64,000 bases of DNA from Bacteroidales bacterium. Lineage in GTDB: Bacteria > Bacteroidota > Bacteroidia > Bacteroidales > UBA932. Position 1 is the stretch's first letter, and each line of letters opens with the position of its first letter. The notes beneath the pieces were generated by a model. That model made no database searches. It was not told where the DNA came from and worked only from the letters and a program-made list of their open reading frames with translations. The position numbers and the translations under genes are program-made. Below, one piece after another: positions 1 to 64,000 of the stretch. The stretch is from NCBI GenBank assembly GCA_017423025.1, contig JAFPGC010000049.1, forward strand, positions 21,212 through 85,211. The letters run 5' to 3'.

Positions 1-127
1 GCTGGGGGCCCTCCTTTTGGAAAAAGAAGTTATCTTTGCAGAAGATATTGAAAAGATCCTCGGTCCTAAGGTCAAACCTGCGGTAGAGGACCAGTTCCAA
101 CCGGAACCCGAAACCCTTGAGGCATGA
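1..127 (+). CDS. ftsH: FtsH zinc metalloprotease, C-terminal end (partial)
   Basis: Only the last 41 codons are present (reading frame begins at base 2). The translation contains LLEKEVIFAEDIEKILG, the conserved tail of the AAA+ membrane protease FtsH, followed by an acidic, Pro/Glu-rich end typical of Bacteroidetes homologues. FtsH degrades misfolded and short-lived membrane proteins. Its TGA stop overlaps the ATG of the next gene (ATGA at 124-127), so translation is probably coupled. The order ftsH-cdsA-psd is common in Bacteroidetes, which supports the call despite the short fragment. Confidence 0.8.
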   Translation, partial: LGALLLEKEVIFAEDIEKILGPKVKPAVEDQFQPEPETLEA

Positions 128-960
128 ACGGAACGGTAAAACGCACCATATTCGGAGTCCTTTTCCTGGCAGTAATGCTGGGAGGACTCCTTTTCTATGA
201 ATTCCTGTACACGATTCTCTTTGCCTTCATCACCTACGTGATGCTCAAAGAGTTTTACCGAATGACCATGGGAAAGGCCTACGTGCAGTCTCAGAGAAGC
301 GCCGTCATCATGGGCGTCATCTTCTTCCTGGCCACCAACAGTTACTTCTTCGGCAGTTTCAAACTGCCCATGCTGGTTTCCTTTGGCATTATCATGCTGC
401 TGCTTCTCATGGCGGAATCCATCTTCCTCTATAAAGAGAACAGTGATTTCCTCAAGACCGGCTACCTGTATGCGGGATTGGTTTATATCGGCCTGCCGCT
501 GGCGCTTTCCAATGCCGTGGTTTGCCGGGACGGTGAATTCAGCGGCCTCCTGATGGTGGCTTTCTTCTGCATCATCTGGGCCTCTGACGTAGGAGCCTAC
601 TGCTTCGGCATGCTCTTCGGCCAGAAATCCTGGAGCAAGAAGATGTGCCCTGCCATCTCGCCCAAGAAATCCTGGGCAGGCTTCTGGGGTGGTCTGCTGA
701 TGGCCATGCTGGCCGGTGCCATCCTTTACTGGACCGGGCTCTTTGCCTTCCCGTTGTGGCACTGCCTCATTGTATCGGCCCTGATGCACGGAATGGGTGT
801 ACTGGGAGATTTGTTCGAATCCCTGTGGAAGCGCGCTACCGGCATCAAGGATTCCGGTAATATCATCCCCGGGCACGGCGGCCTCATGGACCGCTTCGAC
901 AGCGCCCTGTTCGCCATCCCCACGGGATATATTTATTTGCTTATTTTTAGCCTGATCTAG
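124..960 (+). CDS. cdsA: Phosphatidate cytidylyltransferase CdsA
   Basis: Integral membrane enzyme that makes CDP-diacylglycerol from CTP and phosphatidic acid, the branch point of phospholipid synthesis. The 278-residue product is highly hydrophobic with about seven or eight membrane segments. The C-terminal family signature is clear at about residues 233-259: S-x-W-K-R, then K-D-S-G, then P-G-H-G-G-L-M-D-R-F-D, which carries the Asp/Lys metal and substrate residues. SDVGAY (about 157-162) and SPKKSWAG are further conserved family segments. Length is normal. It overlaps ftsH by 4 bp and lies 3 bp before psd, so the two phospholipid genes are one transcription unit. Confidence 0.95.
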   Translation: MNGTVKRTIFGVLFLAVMLGGLLFYEFLYTILFAFITYVMLKEFYRMTMGKAYVQSQRSAVIMGVIFFLATNSYFFGSFKLPMLVSFGIIMLLLLMAESIFLYKENSDFLKTGYLYAGLVYIGLPLALSNAVVCRDGEFSGLLMVAFFCIIWASDVGAYCFGMLFGQKSWSKKMCPAISPKKSWAGFWGGLLMAMLAGAILYWTGLFAFPLWHCLIVSALMHGMGVLGDLFESLWKRATGIKDSGNIIPGHGGLMDRFDSALFAIPTGYIYLLIFSLI

Positions 961-963
961 CCT

Positions 964-1641
964 ATGAAGTGGGTACGCATTGATAGGGACTCTTACGGAA
1001 CCATCGTTACCAGTTGGCTCATTTGCGCCTTGCTCATCCTCCTGGTTTCGCAGCTCATCCATATCTGGTGGGTGAGCCTTCCCATCTGCATTTTGCTCTT
1101 TGTGTTCATGGTGTTCATCACCTGGTTCTTCCGCGTTCCCGACCGCCAGACCCCCGATGAGGAAAACCCTCGTCTGGTTACTTCCGTGGCCGACGGCAAG
1201 GTGGTCATTGTGGACAAAGTGTATGAGAAAGAGTTCCTCCACAAAGACTGCATCCAGATTTCCGTGTACATGGATTTCTTTGACGTGCATTGCAATTTCT
1301 GGCCCATCTCCGGCGAGATAACCTATTATAAGTATCACCCTGGCAAATACCTGCTGGCTTTCCATCCCAAGTCTTCCGAGCTTAACGAGCACGCCTCCTC
1401 GGCCATGAAGAACGGCTATGGCGAAATCCTGTTCAAGCAGATTGCCGGCACCTTTGCCCGCCGCATTGTCTGCTATTCGCAGGAAGGCCATCAGGAGTAC
1501 CGTGGAGACCAGTGCGGCGTAATCAAATTCGGCTCCCGCATAGACCTGTTCGTCCCGCTGGAAGCCGATGTAAAAGTAAAGGTAGGTGATAAAGTCCGAG
1601 CCGTAGAAAGCGTTCTGGCTATTTTACCTGATCATTCTTAA
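964..1641 (+). CDS. psd: Phosphatidylserine decarboxylase proenzyme (short type)
   Basis: Converts phosphatidylserine to phosphatidylethanolamine. The 225-residue protein has an N-terminal membrane hairpin (about residues 14-57), the SVADGKV segment, the DFFDVHCNF active-site region and the self-cleavage site IKFGSR at about 188-193. Ser191 should become the pyruvoyl cofactor after autocleavage. This is the short archaeal/Bacteroidetes class rather than the longer E. coli form with LGST. The gene starts 3 bp after cdsA. Its 3' end overlaps the convergent ispG gene by 23 bp (1619-1641). Confidence 0.93.
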   Translation: MKWVRIDRDSYGTIVTSWLICALLILLVSQLIHIWWVSLPICILLFVFMVFITWFFRVPDRQTPDEENPRLVTSVADGKVVIVDKVYEKEFLHKDCIQISVYMDFFDVHCNFWPISGEITYYKYHPGKYLLAFHPKSSELNEHASSAMKNGYGEILFKQIAGTFARRIVCYSQEGHQEYRGDQCGVIKFGSRIDLFVPLEADVKVKVGDKVRAVESVLAILPDHS

Positions 1642-2872
1642 TTAATTCAACCAAACGTTCTACAGCCTCGTTCTCGGGTATATGCCTGAGGACGGGTTCT
1701 TTTTTACGGTAGAGGGTGACCTTGCCGGCGCCTTCGCCCACGTAACCGTAGTCGGCATCGGCCATTTCTCCGGGGCCGTTCACAATACAGCCCATGACGG
1801 CGATGACTACATCCTTGAACTCTCCTGTAGCCGCTTTGACGCGGTTGAAGGTCTCTTCCAGGTTGTACAGCGTGCGGCCGCACCCCGGGCAGGCAATGTA
1901 TTCAGGCTTGTAGAATTTGCGCCGGCAGGCCTGCAGAATCTCGTCCTTGAGATATTCGTCCTCCAGCGGGATGTCGTCCACCTCGTGGTTCAAAAGGGGA
2001 GCGCCATAATCGCAGGCGGCTTTGAGGATGGTTTCTTCGCGTTCACCGAGGCTCACGGAAGGGGCGCTGGAATAGCGATGAGCCAGGTACTGGGCCACCG
2101 GGAGTTCGTTCTGCGGAGGCTCGGTCAGGGAAACGCGGATGGTATTGCCTATTCCTTCTTCCAGCAGGGTGGAAATGGCCACGCAGCTCTTGATGCGGCC
2201 GCTGTCGCCGTTGCCGGCCTCGGTAACGCCCACATGCAGGGGAAAAACCACCCCGCGTTCCTTCATCATGCGGGCCAGGTTGCGATAGGCATTCACCATC
2301 ACCACGGTGTTGGATGCCTTGAGGGAGACCACGACATTGTAGAAACCCGCCTCAATGCACATTTCAACCCATTCCATGGCAGCCAGGGCCATGGCCTCGG
2401 GCGTATTGCCGTATTTCTCCACGATATACTTGCCCAGGGAACCATGATTAAGGCCGATGCGGATGGCGCGGTCATACTGCTTGCAAAGGCCCAGGAACTG
2501 GCCGAAAAGGGCCCGCGCCTTCTCATGATCGGGATGGAAGTTGCCGGGGTTGATGCGGATCTTTTCCACCACCGGCACCACGGCCATGGCAATCTCCGAG
2601 GAGAAGTGGATATCGGCCACCAGGGGAATATTGACGCCATCGGCCCTGAGACGGCTTCTAATCTCTTCCAGATGCTTTACATCGGCCATGGCAGGCACGG
2701 TGATGCGGATGAGCTGGGATCCGGCGGCTGCCAGCAGCTTGCACTGCGCCACGGTAGCTTCTATGTCGGAAGTATGGGTGTTGCACATGGTCTGGACCAC
2801 GATGGGGTGGCCGCTGCCGATGAGCACGTTTTCGCCTACGCGAACGGTACGGGTTTCCAGAATCTCTTTCAT
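1619..2872 (-). CDS. ispG: 4-hydroxy-3-methylbut-2-enyl diphosphate synthase IspG (GcpE)
   Basis: [4Fe-4S] enzyme of the MEP isoprenoid pathway, converting ME-cPP to HMBPP. The N-terminal TIM barrel is evident (IRITVPAM, RINPGN, IRIGLNHGSL). The cluster domain has CPGC (Cys328, Cys331), GCIVNGPGE (Cys362, Glu369) and a short tail. At 417 residues it is closer to the E. coli length than to the roughly 600-residue Bacteroidetes/Chlamydia/plant type with a large middle domain. About 70 residues lie between LTEPPQNE and the first Cys pair, which look like a shortened remnant of that insert. Last gene of the minus-strand unit starting at ligA; its start is 1 bp from the stop of the preceding gene. 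Confidence 0.94.
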   Translation of the reverse strand: MKEILETRTVRVGENVLIGSGHPIVVQTMCNTHTSDIEATVAQCKLLAAAGSQLIRITVPAMADVKHLEEIRSRLRADGVNIPLVADIHFSSEIAMAVVPVVEKIRINPGNFHPDHEKARALFGQFLGLCKQYDRAIRIGLNHGSLGKYIVEKYGNTPEAMALAAMEWVEMCIEAGFYNVVVSLKASNTVVMVNAYRNLARMMKERGVVFPLHVGVTEAGNGDSGRIKSCVAISTLLEEGIGNTIRVSLTEPPQNELPVAQYLAHRYSSAPSVSLGEREETILKAACDYGAPLLNHEVDDIPLEDEYLKDEILQACRRKFYKPEYIACPGCGRTLYNLEETFNRVKAATGEFKDVVIAVMGCIVNGPGEMADADYGYVGEGAGKVTLYRKKEPVLRHIPENEAVERLVELIKNDQVK

Positions 2873-2873
2873 A

Positions 2874-3737
2874 CTACGGCTTCTGTTGCTGCTGATCGGC
2901 CATCATCTTGCGCGCCAGTTTCTTCAGTTGGGCGCGGGTATGGCCATATCGGGGGGTAAGTTGATAATACACGCCAAAGGTAAGGCCGGCATCCAGGGGA
3001 TAGGCAAAACGGTAATAGTACGGACTTACGTAATCCGGCTGCCAGAAGGAACTCCAACCCCATTTGCCGGTCACCATCAGGTGGAATTCAAAGGGATTGA
3101 ACATAAGTCCGAAGCCTACGCCACCTTCCACGCCATAGGAAAGGCGGCGGTCGTAATCACGGAAGGCATCCACGTATTTCTCATATTCTTCAACTCCCGC
3201 ATAATCTTCGTCCAGGATGCGGTGGATTTTGAGCCGGTAGCCGCCGTAGAGACCTACTTTGGCCATAAGCTTGAAATGCTCGCCCATATCTATATGGAAA
3301 TGGGAAAGGAAAAAGACTTCCGGGACCGTCATCATCGCCTTGTAAGCACCGGATTCCGTGAACCGGTACCCCGTCTCACTGCTCCGCTTGAATTCATAGC
3401 CTTCGTAATTCATCTGGGCGCCGAATTCCATACCCATATTAGGGAAGATACCGAACATGGTGAAATGGCGTACCACCGAGAATCCGTAGACAGGATACTG
3501 GAACTGCCAAAGCAAATAGCGGTCCGGATTGAAATAACCGTATTGCGCAGATGCCCCGCCAAACACACCTATCATCCAATAGTCGTTGGGGGCGGCAATG
3601 CTTACCTTGACACTGTCCAGATAGGAATTGGTGACGGAGTCCGGCAGGGAGAAGAACTCTTCTTCCAGATTCACCTGGGCCCTGGAAATCCAACAGAAAC
3701 ATAACAGGGCCGATATTAGGGCAATAGCTCTTCTCAT
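2874..3737 (-). CDS. Probable outer-membrane beta-barrel protein of unknown function
   Basis: 287 residues with a signal peptide (MRRAIALISALLCFCWISRAQ, cleavage near residue 21) and many alternating aromatic/hydrophobic segments such as YGYFNPDRYLLWQF, GMEFGAQMNY, VGLYGGYRLK and GGVGFGLMF, typical of transmembrane beta-strands. The C-terminal 25 residues are basic and Gln-rich (MADQQQQKP), unusual for a barrel that normally ends in an aromatic residue. I do not recognise a named family. It overlaps the upstream lipoprotein gene by 4 bp (ATGA) and precedes ispG by 1 bp, so it is co-transcribed with housekeeping genes. Function cannot be inferred from this placement. Confidence 0.75.
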   Translation of the reverse strand: MRRAIALISALLCFCWISRAQVNLEEEFFSLPDSVTNSYLDSVKVSIAAPNDYWMIGVFGGASAQYGYFNPDRYLLWQFQYPVYGFSVVRHFTMFGIFPNMGMEFGAQMNYEGYEFKRSSETGYRFTESGAYKAMMTVPEVFFLSHFHIDMGEHFKLMAKVGLYGGYRLKIHRILDEDYAGVEEYEKYVDAFRDYDRRLSYGVEGGVGFGLMFNPFEFHLMVTGKWGWSSFWQPDYVSPYYYRFAYPLDAGLTFGVYYQLTPRYGHTRAQLKKLARKMMADQQQQKP

Positions 3738-5539
3738 TCGAACATCTCCTTCATGTTAATCTGCCAAACCATCTCGGACCTTTCCAAAACCTTGATGAGG
3801 AACTGGTCTTCCACTTTGAAGAATCGCACCTTCTCGGGCTGCTTCTTCTGCAGCAGCACACCGGTATCAACCATCCCGTTGCGGTTCTTGTCCTCTGTAA
3901 TACGGATACAATAGGCACCCTGCTTAAGGTAGGGGAATACCACCGGACCAGACTTGTCGACAAGGAAACTGCGGATGACCTTATCGCGCTTTTCCGTGAG
4001 CAGTTCCACCAGGTAGCGGTTGTGTACACCACTCAGTTCCAAAGTTATGAAACTGAGTTTATCATCCTTGGGAAGGGTAACTTTCAGCAGGGTACTGTCG
4101 TTATAATACCCGTTGACATCGCGGAACTTGCGGTGCGGAATCTTCAGATTATAATCGTATCCCACCTGGAAAGGCTCCGTAGGCATAATCCGGAAATGCC
4201 GGAGATTGGTGGTATCCTTAATTACCTTAACGCTTCCCTTGGCCTCCTGCTGGCGGGGATTCACACTCCAGAACTGCAGAGAATCCCATCCATCCTCAAT
4301 GAGCGGGTAGGTGAACTCCAAATCAAAGCCGTATTGCTCCACCGTAGTAGGATCCACGGTCGCTTTAAATACAGCAATCGTGTCCTCGTGCTTGCGGTCA
4401 CGGTAGTTGTTTTCCTTTTTCATAATCTCGGCCCTCAATTCCTTGGAATAGGTGAGCTTGATGAGCTCTTCCTGGGGAATGAGCTTGCCGGTCGTGTCCG
4501 TTTTGTCGTACTTCACAACCAGCTGGAGGGTATCCGGCATCTTGCGCTGGTCGTTAACCCACAGTTCCAGCGAATCTCTCTGAAGATTGAACTGCCGAAT
4601 GAGTTTCTCGCGCGGGAGACCTCTGACACGCATGTCGTGGATAACGGCATCGGGAGCCATGAAGGTGAGGTAGGCCGTACGGGGTCCCACCCTTTCTTTC
4701 TTGACGATATACTGCTTGGAAGGCCGTTCGCGGAAGAGGTTCAGTTCTATCTGGGCATGACGGGCCAGGCACAGGGCCGTATCCTTCATGTCAAACTTCT
4801 TGAACTCGTAAAGACTGTCGTTGTATACGATGGTGGGCCTCAGGAGGCTGTCCAGGAATGCGATGCGCTCCGTCTCCGGATCATATTTGTTGTTGTTGTT
4901 CTCGTCCTTGATGGCGTACACCCGGTAAAGGGTATCCTGGATGTTTCGGATGGCAAAATACCCCCAGTCATCGGTCTTGGCGGCAGCCACGGGACGTTTC
5001 AGGAAGACAGCCGAGTCGGAATGGTCCTTATACAGGAGAACGGTAGCACCCTTGATGGGCATGAGGGTATTGCAGTCCTGGACCAGGCCTGTCACGCACA
5101 TGGAGTCAATTTTGTCTCCCGTGGAAAACACCAGGGTATATCCTGGAAAGAGATTGCCTTCATTGTTATCGGCAATGGCTCCTGTCAAATCCAGGGTATA
5201 AGTGGTATTGCTGTCCAGTTCGCTTTCGAAACTTACGTCCAAAGACTTGCCATGGATGGCCGATTTGGGCTTCTTCTCCAGCGGAGGGGAGAGGTAGATG
5301 GCGTTGGCGTCCTTGATCTTCACGTATTCGTTGAAAGTGAAGCGCAACTTGGTTTTGGTGGGCATATTGACCGCACCGGGCAAGGGCGCAACCTTGGTTA
5401 GCACCGGGGGAATGGTGTCCTTGGGCCCTCCCGAAGGGGGTGTTGTGGTGTTGGCACAACCCGAGGGGAGCATCAGGGAGCCCAGGATCAGGGCAGCCGG
5501 AATGAGCGGCAGGAATTTTTTCAGGGGATGTTGGCTCAT
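3734..5539 (-). CDS. Ig-like domain lipoprotein (Big_5-type), Bacteroidetes family
   Basis: 601 residues with a lipoprotein signal (LMLPSGC, lipid-modified Cys near residue 28), followed by the characteristic PPSGGPKDTIPPV motif and a bacterial Ig-like domain at about 40-145 (LRFTFNEYVKI, TYTLDLTGAIADNN). A carboxypeptidase-regulatory-like segment follows, then two acidic DxN/DxD loops (DENNNNKYDPE near 215 and DKNRNGMVDTG near 560) that resemble calcium-binding loops. It is predicted to be anchored in the outer membrane or periplasm. This architecture is widespread in Bacteroidetes but has no established role that I know. It overlaps rel upstream and the barrel gene downstream by 4 bp each, so translation is likely coupled. 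Confidence 0.8.
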   Translation of the reverse strand: MSQHPLKKFLPLIPAALILGSLMLPSGCANTTTPPSGGPKDTIPPVLTKVAPLPGAVNMPTKTKLRFTFNEYVKIKDANAIYLSPPLEKKPKSAIHGKSLDVSFESELDSNTTYTLDLTGAIADNNEGNLFPGYTLVFSTGDKIDSMCVTGLVQDCNTLMPIKGATVLLYKDHSDSAVFLKRPVAAAKTDDWGYFAIRNIQDTLYRVYAIKDENNNNKYDPETERIAFLDSLLRPTIVYNDSLYEFKKFDMKDTALCLARHAQIELNLFRERPSKQYIVKKERVGPRTAYLTFMAPDAVIHDMRVRGLPREKLIRQFNLQRDSLELWVNDQRKMPDTLQLVVKYDKTDTTGKLIPQEELIKLTYSKELRAEIMKKENNYRDRKHEDTIAVFKATVDPTTVEQYGFDLEFTYPLIEDGWDSLQFWSVNPRQQEAKGSVKVIKDTTNLRHFRIMPTEPFQVGYDYNLKIPHRKFRDVNGYYNDSTLLKVTLPKDDKLSFITLELSGVHNRYLVELLTEKRDKVIRSFLVDKSGPVVFPYLKQGAYCIRITEDKNRNGMVDTGVLLQKKQPEKVRFFKVEDQFLIKVLERSEMVWQINMKEMFE

Positions 5540-7782
5540 AGTTCGCTTCGGCTTACATTCTCGATTCCTTCAATGGAAGAGAGTTTCTTGATCATCTTGT
5601 CCAGGATGTCCTTGGAATTCACATACAGGTCTATATACCCTTCGAAGAGGCCTCCTTCGGCCGCCAGGTTGAGCCGGCGCATATTCACGCCCATTACCAG
5701 AGACACGCGGCGGGTAATCTCATTGAGCATACCCACGCGATCCAGGCCCTTGAGGGTGATGCGAACCAGGAAAGAGGTGTCTTCGGCCTGTTCCAGCCAC
5801 TTGGGAACCACCACCCAGTCTCCGTGACGGGCGGCGATGCGGTCAGCCACGGCGCAGGTTTTCTTGTGTACGGTGATGGTGCCATCCGGGGCCTTGATGC
5901 CCACCACGGCATCTCCCGGAATGGGATTGCAACAGGTGGCGATAGAGAAATGGGGCGCATTGGGATCCGTAGAACCAATGATATACGTCTCCCCGGGTTT
6001 CTCTTCTGCCTTGGACTCCGGGCGGAACATCTTCCGGATCCAGGAGAGTCTGCCACCAGAGGAATGCTTCATGATTTCCGGCAGGTTGTCCAGGCTGATC
6101 TGCCCCATGGCGACGGCATAGTACAATTCATCGCGGGTACCCATGTCGTAAGCCACTTCCAACCTCTGGAGAGTGGTCTCGTCACATTCGTATCCCAGGT
6201 CTTTGATGGCCGATTCCAAGGTGGTGCGGCCATATTCCAGCGTCTGCTTTCGCTGGTTCTTGAAATAGTCCGTCACCACGGTGCGGGCGCGGTGCGTCTG
6301 AAGGAACTTGATCCACTCGGGCTGAGGCTTTCCGTCTTCGGCCGTAATGATCTCCACCTTGTCGCCGGTCTTGAGTTCCTGGCTCAGTTTCACCAGCTTC
6401 TGGTTCACCTTGGCGGCAATGGCCTTGTTGCCAATCTCCGTATGGATGCCATAGGCAAAGTCCAGGGCCGTAGAACCTTTGGGAAGACTGCGCTGCTCTC
6501 CGCGAGGGGTAAAGACATAGATATCGGGGGAGGTGAGGTCTTTGTGGATGATATCCAGCAGTTCCAGGGCGTTGACGTCCGGATTCACCAGGATGCCCTT
6601 GATACGGTCCAGCCAGGAATCCATCTCGTAATCGCCTTCACCCATGATGCCGTGCTGCTTGTAGTTCCAGTGGGCGGCAATACCCTTTTCGGCAATGTCA
6701 TCCATACGACGGGTACGGATCTGGACTTCCACCCAGACGCCGGAATTGCTGAGCAGGGTACAGTGCAGGGCCTCATAACCATTGGACTTGGGATGCTTCA
6801 CCCAGTCCCTCAGACGCTCCGGCATATACCGGTAAATGCCGGTAATGATGGAAAAGATGTGGTAGCACTGGTCACGTTCGCTTTCGGCCGAGTTGGGATC
6901 TGCGTCAAAGATGATGCGGATGGCATACAGGTCGTAGACTTCCTCAAAACTGATGCCCTTGGTCTGCATCTTCTGCCAGGCCGAATAGGGCGTCTTCACG
7001 CGTTTTTTAATTTCAAAATGGAAACCTGCCTTCTCCAGGGCCGCTTCAATAGGCAGCACGAATTCGGCCATTTCCTTGCCTTTCTCCTCGATACCACGGT
7101 CTATCCGGGCCTTGATATCGGCATAGGCATCGGGTTCCTTATATCGCAGCCAGATGTTTTCCAGTTCGGTCTTGATGCTATACAAGCCCAGACGGTGTGC
7201 CAGCGGAATGAAGATGAACATGGTTTCCGAGAGAATCTTGTCCCGCTTGTGTTCCGGCATGTGCTCGATGGTGCGGCAGTTGTGCAGGCGGTCGGCCAGT
7301 TTGATGAGAACCACCCTCACGTCATCGTTCATGGTGAGGAGGATGCGCTTGAAATTCTCGGCCTGGATGCTCTGCTGGGAAATATCCGTCCCCTTGGTCT
7401 TCTGCTCCGTATCCAGCACGTTCTTGATCTTGGTAAGGCCATCTACCAGCGAAGCGATCTTCTCTCCAAAATGCTCTTTGATGTCTTCTACCGTATAATC
7501 CGTATCTTCCACCACATCATGGAGAAGGGCGGCCGATATGGACTTATAGCCCAGGCCGATGTCATCTACCACAATCTGCGCCACGGCAATGGGATGAAGC
7601 ATATACGGCTCACCGCTGCGGCGCCGCACGTTACGGTGGGCGTCGTTGGCAAACTCGAAGGCTTTTTTCACCACCTCCATTTCCTGCATATTGGCACATC
7701 GCTTTTGGGCCGATGCCTTCAGCACCTCCCAATCCCGGGAAATGACCTCGTAGTCTATCTCTCCAAACTCGGAAAAACTCAT
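5536..7782 (-). CDS. rel: Bifunctional (p)ppGpp synthetase/hydrolase RelA/SpoT
   Basis: Single Rel enzyme making and degrading (p)ppGpp in the stringent response. Domains in order: HD hydrolase (about 50-200) with an intact HDVVEDTD motif, so hydrolysis should be active; synthetase (about 245-360) with YDLYAIRIIF and KSNGYEALH; TGS (about 400-460, DIYVFTPRGEQRSLPKGSTA); a helical/zinc-finger region with CCNPIPGD; and a C-terminal ACT domain (about 675-748). The 748-residue length is normal. Located between ligA (28 bp upstream) and a lipoprotein gene (4 bp overlap) in one minus-strand unit. Confidence 0.95.
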   Translation of the reverse strand: MSFSEFGEIDYEVISRDWEVLKASAQKRCANMQEMEVVKKAFEFANDAHRNVRRRSGEPYMLHPIAVAQIVVDDIGLGYKSISAALLHDVVEDTDYTVEDIKEHFGEKIASLVDGLTKIKNVLDTEQKTKGTDISQQSIQAENFKRILLTMNDDVRVVLIKLADRLHNCRTIEHMPEHKRDKILSETMFIFIPLAHRLGLYSIKTELENIWLRYKEPDAYADIKARIDRGIEEKGKEMAEFVLPIEAALEKAGFHFEIKKRVKTPYSAWQKMQTKGISFEEVYDLYAIRIIFDADPNSAESERDQCYHIFSIITGIYRYMPERLRDWVKHPKSNGYEALHCTLLSNSGVWVEVQIRTRRMDDIAEKGIAAHWNYKQHGIMGEGDYEMDSWLDRIKGILVNPDVNALELLDIIHKDLTSPDIYVFTPRGEQRSLPKGSTALDFAYGIHTEIGNKAIAAKVNQKLVKLSQELKTGDKVEIITAEDGKPQPEWIKFLQTHRARTVVTDYFKNQRKQTLEYGRTTLESAIKDLGYECDETTLQRLEVAYDMGTRDELYYAVAMGQISLDNLPEIMKHSSGGRLSWIRKMFRPESKAEEKPGETYIIGSTDPNAPHFSIATCCNPIPGDAVVGIKAPDGTITVHKKTCAVADRIAARHGDWVVVPKWLEQAEDTSFLVRITLKGLDRVGMLNEITRRVSLVMGVNMRRLNLAAEGGLFEGYIDLYVNSKDILDKMIKKLSSIEGIENVSRSEL

Positions 7783-7810
7783 AGCGTAATGTTGTTCTTC
7801 TAAAGTTGAC

Positions 7811-10003
<2,193 letters not shown>

Positions 10004-10008
10004 CTAAT

Positions 10009-11325
10009 ATGAAGACATTCCGGTACTTATTGGCCATTTCCCTCCTGGCTTGCGCCTGCAGCGCTCCTAAAAATGACGAGTGGAACCTACTCTGGGAAGA
10101 GAACTTTGACGGTCCCGAGATTGATTTGAGCACCTGGACCCGCGTTCCGCAGGGCCCCAGTGACTGGAACGACATGATGTCCCTGAGGGAAGACCTCGCC
10201 TTCATCGAAAACGGCCAGCTGGTGCTGCTGGGAAAAGTGGGAGGGGAGAATGACCCCACTCCCTTTGTAACCGGAGGCGTTGCCAGCAAGGGGAAGAAAT
10301 CCTTCCGGGAAGCCCGCATTGAGATAAGGGCCAAATTCAGCAGTGCCAACGGCTTCTGGCCGGCACTATGGATTATGCCGGACTGCCAGCTCCCGACTCC
10401 GGAATATGCTGAGGTAGACCTTATGGAGCACCTCAATTTCGAGGATTCCGTGTATCAGACCGTGCATTCCCGCTATACGCTGGACGGAGGGAACGAGCCT
10501 CCCAAACACGGCATGGGGGCCATCGACAAAGACGGCTGGAACATCTATGCCGCCGAGATTCATCAGGACAGCATCTGCCTGTATACCAACGATGTCAAAA
10601 CGCTCACTTACCCCCGCCTGGATGGCGTAGAAAACCAGTTCCCCTGGTCGGATTATCCTTTCTTCTTCATCCTCTCCAACCAGTTGGGCGGTTCCTGGGT
10701 AGGCCCCGTAGATACCCCCGAGCAACTGCCCACCGAACTCCGCATAGACTGGATCAAAGTCTATGAGAAACCCTATACGGAACTCTTCAACGGAAAGGAC
10801 CTCACCGGCTGGAAGCCAGTACTTAAAGAAGGAGAAGAGGTAAATGAACCTACCTTTGTGGCCGATAATGGATTACTGCACATCACTGGACAGCCTTTCG
10901 GCTACATCCGCACGGAAGAATCCTACTCCAATTATACCCTTCATCTGGAGTGGCGGTGGGCCGGCGAAAAAGGCGTGGACGGCGGCATCTTCCACTTCCT
11001 GAATGGAGAGGACAAAGTGTGGCCCCAGGGCGTCCAGCTGCAGATGACGCCCAAGGACATGGGCACGCTTATGGGAGGTATTCCCATCGAAGGCCTCGAG
11101 GGTCCCTTCTACTGGAAATCCCGCATGGTGGAAGAAAGCCCGGAAAAGCCCGTAGGGGAGTGGAACACCATGGATTTCGTGTGCCGTGACGGACTCATCA
11201 AAGCCTTCCTGAACGGCGTCTTCATCAACCAGGCCCAATGCGCCGCCCGTGAAGGCTATATCGGCATCCAGTCCGAAGGCGGCCCCATGGATTTCCGCAA
11301 CATCCGGATAAACACTATTAAATAG
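10009..11325 (+). CDS. Lipoprotein with GH16 glucanase-like domain fused to DUF1080 (3-keto-disaccharide hydrolase family)
   Basis: 438 residues; ATG at 10009 chosen because the frame upstream runs into the promoter. Lipoprotein signal with lipobox LLAC (Cys near 15). Residues about 25-250 are a GH16 beta-jelly-roll domain with the catalytic ExDxxE written EVDLME (Glu135, Asp137, Glu140) and FWPALWIMP before it. Residues about 255-438 are a second concanavalin-like domain, DUF1080/PF06439: LFNGKDLTGW, GGIFHFL, GVQLQM, and an N-terminal-sibling-like end FRNIRI. GH16 enzymes cleave beta-1,3/1,4-glucans or galactans; the DUF1080 family includes 3-keto-disaccharide hydrolases. The combination suggests cleavage of a polysaccharide and of an oxidised sugar product at the cell surface, but no substrate can be assigned. 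Confidence 0.85.
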   Translation: MKTFRYLLAISLLACACSAPKNDEWNLLWEENFDGPEIDLSTWTRVPQGPSDWNDMMSLREDLAFIENGQLVLLGKVGGENDPTPFVTGGVASKGKKSFREARIEIRAKFSSANGFWPALWIMPDCQLPTPEYAEVDLMEHLNFEDSVYQTVHSRYTLDGGNEPPKHGMGAIDKDGWNIYAAEIHQDSICLYTNDVKTLTYPRLDGVENQFPWSDYPFFFILSNQLGGSWVGPVDTPEQLPTELRIDWIKVYEKPYTELFNGKDLTGWKPVLKEGEEVNEPTFVADNGLLHITGQPFGYIRTEESYSNYTLHLEWRWAGEKGVDGGIFHFLNGEDKVWPQGVQLQMTPKDMGTLMGGIPIEGLEGPFYWKSRMVEESPEKPVGEWNTMDFVCRDGLIKAFLNGVFINQAQCAAREGYIGIQSEGGPMDFRNIRINTIK

Positions 11326-11345
11326 GAATAATCGAGAAATTTGCG

Positions 11346-11353
11346 TAAATTTG
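11346..11353 (+). promoter_or_regulatory. Possible -7 promoter element for PPi-phosphofructokinase
   Basis: TAAATTTG in the 185-bp gap before the gene; no good -33 is present. It would give a long leader of about 150 nt that contains the hairpin at 11410-11430. Confidence 0.4.
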
Positions 11354-11409
11354 CATGATTTGAGAAGCTTTAGTACTTTATCCTTTAATACCTTAAGGCC
11401 GAAGGCCAG

Positions 11410-11430
11410 TCCCTCCCCCGAGGGGAGGGA
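11410..11430. repeat. Perfect GC-rich hairpin in the leader of the phosphofructokinase gene
   Basis: TCCCTCCCC-CGA-GGGGAGGGA, 9-bp stem and 3-nt loop. There is no T-tract after it on either strand, so it does not look like an intrinsic terminator. It may be a REP-like dispersed palindrome or an RNA leader structure. Confidence 0.6.
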
Positions 11431-11510
11431 TGTAGGGAGAGGGTAACGTGATGTAAAAAGAGTAGCTTGGATCGAAGGTAAGAGTTTTATTTACAATTAA
11501 TAAGTTTCAT

Positions 11511-12740
11511 ATGAAAGATTCCATTATCATCCTTTGTGGTGGCGGCCCGGCTCCGGGTATGAACACCGTCGTTATGTCTGTTGCCAAGACGTTCCTGTCC
11601 AACGGTTACCGTGTTATCGGCCTGCATGGCGGTTACAGCGGCCTTTTCTCCAAGGCTCCCCGCACCGAAGACATCGATTTCTTCAAGGCAGACGCTTATT
11701 TCAACAGGGGTGGTTCCTACCTCCAGATGAGCCGTTTCAAGCCCACCGACAAGGATTTTGAGGAAAACTTCAACCTGAGCCTTTTCCAGGACAACAACAT
11801 CAAGCTGCTGGTGACCGTGGGTGGTGACGACACCGCTTCCACCGCCAACCGCATTGCCAAGTTCCTCGAGGCCAAGCAGTATCCCATCCACAACATCCAC
11901 GTTCCCAAGACCATCGACAACGACCTCCCGCTGCCCAACAACACCCCTACCTTCGGCTTCAACAGCGCCAAGGACGAGGGCGCCCACCTGGCCCGCACCG
12001 TCTACGAAGACGCCCGCACCAGCGGCAACTGGCTCATCATCAGCGCCATGGGTCGTAGCGCCGGTCACCTGGCCCTGGGTATCGGTGAGGCCACTCACTG
12101 CCCTATGACCATCATCCCCGAGATGTTCAACAAGACCACCATCACCCTGGATAAGATTGTGAACCTGGCCCTTTCCGCCATTCTCAAGCGCAACATCCTG
12201 GGCATTCCTTACGGCACCGTAGTAGTGGCCGAGGGCGTTTTCCACGACCTGGATCCCCAGGAAATCAAGAACGCCGGCGTGTCCATGACCTACGATGAGC
12301 ACGGTCACCCCGAGCTGGGCAAGATTTCCAAGGCCGTTCTCTTCAACGACATCCTGGAGAAGAAGTTCAAGGCTATCGGCCTCAAGGTGAAGACCCGTCC
12401 CGTGGAAATTGGCTACGACGTCCGCTGCCAGGATCCCATCGCCTATGACCTCACTTATTGCTCCGAGCTGGCTATGGGTGCCTACGAGCTCTTCAAGAAG
12501 GGCGAAACCGGCTGTATGGTGTATGTGGACGCTTTCGGTGAGTCCCACCCGCTGTACCTCAAGGACCTCCAGAACGCCGAGGGCAAGATTCCTCCGCGCC
12601 GCGTGGCCATTGAAGGCGGCACCGCCCAGAACTACTTCAACCACATCTGCCACTTCATCACCCCGGCCGATTACGAGGCCGCCAAGAAGTATGTGGCCAA
12701 CCCCGAAGCCTACGACTTCAAGAAAATCCTGAACTGGTAA
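11511..12740 (+). CDS. pfp: PPi-dependent 6-phosphofructokinase
   Basis: Phosphorylates fructose 6-phosphate, the committed step of glycolysis, reversibly when PPi is the donor. The 409-residue protein has the family P-loop-like start CGGGPAPGMN, GGDDTAST near 103 and PKTIDNDLPLP near 130. Asp in GGDD and Lys in PKTIDND replace the glycines used for ATP binding in E. coli PfkA and mark PPi-type enzymes. MGRSAGH matches the fructose 6-phosphate contact. Codon use is strongly optimised (mostly C-ending), as expected for a highly expressed gene. It lies 7 bp before the CotH gene, so they may be co-transcribed. Confidence 0.92.
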   Translation: MKDSIIILCGGGPAPGMNTVVMSVAKTFLSNGYRVIGLHGGYSGLFSKAPRTEDIDFFKADAYFNRGGSYLQMSRFKPTDKDFEENFNLSLFQDNNIKLLVTVGGDDTASTANRIAKFLEAKQYPIHNIHVPKTIDNDLPLPNNTPTFGFNSAKDEGAHLARTVYEDARTSGNWLIISAMGRSAGHLALGIGEATHCPMTIIPEMFNKTTITLDKIVNLALSAILKRNILGIPYGTVVVAEGVFHDLDPQEIKNAGVSMTYDEHGHPELGKISKAVLFNDILEKKFKAIGLKVKTRPVEIGYDVRCQDPIAYDLTYCSELAMGAYELFKKGETGCMVYVDAFGESHPLYLKDLQNAEGKIPPRRVAIEGGTAQNYFNHICHFITPADYEAAKKYVANPEAYDFKKILNW

Positions 12741-12747
12741 ATCCTCC

Positions 12748-14049
12748 ATGTTCAAGGGGTTCAAATATGCTTTGGTCCTTCTTGCAGCCTGCACCCTTAT
12801 GGCAGGCTGCAAGAGAACCATTGTACCTGGAGGAGAACCCGAACCCGGTGAGAAGGTATACACCGGTTGCATTCCGGAAAATCCCGATGAGGTTCCCCGG
12901 CTGTATTTGAATCTCCCTCAGGGGTGGGATCTGGACGACGTCCGGAAAGATATGTGGACGGGAAACTGCAGCGTTCGGATCACGGCCAAGGTGCAAGGCG
13001 TTGAATCCACGGTTTTCACAGCGGAAGGAGCCAAAGTCAAAGGACATGGCAACTCCACCTGGAAAGCCTATCCCAAAAAGCCCCTGACCCTCAAACTATA
13101 CCAGCAGGCCAATTTCATCGGCACCGGAAAAACCAAAAGGTGGGTGCTGCTGGCCAACTGGATGGACCGCACGCTCCTGAGAAACGAGCTGGCCTTTGAA
13201 CTGGCCCGTCGCACCAGCCTGGAATGGACCCCTTCCGGTACCCACGTAGAATTGTATGTCAACAATGAGTACCAAGGCCTTTACTGGTTGGCAGAGAAAA
13301 TCCACGTGGAAGGCTCCCACTTCACCTGCGATTATTTATATTCTTACGACACCAGCGACAAGGAGGAGCACGATTTTGATACCCAGCACGGCCATTGGAA
13401 AAGGGCGACGGCCGTGGGCGGCATTCCTGTAGAGCTCAAGTACCCTGACCGGGACAACTACAGCCCCGAAAGGTTCTATTCCATCCTGATGAATGCCAAA
13501 AACACGCTTTACGGCATTGAGGAGGCCCTTATGAGGGGAGACGACCCCAGCTCTGTAATGGATATGAACAGCCTCTGCGACTGGTATCTGGTAGAAGAGG
13601 TCTGCAGCAACGGGGAGGCCCATTTCCCCAAGAGCACTTTCCTCTACGCCAAGGATGGAAAACTCTTCTGGGGACCGGTATGGGACTTTGACTATGGAAC
13701 CTTTACCCCCGACCGGCACGGACTCCCTCTCAAGAGCACCCTTTATTATTATCAGCTTTGGACCCACCCGGAATTCAGGAGCCACCTGAAACACCGTTGG
13801 GCTATCCTCAAACCCATTTTTCAGCAGGTGGCGTCCGGTCCTTTCATTGGGCAGAAGGCCAATTACATCCGGGAAGCGGAAGTCCGCAACCACCAGATGT
13901 GGCCCTGCTATCCCAATCCTCTGGCCGAAGACCCCAGCGGTCTGGTCAACGGCGACGAACTCATGACTTTTGACGAAGCCGTAGCCCGCCTACAACAATC
14001 CCTTCTGGCCCGCATTGAAGACATCGAGCTGGAAATCAACCGCTTATGA
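12748..14049 (+). CDS. CotH kinase-family lipoprotein
   Basis: 433 residues with lipobox LMAGC (Cys near 24). The body matches the CotH family: KGHGNSTW near 98, KKPLTLKL, WVLLANWMDRTLLRNELA near 131-148, YQGLYWLAEKI and the WGPVWDFDYG segment near 310. CotH proteins include atypical protein kinases (Bacillus spore coat) and surface proteins in gut bacteria. The DFD-containing segment suggests the metal-binding Asp is retained, but activity is unproven. In Bacteroidetes these proteins are often exported and linked to polysaccharide handling; here it overlaps the GH13 gene by 4 bp (ATGA). Target unknown. Confidence 0.85.
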   Translation: MFKGFKYALVLLAACTLMAGCKRTIVPGGEPEPGEKVYTGCIPENPDEVPRLYLNLPQGWDLDDVRKDMWTGNCSVRITAKVQGVESTVFTAEGAKVKGHGNSTWKAYPKKPLTLKLYQQANFIGTGKTKRWVLLANWMDRTLLRNELAFELARRTSLEWTPSGTHVELYVNNEYQGLYWLAEKIHVEGSHFTCDYLYSYDTSDKEEHDFDTQHGHWKRATAVGGIPVELKYPDRDNYSPERFYSILMNAKNTLYGIEEALMRGDDPSSVMDMNSLCDWYLVEEVCSNGEAHFPKSTFLYAKDGKLFWGPVWDFDYGTFTPDRHGLPLKSTLYYYQLWTHPEFRSHLKHRWAILKPIFQQVASGPFIGQKANYIREAEVRNHQMWPCYPNPLAEDPSGLVNGDELMTFDEAVARLQQSLLARIEDIELEINRL

Positions 14050-15539
14050 ATCTGATCTACCAAATGCTGCCGCGCCTTTGGGGCAACGGCCGCTTTTCCG
14101 GCATAGACCAACCCACCCTGAACTATCTGAAAAACACCCTGGGGGCCGATTATCTCTGGTGCACCGGGGTGATCCGCCACGCCACCTTTACCAGTGACCG
14201 GCTCTGCACTCCGTCCCATCCCCAAATAGTTAAGGGAAACGCCGGTTCGCCTTATGCTATTACGGATTATTACGACGTAAATCCCTATATGGCCGACGAA
14301 CCGTCCCAACGTATGGAAGAGTTCCACTCACTGGTGGATCGGGTACATGAAGCCGGACTAAAACTGCTGATTGACTTTGTTCCAAATCACGTAGCCCGGG
14401 ATAACGTCAACCTGGGCCAAAATGACGACAAAACGGTACACTGGGCACCTGAGAACGACTTTTTCTATTATCCGGGAGAGCCTCTTAAGCTTCCGGAAAC
14501 CGTCACCGTCCCTGGGGAACCCTACTACGAGAATCCGGCCAAGGCTTCCGGCAATGCCTTTACGTCCACTCCTGGCATCAACGACTGGTACGAGACGGTC
14601 AAAATCAACTACTGTGACTTCCACACCGCCACCTGGGACAAGATGCTGCAGATTGTCCGCTTCTGGGCCTCCCTGGGTGTAGACGGATTTCGCTGCGACA
14701 TGGTGGAACTGGTGCCCTGGCAGTTCATGAAGTGGCTCATTGCCTCCATCAAGAAAGAGTACCCCCAGATGCTCTTTGTGGCCGAGGTCTACGAAAAGGA
14801 AAAATACCGGATGTATGTAGAGGAGGTTGGCTTCGATTTACTATACGATAAATCTGGATTATACGACACCTTACGAGCTGTAACCTGCAGTAATGCTTCC
14901 GCTAAGGGGATCACTTGGAACTGGCAGTTCCTGGGGGATTTGCAACCCCATATGCTCAACTTTCTGGAGAACCACGACGAGCAGCGCATAGCCTCAGATT
15001 TCTTCTGCGGAAATGCCGAGGGAGGATATGCCGCCCTGGCGGTTTCCCTGCTCTTGAACCAGGCCCCGTTCATGCTCTATTTCGGCCAGGAAATAGGGGA
15101 GCGCGGAATGGATGCCGAAGGCTTCAGCGGACGCGACGGCCGCACCTCCATCTTCGACTGGTGGACCGTTAAGAGTCTGGAGCGCCTTAACAAATGGATA
15201 AAGCAAGAAGGGAAAGGCCTCCAGGCCCACGAGAAATCCGTCCTGGGCCGATACGAGCAGCTACTGACCCTGAGGAAGAGTGCAAGCTTTGCGAAAGGAA
15301 AAACCTACGATCTCTGCTATTGTCAGGACGGGGCTTTCAACCCTGACCGGCATTTTGCCTGGCTCCGGAGCGACGGAAACAAAACCTGGCTGTTGGTGAG
15401 CAATTTCTCCGACCGGAAGGAAGAACTCACCCTTCGTATCCCGCCTGAAGCCCTTGATTTCCTGGGTATCAAGGCCGTCCGCACCGTTTACACACTAACG
15501 GTGGGAGCCAAGGATTATGCCCTGCAGGAAGTAGATTAA
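14046..15539 (+). CDS. GH13 alpha-amylase-family glycoside hydrolase
   Basis: 497 residues with no signal peptide, so probably cytoplasmic. The (beta/alpha)8 catalytic residues are intact: nucleophile Asp218 in DGFRCDMVE, acid/base Glu247 in VAEVYE and transition-state Asp311 in NHDEQ. LIDFVPNHVARDN is conserved region I. A C-terminal beta domain follows (FAWLRSDGNKTWLLVSNFSD). It acts on alpha-linked glucans or oligosaccharides; exact specificity cannot be read. It overlaps CotH by 4 bp and converges with the trmH-like gene, the two stop codons overlapping at 15536-15539. Confidence 0.92.
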   Translation: MNLIYQMLPRLWGNGRFSGIDQPTLNYLKNTLGADYLWCTGVIRHATFTSDRLCTPSHPQIVKGNAGSPYAITDYYDVNPYMADEPSQRMEEFHSLVDRVHEAGLKLLIDFVPNHVARDNVNLGQNDDKTVHWAPENDFFYYPGEPLKLPETVTVPGEPYYENPAKASGNAFTSTPGINDWYETVKINYCDFHTATWDKMLQIVRFWASLGVDGFRCDMVELVPWQFMKWLIASIKKEYPQMLFVAEVYEKEKYRMYVEEVGFDLLYDKSGLYDTLRAVTCSNASAKGITWNWQFLGDLQPHMLNFLENHDEQRIASDFFCGNAEGGYAALAVSLLLNQAPFMLYFGQEIGERGMDAEGFSGRDGRTSIFDWWTVKSLERLNKWIKQEGKGLQAHEKSVLGRYEQLLTLRKSASFAKGKTYDLCYCQDGAFNPDRHFAWLRSDGNKTWLLVSNFSDRKEELTLRIPPEALDFLGIKAVRTVYTLTVGAKDYALQEVD

Positions 15540-16264
15540 ACCGTTCTTCTGCGGAATTCGGCTACGGTTATGGCCGTTGCCACAGCCGCATTCAAAGATT
15601 CGGAACCGGCATCATCGGCCGGATAAGGAGGAATGTAAAGACGGTCCGTCACACAGGCGGCCGTCTTTTCCGTAATGCCGTTGGCTTCATTGCCGATGAC
15701 AATCACAGAAGGCGCATCGGCCCCGTTGGAAAGATCCTTGGAGTAGAAGTTTTCGCCGTCCAGGAAAGTGCCGTACACCTTGCCTCCCATCGCTTTTGCG
15801 CGGCTGCAAAGGGCCGGAATCTCCGTATAATGGATGCGTACGCGGAAAATGGCGCCCATGGTGGCCTGGACCACTTTGGGGTTGAAACAATCTACGGTAT
15901 CCGGCGAGCAGTAGACGGCGTCAATGCCAAACCAGTCGGCCACGCGGAGGATAGTGCCCAGATTGCCGGGATCGCGAATCCCGTCCAAAGCCAAAAAGAG
16001 GCCCTTTGCGGGCAGTTCCGCCTTCGAAAGGTCTTTGGGCCGATGAACCAATGCCAGGGCCGGAGAAGGGGAGGAAAGGCCGGTTATCCGGGCCATGGCG
16101 GCCTCGCCAATCTCATCCTTGCGGAAAACCTTCTCGACCTCGAAGCGGGAAGCCAGGGCCTCGGCCACCAGTTTCTCGCCTTCGGCCACGAATAAACCGC
16201 TGCTGTCCCGGAACTTCTTCTGGGACAGCGATTTGATGAACTTTATTTCGGCAGCGGAAAGCAT
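15536..16264 (-). CDS. TrmH/SpoU-family RNA 2'-O-methyltransferase
   Basis: 242 residues. N-terminal substrate-binding region (KFIKSLSQKKFRDSSGLFVAEGEK) followed by the SPOUT catalytic fold with three conserved motifs: DGIRDPGNLGTILR near 108, IGNEANGI near 190, and SLNAAVATAI near 222. These form the trefoil knot that binds SAM. Most likely a 23S rRNA or tRNA ribose methylase; the exact site cannot be assigned. The start overlaps the stop of the decarboxylase gene by one base (TAATG), so both are in one unit. Confidence 0.92.
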   Translation of the reverse strand: MLSAAEIKFIKSLSQKKFRDSSGLFVAEGEKLVAEALASRFEVEKVFRKDEIGEAAMARITGLSSPSPALALVHRPKDLSKAELPAKGLFLALDGIRDPGNLGTILRVADWFGIDAVYCSPDTVDCFNPKVVQATMGAIFRVRIHYTEIPALCSRAKAMGGKVYGTFLDGENFYSKDLSNGADAPSVIVIGNEANGITEKTAACVTDRLYIPPYPADDAGSESLNAAVATAITVAEFRRRTV

Positions 16265-17664
16265 TACTTGTAGCCCAGGATATCCAGCATGCTCTTGGAA
16301 CTCTGCTCTTCACTGAAGACAGTCGTATTCAGATTGCCCTCTTTGTCCCGGTCAATGAGGATGTGACGGGGCGAGGGCATGAGGCAATGCTTGATGCCGC
16401 CATAGCCGGAAAGGGCTTCCTGATACGCTCCCGTATGGAAGAAGCCGATATAAAGGTTCTCCCGGCGGCTGCGGATGGTGGGCAGGAAGATGGCGTTGGC
16501 GTGATAATCGGCATTGTAGAAATCCTGGCTGTCGCAGGTAAGGCCTCCGAGGAATACGCGCTGATATTCGTCGTTCCATTTGTTGATGGGCAGCAGGATA
16601 AAGCGCTGGTTCAGGCCCCAGGTGTCCGGCAGGCAGGTCATGAAACTGTTGTCTACCATGTACCACTTCTCACGGTCGTTCTGCTGCTTGATATCCAGGA
16701 TCTTGAAGATGGTGGCACCGCTTTCGCCCACGGTAAAGGAACCGAATTCGGTGAAGATGTCCGGTTCTTCCACACCGTTGGCGTTGCAGGTAACCTTGAT
16801 CTGGTTGATGATTTCTTCCACCATGTATTCGTAGTCGAAATCCTGCGCCAGGGAAGTCTTGTTGGGCAGGCCTCCGCCAATGTTCAGGCTATCCAGCTCG
16901 GGGCAGATCTCCTTGAGTTCACAGTACACTTTTACGCACTTGGACAGTTCGTTCCAGTAGTAGGCGGTATCCCGGATGCCGGTATTGATGAAGAAGTGCA
17001 GCATCTTGAGGTGGAAGTTGGGATACTTGGCCACCGTGTCCTTGTAGAACTTGAGGATATCGGAATAGCGGATACCCAGGCGGGAGGTATAGAAATCGAA
17101 GTTGGGTTCTTCTTCAGAGGCGATGCGGATACCCATCATGGTATCTTCCTCGATAAGATCGGCCAGGTCTTCGAACTCGTTCTTGTTGTCCAGGACGGGG
17201 ATGATGTTCTTCCAGCCGTTCTTGCGCAGCTTGGCGATGTTCTGGATGTACTGCGGGCGCTTGAAGCCGTTGCAGATGATGTAGAGGTCCTCCTTCTTGA
17301 CGGAACCGTCCCGCTCCAGGGCCTCGATGAGGTCCAGGTCATAGGCCGATGAAGTCTCCAGGTGGATATCGTTCTTGAGGGCCTCATGCACCACGAAGGC
17401 AAACTGCGAACTCTTGGTGCAGTAGCTGTAGTGATACTCGCCCTGGTAATCGGCCTTGGCCATGGCCACCTTGAACAAACGCTTGGCCCGCTGGATCTGA
17501 GAGGAGATTTTGGGCAAATAGGTGATTTTCAGCGGGGTGCCATATTTATCAATGATATCCATCAAGTCGATGTCGTTGAACAGCAGGTTTCCGTCCACCA
17601 CCATAAATTCGTCCTGAGGGAAGTCGAAGGTTTGATCAATAAGGTCGATGTACTTGTTTTTCAT
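16264..17664 (-). CDS. PLP-dependent group IV decarboxylase (arginine/diaminopimelate decarboxylase-like)
   Basis: 466 residues from ATG at 17664 (MKNKYIDLIDQTFD). A longer frame exists upstream but contains a TATATTTG -7 element at 17689-17696, so the shorter start is preferred. Alanine-racemase-type barrel with the PLP Lys in YSYCTKSS (Lys84), GGGLPNK phosphate loop and TEFGSFTVG, then a C-terminal beta domain (DNSFMTCLPDTW, FHTGAYQE). The family decarboxylates arginine, diaminopimelate or related substrates; Bacteroidetes carry this form annotated as arginine decarboxylase for spermidine synthesis. Substrate choice is not settled from sequence. Confidence 0.82.
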   Translation of the reverse strand: MKNKYIDLIDQTFDFPQDEFMVVDGNLLFNDIDLMDIIDKYGTPLKITYLPKISSQIQRAKRLFKVAMAKADYQGEYHYSYCTKSSQFAFVVHEALKNDIHLETSSAYDLDLIEALERDGSVKKEDLYIICNGFKRPQYIQNIAKLRKNGWKNIIPVLDNKNEFEDLADLIEEDTMMGIRIASEEEPNFDFYTSRLGIRYSDILKFYKDTVAKYPNFHLKMLHFFINTGIRDTAYYWNELSKCVKVYCELKEICPELDSLNIGGGLPNKTSLAQDFDYEYMVEEIINQIKVTCNANGVEEPDIFTEFGSFTVGESGATIFKILDIKQQNDREKWYMVDNSFMTCLPDTWGLNQRFILLPINKWNDEYQRVFLGGLTCDSQDFYNADYHANAIFLPTIRSRRENLYIGFFHTGAYQEALSGYGGIKHCLMPSPRHILIDRDKEGNLNTTVFSEEQSSKSMLDILGYK

Positions 17665-17688
17665 TTCTTTCAGGCAGGTAAAATCGTA

Positions 17689-17696
17689 CAAATATA
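17689..17696 (-). promoter_or_regulatory. -7 promoter element for the decarboxylase-methylase unit
   Basis: TATATTTG on the minus strand, 25 bp upstream of the chosen ATG at 17664. Divergent to the Omp85 promoter at 17710-17717. Confidence 0.6.
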
Positions 17697-17709
17697 GCCA
17701 AAAAAGTAT

Positions 17710-17717
17710 TACATTTG
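17710..17717 (+). promoter_or_regulatory. -7 promoter element of the Omp85 gene, abutting the start codon
   Basis: TACATTTG ends only 5 bp before the ATG at 17723, so the transcript may begin at or within a few bases of the start codon. Confidence 0.6.
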
Positions 17718-17722
17718 TAGAT

Positions 17723-19903
17723 ATGAAGCGGAGGAATGTAATATTATTTGCTCTTTGTCTGCTGGGGGTAACGGCCTGCAGCACCACCCGCTCCCTGGGA
17801 GAAGGGGAGTACCTCCTCCGCAAGAACACCATTGTGGCCGATGATCCTTCCTTCAATGCGGCGGCCCTGGGCTCTTATGTAGCGCAAAAGCCCAATTCCT
17901 ACTTCCTGGGCCTGAACCCGCTGCTGTCGGTCTATAACTGGAGCGGCGACGGTTCCACCCCTTTCAAACGCTTCCTCCGCAAGATTGGAGCTGCCCCCGT
18001 GGTCTTCGATTCCCTAAGGGTAGACCAGAGCAGAACCAATCTGGAAAACCACCTCCAGTACATCGGATACTACGGATCCGAGGTAAGCAGCCAGGTGGAA
18101 GTCATCAAGAAGAAAGCTTATGTAACGTATTCGGTAAAGCTAGGTAACCGATATAAAATCAGCGAGATAGCATACGATATTCCCGAGTACGGAACTTTTC
18201 GGGAAGACTTCCTCCAAGGCCTTCCGCAAAGTAGCGTAGGAACCGGTCAATACCTTTCGGAATCGGCCCTGGACAAAGAGGCAGAACGTTCATCGGCCCA
18301 TCTCCGTACGCTGGGATATTACGGTTTCACCAAGTCTTTCTATGCTTTCGAGGCCGATACCCTGTCCCACGACGGCACGGCACGCCTTACCTATTCCATC
18401 CGGGATTATGCCCTGGGAGATGCCCCTTCATCGGCCAAAGAACACAAAAAATTCTACTTGGGCGAGGTGAACATCACTCACCCGGAAAGACTTAAAATAC
18501 GCCCCTCCGTCCTGGAAAACCTCAATATCCTGAGGCCTGGGCAGCTGTATAACGAAGACGATGTAAACACCAATTATACGCGTTTCTCCAGCGTGGGTAT
18601 GCTCTCGGGCGTAAACATCAACCTGGAGCCCGTTTCCGACGATAGGGTAGACTGCACCATTTCCCTCCGCAATTCGGGTCTGCAGGGTTTCAAGACCAAT
18701 CTGGAGGCATCTGTTAACTCTACCGGTCTCTTCGGCATCTCGCCGCAACTCACTTACTACCATAAGAATATTTTCCACGGCGGCGAGCAGCTGAACCTGG
18801 GTCTCAAGGGCAATTTCCAGTTCCGTCCCAAGACCAAGGCCTATTCCACGGATCTGAACGTTTCCACTACGCTGCGGTTCCCCAAGTTCATCGGCCTTCC
18901 CAACCGCATTTTCTCAGGCCCCAATATCCCCAGGACGGATGTATCGGCCGCTTTCAGCTATCAGGACCGCCCGGAATTCCGCCGCACCGTCATTTCCACT
19001 GCCTTTACCTATAACGGAAGACTGGGACAGAGACTCTATTATCAGTTGTCGCCCGTCAGGATCAATATCACGCACCTGTACGACATGGACGAGGAATTCA
19101 TGCTAAAACTCCTGCAAAACAATCCTCTGGTGCTCATGGCCTATTTGGACCGTTTTGACCTGGGTGTGAGTGGAATGCTGTATTACACCACCGATGCTTC
19201 CTCTGTTCCGCAAACCTCCTACCATTATTTCCGTCTTTCCTCGGATATTTCGGGCAACTTCTTAAGCCTGTTCAACAGTTTGATGCCGGTCAACGAATTT
19301 GGCCAGCACACCATTTGGAACACACCTTACGCCCAGTATGTGAGAACCGAGTTGAACATGGGCAAGGTATTCCGCTTTGGAAAAGAAGACCGGCAAGCCC
19401 TTGCCCTGCATTTCGGAGGCGGTATCGCCTATGCTTACGGCAACTCCAGGACGGCTCCCGTAGAACGGCAGTTTTATGTAGGCGGTTCCATGTCCATGCG
19501 AGGCTGGAATGCCCGCAGCCTGGGTCCCGGTACATCCTCTCAACTCCTTGAATTCGCCATTCCCAGCCAGATTGGTGAAATGAAACTGGAAGCCAATATA
19601 GAGTATCGTTTCCCGCTGGTGTCCAAGCTGGAAGGCGCCCTGTTCGTAGATGCCGGTAATATCTGGGATATTTCGAACGACGGGGAAGAAGGTGGCAAGT
19701 TCTCATTCAGGACCCTTCCGGAATCCATTGCGATGGACTGGGGTCTGGGCGCCCGCGTGAACCTCAATTTCCTCCTGCTGAGAGTTGATATGGGTATCCG
19801 CCTCAGAGACCCCGCCAGAGAGGCCGGTCACCGCTGGGTCCCCACCAATGAATGGTTTAATGGTAATTTTGCCATACACTTTGGTGTAGGATACCCTTTC
19901 TAA
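17723..19903 (+). CDS. TamA/BamA-like Omp85 outer-membrane lipoprotein
   Basis: 727 residues from ATG at 17723 (MKRRNVILFAL). Lipoprotein signal with lipobox GVTAC (Cys near 19). The N-terminal half holds POTRA-like repeats (for example LQYIGYYGSEVSSQVEV and LRTLGYYGFTKSFYAF). The C-terminal half is a 16-strand-type barrel with the family insert-motif SMSMRGWNARSLGPG near 595-609, and it ends in Phe (VGYPF). Omp85 proteins insert or translocate outer-membrane proteins; the lipid-anchored TamA-like subtype is common in Bacteroidetes. Single gene closed by two hairpins at 19930-19985. Frame extends upstream to 17648, but the promoter lies inside that extension. Confidence 0.92.
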   Translation: MKRRNVILFALCLLGVTACSTTRSLGEGEYLLRKNTIVADDPSFNAAALGSYVAQKPNSYFLGLNPLLSVYNWSGDGSTPFKRFLRKIGAAPVVFDSLRVDQSRTNLENHLQYIGYYGSEVSSQVEVIKKKAYVTYSVKLGNRYKISEIAYDIPEYGTFREDFLQGLPQSSVGTGQYLSESALDKEAERSSAHLRTLGYYGFTKSFYAFEADTLSHDGTARLTYSIRDYALGDAPSSAKEHKKFYLGEVNITHPERLKIRPSVLENLNILRPGQLYNEDDVNTNYTRFSSVGMLSGVNINLEPVSDDRVDCTISLRNSGLQGFKTNLEASVNSTGLFGISPQLTYYHKNIFHGGEQLNLGLKGNFQFRPKTKAYSTDLNVSTTLRFPKFIGLPNRIFSGPNIPRTDVSAAFSYQDRPEFRRTVISTAFTYNGRLGQRLYYQLSPVRINITHLYDMDEEFMLKLLQNNPLVLMAYLDRFDLGVSGMLYYTTDASSVPQTSYHYFRLSSDISGNFLSLFNSLMPVNEFGQHTIWNTPYAQYVRTELNMGKVFRFGKEDRQALALHFGGGIAYAYGNSRTAPVERQFYVGGSMSMRGWNARSLGPGTSSQLLEFAIPSQIGEMKLEANIEYRFPLVSKLEGALFVDAGNIWDISNDGEEGGKFSFRTLPESIAMDWGLGARVNLNFLLLRVDMGIRLRDPAREAGHRWVPTNEWFNGNFAIHFGVGYPF

Positions 19904-19929
19904 CGAAAGGGAACCTACACAAAGTATAT

Positions 19930-19946
19930 AGGGGGCTTCGCCCCCT
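19930..19946. terminator. Hairpin downstream of the Omp85 gene
   Basis: AGGGGGC-TTC-GCCCCCT, 7-bp stem followed by TTAAA on the plus strand. Confidence 0.6.
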
Positions 19947-19963
19947 TTAAATACACCCCCCCT

Positions 19964-19985
19964 GGCGCTCAGAAGAGCGCCTTTT
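19964..19985 (+). terminator. Intrinsic terminator between convergent Omp85 and rarA genes
   Basis: GGCGCTC-AGAA-GAGCGCC, 7-bp stem followed by TTTTCC on the plus strand. Confidence 0.65.
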
Positions 19986-19993
19986 CCTTCGAT

Positions 19994-21295
19994 TCAGCCT
20001 TTGGGATAATACTTTGGCCAGCAGGCTTCTAGATAAGCTTTGAGGACGTTCTCGTGCTTGTTTTCGGCAGGTTCGTAGAATACTTTTCCCTTCAGGGCGT
20101 CGGGCATGAATTCCATATCGGCAAAGTGTCCCGGATAATCGTGGGCATATTTGTAACCATCGGAATAATTCAAGTCCTTCATGAGCTGGGTAGGCGCATT
20201 GCGGATGGGGAGGGGGACCGGCTGGTTACCGGAATTCTTCACCTCGGCCAGGGCCTTTTCAATGGCCAGATACGAAGCATTGCTCTTGGGAGAGGAGGCC
20301 AGGTACACCGTGGTTTCGGCCAGGGGAATCCTTCCTTCCGGCATGCCGATCTTGGACACCACTTCGAAGCAGGCGTTAGCCAGTAAAAGGGCATTGGGAT
20401 TGGCCAGGCCCACATCTTCAGAGGCACTCAGGCACAGGCGGCGGGCAATGAAAAGGGGATCTTCTCCTCCGTCAATCATCCTCGCCAAATAATAGATGGC
20501 CGCATTGGGATCGCTCCCGCGAATGCTCTTGATAAAGGCCGATATAATATCGTAGTGCATCTCGCCATCCTTGTCATAGATGGCCATGTTTTCCTGGATA
20601 GAGGCCGTTACAGTCTCGTTGTCTATGACGATGGGCTTCTTGCCGGCCTGGGCATCCACCACCAGCTCAAGAACGTTGAGAAGCTTGCGGGCATCTCCGC
20701 CGCTGTAACGCATCAGCGCTTCACTCTCCCTAACTTCAATGGGTTTGTCCTTGAGCAGTACATCCTCATGGATAGCCCGGTCCAGAAGCGTTTGCAAATC
20801 ACTCTTTTCCAAAGACTTGAGCACAAAAACCTGGCAGCGGGACAGCAGGGGAGTAATGACCTCAAAGGAAGGATTTTCCGTAGTGGCGCCCACCAGCACG
20901 ATGGTTCCGTTCTCTACGGCGCCCAGCAAGGCATCCTGCTGGGCCTTGTTGAAGCGGTGGATCTCATCGATAAACAGGATGGGAGCGCCTTTCTGGCGAA
21001 ACAGGCCACTGGCCTTGGCCTTATCAAAGACCTCACGCACATCCTTTACCCCGGCCGTAACGGCACTGAGGGTATAGAAATCGCGGTCCAGGGTTTCGGC
21101 TATGATATGGGCCAGGGTAGTCTTACCCACACCGGGAGGCCCCCAGAGAATAAAGGAACTCAGGTTCCCACTCTCTATCATCTTCCGCAGGATGCAGCCT
21201 TGTCCTACCAGATGACGCTGGCCCACATACTGGTCCAGCGTCCTGGGTCTCATCCGCTCGGGGAGCGGAGGCAGCATCACGGATGAAGCAGACAT
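19994..21295 (-). CDS. rarA: Replication-associated recombination ATPase RarA (MgsA)
   Basis: AAA+ ATPase that acts at stalled replication forks, related to RuvB and clamp loaders. 433 residues. N-terminal PLPERMRPRTLDQYVGQ box, Walker A GPPGVGKTT near 52, Walker B FIDEIHRFN near 105, sensor 1 GATTENPSFE near 135, then the C-terminal tetramerisation region (KSIRGSDPNAAIYYLARMI). The YSGGDARKLLN motif is sensor 2. Its ATG directly follows the stop of the upstream GNAT-like gene without a gap, so the two are coupled. Confidence 0.95.
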   Translation of the reverse strand: MSASSVMLPPLPERMRPRTLDQYVGQRHLVGQGCILRKMIESGNLSSFILWGPPGVGKTTLAHIIAETLDRDFYTLSAVTAGVKDVREVFDKAKASGLFRQKGAPILFIDEIHRFNKAQQDALLGAVENGTIVLVGATTENPSFEVITPLLSRCQVFVLKSLEKSDLQTLLDRAIHEDVLLKDKPIEVRESEALMRYSGGDARKLLNVLELVVDAQAGKKPIVIDNETVTASIQENMAIYDKDGEMHYDIISAFIKSIRGSDPNAAIYYLARMIDGGEDPLFIARRLCLSASEDVGLANPNALLLANACFEVVSKIGMPEGRIPLAETTVYLASSPKSNASYLAIEKALAEVKNSGNQPVPLPIRNAPTQLMKDLNYSDGYKYAHDYPGHFADMEFMPDALKGKVFYEPAENKHENVLKAYLEACWPKYYPKG

Positions 21296-22426
21296 TTAAA
21301 TCTCTTTGGTAAAGACGCGGCGACGGCGTTTAAATTCCTTATCGTAGGCGTTCCAGATATTCTGGACACTGGCATTGCTTTCCATCTCGGCGTTGGATTC
21401 TCCGTACTTGAAACCGCCTTTCTGAAGGTTGGGAATAATCTCGTTGAACAGCAGGGCGTGAACGCCTTTGTTGCGCCACTCGGGTTCCACTGCAATCATG
21501 AGCAGTTCCAGGGCCTCCTCGTATTTGAAATACATGGATTTGAGCAGGTACCACCAGCCCAGGGGGAACATATAACCCCGGCCTTTCTGAACGGCACGCG
21601 CAATGGAAGGCATGGTAAGGGCCACGGCTACCAGTTTGCCGTCCGGATCTTCAACCAGAGTAATGAACTTGGGATCCAAAAGACCCAGATACATCTTTAT
21701 ATAGCTTTCAATCACTTCCGGAGGAAGGACCGTAAAGTCATACAACTGGCTATATGTACGGTTGATGAGGTCAAAAACCTTTTGTCCGTAATTCTCTTTA
21801 TAGACTTCCCTCTTGGTAATCTTGCGGATGTGCAGGCCATAACGCTCCCGAAGCATCTTGGAAGCACGGACCACTTTATCCGGAACCGTTTCGGGAACAA
21901 AGATACGCAGCTCCAGCCAGTCGTTGGCCTTGGCCAGCCCCAATGCCTCGAAATGTTTGGCGTAATAGGGGTAATTGAACTTGAGGGCGAAGGAAGAAAT
22001 ATCGTCAAAACCTTCCACCACACAACCTTCGCTGTCAAAATCCGTGAAGCCCAGGGGACCGCTGATCTGATTCATTCCGTTCTCCTTGCCAAAGGCTATC
22101 ACTGCCTCAATCAAGGCCTTGGAGACCTCCATGTCGTCAATGAAGTCTATCCAGCCAAAACGGACCTCGGAGTGGTTCCAGTCCCGGTTGGCTATCTCAT
22201 TGATGATGGCAATGACACGGCCGGCCACCTTCCCATCCTTGTAAGCCAGGAACTTTCGGGACTTGCAATACTTGCCCATAGGGTTCTTGTCCATATCCAG
22301 GGCGGACAACTCGTCCATATAGATATTGGGAACATAATACGGGCAATCCTTATATAGGTCCAGGGGGAACTTGATAAAAGTCTTGAGTTCCGCCTTGGTT
22401 TCAACAGTCTTGATGCTTACCGGCAT
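21296..22426 (-). CDS. GNAT-like acetyltransferase-fold protein of unknown substrate
   Basis: 376 residues, soluble. The C-terminal half has the GNAT-like segment LLMIAVEPEWRNKGVHALLFNEII near 310 (R-N-K-G-V-H-A in place of the acetyl-CoA Q/RxxGxG/A loop). N-terminal part has a second GNAT-like region (FLAYKDGKVAGRVIAIINE). Similar two-lobed proteins are common in Bacteroidetes and annotated only as hypothetical or GNAT. Own promoter at 22457-22464; transcribed together with rarA. Function unknown. Confidence 0.75.
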   Translation of the reverse strand: MPVSIKTVETKAELKTFIKFPLDLYKDCPYYVPNIYMDELSALDMDKNPMGKYCKSRKFLAYKDGKVAGRVIAIINEIANRDWNHSEVRFGWIDFIDDMEVSKALIEAVIAFGKENGMNQISGPLGFTDFDSEGCVVEGFDDISSFALKFNYPYYAKHFEALGLAKANDWLELRIFVPETVPDKVVRASKMLRERYGLHIRKITKREVYKENYGQKVFDLINRTYSQLYDFTVLPPEVIESYIKMYLGLLDPKFITLVEDPDGKLVAVALTMPSIARAVQKGRGYMFPLGWWYLLKSMYFKYEEALELLMIAVEPEWRNKGVHALLFNEIIPNLQKGGFKYGESNAEMESNASVQNIWNAYDKEFKRRRRVFTKEI

Positions 22427-22456
22427 ATATTTCAGTTAAGGTTATAATACAAGATA

Positions 22457-22464
22457 CAAATATA
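22457..22464 (-). promoter_or_regulatory. -7 promoter element for the GNAT-like gene and rarA
   Basis: TATATTTG on the minus strand, about 31 bp upstream of the ATG at 22426. Confidence 0.6.
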
Positions 22465-22474
22465 ACACTTTTTA

Positions 22475-22502
22475 ACAAAAAACGCACCGGAAATCCGGTG
22501 CG
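22475..22502 (-). terminator. Intrinsic terminator of the gene at 22516-23292
   Basis: CGCACCGG-ATTT-CCGGTGCG (minus strand), 8-bp perfect stem followed by TTTTTTGTT. The terminator lies just upstream of the next promoter. Confidence 0.85.
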
Positions 22503-22515
22503 GGAAAAAGCTTGA

Positions 22516-23292
22516 TTATAACAAATTGAAGAACACGGTAATTCTGAGCAGGGGAAGCACCGGCCATTTTGCGGCGCGGTCCACCCAGCCTTTATCCCAC
22601 TGCCGGCCTGCCGGGCTAACCAGGTTGTTGCTGCTCAAAATCACGGGCGTTCCCGCAGGATTGTTCACGTAATTGTACGTCTGTACCGGAAGGCCTCCTG
22701 TTATAAGAACGCCCAAATCGGCGCTTACACTCACGCGTTTAGACGGATTCACAGCCCTGCCGTAGCCCAGCCCGACATAGGGGACCCAGTGCTTCAGCTG
22801 GGCATCGGCCCTCACATAGGCATCGGCATCCGTACTGAAGGAGGCGCCCCGGTATGTAAAAGTACGGGTGGCCCGGTCTTCCACTTCGATGGAATCATCG
22901 AGATAAGCCTCCCAGTGAATGAACTTCCCGGGACCGGCAAAGACACCGGCCGTAAAGCGGAAGGAGGTATTCCTACCCGGATAAAAATCCAGAAGAATCT
23001 TGCCGGTTCCTCCTTTCCAAAAAGTAAACGATGCAGGGAAAGGGACCAGTTCCACGTCTTCAAAAACATAATCCGTGTCGATCCATTTGGTGAAGGTATA
23101 GGGGAAAACGGAATAGCCGGCCCTCAATTGTACGAAAGGGGAGGCGCAGACAGCCAGATCTACTCCCAGACCATCCACTCCCACATTCACACCCAGGGAA
23201 AGATGGTTGAAGAGCTGTTTGTCCTGGGCCTTGCCGTTGGCACAAACCAGGGTGAGGAGAGCAATGGCTCCGGCTATCCAAGGGCGCTTCAT
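22516..23292 (-). CDS. Probable outer-membrane beta-barrel protein of unknown function
   Basis: 258 residues with a signal peptide (MKRPWIAGAIALLTLVCANGKAQ). The mature part has repeated barrel-like strands: LSLGVNVGVDGLGVDLAV, FVQLRAGYSVF, SFRFTAGVFAG, VPYVGLGYGRA, VSVSADLGVLI and a C-terminal LLRITVFFNLL ending in aromatic/leucine residues as outer-membrane proteins do. No named family recognised. It starts 3 bp after the stop of the antiporter gene and ends at a strong terminator, so it is the last gene of a two-gene unit. Confidence 0.75.
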   Translation of the reverse strand: MKRPWIAGAIALLTLVCANGKAQDKQLFNHLSLGVNVGVDGLGVDLAVCASPFVQLRAGYSVFPYTFTKWIDTDYVFEDVELVPFPASFTFWKGGTGKILLDFYPGRNTSFRFTAGVFAGPGKFIHWEAYLDDSIEVEDRATRTFTYRGASFSTDADAYVRADAQLKHWVPYVGLGYGRAVNPSKRVSVSADLGVLITGGLPVQTYNYVNNPAGTPVILSSNNLVSPAGRQWDKGWVDRAAKWPVLPLLRITVFFNLL

Positions 23293-23295
23293 ACT

Positions 23296-24252
23296 CTACA
23301 GATTTACAATCAGATAGGCCATATAAGCCCCCCAGATCAATATCATAAACGCCCCGTCCAGGCGGTCCAGCATATTCTTTTTTCCCACATAGCAGCTGCT
23401 CCAAAGCACAAGCGCACTTACCAACAGAACCCCCATATCCACAAAGGAGATGTCTTCAAAGGACAGGGGATGGATAAGGGCCGATCCTCCCAGGATGAGA
23501 AGTATGTTGAAGATATTGGAGCCGATGATATTACCCAGCGCCAACTGTCCTTTCTTCTTGGCAGCGGCCGCAACGCAGGTGGCGAGTTCAGGCAGGGAAG
23601 TGCCGCCCGCAAGGATGGTGATGGCGATAAACTTGTCGCTTACACCCAAACGGCTTGCAATCTCAGTGGCCGAATCCACAAAAAGGTTTCCGCCAAAGAT
23701 AAGGGCCGCCAGTCCGCCGGCAACCATGAGCAAAGCCCACCCCAGTTTAATACTCTTGGTCTCATCGGCCTTCTCTTCTTTCCCGGCATCCGAAGCAAAG
23801 CTCTGCCACATATAAAGGGCGAAGAGAAGAAGGAGGACCATACCGTCCACCCTTGTTAAACCATCAGTTCCGATACCAAGGATTGTCTTCTTGAAACCCA
23901 ATACAATAAGAAGGACGGTAATGATGATGTTCATAGGGACATCCTTCTTCCGGTTCTCCTGAGTGATGGCCATCGGCAGAAGAATACCGGTTAGGCCCAG
24001 GATGAGCAGGGTATTGAAGATATTGGAGCCCACCACATTGCCCACGGAAATGTCCGCATTGCCGCCGACGGCTCCTATGAAACTCACTACCATCTCGGGG
24101 GCCGATGTACCCATCCCCACAATAGTGAGACCTATCACAAACTCGCTGAGGCCGAAGCGGCGGGCTATGGCCGATGCTCCTTCCACCAGATAATCGGCCC
24201 CGAAGACCACCAGGATCAAGCCCAGTACGAGTATAAGAATCTGTTCTATCAT
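23296..24252 (-). CDS. Calcium/sodium antiporter (CaCA family, YrbG-like)
   Basis: 318-residue inner-membrane exchanger with about ten membrane helices. Two inverted alpha-repeats carry the ion-binding residues: GTSAPEMVVSF ... GNVVGSNIFNTLLILG near 47-88 and GGTSLPELATC ... GNIIGSNIFNILLILG near 210-250. Length and architecture are typical of bacterial YrbG-like proteins. Loop between the halves is short and charged (GKEEKADETK). Own promoter at 24272-24279, divergent to the lipoprotein gene. Confidence 0.92.
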   Translation of the reverse strand: MIEQILILVLGLILVVFGADYLVEGASAIARRFGLSEFVIGLTIVGMGTSAPEMVVSFIGAVGGNADISVGNVVGSNIFNTLLILGLTGILLPMAITQENRKKDVPMNIIITVLLIVLGFKKTILGIGTDGLTRVDGMVLLLLFALYMWQSFASDAGKEEKADETKSIKLGWALLMVAGGLAALIFGGNLFVDSATEIASRLGVSDKFIAITILAGGTSLPELATCVAAAAKKKGQLALGNIIGSNIFNILLILGGSALIHPLSFEDISFVDMGVLLVSALVLWSSCYVGKKNMLDRLDGAFMILIWGAYMAYLIVNL

Positions 24253-24271
24253 TAGTCCGATAATTGCAGTG

Positions 24272-24279
24272 CAAAATTA
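24272..24279 (-). promoter_or_regulatory. -7 promoter element for the antiporter unit
   Basis: TAATTTTG on the minus strand, 20 bp upstream of the ATG at 24252. Confidence 0.55.
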
Positions 24280-24300
24280 GCAATTCTTAGAGAATTTGCC

Positions 24301-24308
24301 TAAATTTG
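24301..24308 (+). promoter_or_regulatory. -7 promoter element for the lipoprotein-M6 protease unit
   Basis: TAAATTTG, 22 bp before the ATG at 24331. No clear -33. Confidence 0.5.
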
Positions 24309-24330
24309 TGAATACAGAAACCAATATTTT

Positions 24331-24786
24331 ATGCATGCCGCATCCATAGGCAAAAGGGGAGGATGGCTCTGGACTCTGTGTCTGCTGCTACTCCTGGGCT
24401 GTGGAGACCCCCAGCCCACACCTCCTGTGCCTCCAGGACCAGAAAAGGAAGATCCCATACTTAAGGTGCAGATTCCCGGCGCCTATGGTATTCCTGGCGG
24501 CAATCAGGTTTACAACGAAGACCGGCATCAACTGTCGGCCATGGAATGTCCGGACGGAACGCTGCTTTTCCGCATCCTGGACCCCGGAGAAAGAAAGGTG
24601 CTCAGCATCCATGGAATCCCGGCCTCGCTGAAGGAAGGAGACCGGATTCCCTTGCATTTCCGCGTGATGGTTAATGGCTATTGCATTCAGTCCGAAAACT
24701 TTACGGATATTCTGGTGCTGAAGTTGTCCAGCAATATGATCTGGCTCAAGAAGGATGAGACCACTTATTTCGTGCTGCAAAGATGA
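24331..24786 (+). CDS. Small lipoprotein of unknown function, paired with M6 protease
   Basis: 151 residues. Lipoprotein signal with lipobox LLLGC (Cys near 24), then a Pro-rich spacer (QPTPPVPPGPEKE) and a small beta-rich domain. No family recognised. It overlaps the metalloprotease gene by 4 bp (ATGA at 24783-24786), so the two products are probably made together. It might be a surface partner, substrate or inhibitor of the protease; the sequence does not say which. Confidence 0.7.
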   Translation: MHAASIGKRGGWLWTLCLLLLLGCGDPQPTPPVPPGPEKEDPILKVQIPGAYGIPGGNQVYNEDRHQLSAMECPDGTLLFRILDPGERKVLSIHGIPASLKEGDRIPLHFRVMVNGYCIQSENFTDILVLKLSSNMIWLKKDETTYFVLQR

Positions 24787-27086
24787 GAAGGGGAGTTCTC
24801 ATATCCTTTGTCATGTTCTTGCAGACAGCCAGTCTTTGGGGGCAGCAAAAACCCATCATCCCCAGCCATGGAGAGGTGCACATACCTGTCGTTCTGGTGG
24901 AGTTTGCCGATGTCTCCATGACTCTGGAAGCCCCTCTGGAGCACTTCCAGAACATGCTTAACCTGCGCGGCTACGATGAAAACGGTGCATCCGGCTCCGT
25001 TCAAGATTATTTCGTAGACAATTCCGAAGGCCGGTTCCGGCCGGTTTTCGATGTTTACGGTCCGGTGAAACTGGATAAGAAAATGGCCTATTACGGCAAA
25101 GACATCATGCTGAACGGCCATCGCATAGACGATACAGCCCCCGAAAAGGCCCTTCTGGAAGCCTGTACCCTACTGGATGAAGAAATCGATTTCTCAGTTT
25201 ATGACCAGGATGAGGACGGCATCATAGACCTCTGCATCTTCTTTTTTGCCGGATACGACCAGGCAGCCGGCGGGGATGCCGATGCCATCTGGTCCCACCA
25301 TTGGAGCATCCAGGACTCCGACGAAGAGGCCGACCGGGAGGCTCTGTTCGATGAACTCAAGCTGGGTTCCTACTTCTGTTCGGCCGAATTGGACGGAAGC
25401 GAAGGCGCCAGCCCCGGCGGTATCGGCATTTGCTGCCACGAACTGGGCCACGCATTGGGGCTTCCTGACTTTTACGACGTCAACGGTGCCGTGGACGGCT
25501 ATGCCGGAGGCCTGTACGACTTTTCCTTAATGTGCCGCGGCCTGTACAACAACGAGGGCCGCACTCCTCCTTATATGAATGCCGTGGAACGTAGCCTGCT
25601 GGGCTGGCAAACGGAGATTCCGGAGCTTCCGGAAGGGGATGTGGTGCTGGGCCCTGTCCAGCATCGCCAGGCCTTCCGCATCTCCACGGCCACGGAAGGG
25701 GAGTACTTCCTCGTGGAAACCCGCGACGGGACCGGCTGGGACTCCCCGATGCCCGAGGGCCTGCTCATCTACCACGTGGACCAGTCGGAGCGGATGGTGG
25801 GGGAGGTATCGGCCCTGGATCTCTGGAAAGACTGGCGCCAGTTCAATGGCGTCAACAATACCGGCGACCATCCCTGCTTCTATATCATCCCTTCTTCCAA
25901 TCCCGCCTCTCTCAATTACGGACAGGCCTACAACGCCGCGTCCCTGGTATTCCCGGGAAGCAGCCGGCAGTATTCCTATGAGCCGGTAGACTGGGAAGGG
26001 GAGTACACGGGTATTCAGCTCACCTGCATTGAGAACGAAAACGGTTTAAGCCGCTTCCGCGTGCTCCGCGATGCCGGAGCCAACGTGAACGGCATAGTAC
26101 GCAATTCGGCCGGCAAGCCTGTGGCCGATGTCGTCATCGGTCTGGAAGGGAGCGACAATACCGTCAAAACGGGCCAGGACGGCTTTTTCCTGCTGCCGAT
26201 GGAAGGGGAGGGCCCCTTCACCCTTACTGCTTCTAAAAACGGCTATCTGGACGCCTCCGTCCCCTTCACCATCAAAGAGGGGACCCGGATGGGCTGCGTG
26301 TTTGTCCAGCTGCAGACTCCCGGCGAGGCGGCCCACACCTCCCTGGAGAAGTATGACCCCGGGAAAACTTCCGGTGCCTTCAGCCAGTCGGTAGCCATCG
26401 GAGCAGTCCGGTTCTCGGCCCAGGAACTCTGCGAACTGGCCGGCCGGCAACTGACCCAGGTAATCTGCTATCCGTACATCACTTCCCAGAATCAGGATGA
26501 CTTAGGCGTCATGTACATCACAGTGGACTTCGGCCCTGTACGCGTTCTCAACAAAAAGGTGGAGAATCCTACGCTGGGCGAGTTCCGCCGCATAGCCGTG
26601 GACCTCACGGAAGAAAACCTCAGAATCCCGGAAGGCATTGATATCTATATAGGTTACGGCTTTGAGAAGGCCGATGACAACTACCCGCTGAGCGTGGTCT
26701 ATCCCGGCAGCCGTGGCAACAGCTACTGGAGCGAATTCTCCCTGGAGCAATCCGGCTGGAACGAGCTCTATTCGGCCTCTCTGGGCCAGTATCTGGACTT
26801 GATGGTAAGCGCCGATGCCGTGGAGGTACCGGCCGCCTCGCTGGACAAGATGGGAACCGTTTGCATCGATCCCGGTAATGGGAACTACCGTGCAGGAGAA
26901 TCCTATACCCCGTCCCTGCTGGTCCCGGAGCACGTCCGCATCCACGAAGTGGAATGGACTTGGGATGGAAAAGCACTCAAAACCACCTCATTCTTTCTGT
27001 CAAAAGGCGTACACCAACTGGAAGCCCGTATACTTTACGAAGACGGACGCCGGGAAAAGCTTCAGATGAAAGTCAAAGTGAATTAG
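24783..27086 (+). CDS. Exported M6-family zinc metalloprotease with carboxypeptidase-regulatory-like domain
   Basis: 767 residues. Signal peptide MRRGVLISFVMFLQTASLWGQQ. Catalytic domain about 30-390 with zinc motif HELGHALGLPD (His219, Glu220, His223, Asp229) and the Met-turn-like LYDFSLMCRG. A carboxypeptidase-regulatory-like domain at about 438-515 (VNGIVRNSAGKPVADVVIGL) is followed by a beta-rich C-terminal region. M6 (immune inhibitor A-type) proteases are secreted endopeptidases. No recognisable type IX sorting domain is seen at the C terminus. Convergent 4-bp overlap with rlmD. Confidence 0.9.
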   Translation: MRRGVLISFVMFLQTASLWGQQKPIIPSHGEVHIPVVLVEFADVSMTLEAPLEHFQNMLNLRGYDENGASGSVQDYFVDNSEGRFRPVFDVYGPVKLDKKMAYYGKDIMLNGHRIDDTAPEKALLEACTLLDEEIDFSVYDQDEDGIIDLCIFFFAGYDQAAGGDADAIWSHHWSIQDSDEEADREALFDELKLGSYFCSAELDGSEGASPGGIGICCHELGHALGLPDFYDVNGAVDGYAGGLYDFSLMCRGLYNNEGRTPPYMNAVERSLLGWQTEIPELPEGDVVLGPVQHRQAFRISTATEGEYFLVETRDGTGWDSPMPEGLLIYHVDQSERMVGEVSALDLWKDWRQFNGVNNTGDHPCFYIIPSSNPASLNYGQAYNAASLVFPGSSRQYSYEPVDWEGEYTGIQLTCIENENGLSRFRVLRDAGANVNGIVRNSAGKPVADVVIGLEGSDNTVKTGQDGFFLLPMEGEGPFTLTASKNGYLDASVPFTIKEGTRMGCVFVQLQTPGEAAHTSLEKYDPGKTSGAFSQSVAIGAVRFSAQELCELAGRQLTQVICYPYITSQNQDDLGVMYITVDFGPVRVLNKKVENPTLGEFRRIAVDLTEENLRIPEGIDIYIGYGFEKADDNYPLSVVYPGSRGNSYWSEFSLEQSGWNELYSASLGQYLDLMVSADAVEVPAASLDKMGTVCIDPGNGNYRAGESYTPSLLVPEHVRIHEVEWTWDGKALKTTSFFLSKGVHQLEARILYEDGRREKLQMKVKVN

Positions 27087-28492
27087 GAACGCCGCTTGAG
27101 GGCGACTACGTTCTCCACGTGCATAGTGTGCGGGAACATATCCACGGGCTGCACGGCCGTAATCTCGTAATCCCGGCACAGAATGGCCAGATCCCGGGCC
27201 TGGGACGCAGGATTGCAACTCACATACACCATACGGCCGGGGGCGGCTTTCAGGATTACCTGGGCCACGTCCGGATGAATACCTGCACGGGGAGGATCCA
27301 GGATAACGACATCCGGCCGGCCATGCTTCTGAATAAAAGCCTCGTTAAGCACGTCCTTCATATCCCCGGCAAAGAAGAGGCAATTCGTAATTCCATTGGC
27401 CTTGGCATTCACCTTGGCATCCTCGATGGCCTCGGGCACATACTCGATGCCGATTACCTTGGAAGCCTTCTTGCTCACAAACTGGGCGATGGTACCTGTA
27501 CCCGTATAAAGGTCATAAACGAGTTCATCTCCGGTAAGGGCCGCGAACTCGCGCGCAACGCTGTATAGGCGGTAAGCCTGGCGCGAATTGGTCTGGTAGA
27601 AGGACTTGGGGCCGATCTTGAAGCGAAGGCCTTCCATTTCCTCGTAAATGGCGTCATCTCCCTTGTACAGGACAGGGGACTGGTCCGATATGGAATCGTT
27701 GAGTTTCTCGTTGATAATGTAATACAGGCTGGTAATCTGGGGGAAAGCCTGGGCTACAGAGTCCAGCAGGGCCTCGCGCTGCTCCTTGTCTTCACGGGCA
27801 AACACCACGATGAGCATGAACTCGCCTTTTTCCGTGCTGCGGACGAACATATTGCGAAAAAAGCCCCGGTTTTCCCGGATATTGTAGAATTCCAGGTTGT
27901 GATCCAGGCAGAACTGCTTGATATGCAGTCGGATAGCGTTGGAGGGCTCCTTCTGCAGGTGGCACTCCTTGATATCCAGTACTTTGTCGAAAAACTTGCC
28001 TACATGGAAGCCCAGACCCACTTTTTCCTGCTCGGAAAGGGCCTCAGGATTCTCGTCTTTGAGGATCCATCGGCTGCAGGAGGCGCTGAATTCCAGCTTG
28101 TTACGATAGTAACGGGTGGCCTCTGAGGGGAGTGTAGGCCTAATTTCAGGCACCTGGAGATGGCCGATGCGCACCAATTGGTCTTCCACCTGCTGCCGCT
28201 TGGCTTCCAGCTGCATCTCATAGGGCAGAGGCTGCCATCGGCAACCGCCACAAACACCAAAATGCTCGCAGAAAGGCTCCAGACGGTGCTCTGAGGGCTT
28301 CACAATGCGCTTGATGAAGCCTTCCATGTAATTTTTCTTCTTCTTGTATACCTGGATGTCTACAATGTCTCCGGGGACGGCGAAGTCCACGAAGACAACC
28401 ATTCCGTCCACGTGCGTCAGGGCTTTGCCTTCGGCAGCCACGGCTTCAATGGTCACGTTCTCCAGCACCAGGTCTATGCGTTTTCTGCTCAT
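27083..28492 (-). CDS. rlmD: 23S rRNA (uracil-C5)-methyltransferase RlmD/RumA family
   Basis: SAM-dependent enzyme making 5-methyluridine in 23S rRNA (or tRNA in some homologues). 469 residues: N-terminal TRAM domain (about 1-65), [4Fe-4S] Cys set CEHFGVCGGC near 82-91 plus a later Cys (IKECHLQ), then a Rossmann methylase domain with YDLYTGTGTIAQF near 325, DPPRAGIHPDV and the catalytic Cys in YVSCNP. Several Bacteroidetes genomes have two or three copies, so the precise target base is uncertain. A hairpin with a T-tract lies directly upstream of the start. Confidence 0.92.
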   Translation of the reverse strand: MSRKRIDLVLENVTIEAVAAEGKALTHVDGMVVFVDFAVPGDIVDIQVYKKKKNYMEGFIKRIVKPSEHRLEPFCEHFGVCGGCRWQPLPYEMQLEAKRQQVEDQLVRIGHLQVPEIRPTLPSEATRYYRNKLEFSASCSRWILKDENPEALSEQEKVGLGFHVGKFFDKVLDIKECHLQKEPSNAIRLHIKQFCLDHNLEFYNIRENRGFFRNMFVRSTEKGEFMLIVVFAREDKEQREALLDSVAQAFPQITSLYYIINEKLNDSISDQSPVLYKGDDAIYEEMEGLRFKIGPKSFYQTNSRQAYRLYSVAREFAALTGDELVYDLYTGTGTIAQFVSKKASKVIGIEYVPEAIEDAKVNAKANGITNCLFFAGDMKDVLNEAFIQKHGRPDVVILDPPRAGIHPDVAQVILKAAPGRMVYVSCNPASQARDLAILCRDYEITAVQPVDMFPHTMHVENVVALKRRS

Positions 28493-28498
28493 CTTCTT

Positions 28499-28535
28499 AC
28501 AAAAATGCCGACAGGGGATTCTCCTTCTATCGGCA
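28499..28535 (-). terminator. Terminator between the acyltransferase gene and rlmD
   Basis: On the minus strand a TGCCGA/TCGGCA stem with an inner AGG/CCT pairing is followed by TTTTTG. It ends only a few bases before the rlmD ATG (28492), so it could act as an attenuator as well as a terminator. Confidence 0.6.
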
Positions 28536-28560
28536 AGTTAACATAATATAAATTGTGTAA

Positions 28561-29703
28561 CTAAACGAAATTCTCCTTGTTCAGTACAGGATTGCTGTAA
28601 ATATGCAGGAGAATGTCCTGAAGTTCCTTCTGGTCCAACGTGGATTCAACCATTTTAAGCTGTCCGGCAATGTATGCCTGGAAATCTTCCATATCGACCG
28701 CGTCGTAATGGTCTGCGTACTTGGTGGTCTTGTTAACCCAGTCGTAAGCCATATAATTGGTCTTCCACAGCTTGTAGCCCTGAATGACGCGACGGTCCAC
28801 TGCGTAACGCATCTTCTTGTAGCGGTCGTTCTTGTCACATTCGGCCGCCTCAATGATTTCTGCTTCCGTTATGGGCGTATCAATGTTCATGTGCACGTTG
28901 CCCTTATACTGCTTGATGCCCAGGATAATGCTCTCCAGATCTTCCAATTCGCGTTTTACGTACTTCTGGGTACGGGAAATCAGCATTTCGCGGGCCTTCA
29001 GGATATCGCAGGGTTCATACTCGTAAGACATACTGATGGGCACAATCTGAACTTCCTTGAAATTCTCTACGAAATCCTTGGTTCCGCTCATATCCACCAT
29101 CTTCAGCAGACCCTGTTCGGTAATGTCAATACCGTCCTTGGTACGGCCCTGGCGCTGAGCAATCCATACGGAACTGTGCCCGGAGGTAATGCTCTCACGG
29201 ATGTATTTGGACAATTGCTGAGAAGAAAGATACAATTCACGGGCCGATATTCCCCGGATGACCTTGATCATGCGGTTGGAGCGGATAAGAAGCTCTACAG
29301 ATTTCTGTTTCAACAAGTTATCCCCAACACAAATCTCAGTGGGCTGCAAGCCGTTTTTCATCAAAACCACCTGCATGATGGCCGGATCCAGGATGATGTC
29401 ACGATGATTGGACATGGCCAGATAGTTCCCTTTCAGGTTTTTGATGTTCTCAATACCTTCATAGGTGAATTCTTTCATCGTGGTATTAATCACCCACTCG
29501 ACGGCCTTGGACATAATGGTATGCTGGAACTCGTCCACCGTGTGGATACTCCTGAGCAGCTCTGCCAGGAAACTGGCCGGCTGGTCCGGGAAGATATAAC
29601 GGGAAATCCAGGAGGTGTTGGGATGGTTGGCCAAACGCGATAAAGCAGCAGCCGTTTCTTCATCGTTGAACGGGGCGATATCGTTAAATTCTGTCAGATC
29701 CAT
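28561..29703 (-). CDS. PlsC-like glycerolipid acyltransferase
   Basis: 380 residues from ATG at 29703 (MDLTEFNDIAPFND). The frame reaches 29727, but that ATG lies inside the TATCTTTG promoter. The acyltransferase centre is SNHRDIILDPA near 105, a variant of the usual H-x4-D with five residues between His and the second Asp; GHSSVWIAQRQGRTKDG near 190 fits the later EG/R motif block, and IVPISMSYEYEPCD near 230 is the fourth block. It is longer than E. coli PlsC. Probably transfers acyl chains to a glycerophosphate or ornithine/glycine lipid; substrate unknown. No membrane segment is obvious. Confidence 0.8.
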   Translation of the reverse strand: MDLTEFNDIAPFNDEETAAALSRLANHPNTSWISRYIFPDQPASFLAELLRSIHTVDEFQHTIMSKAVEWVINTTMKEFTYEGIENIKNLKGNYLAMSNHRDIILDPAIMQVVLMKNGLQPTEICVGDNLLKQKSVELLIRSNRMIKVIRGISARELYLSSQQLSKYIRESITSGHSSVWIAQRQGRTKDGIDITEQGLLKMVDMSGTKDFVENFKEVQIVPISMSYEYEPCDILKAREMLISRTQKYVKRELEDLESIILGIKQYKGNVHMNIDTPITEAEIIEAAECDKNDRYKKMRYAVDRRVIQGYKLWKTNYMAYDWVNKTTKYADHYDAVDMEDFQAYIAGQLKMVESTLDQKELQDILLHIYSNPVLNKENFV

Positions 29704-29724
29704 AATCCTGTCTTTTTTGCAACA

Positions 29725-29732
29725 CAAAGATA
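29725..29732 (-). promoter_or_regulatory. -7 promoter element for the acyltransferase gene
   Basis: TATCTTTG on the minus strand, 21 bp upstream of the ATG at 29703. Confidence 0.6.
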
Positions 29733-29752
29733 CAAAAAGTATTCCTTTTTAC

Positions 29753-30973
29753 CTATTCCCTTTCCAATAATGAGCTGTCTCCGTAGCTCAAGAACCTAAA
29801 GTTATTCTTTAATGCAAAGTCATAAATACTTCGCCAATTGCCATTTACAAAAGCAGATACAAGAAGTATAAGCGTGCTTTCAGGTTGATGGAAATTGGTC
29901 ACAAGTTTATCTACGAGACGGAAACGGAAACCAGGAACAATGATGATCCTGGTACCGGCCACAAGATTGTCCAAATGATTATCATTCAAATACTTGACGA
30001 TAGCCAGCAAAGCTTCTTCGGTGGAATAGGGATATTCGCGGGTATAAGGAGCCCACTGCTCCACGTCCTCGGGAACTCCCCTCTCCAGGCAGCTTACTCC
30101 AATGTAATACAGGGACTCCAGCGTACGGACAGACGTAGTTCCAACGGCCAGAAGCGGGCCATTCTTGCCTGCAAGGCGCTCGATAAGGGATTTGGAAACC
30201 ACAAAGGGCTCACGATGCATGGGATGCTCGGAAACCAGGGAGCTCTTGACCGGCAAAAAAGTGCCAGCGCCTACGTGCAGGCACACGGTTTCCATCTCTA
30301 TTCCTTTGTTTTTCAAGCGGTCCAGGACTGCCTGAGTAAAGTGCAAACCGGCCGTAGGAGCAGCTACAGAGCCCCTGATATGCGCGTATACGGTCTGATA
30401 TCGCTGCGTATCCAACTCTTCGGATTCGCGGTTCAGATAGGGAGGGATGGGCACGGTGCCGGCCAGCTCCAGAACCCTGGAAAAAGGGACTCCGCCTTCC
30501 CAGGAAAAATGTACTATTCCTGTTTGCCCGTCTCTATGTAACAATTTTGCTCGCAGTGAAAGTGCCTCCAGAGTAATGTCAGAGGCAGGATTGTACAATT
30601 TGAGGACATCCTCCTTCCATTTTTTCGCGTTCCCGATCACGCATTTCCAGGAACACTCGGAAAGTGTTCCAAAGGCCAGGTTATATTCTACCGGATCGAC
30701 GGGTTCCAGACAGAAAATTTCTATATGAGCCCCGCTTTCCCTCTGAAAGTGGAGACGGGCCGGGACCACTTTTGTGTCATTGAAAACCATCAATGTGTCC
30801 GAACCCAGAAGATCCGGTAAATCCCTGAAGCATCTTTCGACTATCTCGACACCTTTTTGTCCGGCGCGGTAGTGAAGGAGCTTGGTGGAGTCTCTTTCCG
30901 GTAGGGGGTACTTGGCAATCCGGGCGTCGTCAAGTCCATAATTGTAGTCTTCAATGTGTATTTCGGGTATCAT
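29753..30973 (-). CDS. queA: S-adenosylmethionine:tRNA ribosyltransferase-isomerase QueA
   Basis: Transfers and isomerises the ribose of SAM onto 7-aminomethyl-deazaguanine in tRNA, making epoxyqueuosine. 406 residues with family motifs FNDTKVVPARL near 62, GSVAAPTAGLHFT near 205, HVGAGTFLPVKS near 240 and NFHQPESTLILLVSAF near 365. Slightly longer than the E. coli enzyme (356). Start codon ATG at 30973 has a TAACTTTG -7 at 30997-31004. A perfect 18-bp palindrome at 30981-30998 lies over the predicted transcription start. No other queuosine gene is in the window. Confidence 0.95.
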   Translation of the reverse strand: MIPEIHIEDYNYGLDDARIAKYPLPERDSTKLLHYRAGQKGVEIVERCFRDLPDLLGSDTLMVFNDTKVVPARLHFQRESGAHIEIFCLEPVDPVEYNLAFGTLSECSWKCVIGNAKKWKEDVLKLYNPASDITLEALSLRAKLLHRDGQTGIVHFSWEGGVPFSRVLELAGTVPIPPYLNRESEELDTQRYQTVYAHIRGSVAAPTAGLHFTQAVLDRLKNKGIEMETVCLHVGAGTFLPVKSSLVSEHPMHREPFVVSKSLIERLAGKNGPLLAVGTTSVRTLESLYYIGVSCLERGVPEDVEQWAPYTREYPYSTEEALLAIVKYLNDNHLDNLVAGTRIIIVPGFRFRLVDKLVTNFHQPESTLILLVSAFVNGNWRSIYDFALKNNFRFLSYGDSSLLERE

Positions 30974-30980
30974 TTTGTAC

Positions 30981-30998
30981 TGTTCAAAATTTTGAACA
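30981..30998. promoter_or_regulatory. Perfect 18-bp palindrome at the queA transcription start (candidate operator)
   Basis: TGTTCAAAATTTTGAACA. It abuts the -7 element at 30997-31004 and overlaps the expected start point, the classical position for repression. Resembles the dyads at 31061-31078 and 31456-31473. Confidence 0.6.
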
Positions 30999-31004
30999 AA
31001 GTTA
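30997..31004 (-). promoter_or_regulatory. -7 promoter element for queA
   Basis: TAACTTTG on the minus strand, 23 bp upstream of the queA ATG. Confidence 0.55.
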
Positions 31005-31060
31005 CATCATTTATCCCAAATGCGAAAGCCCGGTCCCCAGTTCATTTTTTCGCTCTTGAT

Positions 31061-31078
31061 TGTTCACAAATGTGAAAC
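31061..31078. promoter_or_regulatory. GTTCA-type dyad in the queA-xre gap
   Basis: TGTTCACAAATGTGAAAC; arms TTCACA/TGTGAA around AA. A looser copy with the same arms spaced by 11 bp lies at 31097-31119. Confidence 0.5.
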
Positions 31079-31207
31079 CAAATACCAAATTGTTTGTTCA
31101 CATAATTATACATTGTGAATATTATTCAACCCTCTGGAATATCCTAGCTAAAATATCATGCAGAATTTTTATCATTAAATTTGTTTAGGTTAAATATTAC
31201 TAATAAT

Positions 31208-31352
31208 CAGTTATTTACATTATTTTATATAAAGAATCGATATATAAATATTATCCTTGTAAAGGAACTCCTGAAACTGCATAATGCTTTTATATATATG
31301 ATAATTGGTTATTGTTACCACATATTCAGTTATTTATAATATTTATATAAAG
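31208..31352 (+). repeat. Pair of imperfect 27-bp direct repeats in the AT-rich gap
   Basis: Copies at 31208-31234 and 31327-31352 share CAGTTATTTA at the left and TATATAAAG at the right, differing by a few bases and one gap in the middle. Role unknown. Confidence 0.5.
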
Positions 31353-31414
31353 TATTAGTTCTCTAATTCAAAAGCAAAAACCACCTCTATCCCCTACTTC
31401 ACCCCCAAAAAATA

Positions 31415-31446
31415 TTTGTTTTATTTAAATGAATGATTTATATTTG
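31415..31446 (+). promoter_or_regulatory. Consensus Bacteroidetes promoter of the xre-like gene
   Basis: TTTG at 31415-31418, 20-bp spacer, TATATTTG at 31439-31446. The best match to consensus in the window. Confidence 0.75.
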
Positions 31447-31455
31447 TGGCGGATA

Positions 31456-31473
31456 AGTTCACAAATATGAATC
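31456..31473. promoter_or_regulatory. GTTCA-type dyad overlapping the xre-like start codon
   Basis: AGTTCACAAATATGAATC differs from the 31061 copy at four of 18 positions and shares the core GTTCACAAAT. It sits about 10 bp after the -7 element and covers the ATG at 31467, suited to autorepression. Confidence 0.5.
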
Positions 31474-31835
31474 GAAGGCTATTACAGTTCCTGCAAGCAG
31501 AGAACATCACCCAAACCCAGTTGGCAGACACTTTGTCCGTCGCAAGGGGCAGTGTGTCCAACATCCTGGCCGGAAGAAACAAGCCCGGATACGACTTCCT
31601 GGAGAGTCTGATCCTGCACTACCCTAACCTTAATTTAGAATGGTTGCTAAGCGGTAAGGGCAAAATGTATCATGAAAACGAGAGCGGAATGCCCATCGAA
31701 AGCACTCCCCAGCCGGACGAGCCCGTACAATTGGATCTCTTCTCCCTGCAGTCCCCTTCCAGCAATCGTGAGATTTCCAGGATTATGGTGTTCTTCTCTG
31801 ACAAAACCTTCCAGGAATTCCGTCAAAGCGAATAA
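31467..31835 (+). CDS. Xre-family helix-turn-helix regulator
   Basis: 123 residues from ATG at 31467. A GTG at 31446 is in frame but lies in the -7 element, so it is rejected. N-terminal HTH at about 6-60: NITQTQLADTLSVARGSVSNILAGRNKPGYDFL, with the recognition helix around SVSNILAG. LNLEWLLSGKGKMY follows, a common ending of Bacteroidetes HTH domains. The C-terminal half is short, Pro/Ser-rich and without a known fold. Its own promoter carries a GTTCA dyad over the start codon and similar dyads lie at the divergent queA promoter, so it may control both. Confidence 0.85.
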   Translation: MNRRLLQFLQAENITQTQLADTLSVARGSVSNILAGRNKPGYDFLESLILHYPNLNLEWLLSGKGKMYHENESGMPIESTPQPDEPVQLDLFSLQSPSSNREISRIMVFFSDKTFQEFRQSE

Positions 31836-31840
31836 ATTAG

Positions 31841-31848
31841 TATCTTTG
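31841..31848 (+). promoter_or_regulatory. -7 promoter element for the PyrD-like/cinA unit
   Basis: TATCTTTG, 19 bp before the ATG at 31868, overlapping the intergenic 32 bp after the xre-like gene. No clear -33. Confidence 0.5.
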
Positions 31849-31867
31849 CAGCGTAAGAAGCGCTGCT

Positions 31868-32527
31868 ATGTTTCTATTTGGATCACACAAGAAGAAAGCT
31901 CTGGACACCAACGTCGCAGGACTCGCTTTCAAGAACCCGCTGGGCCTACGCCAAAGCCCCAGTATCCGCCAACTGCGTGAATGCAGAACCTTCGGCGCGG
32001 GTTTCGTTACACTTTCTCCCCCGAGCGACAACGTCTTGAATTGGATTCTGGGTCTCCAAGATTATCGCAAGAAATCCATCCTGGCCATAAATGTCTCGTC
32101 CGACCTGGCCCGTTCGTTCTCCCTGGTCTACGATTTCTCTGACCTTATTATAATAGACCCCGACGGAGATCACGGCATTGATTCCACCGACATCTCGGAT
32201 ACAACCGTTCTTTTGGATGAGGTAATCAGCCTCCGCCTGTGCTACGAGCATTACACACCCATAGCCCTCAGGCTCTCCCACGGGCATACTCCTGATGAGA
32301 TCCATACCCTTTTGAGCCACTGCCGTCTCTCCGGAATAGATGCCGTGGTGGTTCCTGCCAAAAAGGTGAGGATGGTTATAGAAGAGACCCAGCACCGCTA
32401 CCCGGTTATCGGATCGGCCGACAGTATGGAAGAAGCCCTGGAATGCCTCCAGGCAGGTGCCTCCCTGGTAGAAACTACCCTTCGCCCTTTCCCTTTCAAC
32501 AAGCTTTTGAAAACCATTTCCCGTTAA
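31868..32527 (+). CDS. Short, degenerate dihydroorotate dehydrogenase-like TIM-barrel protein
   Basis: 219 residues. The start NVAGLAFKNPLGLR resembles the N-terminal VAGL.FKNPVGLA of class 2 PyrD and the end YPVIGSADSMEEALECLQAGASLVETTLRPF resembles its FMN-phosphate region (IGxGGI...AGASLVQ). The protein is about 110 residues shorter than PyrD and the Gly-rich GGI is replaced by SAD. I see no catalytic Ser/Cys-containing loop with N-T-T or K-x-x-P-D signatures. It is probably not a working DHODH. Located between a regulator and cinA (12 bp gap). Could be a binding protein derived from PyrD; uncertain. Confidence 0.6.
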   Translation: MFLFGSHKKKALDTNVAGLAFKNPLGLRQSPSIRQLRECRTFGAGFVTLSPPSDNVLNWILGLQDYRKKSILAINVSSDLARSFSLVYDFSDLIIIDPDGDHGIDSTDISDTTVLLDEVISLRLCYEHYTPIALRLSHGHTPDEIHTLLSHCRLSGIDAVVVPAKKVRMVIEETQHRYPVIGSADSMEEALECLQAGASLVETTLRPFPFNKLLKTISR

Positions 32528-32539
32528 CAATCCCCTTAC

Positions 32540-33793
32540 ATGAAACTCGCTTCCATCGTCACCATCGGTGATGAAATCCTCATTGGACAGGTCCTGGACA
32601 CTAATTCAAGGCATCTGGCCCTGGCCCTGGAAGAAATGGGAATCCACGTGAACCGCATGCTGTCCATTGGTGACAACGCCCGTGAGATTGCCTCTACCCT
32701 ATCCCGAGAACTAGCTCAGAACGACATAGTTATCACAACCGGAGGCCTGGGGCCCACCAAAGATGACATTACCAAAGGGGTTCTGTCCCAACTCACCGGC
32801 AGCAAGGGCCTTGTACGGCATCCCGGGCAACTGGAAAAAGTCCATTCCATCCTGAAAAGCCGAGGACTGGATGTTTTGCCCATCAACCTGGCCCAGGCCG
32901 ATGTTCCGGATACCGCTGAAGTCATTGTGAACAGGCTGGGAACCGCTCCCATCATGATTTTCAGAAATGTGAACGGGGGCGGAACGCTCTATTCCCTGCC
33001 CGGCGTTCCCCACGAAGCGGTGGGAGCCATCCCCGAGGTATTGGAAGACATCCGGAAACACCAGCAGCTTTCCAACATTCTTCACCGGAATGTGGTGGTA
33101 TACGGCATGGCCGAGAGTGCCCTTTCCGAACTCATCGCCCCTTGGGAAGATGCCCTGCCGTCCCAGATGCATCTGGCCTATTTGCCCAATCCCCTCACCG
33201 GGATCCGCCTTCGTCTCTCGTGCTACGGAGGGGATTCCGATCAGGAAAACCAGATTATGGATGAAGAAATCGGAAAATTGAAGGCCATTTTGGGCAATTT
33301 GGTATACGCCGACCAGGATTCCAACCTGGAAACGGAGATTGGAAAGCTCCTGAAGGAGCACGGACTCACCTTATCGGCCGCCGAATCCTGCACGGGAGGT
33401 GAGATTGCCCACTTGATTACTTCTGTGCCAGGCTCTTCGGCCTATTTTCTGGGATCTGTCACATCCTATGCCATCTCTGTTAAAGAATCTGTACTGGGTG
33501 TTCCGGCGCAGACTATCGAAAAGAATGGTGTCGTGAGTGCAGAAGTAGCGGCGGCCATGGCCGAGGGAGTAAGAAAACTTACGGGCAGTGACTACGCCGT
33601 TTCCACTACCGGACTGGCCGGCCCGGGAGGCGACGAGTTCAATCCCGAAGGTACCGTTTGGGTCGGTGTGGCCACTCCGCATGTCACCAAAACCATCAAA
33701 TACAACTACAAGAACGACCGCCTTCGCAACATCGAGCGCTTTGCTGCATCGGCCCTGAACTTTCTGAGGCTTCAAATCCTCGAAGAAATCTAA
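32540..33793 (+). CDS. cinA: CinA-family nicotinamide-nucleotide amidohydrolase
   Basis: 417 residues with both domains. The N-terminal MoaB/MogA-like domain (about 1-170) has IGDEILIGQVLDTNS and TTGGLGPTKDDITK. The C-terminal CinA domain (about 255-417) has LSAAESCTGGEIAHLIT, the SVTSYAISVKESVLGV strand and STTGLAGPGG. CinA recycles NMN to NaMN and may also be a pyrophosphatase for ADP-ribose-type substrates; it is not specific to competence. Downstream ends in a 15-bp hairpin at 33814-33850. Confidence 0.94.
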   Translation: MKLASIVTIGDEILIGQVLDTNSRHLALALEEMGIHVNRMLSIGDNAREIASTLSRELAQNDIVITTGGLGPTKDDITKGVLSQLTGSKGLVRHPGQLEKVHSILKSRGLDVLPINLAQADVPDTAEVIVNRLGTAPIMIFRNVNGGGTLYSLPGVPHEAVGAIPEVLEDIRKHQQLSNILHRNVVVYGMAESALSELIAPWEDALPSQMHLAYLPNPLTGIRLRLSCYGGDSDQENQIMDEEIGKLKAILGNLVYADQDSNLETEIGKLLKEHGLTLSAAESCTGGEIAHLITSVPGSSAYFLGSVTSYAISVKESVLGVPAQTIEKNGVVSAEVAAAMAEGVRKLTGSDYAVSTTGLAGPGGDEFNPEGTVWVGVATPHVTKTIKYNYKNDRLRNIERFAASALNFLRLQILEEI

Positions 33794-33813
33794 CGTATTG
33801 ATATAAATATAAA

Positions 33814-33855
33814 GAAACACAAATGTTAATAGTTATAACATTTGTGTTTCGTTTT
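33814..33855. terminator. Bidirectional terminator between cinA and the M19 peptidase gene
   Basis: GAAACACAAATGTTA, 7-nt loop, TAACATTTGTGTTTC: a perfect 15-bp stem followed by GTTTTTG on the plus strand and a T-rich run on the minus strand. Confidence 0.85.
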
Positions 33856-33877
33856 TGTAAATATTGACTTAACTCGC

Positions 33878-34960
33878 TTATTCTGAATACTTTATCACCC
33901 TTTTATAGACCTCCATCAGGTTTCCACCCGAAATCTGGTCAATCTGGGCTTGAGTATAGCCCCTGCGGCGAAGTTCCTCCCAAAGTGAGTCAGACAGCGC
34001 GATATTTTCCAGCCCGGAGGGTGTGAGAAGAATCCCGTCAAAATCGGAGCCGATTCCCACGTGATCAATGCCCGCCCACTTCACGGCGTGGTCAATGTGA
34101 TCGGCCACTTCCTTCACGCCCGGACGGCGGACTTCCGTCAGAAGCCGCTCCTGCATCCGGTTCCAGGCCTTCACTTTTTCAGGATTGCCAGGCTCCTTAA
34201 TAAAAGCGGCCTCTACCCTGTCGGCCTCGTCCAACAAAGCTGCTTCCCTGGGATCTTTTCCAAAATCGTCGGACAAGAAGCCGGGGTTGTAGTTGATGCC
34301 CACATATCCGTCTTTCTCTCCCAGGGCCTGAAGCATCTCATCGGTAAGGTTGCGCTTGTGACCACATAGGGATCGGCAGCAGGAGTGGGTGGCCACTATG
34401 GGAGCTTCCGAAAGCTTGATGCAGTCCCAGAAGGTCTGGTCAGATGCGTGAGAAAGGTCAATCATCATGCCCAGGGCGTTCATCTCTGCCACCACCTGTT
34501 TGCCGAAGGGACTCAGACCTCCCCAGCGCTTGCCTACGGCAGCGCAGTCGGCAATGGCGTTGTCTCCATTGTGCGTCAGGGTAACGTAACTGACCCCCAG
34601 CCGGTAAAATGTCCGCAGCAAAGAAAGCGATTCCTGAATGGGAGAACCGTTTTCCATGCCCATGAAAAGGGAAATGATTCCCTCTTTCCGGTTTTGTTCC
34701 GCTTCATCGGGGGTAAAGGTCACAGCAGCGTAGTCAGGATTGGCATCGGCCGCATCATATACCGCAGAAAGCATTTCCAGGGCATAGCGGGTGGCGGCAT
34801 CCGGGGCCATTTCGGCCGGAGTGTACAGCGCAAAGAAGGCTCCGTCCACCTTGCCGGCGCGCATCTTGGGGAAATCCACGTGCGCATGCGGATTGTCAAT
34901 GCCCAGATTCCTCAGCCTCATGAGCTGGGAAGGGGTATCCATATGTGAATCGTAAATCAT
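33878..34960 (-). CDS. Membrane dipeptidase-type zinc peptidase (family M19)
   Basis: 360 residues from ATG at 34960 (MIYDSHMDTPSQL). The frame runs farther upstream into the ABC-F gene but that part is its out-of-frame shadow. Zinc-site residues: DSHMDT near the N terminus, FMGMENG near 110, LTHNGDNAIADCA near 135, DLSHASD near 180, ATHSCCRSL and GIGSDFDG near 310. No signal peptide is seen, so it is probably cytoplasmic, unlike the GPI-anchored animal enzyme. It cleaves dipeptides, including D-amino-acid-containing ones in some homologues. It follows the ABC-F gene by 4 bp and ends the valS-tat unit. Confidence 0.9.
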   Translation of the reverse strand: MIYDSHMDTPSQLMRLRNLGIDNPHAHVDFPKMRAGKVDGAFFALYTPAEMAPDAATRYALEMLSAVYDAADANPDYAAVTFTPDEAEQNRKEGIISLFMGMENGSPIQESLSLLRTFYRLGVSYVTLTHNGDNAIADCAAVGKRWGGLSPFGKQVVAEMNALGMMIDLSHASDQTFWDCIKLSEAPIVATHSCCRSLCGHKRNLTDEMLQALGEKDGYVGINYNPGFLSDDFGKDPREAALLDEADRVEAAFIKEPGNPEKVKAWNRMQERLLTEVRRPGVKEVADHIDHAVKWAGIDHVGIGSDFDGILLTPSGLENIALSDSLWEELRRRGYTQAQIDQISGGNLMEVYKRVIKYSE

Positions 34961-34964
34961 AAGC

Positions 34965-36887
34965 TTAGTCCAATTGCTCCATGAGCGTGGTCCATTCGTC
35001 GGTATCGGCATCCAGGGCCCGCTTGAGTTCCAGATACTCCCGCGTGAGTTCCATGATGTCGTCCTTTTCGGAGGGATTGGCCAGAATACCCTCAATCTCC
35101 CCCATCCTGCCCTCGCGTTTGGCAATCTCCTTCTCCAGGAAATTCACCCGGTTCTGGATTTTCCGCTGCTCCTTGGAAACAAACTTCTGCGCCTGGAATT
35201 CCCGGGCCGATTCCTTCTTCTGGGCAGGCTTTTCCTGCACGGGAGCCTGGGCACTCCGCTCCAGCTCCTGCAGGGACTCCAGCTTGCGCTTCTCCAGGAA
35301 TTCCTGTACGCCGCCCAAATGCTCCTTGACCTTACCGTCGCGGAATTCGTAGAGTTTGTCCACCAGGCCATCCAGGAAGTCACGGTCGTGCGAAACCACT
35401 ATCAGAGTGCCGTCAAACGACTTCAGGGCCTGCTTGAGAACATCCTTGGAACGGATGTCCATGTGGTTGGTAGGTTCGTCCAGCGCCAAGACATTGTAGG
35501 GGGAAAGCATGAGTTTGGCCATCCCCAGCCGGGCCCTTTCTCCACCGCTGAGCACAGAAACGCGCTTGTCAATGTCCTCTCCTTTAAATAAGAAGGCACC
35601 CAGGATATCCCTCAGCTTGGTACGGATATCCCCCACCGCAATTCGGTCCAGGGTCCCAAACACCGTCTCGGCAGGATCCAGGATATCTTCCTGGTTCTGG
35701 GCATAATAGCCAATATGGACGTTATGTCCCAGGCGGGCTTCTCCGGAGATGGGATCCAATTCCCTCATGATTACCCTCATGAGTGTAGTCTTACCTTCGC
35801 CATTACGGCCGATAAGGGCTACCTTTTCCCCTCTCTTAATCTCTATCTGGGCATCAGAGAAGACCACTTTCTGGGGGTAGCCAACCTTTAGGTCAACGCC
35901 CTTAAATACCACATCACCAGAACGTTCCGCAGGAGGAAATTTCAAAGAGAGCTTGGAATTGTCGCTCTCGTCAATCTCAATCCTGTCCAGTTTTTCCAGG
36001 GCTTTGATGCGGGACTGAACCTGGTTGCTCTTGGTAGGTTTGTAGCGGAAACGGTTGATGAAATCCTCCGTCTTCTCTATCATCCGCTGCTGGTTCTCGT
36101 AAGCGGCCGTCTGCTGGGCCAGGCGCTCCGCCCTTAACATAACATACTGGCTGTAAGGCACTTTATAGTCATGAATGTGCCCCAGCATAATCTCCACCGT
36201 ACGGGTGGTTACATTATCCAGGAACTTGCGGTCATGGGAAACCAGCAGCACCGACCCCCGGAAATTCTTCAGATAATCTTCGAACCACTCGATGGATTCA
36301 ATATCCAGATGGTTGGTAGGTTCGTCAAGCAGAAGCACATCGGGGGCCGATAACAGAATCTTGGCCAGCTCAATGCGCATATTCCATCCCTGGCTGAAGG
36401 TCTCTGTATTCCGATCCAGTTCATCCGCCTTGAATCCCAGGCCGAAGAGCACCTTCTGGGCACGGGCTTCCGGTGAAAGGCCGGACTCCAGCGCCAGGGT
36501 ATCATTTATCTCATTCAGGCGTTCAATTAAAGACGCGTATTCGCTTGATTCGTAATCTGTTCTATTTGAAAGTTCTTCGGTAATTCTGTGCAGTTCACCC
36601 TCCATAGAGTGGATATGATCGAACACGGACAGGACTTCTTTCATTACCGAGTGCCCCTTGTGATGCTCCATCACCTGCGGCAAGTAACCGATCTTGACGC
36701 CGGTAGGTTTCTCCACGCTACCCGTTGTAGGAGACTGCTCCCCCGTGATGAGTTTCATCAGCGTAGATTTGCCGGCACCGTTCTTACCTACAAGACCTAT
36801 CTTGTCCTGCTCGCTGATATGGAAATTGATTCCATCCAGCAGGACAAAACTGCCGTAGGCTACGGTGACATTGCTTACTGAGATCAT
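34965..36887 (-). CDS. ABC-F family ATPase
   Basis: 640 residues with two ABC ATPase domains and no membrane segments, the ABC-F (translation factor) arrangement. First domain: Walker A GKNGAGKST near 37, signature variant TFSQGWNMR near 165, LLLDEPTNHLD. Second domain: GRNGEGKTT near 355, LSGGERARLG near 445, LALDEPTNHMD. Between them is the P-site tRNA-interacting linker with basic helix (RYKPTKSNQVQSRIK). The C terminus is a coiled coil (QRKIQNRVNFLEKEIAKREG). Members such as YheS/EttA/Uup act on ribosomes. Overlaps tatC by 4 bp. Confidence 0.93.
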   Translation of the reverse strand: MISVSNVTVAYGSFVLLDGINFHISEQDKIGLVGKNGAGKSTLMKLITGEQSPTTGSVEKPTGVKIGYLPQVMEHHKGHSVMKEVLSVFDHIHSMEGELHRITEELSNRTDYESSEYASLIERLNEINDTLALESGLSPEARAQKVLFGLGFKADELDRNTETFSQGWNMRIELAKILLSAPDVLLLDEPTNHLDIESIEWFEDYLKNFRGSVLLVSHDRKFLDNVTTRTVEIMLGHIHDYKVPYSQYVMLRAERLAQQTAAYENQQRMIEKTEDFINRFRYKPTKSNQVQSRIKALEKLDRIEIDESDNSKLSLKFPPAERSGDVVFKGVDLKVGYPQKVVFSDAQIEIKRGEKVALIGRNGEGKTTLMRVIMRELDPISGEARLGHNVHIGYYAQNQEDILDPAETVFGTLDRIAVGDIRTKLRDILGAFLFKGEDIDKRVSVLSGGERARLGMAKLMLSPYNVLALDEPTNHMDIRSKDVLKQALKSFDGTLIVVSHDRDFLDGLVDKLYEFRDGKVKEHLGGVQEFLEKRKLESLQELERSAQAPVQEKPAQKKESAREFQAQKFVSKEQRKIQNRVNFLEKEIAKREGRMGEIEGILANPSEKDDIMELTREYLELKRALDADTDEWTTLMEQLD

Positions 36888-37639
36888 TCCTCGACGGGAA
36901 CTTTATTCCGGCAAAGCAGGATGGAAAACTCGAACAGGCCATATAGAGGAACGGCCAGTACAAACATGGAAAACGGGTCGCTTGGAGTAATCAAAGCAGC
37001 TAACAATAAAACAATTACAACTGCGTATTTACGCCATTGCTTTAAGTTCTCGCGGGTTACCACTCCAATGCTGGAAAGAACCAGGATTACCGTGGGAAAC
37101 TCAAACAAAAGCCCTATCAGGAACACCATGGAGGTGAACAGCGACATATAGGAGCTTAGCGAAATGGTGTTCACAATGGCATCGCTCACCGAAAAGTTCA
37201 CAAAGAACATGAGGCAAACCGGCAACACCACAAAATACCCTACCGCTACACCCAGATAGAACAGGGCCGATGACAGGCCGAAGGCCCTTCTCACCGCTTT
37301 CTGCTCGTGGTCGTAAAGAGCCGGAGCAATGAATCTCCAGATTTCCCATATTATATAAGGGAAAGCTACCACCAGACCGCAAAGCAGCGCCACCTTCAGA
37401 TAGAAGAAGAACTGGGCCGACAGGTCGATGTTGATAAGATCCATGGAAAACTCAACACCAGGCAGGCGGTAGAGCGGAAAATCCGGCCTGGTAGGCCAGA
37501 ATACGGCTTTGAAAAGCGGTTTGGGAAAACTCAGGAACACGATGGAGGCCAAAGCAACGCCCAGCACCGAGTGGAACAAGGTTCCTCTCAGGGCCTCAAT
37601 GTGGTCCCAGAAGGACATTTCAACGTCCTTCTCTGCCAC
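36884..37639 (-). CDS. tatC: Sec-independent protein translocase subunit TatC
   Basis: Integral membrane core of the twin-arginine translocase that binds signal peptides. 251 residues, six predicted helices. N-terminal signature SFWDHIEALRGTLF (E.LR region) and the conserved loop PYIIWEIWRFIAPALYDHE near 95-113. The next gene upstream is tatA, so a minimal TatAC system is encoded. Substrates with twin-arginine leaders occur at 44806 and 58614 in this window. Overlaps the ABC-F gene by 4 bp. Confidence 0.95.
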   Translation of the reverse strand: MAEKDVEMSFWDHIEALRGTLFHSVLGVALASIVFLSFPKPLFKAVFWPTRPDFPLYRLPGVEFSMDLINIDLSAQFFFYLKVALLCGLVVAFPYIIWEIWRFIAPALYDHEQKAVRRAFGLSSALFYLGVAVGYFVVLPVCLMFFVNFSVSDAIVNTISLSSYMSLFTSMVFLIGLLFEFPTVILVLSSIGVVTRENLKQWRKYAVVIVLLLAALITPSDPFSMFVLAVPLYGLFEFSILLCRNKVPVEE

Positions 37640-37640
37640 T

Positions 37641-37838
37641 TTACTTTTCTTCCTTGGGGGTGGTGTCGACGTCTTTGATCTCCTTCTCCACCTCGTTTAT
37701 CCCCTCTTTAAAGCTCTTGACACCTTTGCCGATTCCCTTCATGAGTTCGGGAATCTTCTTGCCACCAAACAGGAGAACCACGACGGCAACGATGGCGACA
37801 ATCTCCCAGGTTCCAATCATCAACGGATACGTAAGCAT
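37641..37838 (-). CDS. tatA: Sec-independent translocase subunit TatA
   Basis: 65 residues. Short N-terminal periplasmic segment, one membrane helix ([23 protein letters not shown]), the [12 protein letters not shown] hinge, an amphipathic helix and an acidic tail (EEK end). Matches TatA/E length. It is 1 bp upstream of tatC and 4 bp downstream of the thioesterase gene. Confidence 0.94.
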
Positions 37839-37842
37839 AGTA

Positions 37843-38256
37843 TTAAGCGTTTATGTGTTTTTCAAATAAAGCAACGACGGGCTCGGGGCAGCGCACCGGC
37901 ATAAAGGTCTCCTTATTCAGGAAACCCAGGGTGACTACGCCCTCTGCACAAAGGACTCCGTCCTGGTTGTACACCGCCTGCTTGATGAGCATTTTGGCCA
38001 TGGGAACTTTGTTCACTTCGGCCGTAGCGGTAATGATATCCCCCATCCTGGCCGGATGGCGGAAGTGGCATTCCACCGACACGATGGGCACCAGCACTCC
38101 CAGCTCACTTTCGCACTTTTCAATCGGAAAGCCCAGCTGGACCATCATCTCGTCACGGGCAATCTCGAAGTAACGGATGTAATTGGAGTGGTGAACCACC
38201 GCCATTTGGTCGGTTTCGTAGTACCGGACAGGGAATGTAGCCTTAAAAATAGCCAT
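37843..38256 (-). CDS. YbgC-like acyl-CoA thioesterase (4HBT hotdog fold)
   Basis: 137 residues. Hot-dog fold with the 4HBT signature [22 protein letters not shown] near 8-29; the Asp in YETDQM is the catalytic residue. Likely hydrolyses an acyl-CoA or acyl-ACP. In proteobacteria ybgC lies with tol-pal; here it lies between valS (40 bp) and tatA (4 bp), which gives no clue to substrate. Confidence 0.9.
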
Positions 38257-38295
38257 AACAAAAATGTTACTACGTTTAACTATTTTGTTTTAAAG

Positions 38296-40941
38296 TTACT
38301 TCTTCAATGACTTAAGCTTAGCCTCGAGACTCTCTATCTTGGAGAGCGAATCGGCCTCTTTTTTGCGCTCGTTCTCAATGACGGCAGCCGGAGCATGGGC
38401 TACGAAATTCTCATTGGCCAGTTTGGCCCTTACTCCCTGCAGGAATTTCTGCTGGTACTCGAGTTCCTTTTGTGCTTTTTCAATCTCTTCGGCCACATTC
38501 ACCAGACCGTCCATCTTCACGAACATTTCCTGGGTACGGACCATGAATCCCACGCCCTGGGCGTCTCCAAACTCCCCTACCAGTTCAACGTTGACACCGG
38601 CCATTTTCTCGATTACCGGGATGCAGGGGAAGGAGCTTCCCTTGATGAGCAGATGCAACTGCTCCTTGGGGGCGATGTTCTTTTGGTTGCGTACGGAACG
38701 GACTCCGTTCACGGCCTCTGCAGCCAGGCTGAAGTTCTCCAGCACGGCGGGGTCGAAGGCTTCGGCCTTGGGAGTGGGAGCATACATGATGGTCTCCCCT
38801 TCCTTCCTCTCGGCCAGATCCTGCCAAAGCTCCTCGGTAATGAAAGGCATCACCGGATGGATGAGTTTGAGAAGGGCCTCGAAATACTCAAGCGTCTTAT
38901 TATAGGTCTCCGGATCTACAGGCTGACCGAAAGCCGGCTTGATGGCCTCCAGGTACCAGCTGCAGTAGTCGTCCCAGAAGAGCTTATAGATGGTCATGAG
39001 GGCATCGGAGATGCGGAACTTGCTGTAATGGTCTTCCACCAGGGCCAGGGTATCCGACAATTTGGCGGCAAACCATTCGATGGCCAGCTTGGCAGCCGGG
39101 CTCTGGGCCACGGCAGCATCTACCTGGAAACCCTTCACCAGACGGTAACTGTTCCAGATCTTGTTGCAGAAGGCTGCGCCCTGCTTGATCTGCGCCTCAT
39201 CATAGAAAATATCGTTGCCGGCGCTGGAGCAAAGCAGCATGCCAATGCGCACAGCATCAGCACCATAGGTATCAATCAGGTCAAGGGGATTCGGCGAATT
39301 TCCGAGGGTCTTCGACATTTTCCGCCCGATTTTATCCCTCACAATACCAGTAAAGTACACGTTGGAGAAGGGCTCCTTGCCCATAAATTCCTCGCCGGCC
39401 ATGATCATACGGGCCACCCAGAAGAAAATGATATCCGGGCCGGTCACCAAGTCGTTAGTCGGGTAATAATAGGCCAGATCTTTGTTGGGCTGGTGGTCCG
39501 GATGGCCGGGCTTTTCGGGGTCAAAGACCGAGATGGGCCACAGCCAACTGCTGAACCAGGTATCCAGCACATCTTCGTCTTGCTTAAGGTCTTCGGCCTT
39601 GATATTTGGATTAATAGCCCTTGCCTCTTGAAGTGCTTCTTCAGCAGTTGCAGCTACGACGAATTTTCCGTCCGGGAGGTAATATGCAGGAATGCGCTGG
39701 CCCCACCAGAGCTGACGGGAGATACACCAGTCGCGGGCGTTCTCCATCCAGTGGCGGTAAGTATTGATGTATTTCTCGGGAATGAAGTTGGTGCGGCCGC
39801 TCAATACCGTCTCCAGGGCCGTTGCAGCCAGGCTTTCCATCTTCAGGAACCACTGGGCGCTGAGTTTGGGCTCGATGACGGCATCGGTGCGCTCACTATA
39901 CCCCACAGGAGAGGTATAATCCTCTACCTTGAGCAGGTTGCCGGATTCCTCCAGCATCTTCACAATCTTCTTACGGGCCACAAAACGGTCCTCACCCACC
40001 AGAATCTGGGCTTTCTCGTTCAGTTTTCCGTGGTCGTCAATAATCTCCAGCACGGGCAGATTATGACGCAGGCCGATTTCATAGTCGTGCACGTCGTGGG
40101 CGGGCGTCACTTTGAGGCAACCCGTACCAAAGTCCATTTCCACGTATTCGTCCTCAATCACCGGAATCTCCCGGTTGATCAGAGGAATAAGCACCTTCTT
40201 GCCCTTGAGCCAGAAATGACGCTCATCCTTGGGATTCACGCAGATGGCGGCATCGGCCATGATGGTCTCCGGACGGGTGGTGGCAATTACCAGATACTTG
40301 TCGGTAGGGTTGCCGTTGCCGTCGGAGATAAAATACTTAAGGTGATAGAAGTGGCTCTTGGTGTCCTTGTGAATGACCTCATCGTCGCTCACGGCCGTGA
40401 GGGCTTCGGGGTCCCAGTTCACCATGCGCACACCCTTGTAAATCCAGCCTTTCTTATAGAAATAGACGAAGGTGTTGATCACCGCGTCGCTCAGGGCCGG
40501 TTCCATGGTGAAACGCGTGCGGTCCCAGTCGCAGGAGCAGCCTAACTTCTTGAGCTGCTGAAGGATAATACCACCGTGCTCCTCTTTCCATTCCCAGGCG
40601 TGCTTGAGGAATTCCTCTCGGCCGATATCCTCCTTGCGGATACCCTGGGCCTTGAGCTTGGCCACCACCTTGCTTTCGGTAGCAATGGAGGCGTGGTCCG
40701 TTCCGGGCACCCAGCAGGCATTCTTGCCGTCCATGCGGGCCTTGCGGATAAGGACATCGTTAAGGGTATTGTTGAGCACGTGGCCCATATGCAGGATTCC
40801 GGTCACATTGGGCGGCGGAATCACTATGGTATAAGGTTGTTTCTCATTGGGTTCGCTATGGAAGAACTTGTGGGCCAGCCAATAGGCATACCACTTATCC
40901 TCCACGTCCTTAGCACTATACTTTGCCGCTAATTCCTTCAT
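38296..40941 (-). CDS. valS: Valyl-tRNA synthetase
   Basis: Charges tRNA-Val. 881 residues, class I synthetase. HIGH motif as PPPNVTGILHMGH near 42-54, editing CP1 domain, KMSKS motif in GRKMSKTLGNSPNP near 540, anticodon-binding domain and a C-terminal coiled-coil arm (from about 815, ending KIESLEAKLKSLKK) typical of ValRS. The gene has its own promoter (40969-40976) divergent from DUF3467, and heads the unit that continues through the thioesterase, tatA, tatC, ABC-F and M19 genes. Confidence 0.97.
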   Translation of the reverse strand: MKELAAKYSAKDVEDKWYAYWLAHKFFHSEPNEKQPYTIVIPPPNVTGILHMGHVLNNTLNDVLIRKARMDGKNACWVPGTDHASIATESKVVAKLKAQGIRKEDIGREEFLKHAWEWKEEHGGIILQQLKKLGCSCDWDRTRFTMEPALSDAVINTFVYFYKKGWIYKGVRMVNWDPEALTAVSDDEVIHKDTKSHFYHLKYFISDGNGNPTDKYLVIATTRPETIMADAAICVNPKDERHFWLKGKKVLIPLINREIPVIEDEYVEMDFGTGCLKVTPAHDVHDYEIGLRHNLPVLEIIDDHGKLNEKAQILVGEDRFVARKKIVKMLEESGNLLKVEDYTSPVGYSERTDAVIEPKLSAQWFLKMESLAATALETVLSGRTNFIPEKYINTYRHWMENARDWCISRQLWWGQRIPAYYLPDGKFVVAATAEEALQEARAINPNIKAEDLKQDEDVLDTWFSSWLWPISVFDPEKPGHPDHQPNKDLAYYYPTNDLVTGPDIIFFWVARMIMAGEEFMGKEPFSNVYFTGIVRDKIGRKMSKTLGNSPNPLDLIDTYGADAVRIGMLLCSSAGNDIFYDEAQIKQGAAFCNKIWNSYRLVKGFQVDAAVAQSPAAKLAIEWFAAKLSDTLALVEDHYSKFRISDALMTIYKLFWDDYCSWYLEAIKPAFGQPVDPETYNKTLEYFEALLKLIHPVMPFITEELWQDLAERKEGETIMYAPTPKAEAFDPAVLENFSLAAEAVNGVRSVRNQKNIAPKEQLHLLIKGSSFPCIPVIEKMAGVNVELVGEFGDAQGVGFMVRTQEMFVKMDGLVNVAEEIEKAQKELEYQQKFLQGVRAKLANENFVAHAPAAVIENERKKEADSLSKIESLEAKLKSLKK

Positions 40942-40968
40942 ATATAAATACCATTATATTCAATCCTA

Positions 40969-40976
40969 CAAATTTA
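40969..40976 (-). promoter_or_regulatory. -7 promoter element for valS
   Basis: TAAATTTG on the minus strand, 27 bp upstream of the valS ATG and 12 bp from the divergent DUF3467 -7. Confidence 0.55.
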
Positions 40977-40988
40977 CGGTTTTTTTGT

Positions 40989-40996
40989 TAATTTTG
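40989..40996 (+). promoter_or_regulatory. -7 promoter element for the DUF3467 gene
   Basis: TAATTTTG, 18 bp before the ATG at 41015. Confidence 0.55.
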
Positions 40997-41014
40997 CAGA
41001 AATATCTTTTGAGT

Positions 41015-41356
41015 ATGGATAACAATAATAATAAACCCCAAAATCAGATAAGTCTGGAACTTAAACCGGAAGTGGCCAAGGGCTCCTATTCCAACCTGGC
41101 CATCATCTCCCATTCCAGAAGCGAATTCATCATTGACTTTGCCACTACCCTCCCGGGCATCGCCAAACCGGAGATTGGCAACCGCATCATCATGACGCCC
41201 GAGCACGCCAAACGCCTGATGAACGCCCTCTTCGACAACATCTCCAAGTATGAGGCCCAGTTCGGCGTCATCGATCTGGGTGGCAAGGGCCCACAGGGCA
41301 CCACTTTCAATCTGGCCGATTTCGGCCCGCTCGGCGGAGGCGGAAACAAATCATAA
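41015..41356 (+). CDS. DUF3467 family protein
   Basis: 113 residues from ATG at 41015; a TTG 30 bp earlier lies in the promoter and is rejected. The N terminus MDNNNNKPQNQ is followed by the conserved core ISLELKPEVAKGSYSNLAIISHSRSEFIIDFA and MTPEHAKRLMNALFDNI, which match DUF3467, a small beta-sandwich protein widespread in Bacteroidetes. The C terminus is Gly-rich (GPLGGGGNKS). No function is known. Monocistronic-looking: own promoter, followed by a hairpin region. Confidence 0.85.
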   Translation: MDNNNNKPQNQISLELKPEVAKGSYSNLAIISHSRSEFIIDFATTLPGIAKPEIGNRIIMTPEHAKRLMNALFDNISKYEAQFGVIDLGGKGPQGTTFNLADFGPLGGGGNKS

Positions 41357-41389
41357 AACGTATGATTTGTTTCCCTAAGAATCGTTTCA

Positions 41390-41425
41390 CGACTGGGGGC
41401 CTAATCCCCCAGACCCCCTGAGTCG
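41390..41425. repeat. Nested hairpin in the DUF3467-kdsC gap
   Basis: Inner stem CTGGGGG-N6-CCCCCAG (41393-41412) and an alternative outer pairing CGACT (41390-41394) with AGTCG (41421-41425). No U-tract after it, so not a standard terminator; possible REP-like element or leader structure. Confidence 0.5.
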
Positions 41426-41455
41426 CTTTGCTCCTTAGTTCTTCGATCCAAAGAA

Positions 41456-41980
41456 ATGAGCAAATTAGATATGATCAAGGCCTTTGCCTTCGACATTGAC
41501 GGCGTGGCCACGGAAGGCACCCTCCTCTGCACCACGGAGGGTGATTTTCTGCGCATTTACGATGCAAAAGACGGCTTCGGCATTCGCATGGCCGCCATGA
41601 ACGGCTACCCCGTAGCTGTAATTACGGGCGGAAGTTCGGAGAGCATCCGCAAACGGATGATGGCCAGCGGCGTCAAGCCCGAGGATGTGTTCCTCCACTG
41701 CAGAAATAAGATGGAGGAATTCTCCATATTCTGTGAACGTTACGGGCTTTCAGCTGAAGAAGTAATGTATTTTGGGGACGACGTCCCGGACATCGATGTC
41801 ATGAAGGCTTGCGGCTGCGGAGTATGCCCGGCCGATGCCGTAGAAGAAGTGCAGAAAATCGCCGACTGGATCACCGATGCCCCGGGCGGAAAAGGTTGCC
41901 TGAGAGAAGCCATCGAGAAGACCCTGAGAAAACAGGGCAAGTGGATTTTCGACCCCGAGACCTACAAAAAGCAGTTCTGA
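41456..41980 (+). CDS. kdsC: 3-deoxy-D-manno-octulosonate 8-phosphate phosphatase KdsC
   Basis: HAD-type phosphatase making Kdo for LPS inner core. 174 residues, no cap domain, as in KdsC tetramers. Nucleophile Asp in FAFDIDGV near 12, then VITGGSSESIRKR near 57 and GDDVPDIDVMKACG near 105 for the metal-binding Asps. The gene stop overlaps the maf ATG by one base (TGATG). Other Kdo genes are not in the window. Confidence 0.9.
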   Translation: MSKLDMIKAFAFDIDGVATEGTLLCTTEGDFLRIYDAKDGFGIRMAAMNGYPVAVITGGSSESIRKRMMASGVKPEDVFLHCRNKMEEFSIFCERYGLSAEEVMYFGDDVPDIDVMKACGCGVCPADAVEEVQKIADWITDAPGGKGCLREAIEKTLRKQGKWIFDPETYKKQF

Positions 41981-42576
41981 TGAACCTCCATGGGAAGCAT
42001 ATCATCCTGGGTAGCAACTCGCCAAGAAGGAGAGAATTGCTAAAAGGATTGGATATTGATTTCGAGGTAGATACAAATAACAACTTCGAGGAAAGCTTCG
42101 GAGAAGAGGTCCCCTATGACCAAGTGCCCCGCCTCATGGCCCAGGGCAAGTCTCACAGCTTCCATCGGCCCCTGAAAGAGAATGAGATTCTCATTACGGC
42201 CGACACCATGGTCATCCTTCCCGCAACGGCCCATCGGCCCGGAGAGATTCTGGGCAAGCCCAAGGACCGGGAAGACGCCTGCCGCATGCTCCGGGATCTC
42301 TCCGGACGGGAGCACCACGTGACCACCGCCGTCACCTTGCGGGACGCCACTCACGAAGAGACTTTCGACGTCACCACCGAAGTCTGGTTCAAACCTCTTA
42401 CAGAGGCCGAAATCGCCTATTACGTAGATACTTACAAGCCTTTCGACAAAGCGGGCGCCTATGCCATCCAGGAATGGATCGGCCACATTGGCATTACCCG
42501 CATCGAAGGTTCCTATTTCAATGTGGTGGGCTTCCCCGTCCAGCGCGTGTACGAAGCTTTACAGAGATTCGCGTGA
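41980..42576 (+). CDS. maf: Maf-family nucleoside triphosphate pyrophosphatase
   Basis: 198 residues from ATG at 41980. Hydrolyses non-canonical or specific dNTP/UTP (dTTP/UTP class likely) and is linked to septum inhibition. Motifs: ILGSNSPRRRELL near 9-21, ITADTMVIL near 70, ILGKPKDREDA near 87 and KPFDKAGAYAIQE near 153. The start within kdsC's last codon and a GTGA overlap with the following gene make a tight three-gene set. Confidence 0.92.
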   Translation: MNLHGKHIILGSNSPRRRELLKGLDIDFEVDTNNNFEESFGEEVPYDQVPRLMAQGKSHSFHRPLKENEILITADTMVILPATAHRPGEILGKPKDREDACRMLRDLSGREHHVTTAVTLRDATHEETFDVTTEVWFKPLTEAEIAYYVDTYKPFDKAGAYAIQEWIGHIGITRIEGSYFNVVGFPVQRVYEALQRFA

Positions 42577-43586
42577 ACCCCTTCAGCCGCATCATCCTTC
42601 AATGGTACTCCGAGAATGCCAGGGACCTGCCCTGGCGGAGGACCCGGGACCCGTATGCGGTCTGGCTCAGCGAAATCATCCTTCAACAAACCCGAATAGC
42701 CCAGGGAACGTCGTACTGGCACCGTTTCATGGACCGCTTCCCCACCGTTCAGGATTTGGCCGATGCCTCCGAAGACGAGGTCCTTCGCCTCTGGGAAGGC
42801 CTGGGATACTATTCGCGGGCCCGTAATCTCCACGCCGCCGCCCGGCAGATTGTGGCCGATGGAGGCTTCCCGGACACCCTGGAAGGCATCCGGAGCCTAA
42901 AAGGCGTGGGAGACTACACCGCCGCTGCCATCGGCTCCATTTGCTTCGATATTCCCGCCGCCGTGTTGGATGGCAATGTGTACCGCGTCCTGGCCCGGCA
43001 CTTCGGCCTCACCACCCCGGTGGGCACCACAGAGGCCAAAAAGGAATTCACCCGGCTGGCCAATCAGCTTTTGCCCGCAGACTCCCCTGCCCAGTTCAAC
43101 CAGGGAATGATGGATTTCGGCGCCCTGCAGTGCACTCCGCAGAATCCGGACTGCCTCACTTGCCCCCTGCAGGATTCCTGCAACGCTTTCCGCACCGGCC
43201 GGGTAGAGATGCTCCCCGTCAAAAAACCCGCCGTCAAGGTGCAGGAGCGCCATCTGGACTACATCTACGTCCGTTGCGAGGGCTACACGGCCATCCGAAA
43301 GCGGGGAAAGGGAGATATCTGGCAAGGATTATACGAACCATTGGCTTCGGAAAATTATTTTTCGCAAGGCTCTGCGAAAAACCAATTTTCCGAAGCTGGT
43401 GTAACCTTGCTGCGTATGGGAGTCAGGCACCAGCTTACGCATCGGTTGATAGTGGCCGATTTCTATCTCTGGGAGCCTGAGAATCGGCCCGAATTACCGG
43501 AAGGATATTTCTGGATAAAAGAAACGGGGCTTGACCGTTATGCCAAGCCCCGCCTGTTCGAATTGCTTCTGGAAGCCCTTACTTAG
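42573..43586 (+). CDS. mutY: A/G-specific adenine DNA glycosylase MutY
   Basis: Removes adenine opposite 8-oxoguanine. 337 residues from GTG at 42573, overlapping the maf stop (GTGA); no nearer ATG keeps the conserved start NPFSRIILQWYSENARDLPWR. HhH motif SLKGVGDYTAAAIGS near 110, catalytic Asp in VLDGNVYR near 135, [4Fe-4S] set C-x6-C-x2-C-x5-C near 187-203 and a C-terminal NUDIX-like domain. Convergent with the CorC gene, overlapping by 8 bp. Confidence 0.94.
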   Translation: MNPFSRIILQWYSENARDLPWRRTRDPYAVWLSEIILQQTRIAQGTSYWHRFMDRFPTVQDLADASEDEVLRLWEGLGYYSRARNLHAAARQIVADGGFPDTLEGIRSLKGVGDYTAAAIGSICFDIPAAVLDGNVYRVLARHFGLTTPVGTTEAKKEFTRLANQLLPADSPAQFNQGMMDFGALQCTPQNPDCLTCPLQDSCNAFRTGRVEMLPVKKPAVKVQERHLDYIYVRCEGYTAIRKRGKGDIWQGLYEPLASENYFSQGSAKNQFSEAGVTLLRMGVRHQLTHRLIVADFYLWEPENRPELPEGYFWIKETGLDRYAKPRLFELLLEALT

Positions 43587-44649
43587 TCTCTTCCTCGTCA
43601 TCCTCCGGCAGCACTATCTGCTTGTACTGGTTCTTGCGTTTGAGCCAGCGTTCCTTGGCATACTGCTGCATGTCCGTGATGGTGTCGTTCTCGTCTATAA
43701 TCTCCATTCCCAGAATGGTTTCCATAATATCTTCCAAAGTAATGATTCCCTGGAAGCAGCCGTAGTCGTCTATGATGAGGGCAATCTGGTCCTTGGTCTT
43801 GAGAAGGCTTTCCCAGATGTCGGAAACGGAGGTTTCCTCGTGGAAGGCCGCAATCTTGCGCTTGATGCTCTTCAGGCGCATGTCAAATTTGTCTTCGGCC
43901 AGATTTTCCAGCGCATCGTAGCGGAGGATGTAGCCGGTGATGTATTCCGGAGAATCGGAATAGACCGGGATGCGGCTGTTGTGCGAGAGCTCTTCCTGCT
44001 TGTAGAACTGGCGAAGCGTCATGTTCTCCGAGGCAATGGCGGCCACGATGCGGGGCGTCATGATGTCGTAGGCTTTGATGTCGTCCAGTTTGATGATATT
44101 CTGGATAACCTTGTTCTCGCTGTTGTCCAGCACGCCTTCTTCTTCTCCCATGTTGGCCATGGCACTCACTTCCTCGCGGGAGATACCCAGGTCGGGATCT
44201 TCATCCGAGATGGTGTTATGCAGCTTGTCGATGATCCAGACAATGGGAAATAGCAGGTAGACCAGAAAATTCATGATGCGGGCCAGCCACATGAGGTCTT
44301 TCCAATGGGAGGTCCCGATGGTTTTGGGAACGATTTCGGAGAAAACCAGGATGAGGACGGTCATGATGGCGCTGATGATGCCGAACCAGTGGTCTCCGGA
44401 AAGGAGGGTGGCCTGGTGGCCCACGGCGGCTGCGCCCAGCGTATTGGCAATGGTATTCAGGGACAGGATGGCACTCAGCGGACGGTCCGGATCCTGCTTG
44501 AACTTCATCATCAAGGCGGCGTTCTTGTCTCCCTCGTCTTCCTTCATGGTTATGTAGGAGATGGGTGTTGACATGAGGACGGACTCCAGCAATGAGCAGA
44601 GGAAAGAGATGCTCATTGTCAACAGCAGATATATGACGAGGAGTGTCAT
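43579..44649 (-). CDS. CorC/CNNM-type transporter-associated protein (DUF21 + CBS pair)
   Basis: 356 residues from ATG at 44649. The frame can be read from a TTG at 44670 but that overlaps the -7 element. N-terminal DUF21 (about 1-180) with four membrane helices; CBS domain pair at about 200-320 (YDIMTPRIVAAIASENMT, SRIPVYSDSPEYITG, IALIIDDYGCFQGIITLEDIMETILG); acidic C terminus. It lacks a clear CorC_HlyC transporter domain at the end, so it is shorter than CorC. Related proteins handle Mg2+/Co2+ or are Gld-type accessory proteins. Exact role uncertain. Confidence 0.85.
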   Translation of the reverse strand: MTLLVIYLLLTMSISFLCSLLESVLMSTPISYITMKEDEGDKNAALMMKFKQDPDRPLSAILSLNTIANTLGAAAVGHQATLLSGDHWFGIISAIMTVLILVFSEIVPKTIGTSHWKDLMWLARIMNFLVYLLFPIVWIIDKLHNTISDEDPDLGISREEVSAMANMGEEEGVLDNSENKVIQNIIKLDDIKAYDIMTPRIVAAIASENMTLRQFYKQEELSHNSRIPVYSDSPEYITGYILRYDALENLAEDKFDMRLKSIKRKIAAFHEETSVSDIWESLLKTKDQIALIIDDYGCFQGIITLEDIMETILGMEIIDENDTITDMQQYAKERWLKRKNQYKQIVLPEDDEEETK

Positions 44650-44667
44650 GGTCAAGTTTTCAATCTG

Positions 44668-44675
44668 CAAATTTA
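44668..44675 (-). promoter_or_regulatory. -7 promoter element for the CorC-like gene
   Basis: TAAATTTG on the minus strand, 18 bp upstream of the ATG at 44649. Confidence 0.55.
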
Positions 44676-44723
44676 CTGATTTTTCGCAAATTCCCCTATT
44701 TCCCTATAACGAATTCATTTTTA

Positions 44724-44755
44724 TTTTGATAATTCTTAGAAAAGAATTAAATTTA
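44724..44755 (+). promoter_or_regulatory. Promoter of the Gfo/Idh/MocA-DUF1080 operon
   Basis: TTTTG at 44724-44728, 19-bp spacer, TAAATTTA at 44748-44755 (one base from consensus). Predicted start near 44760, on top of the dyad at 44756-44768. Confidence 0.55.
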
Positions 44756-44768
44756 TCACAATTTGTGA
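44756..44768. promoter_or_regulatory. Dyad TCACAA-T-TTGTGA at the operon transcription start
   Basis: Perfect 6-bp arms. Read on the minus strand with flanks it is GTTCACAAATTGTGATAA, sharing the decamer GTTCACAAAT with sites at 31062 and 31457. Confidence 0.5.
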
Positions 44769-44805
44769 ACTAGCAACTAATTATACCCAAAACACTCATA
44801 TACTT

Positions 44806-46290
44806 ATGACCAAAGAAATTTCCAGAAGATCGTTCCTCAAAGCAGGAACCGCCGCTGCCATCGGTCTCACCATGGCACCCAAATCCGTACTGGCCAAGGC
44901 TAAGGACGTTCCCCCGCCGCCCATGGACCGCAAGCTGAAGGTCCTCGCCGTGGGTATCGGCGGCCGTGGCGCCGCGGACATTGCGGAAGTAGCCAAGACC
45001 GAAGAAATCATCGGCCTGTGCGACGTGGACTGGAAGTATGCCGACCACGTGTTCAAAAAGTATCCTAACGCCAAGAAGTACAGCGACTACCGCGTCATGT
45101 TCAAGGAGCTGCTGCCGGAGGCCGATGCCGTCATCGTAGCAACGGCCGACCACACGCACGCCATCATCGCCGCGGAAGCCATCGCTGCCGGCAAGCACGT
45201 CTACTGTGAAAAGCCCCTCACGCGTACCGTTTATGAATCCCGCCTGCTCACCAAGCTGGCCAAGAAGCATCGCGTAGCCACCCAGATGGGTAACCAGGGC
45301 GCTTCCGCAGAAGGCGTACGCAAGGTTTGCGAATGGATCTGGAACGGCGAAATCGGCGAGGTAACCCGCGTTGACGCCTTCACGGACCGTCCCATCTGGC
45401 CCCAGGGCCTGGAGCGTCCCGCCAAGGCGGAGAAACTGCCCAAGACCATGAACTGGGACTGCTTCATCGGCCCCGCTCCCATGCGTCCTTATCATTCCAT
45501 CTACACCCCCTGGAATTTCCGCGGCTGGTGGGACTTCGGTACCGGCGCCCTGGGTGACATGGCCTGCCACATCCTGCATCCCGTGTTTGCAGCCCTGAAA
45601 CTGGGTTATCCCACCAAGGTACAGGGCAGCTCCACCGCCCTCCTCACCGAATCCTGCCCTCAGGCCGAAAAGGTCCGCTTCGTCTTCCCCGCCCGTGACA
45701 ACATGCCCAAGGTGGCCATGCCCGAGGTGGTCGTGAACTGGACCGACGGCGGCATCCTGCCCGACCGTCCCGAAGGCCTGCCCGTCGGCAAGGATCTGAA
45801 CGATTCCGGCGGATGCCTCATCTTCTACGGCACCAAGGATACCCTTATCTGCGGTTGCTACGGCGTAAATCCTTACCTCCTGAGCGGTCGCAACCCCGAG
45901 GTTCCTCACGTGCTCCGCGAGGTCAAGACCTCCCACCAGCAGGACTGGGTCCGCGCCTGCAAGGAAGACCCGGATTATCGCGTGCCTTGCGTATCCGACT
46001 TCGCCCAGGCCGGCCCGTTCAATGAGATGGTAGCCATGGGCGTGGTAGCCGTTCGCCTGCAGAGCCTGAACATGGAACTGGAATGGGATGGTGAAAACAT
46101 GAAATTCACCAACATCCCGAAGGATGCCACCATCCGCACCATGATCCACGACGGTTTCTCCATCCACGACGGTCACCCTACGTTCGAGAACGTGTACACA
46201 GATCCCGTAGATGCCAACCAGTATGCCGCAGAACTCATCAAACCCGTCTTCCGTGACGGCTGGGTACTGCCGGAAATGCCCAAAGACTAA
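44806..46290 (+). CDS. Tat-exported Gfo/Idh/MocA-family oxidoreductase
   Basis: 494 residues. Twin-arginine leader ISRRSFLKAGTAAAIGLTMA with an Ala-x-Ala-like cleavage region near 30 (SVLAKA). NAD(P)-binding Rossmann fold: VLAVGIGGRGAAD near 46, IGLCDVDWK, VIVATADHTHA, and GKHVYCEKPLT near 140 with the catalytic Lys of the EKP motif. Long C-terminal domain typical of this exported subfamily. Precedent: glucose-fructose oxidoreductase of Zymomonas is a Tat-exported member with tightly bound NADP. Next gene 24 bp downstream is DUF1080. Likely oxidises a glycoside or sugar in the periplasm; substrate unknown. Confidence 0.9.
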   Translation: MTKEISRRSFLKAGTAAAIGLTMAPKSVLAKAKDVPPPPMDRKLKVLAVGIGGRGAADIAEVAKTEEIIGLCDVDWKYADHVFKKYPNAKKYSDYRVMFKELLPEADAVIVATADHTHAIIAAEAIAAGKHVYCEKPLTRTVYESRLLTKLAKKHRVATQMGNQGASAEGVRKVCEWIWNGEIGEVTRVDAFTDRPIWPQGLERPAKAEKLPKTMNWDCFIGPAPMRPYHSIYTPWNFRGWWDFGTGALGDMACHILHPVFAALKLGYPTKVQGSSTALLTESCPQAEKVRFVFPARDNMPKVAMPEVVVNWTDGGILPDRPEGLPVGKDLNDSGGCLIFYGTKDTLICGCYGVNPYLLSGRNPEVPHVLREVKTSHQQDWVRACKEDPDYRVPCVSDFAQAGPFNEMVAMGVVAVRLQSLNMELEWDGENMKFTNIPKDATIRTMIHDGFSIHDGHPTFENVYTDPVDANQYAAELIKPVFRDGWVLPEMPKD

Positions 46291-46314
46291 CCTTTAATAA
46301 AACGGATATTCAAA

Positions 46315-47154
46315 ATGAAAAAACTGCTTTTCCTTTCTGCAGCAACCCTTTTGGTTATGTGCGCAGTAGCTTGCAAAAACAACAATAAGCAGGGCGGCGT
46401 TCCCGCCTACACCGTAGTAGAAGCCCCTCAGGTGAACCTGGATGAATTCCCGGTAGATGACGAGGGCTATGTAGTCCTTTTCGACGGCACCTCCACCAAG
46501 GGCTGGCGCGGATACGGCAAGGCCGATCTTCCTTCCCGCTGGACCATTGACGAAGGCGCCCTCAAGTTCAACGGAACCGGTACCGGCGAAGGCCAGACCG
46601 GTGAAGGCGGAGACATCATCTTCGCCCATCAGTTCAAGAATTTCACCCTGGAACTGGAGTGGAAAATCTCCAAGGGCGGTAATTCCGGTATCTTCTACCT
46701 GGCCAAGGAAGTCACCACCAAGGACGAGAACGGAAACGAGCGTTACGAGCCCATCTACATCTCCGCTCCCGAGTACCAGGTGCTGGACAACGCTAACCAT
46801 CCCGATGCCCTCCTGGGCGTGGACGGCAACCGTCAGTCCGCTTCCCTGTACGACATGATTCCCGCCGTTCCCCAGAACCAGAATCCTTACGGTGAGTGGA
46901 ACAAGGTCAAGATCCTCGTTTACAAAGGCACCGTCGTTCACTTCCAGAACGATGTGAAGGTTCTTGAATACCATCTGTGGACCCAGCAGTGGACCGACAT
47001 GCTCCAGGCCAGCAAATTCAGCCAGAAGGACTGGCCCCTCGCTTTCGAACTGCTGAACAACTGCGGCGGCGAGAACCACGAGGGCTATTTCGGCCTGCAG
47101 GACCACGGCGACGATGTCTGGTACCGCAACATCCGCATCAAACTGATGGACTAA
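46315..47154 (+). CDS. DUF1080 (3-keto-disaccharide hydrolase family) lipoprotein
   Basis: 279 residues. Lipobox AVAC (Cys near 20). One concanavalin-like domain: YVVLFDGTSTKGWRGYG near 57, NFTLELEWKISKGGNSGIFY near 115, SAPEYQVLDNANHPD and FGLQDHGDDVWYRNIRIKLMD at the end, which are family-conserved. PF06439 includes enzymes that hydrolyse 3-keto-disaccharides. Between an exported oxidoreductase and a TIM-barrel lipoprotein, which supports an oxidise-then-hydrolyse route. Single-domain, unlike the GH16 fusion at 10009. Confidence 0.9.
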   Translation: MKKLLFLSAATLLVMCAVACKNNNKQGGVPAYTVVEAPQVNLDEFPVDDEGYVVLFDGTSTKGWRGYGKADLPSRWTIDEGALKFNGTGTGEGQTGEGGDIIFAHQFKNFTLELEWKISKGGNSGIFYLAKEVTTKDENGNERYEPIYISAPEYQVLDNANHPDALLGVDGNRQSASLYDMIPAVPQNQNPYGEWNKVKILVYKGTVVHFQNDVKVLEYHLWTQQWTDMLQASKFSQKDWPLAFELLNNCGGENHEGYFGLQDHGDDVWYRNIRIKLMD

Positions 47155-47155
47155 T

Positions 47156-48043
47156 ATGAAAAGGAGTATTATTTTCCTCGCCTTTGCTGCCATGATGGCT
47201 TTCCCTGCCTGCGCCCCCAAGGAAGCGGCTCCCGTCAAGAAGGATATGTGCATCCAGATGTACTCTGCCCGCAGTATCCTCAATCACGACAATTATGCCG
47301 AAGTCCTGAAGACCATCGCCGGAATGGGTTACACCGCCGTGGAAGCAGCCAGCTATGACGGAGACCAGGGTCTCATCTACGGAGACACCCCCGAGGTGTT
47401 CAAGCAGAAGGTGGAAGCCGCCGGAATGAAGGTGCTCAGCGCCCACGTATCCCGCGGTCTCTCCCCTGAAGAGCTTGCCAGCGGAGACCTCACGGCTGCC
47501 CTGGCCTGGTGGGACAAGTGCATCGAGGTGCACAAGGCCGCCGGCATGAAGTACATCGTAACGCCCTGGATGGGCCTCCAGTCCAGCATCCACGATCTCC
47601 AGGTTTACTGCGACTATCTCAATGAAGTAGGCCGCCGCTGCCAGGCCGCCGGCATCAAGTACGGCTACCACAACCACGCCTACGAATTCGAGAAAGTGGA
47701 AGACCAGGTCATGTACGACTACATGCTGGAGCACACGGACCCCGCCCTGGTGTTCTTCCAGATGGACGTGTACTGGGCCGTCATCGGCAAAGCTTCACCC
47801 GTAGACTACTTTGAGCGTTATCCGGGCCGCTTCACCATGCTCCACATCAAGGACGAATGGGAAGTGGGCCAGAGCGGCATGGTGGGCTTCGACGCCATCT
47901 TCAAGAATGCCGACAAGGCCGGTCTGCAGGACTTCGTGGTAGAAATCGAGCGCTACAAGCACGATGACATCCTGGTAAGCTTCAAGGAAAGCGCCGAGTA
48001 TCTTCTTACCGCTCCTTTCGTAAAGGCCACCTATTCGAAATAG
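47156..48043 (+). CDS. Xylose-isomerase-like TIM-barrel lipoprotein (sugar phosphate isomerase/epimerase family)
   Basis: 295 residues. Lipobox FPAC (Cys near 19). Body is an AP-endonuclease-2/xylose-isomerase-like barrel: MCIQMYSARSIL, AVEAASYDG, SAHVSRGL, YHNHAYEFEK near 165 and FFQMDVYWAV near 200, MLHIKDEWE near 225, VVEIERYKHDD near 262. His and Glu/Asp residues at strand ends fit the metal site. Exported, so it acts outside the cytoplasm, consistent with the neighbours. 1 bp after DUF1080; last gene before a terminator at 48067-48098. Possibly an epimerase, lyase or hydratase for a keto-sugar. Confidence 0.85.
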   Translation: MKRSIIFLAFAAMMAFPACAPKEAAPVKKDMCIQMYSARSILNHDNYAEVLKTIAGMGYTAVEAASYDGDQGLIYGDTPEVFKQKVEAAGMKVLSAHVSRGLSPEELASGDLTAALAWWDKCIEVHKAAGMKYIVTPWMGLQSSIHDLQVYCDYLNEVGRRCQAAGIKYGYHNHAYEFEKVEDQVMYDYMLEHTDPALVFFQMDVYWAVIGKASPVDYFERYPGRFTMLHIKDEWEVGQSGMVGFDAIFKNADKAGLQDFVVEIERYKHDDILVSFKESAEYLLTAPFVKATYSK

Positions 48044-48066
48044 GATCAGCCGCTTAAGATTCTTTT

Positions 48067-48098
48067 ATAGGCCCGGAAGTTTATCCGGGCCTATTTTT
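48067..48098 (+). terminator. Intrinsic terminator of the Gfo/Idh-DUF1080-TIM operon
   Basis: ATAGGCCCGGA-N6-TCCGGGCCTAT, 11-bp perfect stem followed by TTTTTG. The T-tract also serves as the -33 of the following promoter. Confidence 0.85.
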
Positions 48099-48127
48099 GT
48101 ATTACACCGTCTTTTTGTGTACATTTG
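48095..48127 (+). promoter_or_regulatory. Promoter of the MscS unit, abutting the start codon
   Basis: TTTTG at 48095-48099, 20-bp spacer, TACATTTG at 48120-48127, and ATG at 48134 only 6 bp on. Confidence 0.7.
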
Positions 48128-48133
48128 TAGATT

Positions 48134-50761
48134 ATGAGGAAAAAAAGAATCATAGCGGTCCTGTGCGCCTTTGTGATGGCCATCGCGCCCATCGGCGCCG
48201 TGTTCAAGGAAGACAATCTGAACCATACGCTCTCCGTTCTTCTGATGGAGCTCAAGGAGACCTATTCCGGCCTTATCCAATTCAGCGGAAGCGCCGAAAA
48301 GCGTATCAAGGATCAGCACCAGAAACTGGTTGAGCTTATTAACGAGTGCAACGAGCTCTCCGTCATGCTGTATTCCCAGGCCTCCGAGAACACCTTCGAC
48401 CTTACCTTCGCCCTGAACGAGGTAACCAAGCAATACGAGGGTTTCAAGAATAACGACACCCCGTATGCCGAGGTCAAAGCCAACCTTACCGCGGAAATGG
48501 AAAGGTACAACCGCCTGGTTCTCACGCTGCGGAAAATGCCCCCGGAGCGCACGGCCGAAGAAATTAAGCAGGATGCCCGGGTAGCCGTAGTGCTGGATTC
48601 CGTAAGCAATGCGCTGGCTCAGGCCGATACGGCCATCCTCTCCACGCCGGACTTCGCCATTCAGGAATTTGACATGAACATGGACGATGCCACCATCGCC
48701 GTGAGGGACAGTTGCCTGTACGTGGCCGAACAGATAGTAGCCTACTACTGGCAACAAATCCAGCAGATAGATAAAGACCAGGAATACTACGACCAGACGG
48801 ACGAACGCCTGAGGGGCGCTTACACTTATGCACAAGAGCGCTATGAAACCGTTCAGCAAAAGGTCTTTGTCCAGGGGCAAAGCAATTATTTCAAGACCCT
48901 CGGCCACTTCTCCTACCGTTTTAAGCGCGCCATGGCCGATTTCCGCAGCCGCTACAGCCTGAACGTGAACCGTTCCGAAGAGGATGTAGTGAGTTCCTGG
49001 AGAGGCCCCGTCATCTACTTCTACTCCTTCATGCTTCTTCTCGTGCTGGCGGTTGCCATTTGGATTGCCACCATCATTGTAAACTGGGGCGTAAAACGAA
49101 CCCGGATGGGCAAGACGGAGTGGTTCAATAATCACAAGGGCATGATTATCGCCCTTCTGGGCGTATTTCTCTTTGGGGTATTCCTGTTCTTCAACGCCAA
49201 AGCCAGCAACAACACCTTCATCGTGCGTTCTTCCAAGATGATGGGAGAGTTTGCCTGGCTCATCGCGGCCATTTTCTTGTCCATGCTCATCCGCCTGGAC
49301 AGATCCCAGATCAAGAACACGCTGATCTCCTACATCCCCACCCTCGTCATGGCGTTCATCGTCGTGTATTTCCGCATCATCTTCATTCCCAACAGCGTCA
49401 TCAATCTGTTGTTTCCCCCCCTGCTGCTCCTGGCTACCATTTCGCAGTTCTGGGTCAACTCCAAAAAGTATCCGAATGAAGACCGTGGAGATGTTATCCT
49501 CCTGTGGATAAGCGCCATTGTTATGACCCTTGCCACCATCATCTCCTGGATCGGTTTGGTGATGGCGGCTCTGCTGATCCTCATCTGGTGGTTTTTCCAG
49601 CTGTCCCTCCTGGAAACCCTCATCGCCATCTCCGAACTTCTCAATCGTTACTACGACAGCCATGTCAAAAAGAAAATGGCCGAGTATCGGCTCAAAAATC
49701 CCAACATGCCGCTGTCATCCCATATCAAGGGATCCTTCATCAGAGTAACCTGGCTGGACGATTTCCTTAAGATGACCCTGATGCCCTTACTGCAACTGTG
49801 GTCCTTCCCGGGCGCCGTATTCATGGCCTGTAACGTGTTCAATTTCACCAAGGTGGCCGAGAAATTCTTCTTCACACCCTTCATCCAGGCCGGAACCGAG
49901 GCCTCCGGAGGCGGTATTACCATGTCCCTGTTCCTCATCCTCCTCATTGTCAGCCTGTTCTTCCTGTTCCGCTACCTGGTGTATGCAGGCAAGGCCGGCT
50001 ATCGGGCATGGAAAACCAAGGAGGCCGTCCGCAAACTGGGAGAAAACGTGCTGTTCAAGGAGACGGATATCAACTTCAACCTGGCCAACAACATCATATC
50101 CCTGCTATTATGGGGTATCTACATCATCATTGTCTTCCTCATGCTCAAGATTCCGGCCTCGGGCCTTGCCCTTATAACCACAGGTCTGGCCACCGGTATG
50201 GGCTTTGCTATGAAGGACATCCTGAACAACTTCTTCTATGGCATCCAGCTCATGGGAGGACGTGTGCGCGTAGGCGATGTAGTGGAATGTGACGGAATCC
50301 GCGGAAATGTCGTAGGGCTCTCTTACCAGACCACCCAGATTGAAGGGGTGGACGGTTCCATCATGTTCTTTACCAATTCGGCCCTCTTCAACAAGAACTT
50401 CAAGAACCTCACGCGCAACAACTCCTACCAGATAATAAGTTTCCTGGTGGGAATAAAGTATGGAACCGACGTAGAAAAGGCCCGCCAGATCATTGTGGAT
50501 GCCCTTACGCCCCTCATGGTCAAGGACAAATACGGCCGTGAAGTGGTGGACAAACGCTTTGGCATCACGGTTCGCGTGCACGATTTTGGAGATAGCGCCA
50601 TTGTGCTGAACGTGCTGGTCAAGGTAACCGTGGAAACGTATGCTTCCTTCCCGGCCAAGGCCAGGGAAGCGGTTTACAAGGCCTTCAACGAGAACGGAAT
50701 AGAGATTCCTTTCCCGCAGCAGGACGTCTATATCAAGGAACTTCCCGAGCAGCATGCCTAG
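48134..50761 (+). CDS. Large MscS-family mechanosensitive channel
   Basis: 875 residues. Signal-like N terminus (MRKKRIIAVLCAFVMAIAPIGA), a long periplasmic helical region to about 290 (LINECNELSVMLYSQASEN), about ten membrane helices, and the MscS core near 660-800: GLALITTGLATGMGFAMKD (pore helix), GGRVRVGDVVECDGIRGNVVGL (beta domain). C-terminal domain VRVHDFGDSAIVLNVLVKV. It resembles the large MscK/YjeP-type channels that relieve hypo-osmotic stress. First gene of a run with ygjP, HI0933 and rmuC; it overlaps ygjP by 8 bp. Confidence 0.93.
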   Translation: MRKKRIIAVLCAFVMAIAPIGAVFKEDNLNHTLSVLLMELKETYSGLIQFSGSAEKRIKDQHQKLVELINECNELSVMLYSQASENTFDLTFALNEVTKQYEGFKNNDTPYAEVKANLTAEMERYNRLVLTLRKMPPERTAEEIKQDARVAVVLDSVSNALAQADTAILSTPDFAIQEFDMNMDDATIAVRDSCLYVAEQIVAYYWQQIQQIDKDQEYYDQTDERLRGAYTYAQERYETVQQKVFVQGQSNYFKTLGHFSYRFKRAMADFRSRYSLNVNRSEEDVVSSWRGPVIYFYSFMLLLVLAVAIWIATIIVNWGVKRTRMGKTEWFNNHKGMIIALLGVFLFGVFLFFNAKASNNTFIVRSSKMMGEFAWLIAAIFLSMLIRLDRSQIKNTLISYIPTLVMAFIVVYFRIIFIPNSVINLLFPPLLLLATISQFWVNSKKYPNEDRGDVILLWISAIVMTLATIISWIGLVMAALLILIWWFFQLSLLETLIAISELLNRYYDSHVKKKMAEYRLKNPNMPLSSHIKGSFIRVTWLDDFLKMTLMPLLQLWSFPGAVFMACNVFNFTKVAEKFFFTPFIQAGTEASGGGITMSLFLILLIVSLFFLFRYLVYAGKAGYRAWKTKEAVRKLGENVLFKETDINFNLANNIISLLLWGIYIIIVFLMLKIPASGLALITTGLATGMGFAMKDILNNFFYGIQLMGGRVRVGDVVECDGIRGNVVGLSYQTTQIEGVDGSIMFFTNSALFNKNFKNLTRNNSYQIISFLVGIKYGTDVEKARQIIVDALTPLMVKDKYGREVVDKRFGITVRVHDFGDSAIVLNVLVKVTVETYASFPAKAREAVYKAFNENGIEIPFPQQDVYIKELPEQHA

Positions 50762-51158
50762 GGTGTTTTTCAACCCTTTTACGGGTCTGTACTACTTCCT
50801 CAGGAGAAAACCCCGTCGGGCACCGGTTACTCCCGAAGTGGAGCAGCTGCGTGCCCAGGCCAAGGCCTCCCTACCCCCGCGGCTCAAGGAACTGGCCGAT
50901 GAACACGGTTTCACGTACAACCGGGTCACCATCAAGAACAACATCAGCAATTGGGGCAGCTGCTCCGTCAGGGGCAACATCAACCTCAATCTCCGTCTGG
51001 TCACCCTCCCCCAGCCGTTGCAGGATTATGTTATGCTCCACGAGCTCTGCCACCTGAAGGAAATGAACCACGGACCCAAATTCCACGCCTTGCTGGAATC
51101 CCTTTGCCCGAATCACCGGACACTGGAAAAAGAATTGAGACAATACAAGTTACGTTAA
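50754..51158 (+). CDS. YgjP/SprT-like zinc metallopeptidase (DUF45)
   Basis: 134 residues. Zinc motif HELCHLKEMNHGPKFHALL near 95-113 (HELxH...H), preceded by ISNWGSCSVRGNINLN near 65-80 where the NWGSCS loop is family-conserved. N-terminal RKPRRAPVTPEVEQL is basic. Family members are predicted small peptidases of unknown physiological substrate. Its ATG lies inside the mscS 3' end. Confidence 0.9.
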   Translation: MPRVFFNPFTGLYYFLRRKPRRAPVTPEVEQLRAQAKASLPPRLKELADEHGFTYNRVTIKNNISNWGSCSVRGNINLNLRLVTLPQPLQDYVMLHELCHLKEMNHGPKFHALLESLCPNHRTLEKELRQYKLR

Positions 51159-51164
51159 ACCAGG

Positions 51165-52328
51165 ATGCCTAGCGTAGCCATCATAGGAGCGGGAGCCGCC
51201 GGCTGTTTCTGCGCCGCCGAACTAAGGAGGCGGGCGCCGGAGTTGTCTGTCACCCTCTTAGAAGCCGCCTCCAAGCCCCTGGCCAAGGTAGCCATCACCG
51301 GAGGGGGCCGATGCAACCTCACCAATTCTTTCGAGGGAATCCGCTCGCTTTCAGAGGCTTACCCCCGCGGAGAGCGCATCATGAAGAGAGCGCTGCAGGT
51401 CTTTTCCCAGAAAGATACCGTAGAGTGGTTCCAGAGCCGGGGCGTTCCACTGGTACTCCAGCCGGACCATTGCTGGTTTCCCCAGTCGCAAGACGCCCAG
51501 GACATTGTCCGCTGCCTCCTCCGTGCTGTGAAAGGAACCGATCTAAGGCTCAATTCCCGCGTAGACAACGTTCAAGCCCTGCTACAATCGTATGACTTTG
51601 TCGTCGTAACTACCGGCGGTGCTCCCAAGGGCCTTCCTTTCCTGGAAGGACTGGGACTGGAACTGATTCCGCCGGTCCCCTCCCTCTTTACCTTCACCAT
51701 CCCCGATCCTGCCCTGCGCAGCCTCATGGGACTGGTGGTGGAGGCTTCCATCGGCCTCGCCGGTACTTCCTTCAAGGCCGAAGGGCCGCTTCTCATCACG
51801 GACTGGGGGCTCAGCGGGCCCGCCACGCTCAAGCTCTCCTCCTACGCCGCACGCCATCTGGCCGAAAGCGGCTACAAGGGAACCGTCACGGTAAACTGGC
51901 TCGACGCCAATGAAGCCCAGGCCCGGGAACTTTTGCAGGAAACGGCCTCCCAGAACCCTCAGAAGCAGATTTCTACCACTCACCTGCTCCAGAGCCGCCT
52001 GTGGAACCATCTGCTGGCCAAAGCCGGCCTGCGTCCGGACATCCGCTGGGCCGAATTGGGCAGCAAGGGACTCAACCGCCTGGTAGCCGTCCTCACGGCC
52101 GATTCCTATCCCCTCACCGGCAAGAGCAAGTTCCGCGAAGAATTCGTCACGGCCGGCGGCGTAGCCCTTTCCAACATCAATCCGAACACCCTCGAATGCA
52201 AACAGCACCCGGGCCTGTATTTTGCAGGCGAAGTGCTGGACTTAGACGCCATCACCGGCGGATTTAACCTGCAGGCCGCCTGGAGCACCGGCTATGTCTG
52301 CGCCCAATCCATAGTCAACAGCCTATGA
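51165..52328 (+). CDS. HI0933/YhiN-family FAD-dependent oxidoreductase
   Basis: 387 residues. FAD-binding Rossmann motif VAIIGAGAAGCFCAAELRR near 4-22, TGGGRCNLTNS near 44-54 (family signature), and C-terminal GGVALSNINP ... GLYFAGEVLDLDAITGGFNLQ that closes the FAD site. Family members are annotated aminoacetone oxidase or tricarballylate-like flavoproteins; function in this organism unknown. 6 bp after ygjP, 4-bp overlap with rmuC. Confidence 0.92.
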   Translation: MPSVAIIGAGAAGCFCAAELRRRAPELSVTLLEAASKPLAKVAITGGGRCNLTNSFEGIRSLSEAYPRGERIMKRALQVFSQKDTVEWFQSRGVPLVLQPDHCWFPQSQDAQDIVRCLLRAVKGTDLRLNSRVDNVQALLQSYDFVVVTTGGAPKGLPFLEGLGLELIPPVPSLFTFTIPDPALRSLMGLVVEASIGLAGTSFKAEGPLLITDWGLSGPATLKLSSYAARHLAESGYKGTVTVNWLDANEAQARELLQETASQNPQKQISTTHLLQSRLWNHLLAKAGLRPDIRWAELGSKGLNRLVAVLTADSYPLTGKSKFREEFVTAGGVALSNINPNTLECKQHPGLYFAGEVLDLDAITGGFNLQAAWSTGYVCAQSIVNSL

Positions 52329-53602
52329 CAACCGAACTGATCCTCATTCTGGCCATCACGGCCGTTATCCTGGCAGCCCTCATCACCTGGCTCATCATGC
52401 ACGCGCATGAGGTAAAGGCCTGCAATGCCCTGGAGAACGAACTCATCGCTTCCCAGGAGGCCCTCAAGGCTTCGCAGGCCATCCGCGAGGCTGAATCGGC
52501 CGCCCATGACAAAGCGCTCCAGATGCAGCAGGAAGCCTTTTCCCAGCAACTGGAGGCCGTGCGCAGCCAATTATCGGCCGAAACGGAGAAACTCCTCAAG
52601 CAGCGGGAAGACACCCTGCAGAAGAAGGCCGAAGAGACCTTCAAGACCCTTGCCGGCCCCCTGGGCAAGGACCTCAAGGCCATGCAGGAAAGTTTCGACG
52701 CACAGAAACGCACCCAGGCCGAAGGCACCGCCAGCCTCAAGACCGCCATGGAACAGGCCGTCAAGCACCTTCAGGACCAGACAACGGCCATAGGCTCCAA
52801 GGCCGATAATCTGGCCCAGGCCCTCAAGGGACAGAACAAGATGACCGGTACCTGGGGCGAAATCATCCTCTACAACATGCTGGTGAACGAAGGCATGGAA
52901 GAGGGACGCGATTTTGACAAGGAAGAGACCTTGCGCGACGCCCAGGGCAATATAGTGTACAACGAGGATAGCGGCAAAAAGATGAGGCCGGACTACATCC
53001 TCCATTATCCGGATAAGACCGAGGTCATCATCGATGCCAAAACCTCCATGGAAGCCCTTTCGGACTGGTATGCCGCCGAAGACCCGGCCGTCAAGGATGA
53101 TGCCGCCCAGCGCAACCTCACGGCCATCCGCACTCAGATCAAAAGCCTGTCCGGCAAACGCTACCAGGATTATGTAAGGGAAGGCTACAAGACCCTGGAC
53201 TACGTGATTATGTTCATTCCCAACTACAGTTCCCTGCAACTAGCTAAAACGCTGGCTCCCAATATTTTCCAGGAAGCCTATCAGCAAGGGGTGCTCATCA
53301 CTACGGAAGAGACGCTCATGCCTTTCCTGCGCATGATCCGCATAGCCTGGACCAATTACGACCAGGCCCGCAACCAGGAGAAGATTATCAAGGCAGCCCA
53401 GACCATGGTGGACCGCGTGTATGACTTTGCCAAAGCCCACGCCGCCATGGGAGACAAACTGCATGCAGCCGTGGAGGAATACGACAAAGTGTCGCTGAAA
53501 ATTGGAGAGTCGGGGAATTCTATCCTGACATCGGCCCGGCAGCTCATCAAGCTCGGGGTGCCCAAGAATCCTAAGAAACCGCTTCCGGATTCAGAAGAAT
53601 AA
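52325..53602 (+). CDS. rmuC: DNA recombination protein RmuC
   Basis: 425 residues. An N-terminal membrane anchor (LILILAITAVILAALITWLI) is followed by a long Ala/Gln/Lys-rich coiled coil (about 40-150) and the RmuC nuclease-like domain near 175-350: GTWGEIILYNML, DYILHYPDKTEVIIDAKTSMEAL and VIMFIPNYSSLQLA. The D...E-x-K arrangement (PDKTEVIIDAK) is the endonuclease-like core. RmuC limits DNA inversions and rearrangements. Its last 32 bp overlap the convergent hddC-gmhB gene. Confidence 0.93.
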   Translation: MTTELILILAITAVILAALITWLIMHAHEVKACNALENELIASQEALKASQAIREAESAAHDKALQMQQEAFSQQLEAVRSQLSAETEKLLKQREDTLQKKAEETFKTLAGPLGKDLKAMQESFDAQKRTQAEGTASLKTAMEQAVKHLQDQTTAIGSKADNLAQALKGQNKMTGTWGEIILYNMLVNEGMEEGRDFDKEETLRDAQGNIVYNEDSGKKMRPDYILHYPDKTEVIIDAKTSMEALSDWYAAEDPAVKDDAAQRNLTAIRTQIKSLSGKRYQDYVREGYKTLDYVIMFIPNYSSLQLAKTLAPNIFQEAYQQGVLITTEETLMPFLRMIRIAWTNYDQARNQEKIIKAAQTMVDRVYDFAKAHAAMGDKLHAAVEEYDKVSLKIGESGNSILTSARQLIKLGVPKNPKKPLPDSEE

Positions 53603-54782
53603 AACTAATACCACAGTTTTGCGCAAAAGCAGCGTCAGATTGGGAATCTCCCAGCATGACGCTGCTTTTCGCGTCTATGTCCGGGAAGAGGTCACAGGCC
53701 TCGTAGAACATGCCTGGATTGGGTTTGCGACGGGGATCTTCTTCCGAAACGGCCGTGCAGGTGAGAATGAGGTCTATGCGCCCGCCAGCCTCCAGGATAT
53801 CCTGCATCATTTGGGTATGTACCTGGGCCAATTGGGCATCGGTCATAAGCCCTTTCCCCACTCCGCGCTGGTTGGTAACCAGCACTATATGTCTAAACTT
53901 TTGGGACCACCGGGCCAGGGCTTGAAGGATGCCCGGCATCCATTCCCACATCTGGGGCGTGCGCACATAATCTCCCGGCAGATGGCGGTTGAGCACGCCG
54001 TCCCGGTCCAGGAAAAGGGTGGTGGCATCGGCCTTTATAACAGCCTCCGAGGCCTTCTGGACGGCGAACCAGGCCGGGATGGCCCACTGCGCTTTCCGGT
54101 AGTCTTCCGGTATACCTATATCTATAAAGTAGGCATCACTCACCCATCCGCCAATCTCTCCTATGGCGGCACCGGGCTCCAGCACTTCCTTCTCGAAAGA
54201 AAACTTTTCCGGCAGAATGCTAAGATCCAGTCTGCTGCGGTCCAAAAGATAAACCCCGCCATTGATAAGCCCTTCCCCGCAGTGCTGCTTTTCGTGGAAT
54301 CTTGTGATAAGATGCCCGGTCGGGGCCGGGCATGACGGCCCGTCATTGCCGGCTTGACCGGCAATCTCAACCGCCCCGTAGCGGTCGAAATCCTTCATGG
54401 GCTTGAGAGCCAGGGTTACGGCGTGGGCGCAGGGCATGGCGTTCAAATCCACGGGAAAGAAGGTATCTCCGTTGATCACAAACACCTGATTCTCATGGCA
54501 TTTTTCCAATGCCAGCCGAATGCCGCCGCCGGTTCCCAACGGTGTATCCTCTATAGCAAAATCATAGGAAAACGGCCATTCCCGGCTCTTTACATAATCG
54601 ATAACTTGCTCCCGCAGATACCCCACGGAGAATACCACGTGACGGACCGGATACTTCCCCAGCCAATCCAGCAGAACCCCCAAAAACGGCTTGCCGCCTA
54701 TCGGAGCAAGGCATTTTGGGATTTCGTGGACTACGGAACGGAGGCGGGTACCCAGACCGCCGGCCAGGACTATAACTTCCAT
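53571..54782 (-). CDS. HddC-GmhB fusion: heptose 1-phosphate guanylyltransferase and heptose bisphosphate phosphatase
   Basis: 403 residues joining two steps of GDP-D-glycero-alpha-D-manno-heptose synthesis. Residues 1-225: nucleotidyltransferase fold with VLAGGLGTRLRSVVHEIPKCLAPI, the donor-binding loop and DTPLGTGGGIR; D/E metal residues near VINGDTFF. Residues about 230-403: HAD phosphatase with nucleophile FLDRDGVLNR, LVTNQRGVGKG, RRKPNPGM and MLGDSQSD. The zinc Cys/His loop found in proteobacterial GmhB before the RKP motif is absent (CTAVSEEDP). GmhB dephosphorylates the 1,7-bisphosphate; HddC adds GMP to the product, so consecutive reactions are fused. It overlaps hddA by 13 bp. Confidence 0.88.
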   Translation of the reverse strand: MEVIVLAGGLGTRLRSVVHEIPKCLAPIGGKPFLGVLLDWLGKYPVRHVVFSVGYLREQVIDYVKSREWPFSYDFAIEDTPLGTGGGIRLALEKCHENQVFVINGDTFFPVDLNAMPCAHAVTLALKPMKDFDRYGAVEIAGQAGNDGPSCPAPTGHLITRFHEKQHCGEGLINGGVYLLDRSRLDLSILPEKFSFEKEVLEPGAAIGEIGGWVSDAYFIDIGIPEDYRKAQWAIPAWFAVQKASEAVIKADATTLFLDRDGVLNRHLPGDYVRTPQMWEWMPGILQALARWSQKFRHIVLVTNQRGVGKGLMTDAQLAQVHTQMMQDILEAGGRIDLILTCTAVSEEDPRRKPNPGMFYEACDLFPDIDAKSSVMLGDSQSDAAFAQNCGISFILLNPEAVS

Positions 54783-55792
54783 GCTACGGCTCCTTTTTCC
54801 GTAAACTGGAAAGGTACCACCTTGCCGGAGAGTTTGGAAAGCGCTTTGATGACCGCGACACGGTTCTCGGGCGGTACCATGAGCATGATGAAACCGCCGC
54901 CGCCGGCTCCGGACACCTTGCCGGAGGTGGCACCGGCGCCCATGGCCACGTCGAAAGCTTCCTGGATCATGGGATTGTTTATGGCACCGGCCATTTTCTT
55001 CTTGTCTTCCCAGGCCTGTCCCATAATGGAGGCAAAACCGGCCATGTCTCCCTGCAGGAGGGCCAGTTTCATATCAATGGCGCTCTGTTTGATGCGGTGC
55101 ATGGCTTCAACGGCAACCTTCTCCCCGGAACGGGTGGCCTCCTGCTGCTGGGCGATGATGTCTCCGCCGAAACGGCTTCGGCCCGTAAAGTACAGAAGCA
55201 TAGAAGCTTCCAGCTCTGATATAATCCAATCCTTTATGCGAAGCGGGTTGACAATCACCATGTCGCTGGGAAGGAATTCCATGAAATTGAACCCGCCGAA
55301 AGCCGCGGCATACTGGTCCTGTTTGCCTCCGGCCAGAAGGAGATCCTTGCGTTCGATCTCGTAAGCCAGGCGGGCCAGTTCGTAGTCTCCCAGCGGAATG
55401 CCCATCCACTCGGCAAAGCACTTGAGGATGCATACCACCATGGTAGAGGAAGTACCCAGGCCCGAACCGGCAGGAGCATCATTATAGGTAGTAATGGCAA
55501 AACCCGGTGACGGAATGGGGCCGTAATCCCGGATGACGCGGTTGTACACGCCATCCACCAGCAGGGCTCCGGAATTCACGGGACCCGTTCCCAGACTCAC
55601 CTCCTGGCATACGCCGGCATCGGCCGCATTGACCCGCATGACAGGCCGATGCAGAGGCTCGATGGAGCAGTAGGCCGCCAGATTGATGGTGGCGTTGAGC
55701 ACGTTGCCGCCGTACAGATCCGAGTACGGGGAAACGTCGGACCCACCTCCGGCCAGGCCCAGTCTCAAGGGTGCTTTGCTTCTGATTATCAT
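54770..55792 (-). CDS. hddA: D-glycero-alpha-D-manno-heptose 7-phosphate kinase HddA
   Basis: GHMP-family kinase phosphorylating C1 to give the 1,7-bisphosphate. 340 residues from ATG at 55792 (MIIRSKAPLRLG), chosen because it overlaps the upstream stop as ATGA. N-terminal RSKAPLRLGLAGGGSD (D at the end is substrate-contacting), the ATP P-loop PAGSGLGTSSTMV near 110-122 and a C-terminal GAGGGGFIMLMVP. Between a flavodiiron gene and hddC-gmhB in one unit. GmhA, the first enzyme, is not in the window. Confidence 0.9.
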   Translation of the reverse strand: MIIRSKAPLRLGLAGGGSDVSPYSDLYGGNVLNATINLAAYCSIEPLHRPVMRVNAADAGVCQEVSLGTGPVNSGALLVDGVYNRVIRDYGPIPSPGFAITTYNDAPAGSGLGTSSTMVVCILKCFAEWMGIPLGDYELARLAYEIERKDLLLAGGKQDQYAAAFGGFNFMEFLPSDMVIVNPLRIKDWIISELEASMLLYFTGRSRFGGDIIAQQQEATRSGEKVAVEAMHRIKQSAIDMKLALLQGDMAGFASIMGQAWEDKKKMAGAINNPMIQEAFDVAMGAGATSGKVSGAGGGGFIMLMVPPENRVAVIKALSKLSGKVVPFQFTEKGAVAWKL

Positions 55793-56979
55793 TTCAAAAT
55801 GGCTTTGCAAAGGGCTTCCAGTGCCGCTTCATCCTCGGCTTTGTAACGGCTGCGGATGGTCACCAGGTCTCCCACGACCTCCACCTCTTTCATGGCGCCG
55901 AACATTTCCTTCATCACACGGCCGGCACTGGGGGCCCAGGAACCGTTCTCGATGAGGGCCACCTTCCTCTTGGTGTAACCCTTCATATGCAGGCTGTGCA
56001 GGAAATCGTAGGCCGGGGTGAACAGGCCGGCATCGTAAGAGCAGGCGGCTACCACCATGCGGCCATAGCGGAAGGCGTCTTCCACAGCCTCGGCGCGGTC
56101 GTCACGGGTGAGATCGCTCACGGCTACCTTGGGGCAGCCGAGGGCCTTCAACTTATCGGCCACCATTTGGGCCACCTGGGCCGTACCGCCGTGGATGGAG
56201 GCATAGGCTACAAAAACGCCCTCGGTCTCGACTCCGTAGCTGCTCCAGGTGTTATACAAATCCAGGAAATAGCCAAGATCCTTGCGGATAACGGGACCGT
56301 GCAGAGGAGCGATGAGGGAAATGTTTTCCCCGCCGAGTTTCTTCAGCAGCGCCTGCACCTGAGGGCCATACTTGCCGCAGATGTTGAAGTAATAGCGGCG
56401 GCCTTCGCAGGCCCAATCCGGGTCTTCATCGGCCCAGAAGGCGGTTTTGGACAGGGCGCCGAACTTGCCGAAGGCATCGGCCGAAAAGAGAATGCCGGTA
56501 GCGGTATCCAGGGAAACCATTACTTCCGGCCAATGTACCATGGGCGCGGCGAAGAATTTCAGGGTATGGGTGCCCAGCGGCAGGGTGTCCCCTTCTTTCA
56601 CCGCCAGGGTGCTCTGAATGGCACGACCGGGAAGGAACTGTCCCAGGAACTTGAGGGCCATGGCGCTGCCCACCACCGTGATTCCGGGATATTTGTCCAG
56701 AACGGGCGCCACGCAGGCCGAATGGTCCGGCTCCATGTGGTGAATCACCAGATAATCCGGCTGGCGGCCTTCCAGGGCTTCCTCCAGATTCTGCATCCAC
56801 TCCTCCCCTTTCCGGGCATCGGCCGTATCCAGAATGGCCACTTTTTCATCTATGATCAAATACGAATTATACGCCATCCCTTCAGGGACATCGTATTGAC
56901 TTTCAAACAAATCCAGGTCCAGATCATCTACGCCAATGTAGCGGATTCCTTTAGCAATTTCTTTCATATCTAGGTGCAT
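55789..56979 (-). CDS. Flavodiiron protein (FprA-type O2/NO reductase)
   Basis: 396 residues. Metallo-beta-lactamase domain (about 1-245) with diiron ligands HMEPDH near 82-87, PMVHWPE near 147, LFSADAFGKFG near 168 and LHGPVIR near 225. Flavodoxin domain (about 255-396) with FVAYASIHGGTAQVAQ binding FMN, and GSWAPSAGR near 350. Reduces O2 or NO in anaerobes for defence. ATG at 56979 is annotated; 56967 (MKEIAKGIRYIGVDD) is an equally likely start because the -7 TATCTTTG ends only 8 bp before 56979. It heads the unit with hddA and hddC-gmhB. Confidence 0.93.
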   Translation of the reverse strand: MHLDMKEIAKGIRYIGVDDLDLDLFESQYDVPEGMAYNSYLIIDEKVAILDTADARKGEEWMQNLEEALEGRQPDYLVIHHMEPDHSACVAPVLDKYPGITVVGSAMALKFLGQFLPGRAIQSTLAVKEGDTLPLGTHTLKFFAAPMVHWPEVMVSLDTATGILFSADAFGKFGALSKTAFWADEDPDWACEGRRYYFNICGKYGPQVQALLKKLGGENISLIAPLHGPVIRKDLGYFLDLYNTWSSYGVETEGVFVAYASIHGGTAQVAQMVADKLKALGCPKVAVSDLTRDDRAEAVEDAFRYGRMVVAACSYDAGLFTPAYDFLHSLHMKGYTKRKVALIENGSWAPSAGRVMKEMFGAMKEVEVVGDLVTIRSRYKAEDEAALEALCKAILK

Positions 56980-56986
56980 ATCTTTA

Positions 56987-56994
56987 CAAAGATA
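56987..56994 (-). promoter_or_regulatory. -7 promoter element for the flavodiiron-heptose unit
   Basis: TATCTTTG on the minus strand, 7 bp upstream of ATG 56979 and 19 bp upstream of ATG 56967. Confidence 0.6.
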
Positions 56995-57053
56995 GCGAAA
57001 AAAAGCTTATCCTGTGCCAAAGAAATGTTGTAGGGAAACTCGCTTTTTTTTCG

Positions 57054-57061
57054 TAAATTTG
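57054..57061 (+). promoter_or_regulatory. -7 promoter element of the tetraheme-SUMF1 operon, abutting the start codon
   Basis: TAAATTTG ends 5 bp before the ATG at 57067. No close -33. Confidence 0.5.
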
Positions 57062-57066
57062 GGGAA

Positions 57067-58590
57067 ATGAAAAAAAGAGGCGTCATCTGGAGCATCGTTC
57101 TGGGCGGATTTGCACTGGCCGCAGTAGTGGTTATTGCCTTCGCCAATGTGGATTCCCGTACCACCACCAACGACTACTGCATGAGCTGCCACTCCCACGA
57201 AGAGGCGGACCGGCTGTGGAAACAGTCGCCCCACCACTTGAGTAAAAGCGGAGTGGTCACAGATTGTGCGGCCTGCCATCTCCCACCCAAGGAAGAAGGG
57301 CTCAACCGCTACTACATGATCAAGCTCAAGATGGGCGCCAAGGATCTCTGGGCCAAGACCTTCAAGGATCCGGAAAAGATTGACTGGGCCGCCAAGCGGC
57401 AGCAGGACTATGCCCAGCGCATCGTGTACAACTCTTCCTGTGTCAAATGCCACCAGAACCTCTACCCGGAGGGCATCAGCGACGACGGCGTGGCCGCGCA
57501 TCTGCACTATGAAGAGAATGCCGAAAAACTCAATCTCAACTGCGTAAGCTGCCATCTCAACGCCGGCCATTACATCCCGGGATACACTCACCAGAAACTG
57601 CAGGGTACGGTAGACACCGGCCCCGGAGAAATCTATGAGGCTCCCGCTACGGTAAATCAGTTCGAGTCCTTTACCGAGACGGTTCCCGGCACCAACGCCG
57701 CCATCCGTATGGTGGCCGTTCCCGGCGGTGAATTCCTTCTGGGAAGTCCGGAAAACGAGCCCCGGCGCCGTCCAAACGAAGGTCCGCAGAAGCGAGTGCG
57801 CATCTCCCCCTTCTTCATGGCCGAGACCGAGATTACCTGGCGGCAGTTCTGGAGCTTCTACAATGAAACCATGTCCGAAGGCCGTACCCCGCCTTCCGTC
57901 ATCTATGCAGCCAACAGCCGGGAGCATGTGGACGCCGTGAGCGGCCCCACCCCGCCTTTCGGCTTCCCCGACCAGGGTTGGGGCATGGGAGAAAGGCCCG
58001 CCATCACCATGACCCACTACGCCGCAGAAACTTTCTGCCAGTGGCTTTCGCTCAAGACCGGAAAAACCTATCGGCTCCCCACGGAAGCGGAATGGGAATA
58101 CGCCGCCCGGGGCGGAACCTCCACCCCTTATTTCTTTGAAGGCAATCCCAAGCAGTACGCCCCCCGGGGCCTGAAGCGCCTGTTGGGTGGGGCCGATACC
58201 ACCCTCATTGCCCGTTACGTTATTTACGAGGGCAACTCCCCCGCCCGTACGCTGGAACCCTCGCAGGTGAAGCCCAATCCCTTCGGCCTCAAGAATATGC
58301 TGGGTAACGTAATGGAGTACTGCTCAGATTATTACGCACCGGACGCCTATGCGCAAATCTCCGACGGGGCCCTTGACCCCAAAGGTCCCGCCCAGGGCAC
58401 AGAATACGTAATTCGCGGCGGATGCTACGCCGATGGTGCCGAAGAGGTCCGCTGCGCCGCCCGCCGTCACACCCTGCACGACGAATGGCTCCGTACAGAC
58501 CCCCAGAATCCCAAGAGCATCTGGTGGTATTCCGACATCAAGGGCATAGGCTTCCGCATAGTTTGCGAAGTCCCGGAGACAATTGAATAA
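57067..58590 (+). CDS. Membrane-anchored tetraheme cytochrome c (NapC/NrfH-like) fused to a SUMF1/FGE-like domain
   Basis: 507 residues. An uncleaved-looking N-terminal anchor (VIWSIVLGGFALAAVVVIAF) is followed by four CxxCH haem sites: Cys38-Cys41-His42, Cys67-Cys70-His71, Cys125-Cys128-His129 and Cys159-Cys162-His163, spaced as in the NapC/NirT/NrfH quinol-oxidising family. Residues about 210-505 are a formylglycine-generating-enzyme-type (SUMF1) fold: MVAVPGGEFLLGSPENE, AETEITWRQFWSFYN, YRLPTEAEWEYAARGG, GNVMEYCSD, VIRGGCYADG and GIGFRIVCE. The paired active-site Cys of true FGE is not obvious. Haem-ligation genes lie at 60.9-62.5 kb. Predicted to face the periplasm and relay electrons; the partner is unknown. 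Confidence 0.88.
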   Translation: MKKRGVIWSIVLGGFALAAVVVIAFANVDSRTTTNDYCMSCHSHEEADRLWKQSPHHLSKSGVVTDCAACHLPPKEEGLNRYYMIKLKMGAKDLWAKTFKDPEKIDWAAKRQQDYAQRIVYNSSCVKCHQNLYPEGISDDGVAAHLHYEENAEKLNLNCVSCHLNAGHYIPGYTHQKLQGTVDTGPGEIYEAPATVNQFESFTETVPGTNAAIRMVAVPGGEFLLGSPENEPRRRPNEGPQKRVRISPFFMAETEITWRQFWSFYNETMSEGRTPPSVIYAANSREHVDAVSGPTPPFGFPDQGWGMGERPAITMTHYAAETFCQWLSLKTGKTYRLPTEAEWEYAARGGTSTPYFFEGNPKQYAPRGLKRLLGGADTTLIARYVIYEGNSPARTLEPSQVKPNPFGLKNMLGNVMEYCSDYYAPDAYAQISDGALDPKGPAQGTEYVIRGGCYADGAEEVRCAARRHTLHDEWLRTDPQNPKSIWWYSDIKGIGFRIVCEVPETIE

Positions 58591-58613
58591 TAATTAATCT
58601 AATACTAATATCC

Positions 58614-59957
58614 ATGAGCGCTAAAATGAACAGAAGATCCTTCCTGACTGCCGGTGCGGCAGCGGGAGCCGCCGGTCTGTTGGGCGGCGCACTTCTTACC
58701 TCCTGCTCGGGCGGCAATAAACAAAAGCCGCTCCGCGAGCCCGGTTCCTATTACATCCCCGAACTGCCGGACAAAGCCATTGACGGGCGCCCCCTGAAGG
58801 CCGGTCTCATTGGCTGCGGCGGCCGCGGAAACGGTGCCGTGGACAACCTGCTGGAAGCTGCCAATGGCATTACCATCACCGCTCTGGGAGATGTTTTCCC
58901 GGACCGGGTCGAGGCCACCAGGAAAGCCATCGCCGAGAAGCATGGACAGGAAGTGCCGGCCGATCATTGCTTCACCGGCTTTGACGCCTATCAGAAGGTC
59001 ATCGACAGCGGTGTTGACATGGTCATCGTGACCACCCCGCCGGCTTTTCGTCCCATCCACTTCCAGTATGCCACTTCCAAGGGCGTACACTCTTTTTTGG
59101 AGAAACCGGTTTGCGTAGACGCCAAGGGCTACCGCACCATGATGGCCACCGCTAAGCAGGCCGAGGCCAAAGGACTGTGCGTAGTCACGGGCACCCAGCG
59201 CCATCACGAGCGTTCCTATGTGGCCGCTTTCGAGAAGATCCAGGAAGGCATCATCGGTGAAATCACCGGAGGAAATGTCTATTGGAACCAGGGTATGCTC
59301 TGGTACCGCGAGCGCCAGGCCGGCTGGAGCGACATGGAATGGATGATCCGCGACTGGGTAAACTGGAAATGGCTCTCGGGAGACCATATCGTGGAGCAGC
59401 ATGTGCACAACATCGACGTGTTTACCTGGATGACGGGCAAGCATCCCATCAAGGCCACGGCCTTCGGCAGCCGCCAGCGCCGCGTCACCGGTGACCAGTA
59501 CGACAATTTCAGCGTTGACTTCGAATTTGAGAACGGCGTCCATCTGCACAGCATGTGCCGCCAGATAGACGGCTGTTCCTCCAACATCAGCGAACATGTC
59601 CAGGGCACCAAGGGTGTCTGGCACTCCAACGGGGAAATCTATGACCTGAAGGGAAATCTCATCTGGAAATACGACGATGAGGCCGCCAAGAATGCCTTCT
59701 CCCAGCACAATCCCTATGTTCTGGAGCATGTGGACTGGGTGAATCACATCCGCAAGGGTGAAACGCACGTAGAGGCTGCCGAGACGGCCCTTTCCACCCT
59801 GGCCGGTATCATGGGCCGCGAGGCTGCCTACACCGGTGCCACCGTGGAGTGGGACCAGATGAGCGCCGCCGACCAGGATTGGATTCCGGAGAAGCTGGAG
59901 CTTGGAAAAATGGACATGAGTGCATACACCGTTCCCGTTCCGGGTACGGCTAAATAA
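58614..59957 (+). CDS. Tat-exported Gfo/Idh/MocA-family oxidoreductase lipoprotein
   Basis: 447 residues. Twin-arginine leader MNRRSFLTAGAAAGAAGLLG running into a lipobox LTSC (Cys near 32), so probably Tat-translocated and lipid-anchored. Rossmann motif LIGCGGRGNGAV near 66, ITALGDVFPDR, VIVTTPPAF, VHSFLEKPVCVD near 160 with the EKP Lys. C-terminal substrate domain: WSDMEWMIRDW, HVHNIDVFTWM near 265. 23 bp after the tetraheme gene and 8 bp before the TIM-barrel gene: one operon. Presumed NAD(P)-bound sugar/glycoside oxidoreductase in the periplasm. Confidence 0.9.
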   Translation: MSAKMNRRSFLTAGAAAGAAGLLGGALLTSCSGGNKQKPLREPGSYYIPELPDKAIDGRPLKAGLIGCGGRGNGAVDNLLEAANGITITALGDVFPDRVEATRKAIAEKHGQEVPADHCFTGFDAYQKVIDSGVDMVIVTTPPAFRPIHFQYATSKGVHSFLEKPVCVDAKGYRTMMATAKQAEAKGLCVVTGTQRHHERSYVAAFEKIQEGIIGEITGGNVYWNQGMLWYRERQAGWSDMEWMIRDWVNWKWLSGDHIVEQHVHNIDVFTWMTGKHPIKATAFGSRQRRVTGDQYDNFSVDFEFENGVHLHSMCRQIDGCSSNISEHVQGTKGVWHSNGEIYDLKGNLIWKYDDEAAKNAFSQHNPYVLEHVDWVNHIRKGETHVEAAETALSTLAGIMGREAAYTGATVEWDQMSAADQDWIPEKLELGKMDMSAYTVPVPGTAK

Positions 59958-59965
59958 GCCTTGGT

Positions 59966-60865
59966 ATGGATAGGAAAACCTTCTTGAAAACCACGCTGGC
60001 CGGAGCGGCTGCCCTTGCGGTCGCCCCCGGCACCCTGGTCTCCTGCGCCACGCCGCAGAAAAAGAATTCCACGCCGCTGCGCCTTTCCTTCCAGGAGGGC
60101 GTCACGCCTGGCGAAAGCCTGGCCCAGAAGCTGGATTTCATGGAAAAACTGGGCGTCACCGGATTTGAACCCGGAGGACGTGGCCTGGCCGGCCGGGTCC
60201 AGGAAATCCGCGAGGCATTGCAGGGCAGAGACATAAAGGTATCGGCCATCTGTGCCGGATTCGAAGGCTTCATGCTGGCTCAGGATCCGGAGGAAAAGGC
60301 CAAGTTTGACACGTCCATGCGCGAAATTGTGCGCGCTGCGGGAGAACTGGGTTCCACGGGCGTCATCATGGTGCCTGTGTTCAACTGGCAGCAACCCGTC
60401 CTCCCTCATACACTAGAGACACGTGAGTACCTCTGCGCCCAATTGCACGATCTGGGAGAATTCGCCCTCAGCTGCGGCACAAGCGTCATTCTGGAACCGC
60501 TCAACCGCAAGGAAGCTTTCTACCTGAGACTGGTGGCCGATGCCGCCGCCATCTGCCGGGATGCCGATAGCGAAGGCGTCAAGTGCATGGGAGACTTCTG
60601 GCACATGCAGGAAGAGACCTCCGATTATGCCGCTTTCATGGCGGCAGGGTCATACCTCCGGCACGTCCACATCGCCAGCCGCGGAAACCGGGTCATGCCC
60701 GGAGAAGACGGCGAGAAGGACAAATACGTGGATGGCTTCCGCGCCCTCAAGGAACTGGAATATCCGTACTACGTGAGCCTGGAATGCGGTTGCCGGGGAG
60801 AAGACCGGGCCGCTGCCCTTGAGACAGCCGCCAACCTGCTGCGCAGCCAGTGGGAAGAAGCCTAG
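59966..60865 (+). CDS. Exported xylose-isomerase-like TIM-barrel protein
   Basis: 299 residues. Leader MDRKTFLKTTLAGAAALAVA with an RK (twin-arginine-like) pair and lipobox LVSC (Cys near 28). AP2/xylose-isomerase-like barrel: LRLSFQEGVTPGE, VTGFEPGGRGL, VSAICAGFEGF, VIMVPVFNWQ, VILEPLNRKEAF near 170, CMGDFWHMQEE near 208, HVHIASRGNR near 230, VSLECGCRG near 270. Glu-Pro-Leu and His/Asp positions fit a metal-binding site. Final gene of the tetraheme-oxidoreductase operon. Its stop overlaps the convergent ccsA gene by 4 bp. Confidence 0.85.
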   Translation: MDRKTFLKTTLAGAAALAVAPGTLVSCATPQKKNSTPLRLSFQEGVTPGESLAQKLDFMEKLGVTGFEPGGRGLAGRVQEIREALQGRDIKVSAICAGFEGFMLAQDPEEKAKFDTSMREIVRAAGELGSTGVIMVPVFNWQQPVLPHTLETREYLCAQLHDLGEFALSCGTSVILEPLNRKEAFYLRLVADAAAICRDADSEGVKCMGDFWHMQEETSDYAAFMAAGSYLRHVHIASRGNRVMPGEDGEKDKYVDGFRALKELEYPYYVSLECGCRGEDRAAALETAANLLRSQWEEA

Positions 60866-61641
60866 TAAGTATGAACCGATAAGCCGCCATGCGCTGAAGG
60901 GAGGTAATTGATTCCCCACCAGCAGATTTGCAGGCAAACGAAGCTGACCAGCAGAATGATGCAGGATATCTGCCATTCTGCTGGTTTTGCTTTGCGGAAA
61001 TGCAGATACACAAGGTAACATAACCAGGTGGCGGCCGCCCAGGTTTCCTTCGGATCCCAGGCCCAGTAGGTTCCCCAGGCCTCCTTGGCCCAAAGGGCAC
61101 CGAAAAGCATTCCGAAAGTAAGGAAAGCCTGGCCCACATATACCAGATTATCGGTCAGGTTGATTTCCTTCTGCGTGGTCTTGTCCTTCCTGACCAGCAT
61201 CCAGATGGCCATCACGGTAGCCGCTCCCAACAGCGCATAAGAAAACATATACACTATCACGTGCGGGGCAAACCAGGGGCTCTGCAGGGCCGGCATCAGG
61301 TTTTTGGAATGAATCTCCGGCTTGAACAGGTTCACACAGATGAATACGAAGGAAAGCAGCGTGGAGAAGCTCAGAATCCATTTATAGCGCCAGCGGCTGT
61401 AGACGATGATACCCGCCACTGGCAGAAAGAAGGAATACCACAGACGGGTCTCCCCCATCGTCCGGAGGGGCGGACGTTCCAGAGACACCCACATACCCAG
61501 AATAAAAGCAAAGAATACGGCAATACCGGCCAGTGTACAAATATAGACCCATGTCTTGCGCCCTTTCCAGGCGAAAAAGGCACCGGCAACCCACAGGAGC
61601 ACCGCTCCTAAAGCAAAATATACGAAGGAATCCCAACTCAT
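60862..61641 (-). CDS. ccsA: Cytochrome c biogenesis protein CcsA (CcmC/CcmF-like haem handler)
   Basis: 259 residues, about eight membrane helices. The haem-binding tryptophan-rich signature is WGTYWAWDPKETWAAATW near 190-207, the WWD domain of CcsA/CcmC/CcmF. His residues in VIVYMFSY/HVIVYM (about 128) and near the C terminus (AHGGLSVHTY) fit the periplasmic haem ligands. CcsA and ResB/CcsB form system II, which attaches haem to CxxCH. Overlaps resB by 4 bp. Its neighbour 57067 is the only c-type cytochrome in the window. Confidence 0.9.
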   Translation of the reverse strand: MSWDSFVYFALGAVLLWVAGAFFAWKGRKTWVYICTLAGIAVFFAFILGMWVSLERPPLRTMGETRLWYSFFLPVAGIIVYSRWRYKWILSFSTLLSFVFICVNLFKPEIHSKNLMPALQSPWFAPHVIVYMFSYALLGAATVMAIWMLVRKDKTTQKEINLTDNLVYVGQAFLTFGMLFGALWAKEAWGTYWAWDPKETWAAATWLCYLVYLHFRKAKPAEWQISCIILLVSFVCLQICWWGINYLPSAHGGLSVHTY

Positions 61642-62534
61642 TCTTTCACAGGTTTAGGAGCCATAAACAACATCAGGCACAGGGCACCGGCCAGCATCAT
61701 GAAAATGCCTAGATAGACCCAGGCAATCCAGGGGTCTTTGACCAGCTGGAATACGCTGTAGTCACTCTCAGGGCCCTTATTTACATCATAACTGTACTGG
61801 TAAATCTTCCAGCCGTTCACTTTGAGGGGTTTGTTCACTTCCACGGTTCCCTGGACCGTCTTTCCATCCTCGGTATAGACGGAAATGTCCGAAGCAAAAC
61901 GCTTGGGCATCTTGTTCGGATATAACTCCATAGTGAACTTGTGCAGTTCAATGGCCAGGCCCGGCTCGTGCAACCTTCCCATCTCGTCCAGCGCCCTCCA
62001 TTCCGGTTCTCCGGTATAGGCAGTAAGCTCGAGGCTTTGGATATCGGCATTCCCTAAAGTGGCGGCGACGATGGCCACCACTACACCTAAATGATTCAGG
62101 ATGAAGGGAATCTCCTTCCATTTCCAGCGGAGCAGATGATTCAGCGCCGCCAGGGCCGATATGAGCATCATCCAGCTCCAGATAAGCACGAATGGCCAGA
62201 AACTGAGCATCTGGCTCAGCCAGGGCATCCCCCCTTCACGAACCTGCGGCAGAAGGCCCATCAGCATAGTAAGCGAAGCGGCATAAATCAGGCAGGGAAC
62301 GGCCGCACCGGCGTGCATCATCCATTCGAAAGCGTAGACTTCCTTACGAAGCGCATACAGAATGCCCACCGCCGCCAGCAGCAGAATCAATACTATCAGG
62401 TTGACCGGCCAGGCCAGGCGGGTCCAATTCACAGGACCCAACAGGACTTGCAGCAGCAGGCCCGCACAAATAAGGCCCCCTCCTATGAGGAAGCCCACCT
62501 TCATACTCCAGGGTTTTTTCCACATAACGCCCAC
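61638..62534 (-). CDS. resB: Cytochrome c biogenesis protein ResB (CcsB)
   Basis: 298 residues. Several helices in the N-terminal half (VGFLIGGGLICAGLLLQVLL, WVYLGIFMM at the end) and a large periplasmic segment between. LNHLGVVVAIVAATLGNADIQ near 158-178 and GWKIYQYSYDVNKGPESDYS near 250 are typical of the ResB family. Length is short for ResB (usually 400-550), comparable to the smaller Bacteroidetes form. Forms system II with CcsA in one unit. Confidence 0.88.
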   Translation of the reverse strand: MGVMWKKPWSMKVGFLIGGGLICAGLLLQVLLGPVNWTRLAWPVNLIVLILLLAAVGILYALRKEVYAFEWMMHAGAAVPCLIYAASLTMLMGLLPQVREGGMPWLSQMLSFWPFVLIWSWMMLISALAALNHLLRWKWKEIPFILNHLGVVVAIVAATLGNADIQSLELTAYTGEPEWRALDEMGRLHEPGLAIELHKFTMELYPNKMPKRFASDISVYTEDGKTVQGTVEVNKPLKVNGWKIYQYSYDVNKGPESDYSVFQLVKDPWIAWVYLGIFMMLAGALCLMLFMAPKPVKE

Positions 62535-62555
62535 TAATTTAGACTAAATAATCCG

Positions 62556-62580
62556 GTTTGGCAAAAACAAAGTGCCAAAC
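62556..62580. promoter_or_regulatory. Inverted repeat between resB and the DUF389 gene (candidate operator)
   Basis: GTTTGGCA-N9-TGCCAAAC, perfect 8-bp arms, in the 95-bp divergent gap. No regulator is assigned. Confidence 0.5.
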
Positions 62581-62605
62581 AAGGGTATATTTTTAAAAAA
62601 TTGCT

Positions 62606-62612
62606 TATCTTG
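62606..62612 (+). promoter_or_regulatory. Weak -7-like element before the DUF389 gene
   Basis: TATCTTG, one base short of TAnnTTTG, 17 bp before the ATG at 62630. No good -33. Confidence 0.35.
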
Positions 62613-62629
62613 CACCAAATTAGAGGGGT

Positions 62630-63823
62630 ATGGACATCAAATCAATTTGGAACCGCTTCCGCCGGGTAGTCAGATACTACGCCTATATCTTCGACGAGAT
62701 TGACACTGCGAGCGCCACTCAGCGCATCAAAGCGTCCATCTGGTTCCACGGTCCCAATGCCTGGATCCTGGCCTTCGCCATCGTCCTGGCGTCGGTGGGT
62801 CTCAATGTGAACTCCACCGCCGTCATCATCGGCGCCATGCTGGTGTCTCCGCTTATGGGCCCCATCATCGGCACCGGCCTGGCCCTGGGCACCAACGATC
62901 TGGACCTGCTCAAATCGGCCAGTAAAAACCTGCTGGTGATGGTGATTATCTCCCTGCTGGCTTCCACGCTGTTTTTCCTGCTCTCTCCCCTGTCGCTGGT
63001 GAATCCTACGGAGCTCATGGCCCGCACCAGTCCTACCATCTACGATGTCCTCATTGCCTTCTTCGGCGGTATGGCCGGCATCCTGGAGAACAGCCGCAAA
63101 GAGCGCGGAACGGTGCTCTCGGGCGTTGCCATTGCCACGGCCCTCATGCCTCCGCTGTGTACCGCCGGTTACGGTCTGGCCCACTTTAACATGCACTTTT
63201 TCATCGGCGCGCTTTACCTGTTTGTAATTAACAGCGTATTCATCGCGCTGGCCACTTATCTGATGGTCAGATACTTGAAATTCCCCACGGTCTCCGGCAT
63301 TACGGAAGGGACGGCCACCCGTCGCCGCCGCGCCATCAGCACCGTACTGGTCATCATCCTGGTGCCCAGCATCTGGAGTGCCTTCACCCTCATCCGCAAC
63401 AACAATTTCGAGAGGAACGTGCAGAACTTCGTGGAGAACAACCGCCTGGTCGCGCCCCGTACCTATATATATGATTATCGCGTGGATGGCCGCAAGGCCG
63501 AGATAGCCCTCGCCGGTGAGCCCCTGGACAACGACCTCCGCGCCAGCATCTACGTCAAGGCGGGCCGATACAATATCAAGCAAAAAGATCTCACCCTCCT
63601 CGAACATTCCTTCGGCCTGTCCCAGCAGGACATGAACACCATCATCGAAGAAATCTATACCAACACCAACATAGAACTGGACGAGAACCAGGCCCTCCTG
63701 GAATCCATGGAGTCCCGCCTGGAAGACATGGCCCGGGAGATTAACCGCCTAAAAGAACGGCAGGACCTGCTGACCACGCAAATGCAGCAAGCCCAGGCCG
63801 ATACAACTATGAATAAACAATAA
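62630..63823 (+). CDS. DUF389 family membrane protein
   Basis: 397 residues. Soluble N-terminal segment to about 30, then six or seven membrane helices (AWILAFAIVLASVGLNVNS, ALFLFVINSVFIALATYLMV). The conserved DUF389 blocks are STAVIIGAMLVSPLMGPI near 65-82 and GVAIATALMPPLCTAGYGL near 165. The C-terminal part (about 260-397) is soluble and ends in an acidic coiled coil (LESMESRLEDMAREINRLKERQD). Function of the family is unknown. Last protein gene in the window; a candidate small RNA lies just downstream on the other strand. Confidence 0.9.
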   Translation: MDIKSIWNRFRRVVRYYAYIFDEIDTASATQRIKASIWFHGPNAWILAFAIVLASVGLNVNSTAVIIGAMLVSPLMGPIIGTGLALGTNDLDLLKSASKNLLVMVIISLLASTLFFLLSPLSLVNPTELMARTSPTIYDVLIAFFGGMAGILENSRKERGTVLSGVAIATALMPPLCTAGYGLAHFNMHFFIGALYLFVINSVFIALATYLMVRYLKFPTVSGITEGTATRRRRAISTVLVIILVPSIWSAFTLIRNNNFERNVQNFVENNRLVAPRTYIYDYRVDGRKAEIALAGEPLDNDLRASIYVKAGRYNIKQKDLTLLEHSFGLSQQDMNTIIEEIYTNTNIELDENQALLESMESRLEDMAREINRLKERQDLLTTQMQQAQADTTMNKQ

Positions 63824-63826
63824 TCC

Positions 63827-63854
63827 TTTTTTTATGCTTGCGGGCATAAAAAAA
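63827..63854. terminator. Hairpin with A/T-tracts after the DUF389 gene (bidirectional)
   Basis: TTTTTTTATGC-N6-GCATAAAAAAA, 11-bp stem. On the minus strand the T-run also follows the hairpin of the candidate small RNA. Confidence 0.65.
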
Positions 63855-63966
63855 AGAGTGTCGGCCTGTCTCAGGCGGACGCTCTCACTAACCACATAAT
63901 TAATAACACTAAAACTAATAACCAATAGACTGATTCCGTTGAGAGAACCTCACTTCCTCAATCCGG
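63848..63966 (-). ncRNA. Candidate small RNA with own promoter and terminator
   Basis: On the minus strand a consensus promoter (-33 TTTG at 63997-64000, 19-bp spacer, TACCTTTG at 63970-63977) drives about 115 nt with no credible ORF. The 5' part can fold (CCG, TTGAG ... CTCAA, CGG). The 3' part is a GAGAGCGTCCGCCT ... AGGCCGACACTC hairpin (one mismatch, one G-U) followed by eight T residues, an intrinsic terminator. The only possible reading frame is a very short peptide of 8 codons (MWLVRASA). Not a tRNA. It could belong to a Bacteroidales sRNA or attenuator family; I cannot name it. Confidence 0.5.
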
Positions 63967-63969
63967 ATA

Positions 63970-63977
63970 CAAAGGTA
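63970..63977 (-). promoter_or_regulatory. -7 element of the candidate small RNA
   Basis: TACCTTTG on the minus strand with TTTG at 63997-64000 as -33. Confidence 0.65.
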
Positions 63978-64000
63978 CGGCAAATTTTTGGATTTGCAAA

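Follow-up and report, generated by a model that had tools for sequence, protein, structure and literature searches.

A clade-specific, highly iterated heptamer in Bacteroidales genomes as a candidate Chi-type recombination mark

The window studied here, a 64-kb stretch of a Bacteroidales genome (positions 1 to 64000), carries 103 copies of the word GGCCGAT/ATCGGCC by word count, 53 on the forward and 50 on the reverse strand, which makes it the top-ranked 7-mer. The neighbouring words GGCCGAC and GGCCGAA occur 12 and 53 times, respectively, and base composition predicts 9.6 copies of GGCCGAT. A preliminary description had estimated about 100 copies on the two strands, an expectation of about 10, and roughly a dozen GGCCGAC from a partial scan, all in agreement with the present counts. 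Its ten-fold enrichment holds against base composition, but falls to about 5-fold over coding constraints, as 93 copies lie in called genes versus 18.6 expected from 200 shuffles (maximum 29) that keep the proteins, codon use, and junction bases and are therefore stricter than base composition.

Nearly all copies are inside genes, as had been reported: 93 are distributed over 50 called genes, eight are in two further long open reading frames, and two are outside. Copies outside called genes include those at 42164..42170 and 42233..42239, both on the reverse strand. Three forward-strand copies, at 3708..3714, 20537..20543, and 62154..62160, lie in minus-strand genes (2877-3737, 19997-21295, and 61641-62534, respectively) and are read there as ATA TCG GCC, with the rare isoleucine codon ATA; these sites had been singled out before, and ATCGGCC is present at each of them. 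The string ATA TCG GCC occurs five times in the called genes of the window. In a sample of the same genome, ATA accounts for 9.6% of isoleucine codons overall, but its share rises to 28 of 47 ahead of Ser-Ala and to 27 of 29 ahead of TCG GCC.

The 2.39-Mb host genome (G000, 87% complete) contains 4066 copies (2086 + 1980), or one per 587 bp. The reversed word occurs 167 + 151 times; this control includes TAG/CTA and its own count is probably low, so that a codon null is the better measure. In 339 kb of host coding DNA, 618 copies were seen versus 105 and 112 under two codon nulls, the latter based on synonymous shuffles that preserve proteins, codon use, and codon-junction bases (observed/expected, O/E, 5.5). 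Thus, the excess persists under a codon null and extends over the rest of the genome, the two points on which the preliminary description had staked its claim. All six strand/frame classes are enriched, by 2.7-18x; the preliminary description had noted the word in both orientations and in different frames. Short intergenic gaps in the clade samples hold 16 copies versus 1.84 expected, and control words are flat there. GGCCGAT sites are also kept between dense relatives beyond codon expectation, with a retention O/E of 3.03 (rank 2 of 824 words, 38 dense loci) compared with 1.14 in 36 sparse loci. A narrower comparison, restricted to Ser-Ala and to few genes, ran the opposite way (ATCGGCC kept in 30/76, control in 36/53); the retention test of 38 dense and 36 sparse loci is the broader one.

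The distances between copies look exponential (mean 530, sd 546), and the idea of even spacing was dropped. No strand bias relative to GC skew was found for GGCCGAT in clade A (473 on the G-rich versus 471 on the C-rich strand) or for KGAATAT in its clade (215 versus 179, p 0.08), GC skew being a presumed leading-strand marker in these genomes. Strand or replication polarity was accordingly not seen, and the replichore strand bias expected of a KOPS-like segregation signal was absent when judged against GC skew. Among the one-base neighbours of GGCCGAT, those altered at position 2 have low values (0.41-0.50) and TGCCGAT (2.15) and GGCCGAA (1.72) are raised, with no clear pattern of Vsr-like depletion. 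In the own-genome sample of about 371 kb, the palindrome ATCGGCCGAT (offset 3) was counted 10 times. Ten low-GC3 genes were compared with Pfam; two are of mobile-element type (an integrase and a YhcG nuclease), and the others are mostly ordinary-looking or without a match. A viral-contig search with an integrase from a motif-free island returned no relatives, and the sampled loci showed no recognisable CRISPR array that might have led to phages of these hosts.

Which word a genome carries depends on its clade. GGCCGAT marks one clade and KGAATAT a separate one, and the dialects follow phylogeny, with the clades seen on a ValS tree. Within the GGCCGAT clade, TGCCGAT is dominant in G057 (194 versus 45 under the codon null; 2678 versus 326 reversed genome-wide), and GGACGAT is a further dialect among related species. 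G042, with KGAATAT, has 102 GGAATAT versus 22 under the codon null and, genome-wide, 3630 KGAATAT versus 460 reversed. The dialects keep K at position 1, G at position 2, and AT at positions 6-7, plus the same flank. A general shape NGNNNAT for all dialects was rejected, as only the two strong families hold to it. Elsewhere, GGCAAT in G030 is weaker (112 versus 53) and without the common flank, AGGCTAT in L094 and L097 is tentative (22 versus 5), KACAGGA in sparse species was discarded with an O/E at background, and G003, G005, G014, and G034 have weak or no excess in samples of 19-37 kb. Reversed-word ratios can mislead, because KGAATAT exceeds its reverse in G041 (1672 versus 463) and G013 (2337 versus 761), and neither genome has a strong word under the codon null.

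Both dialect families have T at -4 and C at position 13, and it is therefore likely that one recognition system with dialects underlies them. The flanking signal, a weakly C-rich and T-poor tract mainly downstream of the word, extends over about 18 bp or more; at positions -2, -1, 8, and 9, codon limits act as a confounder. Upstream of the word, C is also in some excess, at -24 and -15 in G057 and at -21 in clade A antisense. Control words, too, have C depletion at 8 and A at -3, and among them GGCCGAA has C at 19 and another has C at 32 and 35. In the 160 GGCCGAT copies of G057 itself, C13 does not reach z 3. The dialects, the flanking signal, and the clade pattern are additions to the preliminary description.

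We consider that GGCCGAT may well be a recognition word of about 7 bases, iterated through the genome and specific to its clade, and give about an even chance to its being a Chi-type recombination mark, presumably read by the AddAB of these Bacteroidales. Under this proposal, the word would identify the cell's own DNA to a repair enzyme: starting from a break, AddAB would degrade DNA that does not carry the word but would yield a 3' single strand for RecA once it encounters a copy, and selection for repair of own DNA would keep the word frequent genome-wide. Such degradation followed by a 3' strand is described for B. subtilis AddAB (PMC4824097). The Chi-like option raised in the preliminary description is now the leading one, with an AddB-like protein in all 15 genomes searched (PF12705; frames 944-1047 aa), although a strand bias like that of E. 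coli Chi is missing. The AddB-like protein is the sole tested reader present in all 11 motif-rich genomes. A second, AddA-like PF12705 match was found in 14 of the 15 genomes, G033 being the exception; that of the host is below cut-off and that of G003 has internal stops. NCBIfam kinship (AddB/RecB/AddA), below the curated cut-offs, was seen for the AddB-like proteins of G016, G000, and G042 and the AddA-like protein of G016, and a sequence search found no relative with a solved structure. In the AddB tree, as among the species, the GCCGAT and GAATAT groups separate, which is what plain vertical descent would give, and 12 AddB columns differ between the dialect groups.

A short, asymmetric, over-represented word and an enzyme of the AddAB or RecBCD type in the genome are both features expected of Chi. 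On the other hand, three genomes in which no strong word was found (G016, G041, and G013) have AddAB as well, and this counts against Chi. The leading-strand bias of E. coli Chi, which is not universal, has no counterpart in the 473 versus 471 copies. In Pseudomonas, Chi is reported to be over-represented with no strand bias, and the Chi skew is given as insignificant in B. subtilis, S. aureus, and H. influenzae (PMC5959072). The same source lists one Chi per 4.5 kb in E. coli, an octamer once per about 3 kb in P. syringae, and 4564 copies of a P. syringae Chi 7-mer in 4.98 Mb (PMC5959072), and the Chi of Bacteroides fragilis AddAB was called unknown in a 2014 paper (PMC4027173).

In broader terms, the chances are roughly balanced that this is an own-DNA word whose reader is linked neither to methylation nor to a pilus and whose dialect shifts between clades of one genus; such a word would be either a set of AddAB Chi dialects within one genus or an undescribed self-DNA system, and could hinder recombination or gene flow from clade to clade. 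In a possible, albeit doubtful, alternative to Chi, the word is the site of an abundant DNA-binding protein (for the nucleoid, chromosome organisation, or an undescribed self-mark) whose density is selected. A flank as wide as about 18 bp or more is suggestive of a protein footprint and the word is tied to no single tested protein, but there is no candidate, and no protein of this kind is known to us for which exact 7-mers are selected by the thousand.

It is unlikely that the word is a DNA uptake sequence, for which a receptor would prefer free DNA bearing it and transformation would spread copies genome-wide. Thousands of copies with dialects tracking phylogeny (here 4066 in 2.39 Mb) are characteristic of the DUS of the Neisseriaceae, which number 943 to 5918 per genome (PMC3630211), and a preference for own DNA is reported for a member of the Bacteroidota, Riemerella columbina (PMC7965970). 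In its asymmetric core followed by a downstream flank, the word is also reminiscent of the Haemophilus USS. ComEC was found in 60 of 61 genomes, but is uninformative on competence because it is near-universal. Against uptake, the core is shorter than known DUS/USS, and the 12 listed copies in gaps <500 bp include one inverted pair only. Moreover, PF00437, which comprises the ATPases of type IV pili and T2SS, the family of known Gram-negative DNA-uptake machines, and which we take to cover VirB11 of the T4SS, was over cut-off in two of 15 genomes, G016 and G041, both without a strong word found; the 11 motif-rich genomes gave only weak matches below cut-off. The known machinery thus lends no support to the uptake option of the preliminary description.

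Quite improbable is a HIP1-like site made or kept via methylation by an orphan methyltransferase, e.g., one directing mismatch repair. As with HIPs, the copies number in the thousands, fall on both strands, and have alternates in other species; the cyanobacterial HIPs are described as highly iterated genome-wide, with alternate words in some species (PMC4390886). The word being asymmetric, its penultimate A would also suit an m6A enzyme. However, GGCCGAT is not palindromic, and four families of DNA methyltransferases (PF00145, PF07669, PF01555, and PF02384) have no match in the 87%-complete host genome, which speaks against both the HIP1-like option and the favoured methyltransferase site put forward earlier; of these families, G019 has only PF07669, and G028 has PF01555 and a weak PF07669. 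Codon, codon-pair, or amino-acid preference or mutation bias is a very improbable source of the word, since codon-pair effects, real as they are, give the best 14 7-mers of nine pooled sparse species an O/E of 1.7-2.4 under the same null, compared with 5.5 in the host and 9 in the pool of L031, L034, L055, and L029, and since the excess spans all frames, both strands, and intergenic gaps and takes the rare ATA codon along with it.

The finding supplies concrete candidate Chi words together with built-in controls, namely the dialect of the other clade. If they do act as Chi, the specificity of Chi differs from clade to clade within one genus, and how self/non-self recognition and recombination barriers evolve becomes testable in gut Bacteroidales. 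If they do not, these bacteria have a genome-wide DNA mark of an undescribed kind.

Among known systems, HIP1 and the alternate HIPs are likewise highly iterated, genome-wide, and replaced by other words in some species, but GGCCGAT is asymmetric and its host, at 87% completeness, lacks a methyltransferase of the four families. The DUS of the Neisseriaceae and the USS of the Pasteurellaceae resemble it in copy number, occurrence on both strands, mostly genic location, and phylogeny-tracking dialects, whereas its core is shorter and the pilus-type ATPase family is not over cut-off in motif-rich genomes. The known Chi words include GCTGGTGG of E. coli, AGCGG of B. subtilis, and GCTGGCGC of P. 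syringae. In contrast to the Chi of E. coli and P. syringae, GGCCGAT is denser, at one per 587 bp, and unlike known Chi it has dialects within one genus, for which we know of no described precedent. Like Chi, the candidate word GGCCGAT is short, asymmetric, and over-represented; an AddB homologue is present in 15 of 15 genomes searched, and the word, as in Pseudomonas, has no strand bias.

The heptamer GGCCGAT (reverse complement ATCGGCC) is the most frequent 7-mer of the window, with 103 copies against 9.6 expected from base composition, in agreement with the roughly 100 and ten of the preliminary description. The enrichment also holds elsewhere in the host genome G000 (2,388,874 bp in 88 contigs, 87% complete), which carries 2086 and 1980 copies on its two strands, or one per 587 bp, compared with 167 and 151 for the reversed word. 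In an own-genome sample of about 371 kb of letters (20 G000 stretches, one of them N only, plus the window), 618 copies were observed, compared with 105 after shuffling that kept proteins and codon use (maximum 128 in 30 shuffles) and 112 when the bases flanking codons were kept as well (maximum 127 in 30). GGCCGAT is by far the top over-represented 7-mer under both synonymous shuffles (z 48-50), and the window's called genes alone contain 93 copies, where 18.6 are expected (maximum 29 in 200 shuffles). The excess cannot be explained by codon or protein preference, as had been asserted for amino-acid usage. It is present in all strand and frame classes, 2.7- to 18-fold (5 copies vs 0.95 in the class with fewest), and the word goes together with an uncommon codon: ATA makes up 9.6% of Ile codons overall, yet 27 of the 29 that precede TCG GCC in the own-genome sample. 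Short intergenic gaps in samples of the clade (265 gaps, 21.8 kb, GC 0.39) hold 16 copies vs 1.84 under a Markov-1 model, with control words flat (GGCCGAC 2 vs 1.1; reversed word 1 vs 1.7); the related word KGAATAT (GGAATAT or TGAATAT) shows a weaker excess in the gaps of its own clade (14 vs 7.3, P 0.018).

The copies are spread evenly over genes (dispersion 1.04, 223 genes). Genes with GC3 below 0.6 (26 of them, drawn from G000, G019 and part of G028) are poor in the word, with 16 copies in 25.3 kb vs 1043 in 575.8 kb. This scarcity arises partly because the null is also lower there; O/E is 1.8 in eight such genes of the host genome vs 5.8 at GC3 above 0.7. The majority of ten low-GC3 genes checked were not mobile. 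In the relative G019, a small island that carries an integrase and a YhcG-like nuclease lacks the word over 3.2 kb, compared with 28 copies in the adjoining 16.8 kb.

GGCCGAT counts in 60 further species of the genus range from background up to 3333 (G019), with 2598 in G028, 1912 in G037, 1795 in G005, 1702 in G057, 1632 in G038, 1571 in G003 and 1370 in G054. Codon-null scans of samples gave GGCCGAT in G019 (376 vs 68), the same word as in G000, and TGCCGAT as the dominant word in G057 (194 vs 45, next to GGCCGAT at 121 vs 43), where its genome-wide count is also maximal (2678; reversed 326). GGACGAT accompanies GGCCGAT in G038 and G037, and TGCCGAT in G051. A separate clade uses GGAATAT (G042, 102 vs 22 under the codon null) or either GGAATAT or TGAATAT at two- to three-fold (G017, G044, G033). 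Genome counts of KGAATAT, with reversed words in brackets, are 3630 (460) in G042, 2914 (613) in G017, 2468 (299) in G033 and 2371 (195) in G044, compared with 517 (323) in G000. Those of G020, 2312 (168), and G049, 1963 (270), are measured against the reversed word alone, a loose control: by this measure G041 and G013 also reach 3- to 4-fold, although nothing strong emerges there under the codon null. Codon-null scans of samples found no strong word in G016, G041, G013, G052, G032 or G039, and in nine pooled species lacking one the best 7-mers reached only O/E 1.7-2.4. A ValS tree of 81 rows places 27 in the clade of the window's species; of these, 24 are GCCGAT-marked, the other three being short stretches of 3-12 kb, and locus L051 just outside that clade is marked too; a separate clade has six GAATAT-marked rows and one unmarked (L089). 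Far from these, GCCGAT turns up a second time at L079, and L082 is a faint outlier (14 vs 6). The relatives are labelled uncultured Bacteroidales, Bacteroidia or Prevotellaceae and come mostly from ruminant stomachs. L079 and L096, from uncultured Prevotellaceae, make up this second group, remote in phylogeny yet rich in GGCCGAT/TGCCGAT (21 vs 5 and 16 vs 4), which may reflect convergence or transfer of the reader. In other families of the order, GGCCGAT exceeds its reversed control in G077 (474 vs 34), G088 (1192 vs 264) and G094 (1320 vs 275).

The sampled loci contain other repeats. A tandem array at L007:5046-5727 (contig C8 of G000) has eight in-register copies of a 62-bp unit with AAAGCACA...TGTGCTTT dyads; AGCACAAA or AGCACAA is repeated in L074 and L087 too, without ranking among the leading words in the genes called there. 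At L104:13612-13860 (G028, contig C63), a unit with TGTACATACAG dyads occurs in three near-copies. AGGGGAG/CTCCCCT is raised in L080, L083, L086 and pooled relatives (51 vs 15 in the pool's called genes) and recurs in further species.

Alignment of genes with 38 loci of word-dense relatives gives 290 sites with unchanged amino acids, and the exact word is kept at 199 of them. This is 3.03 times what multiplying the codon retention rates predicts, the second-highest ratio among 824 words, whose median is 1.19. Since these loci were picked by word density, some of this retention may reflect the word having arisen repeatedly at identical positions. In 36 sparse loci 29 of 164 are kept, 1.14 times codon expectation, and in a small Ser-Ala codon subset the word was retained less often than the control.

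The word also has a flank, measured at third codon positions with amino-acid correction around 1375 copies. T is raised 2.46-fold at -4 (z 5.7, N 86) and C 1.31-fold at +13 (z 9.2, N 1012), along with a C-rich, T-poor tract that extends to about +34, mainly downstream. C13 is found whether copies are sense (1.28) or antisense (1.38), and it holds with dipeptide-matched controls (1.29, z 6.5); no control word set (six in the GGCCGAT clade, three in the KGAATAT clade) has it at z 3.5. It recurs with TGCCGAT in G057 (1.53, z 6.1), and KGAATAT has both features, with ratios of 2.25 for T at -4 (z 6.0) and 1.25 for C13 (z 3.0). The flank was not seen for G057's own GGCCGAT copies or around GGCAAT in G030. 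As findings, the iterated word, the dialects and the flank are solid. Because the flank is asymmetric and common to the dialects, we argue that one protein system would lie behind them. GATC-containing words are strongly avoided in the own-genome sample, e.g., CGATCA/TGATCG (42 vs 142, junction-keeping null), which is probably why C is depleted at motif position 8 (GGCCGATC).

A methyltransferase site, one of the readings first offered, found no backing, as families PF00145, PF07669, PF01555 and PF02384 have zero matches in G000 (87% complete). For DNA uptake, ComEC is present in 60 of 61 genomes; PF00437 passes its cut-off in G016 and G041 only, and its matches are all weak in the 11 genomes rich in a motif, of which seven have GCCGAT and four GAATAT. 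As to recombination, for which a search for RecBCD or AddAB had been suggested, an AddB-like protein occurs in 15 of 15 genomes searched and a second, AddA-like match in 14, that of G000 falling below the cut-off; that this machinery recognizes the word is what we infer. For four of these proteins, family matches that score below the curated cut-offs support a relationship to AddB and AddA/RecB. AddB sequences from the 15 genomes group into GCCGAT species (seven, support 100) and GAATAT species (four, support 100), the same grouping as that of the species themselves, and 12 AddB columns split six species with strong GCCGAT from four with GAATAT. In G000, G019, G028, G037, G054 and G057, which all carry GCCGAT words, the addB-like and addA-like genes lie apart (another contig or at least about 20 kb); in G042, G017, G016, G041, G030, G013, G044 and G003 a few kb separate them.

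We favor GGCCGAT as a Chi site that would be read by AddAB, a reading with an even chance of being right, because AddAB is the sole machine, of three known kinds, found wherever the word is found; its presence in genomes without a strong word counts against this. The Chi of Bacteroides fragilis is called unknown in a 2014 paper (PMC4027173), and among the papers listed by searches of a literature that included a minority of subscription papers, neither a Bacteroidales Chi nor this heptamer is described. The suggested test for strand skew showed none in the GGCCGAT clade, with 473 copies on the G-rich vs 471 on the C-rich strand (KGAATAT, 215 vs 179). According to one account (PMC5959072), 75% of E. 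coli Chi sites lie on the leading strand, whereas Pseudomonas Chi is over-represented without strand bias, and B. subtilis, S. aureus and H. influenzae have a skew that is termed insignificant. Unbiased strands are thus compatible with Chi.
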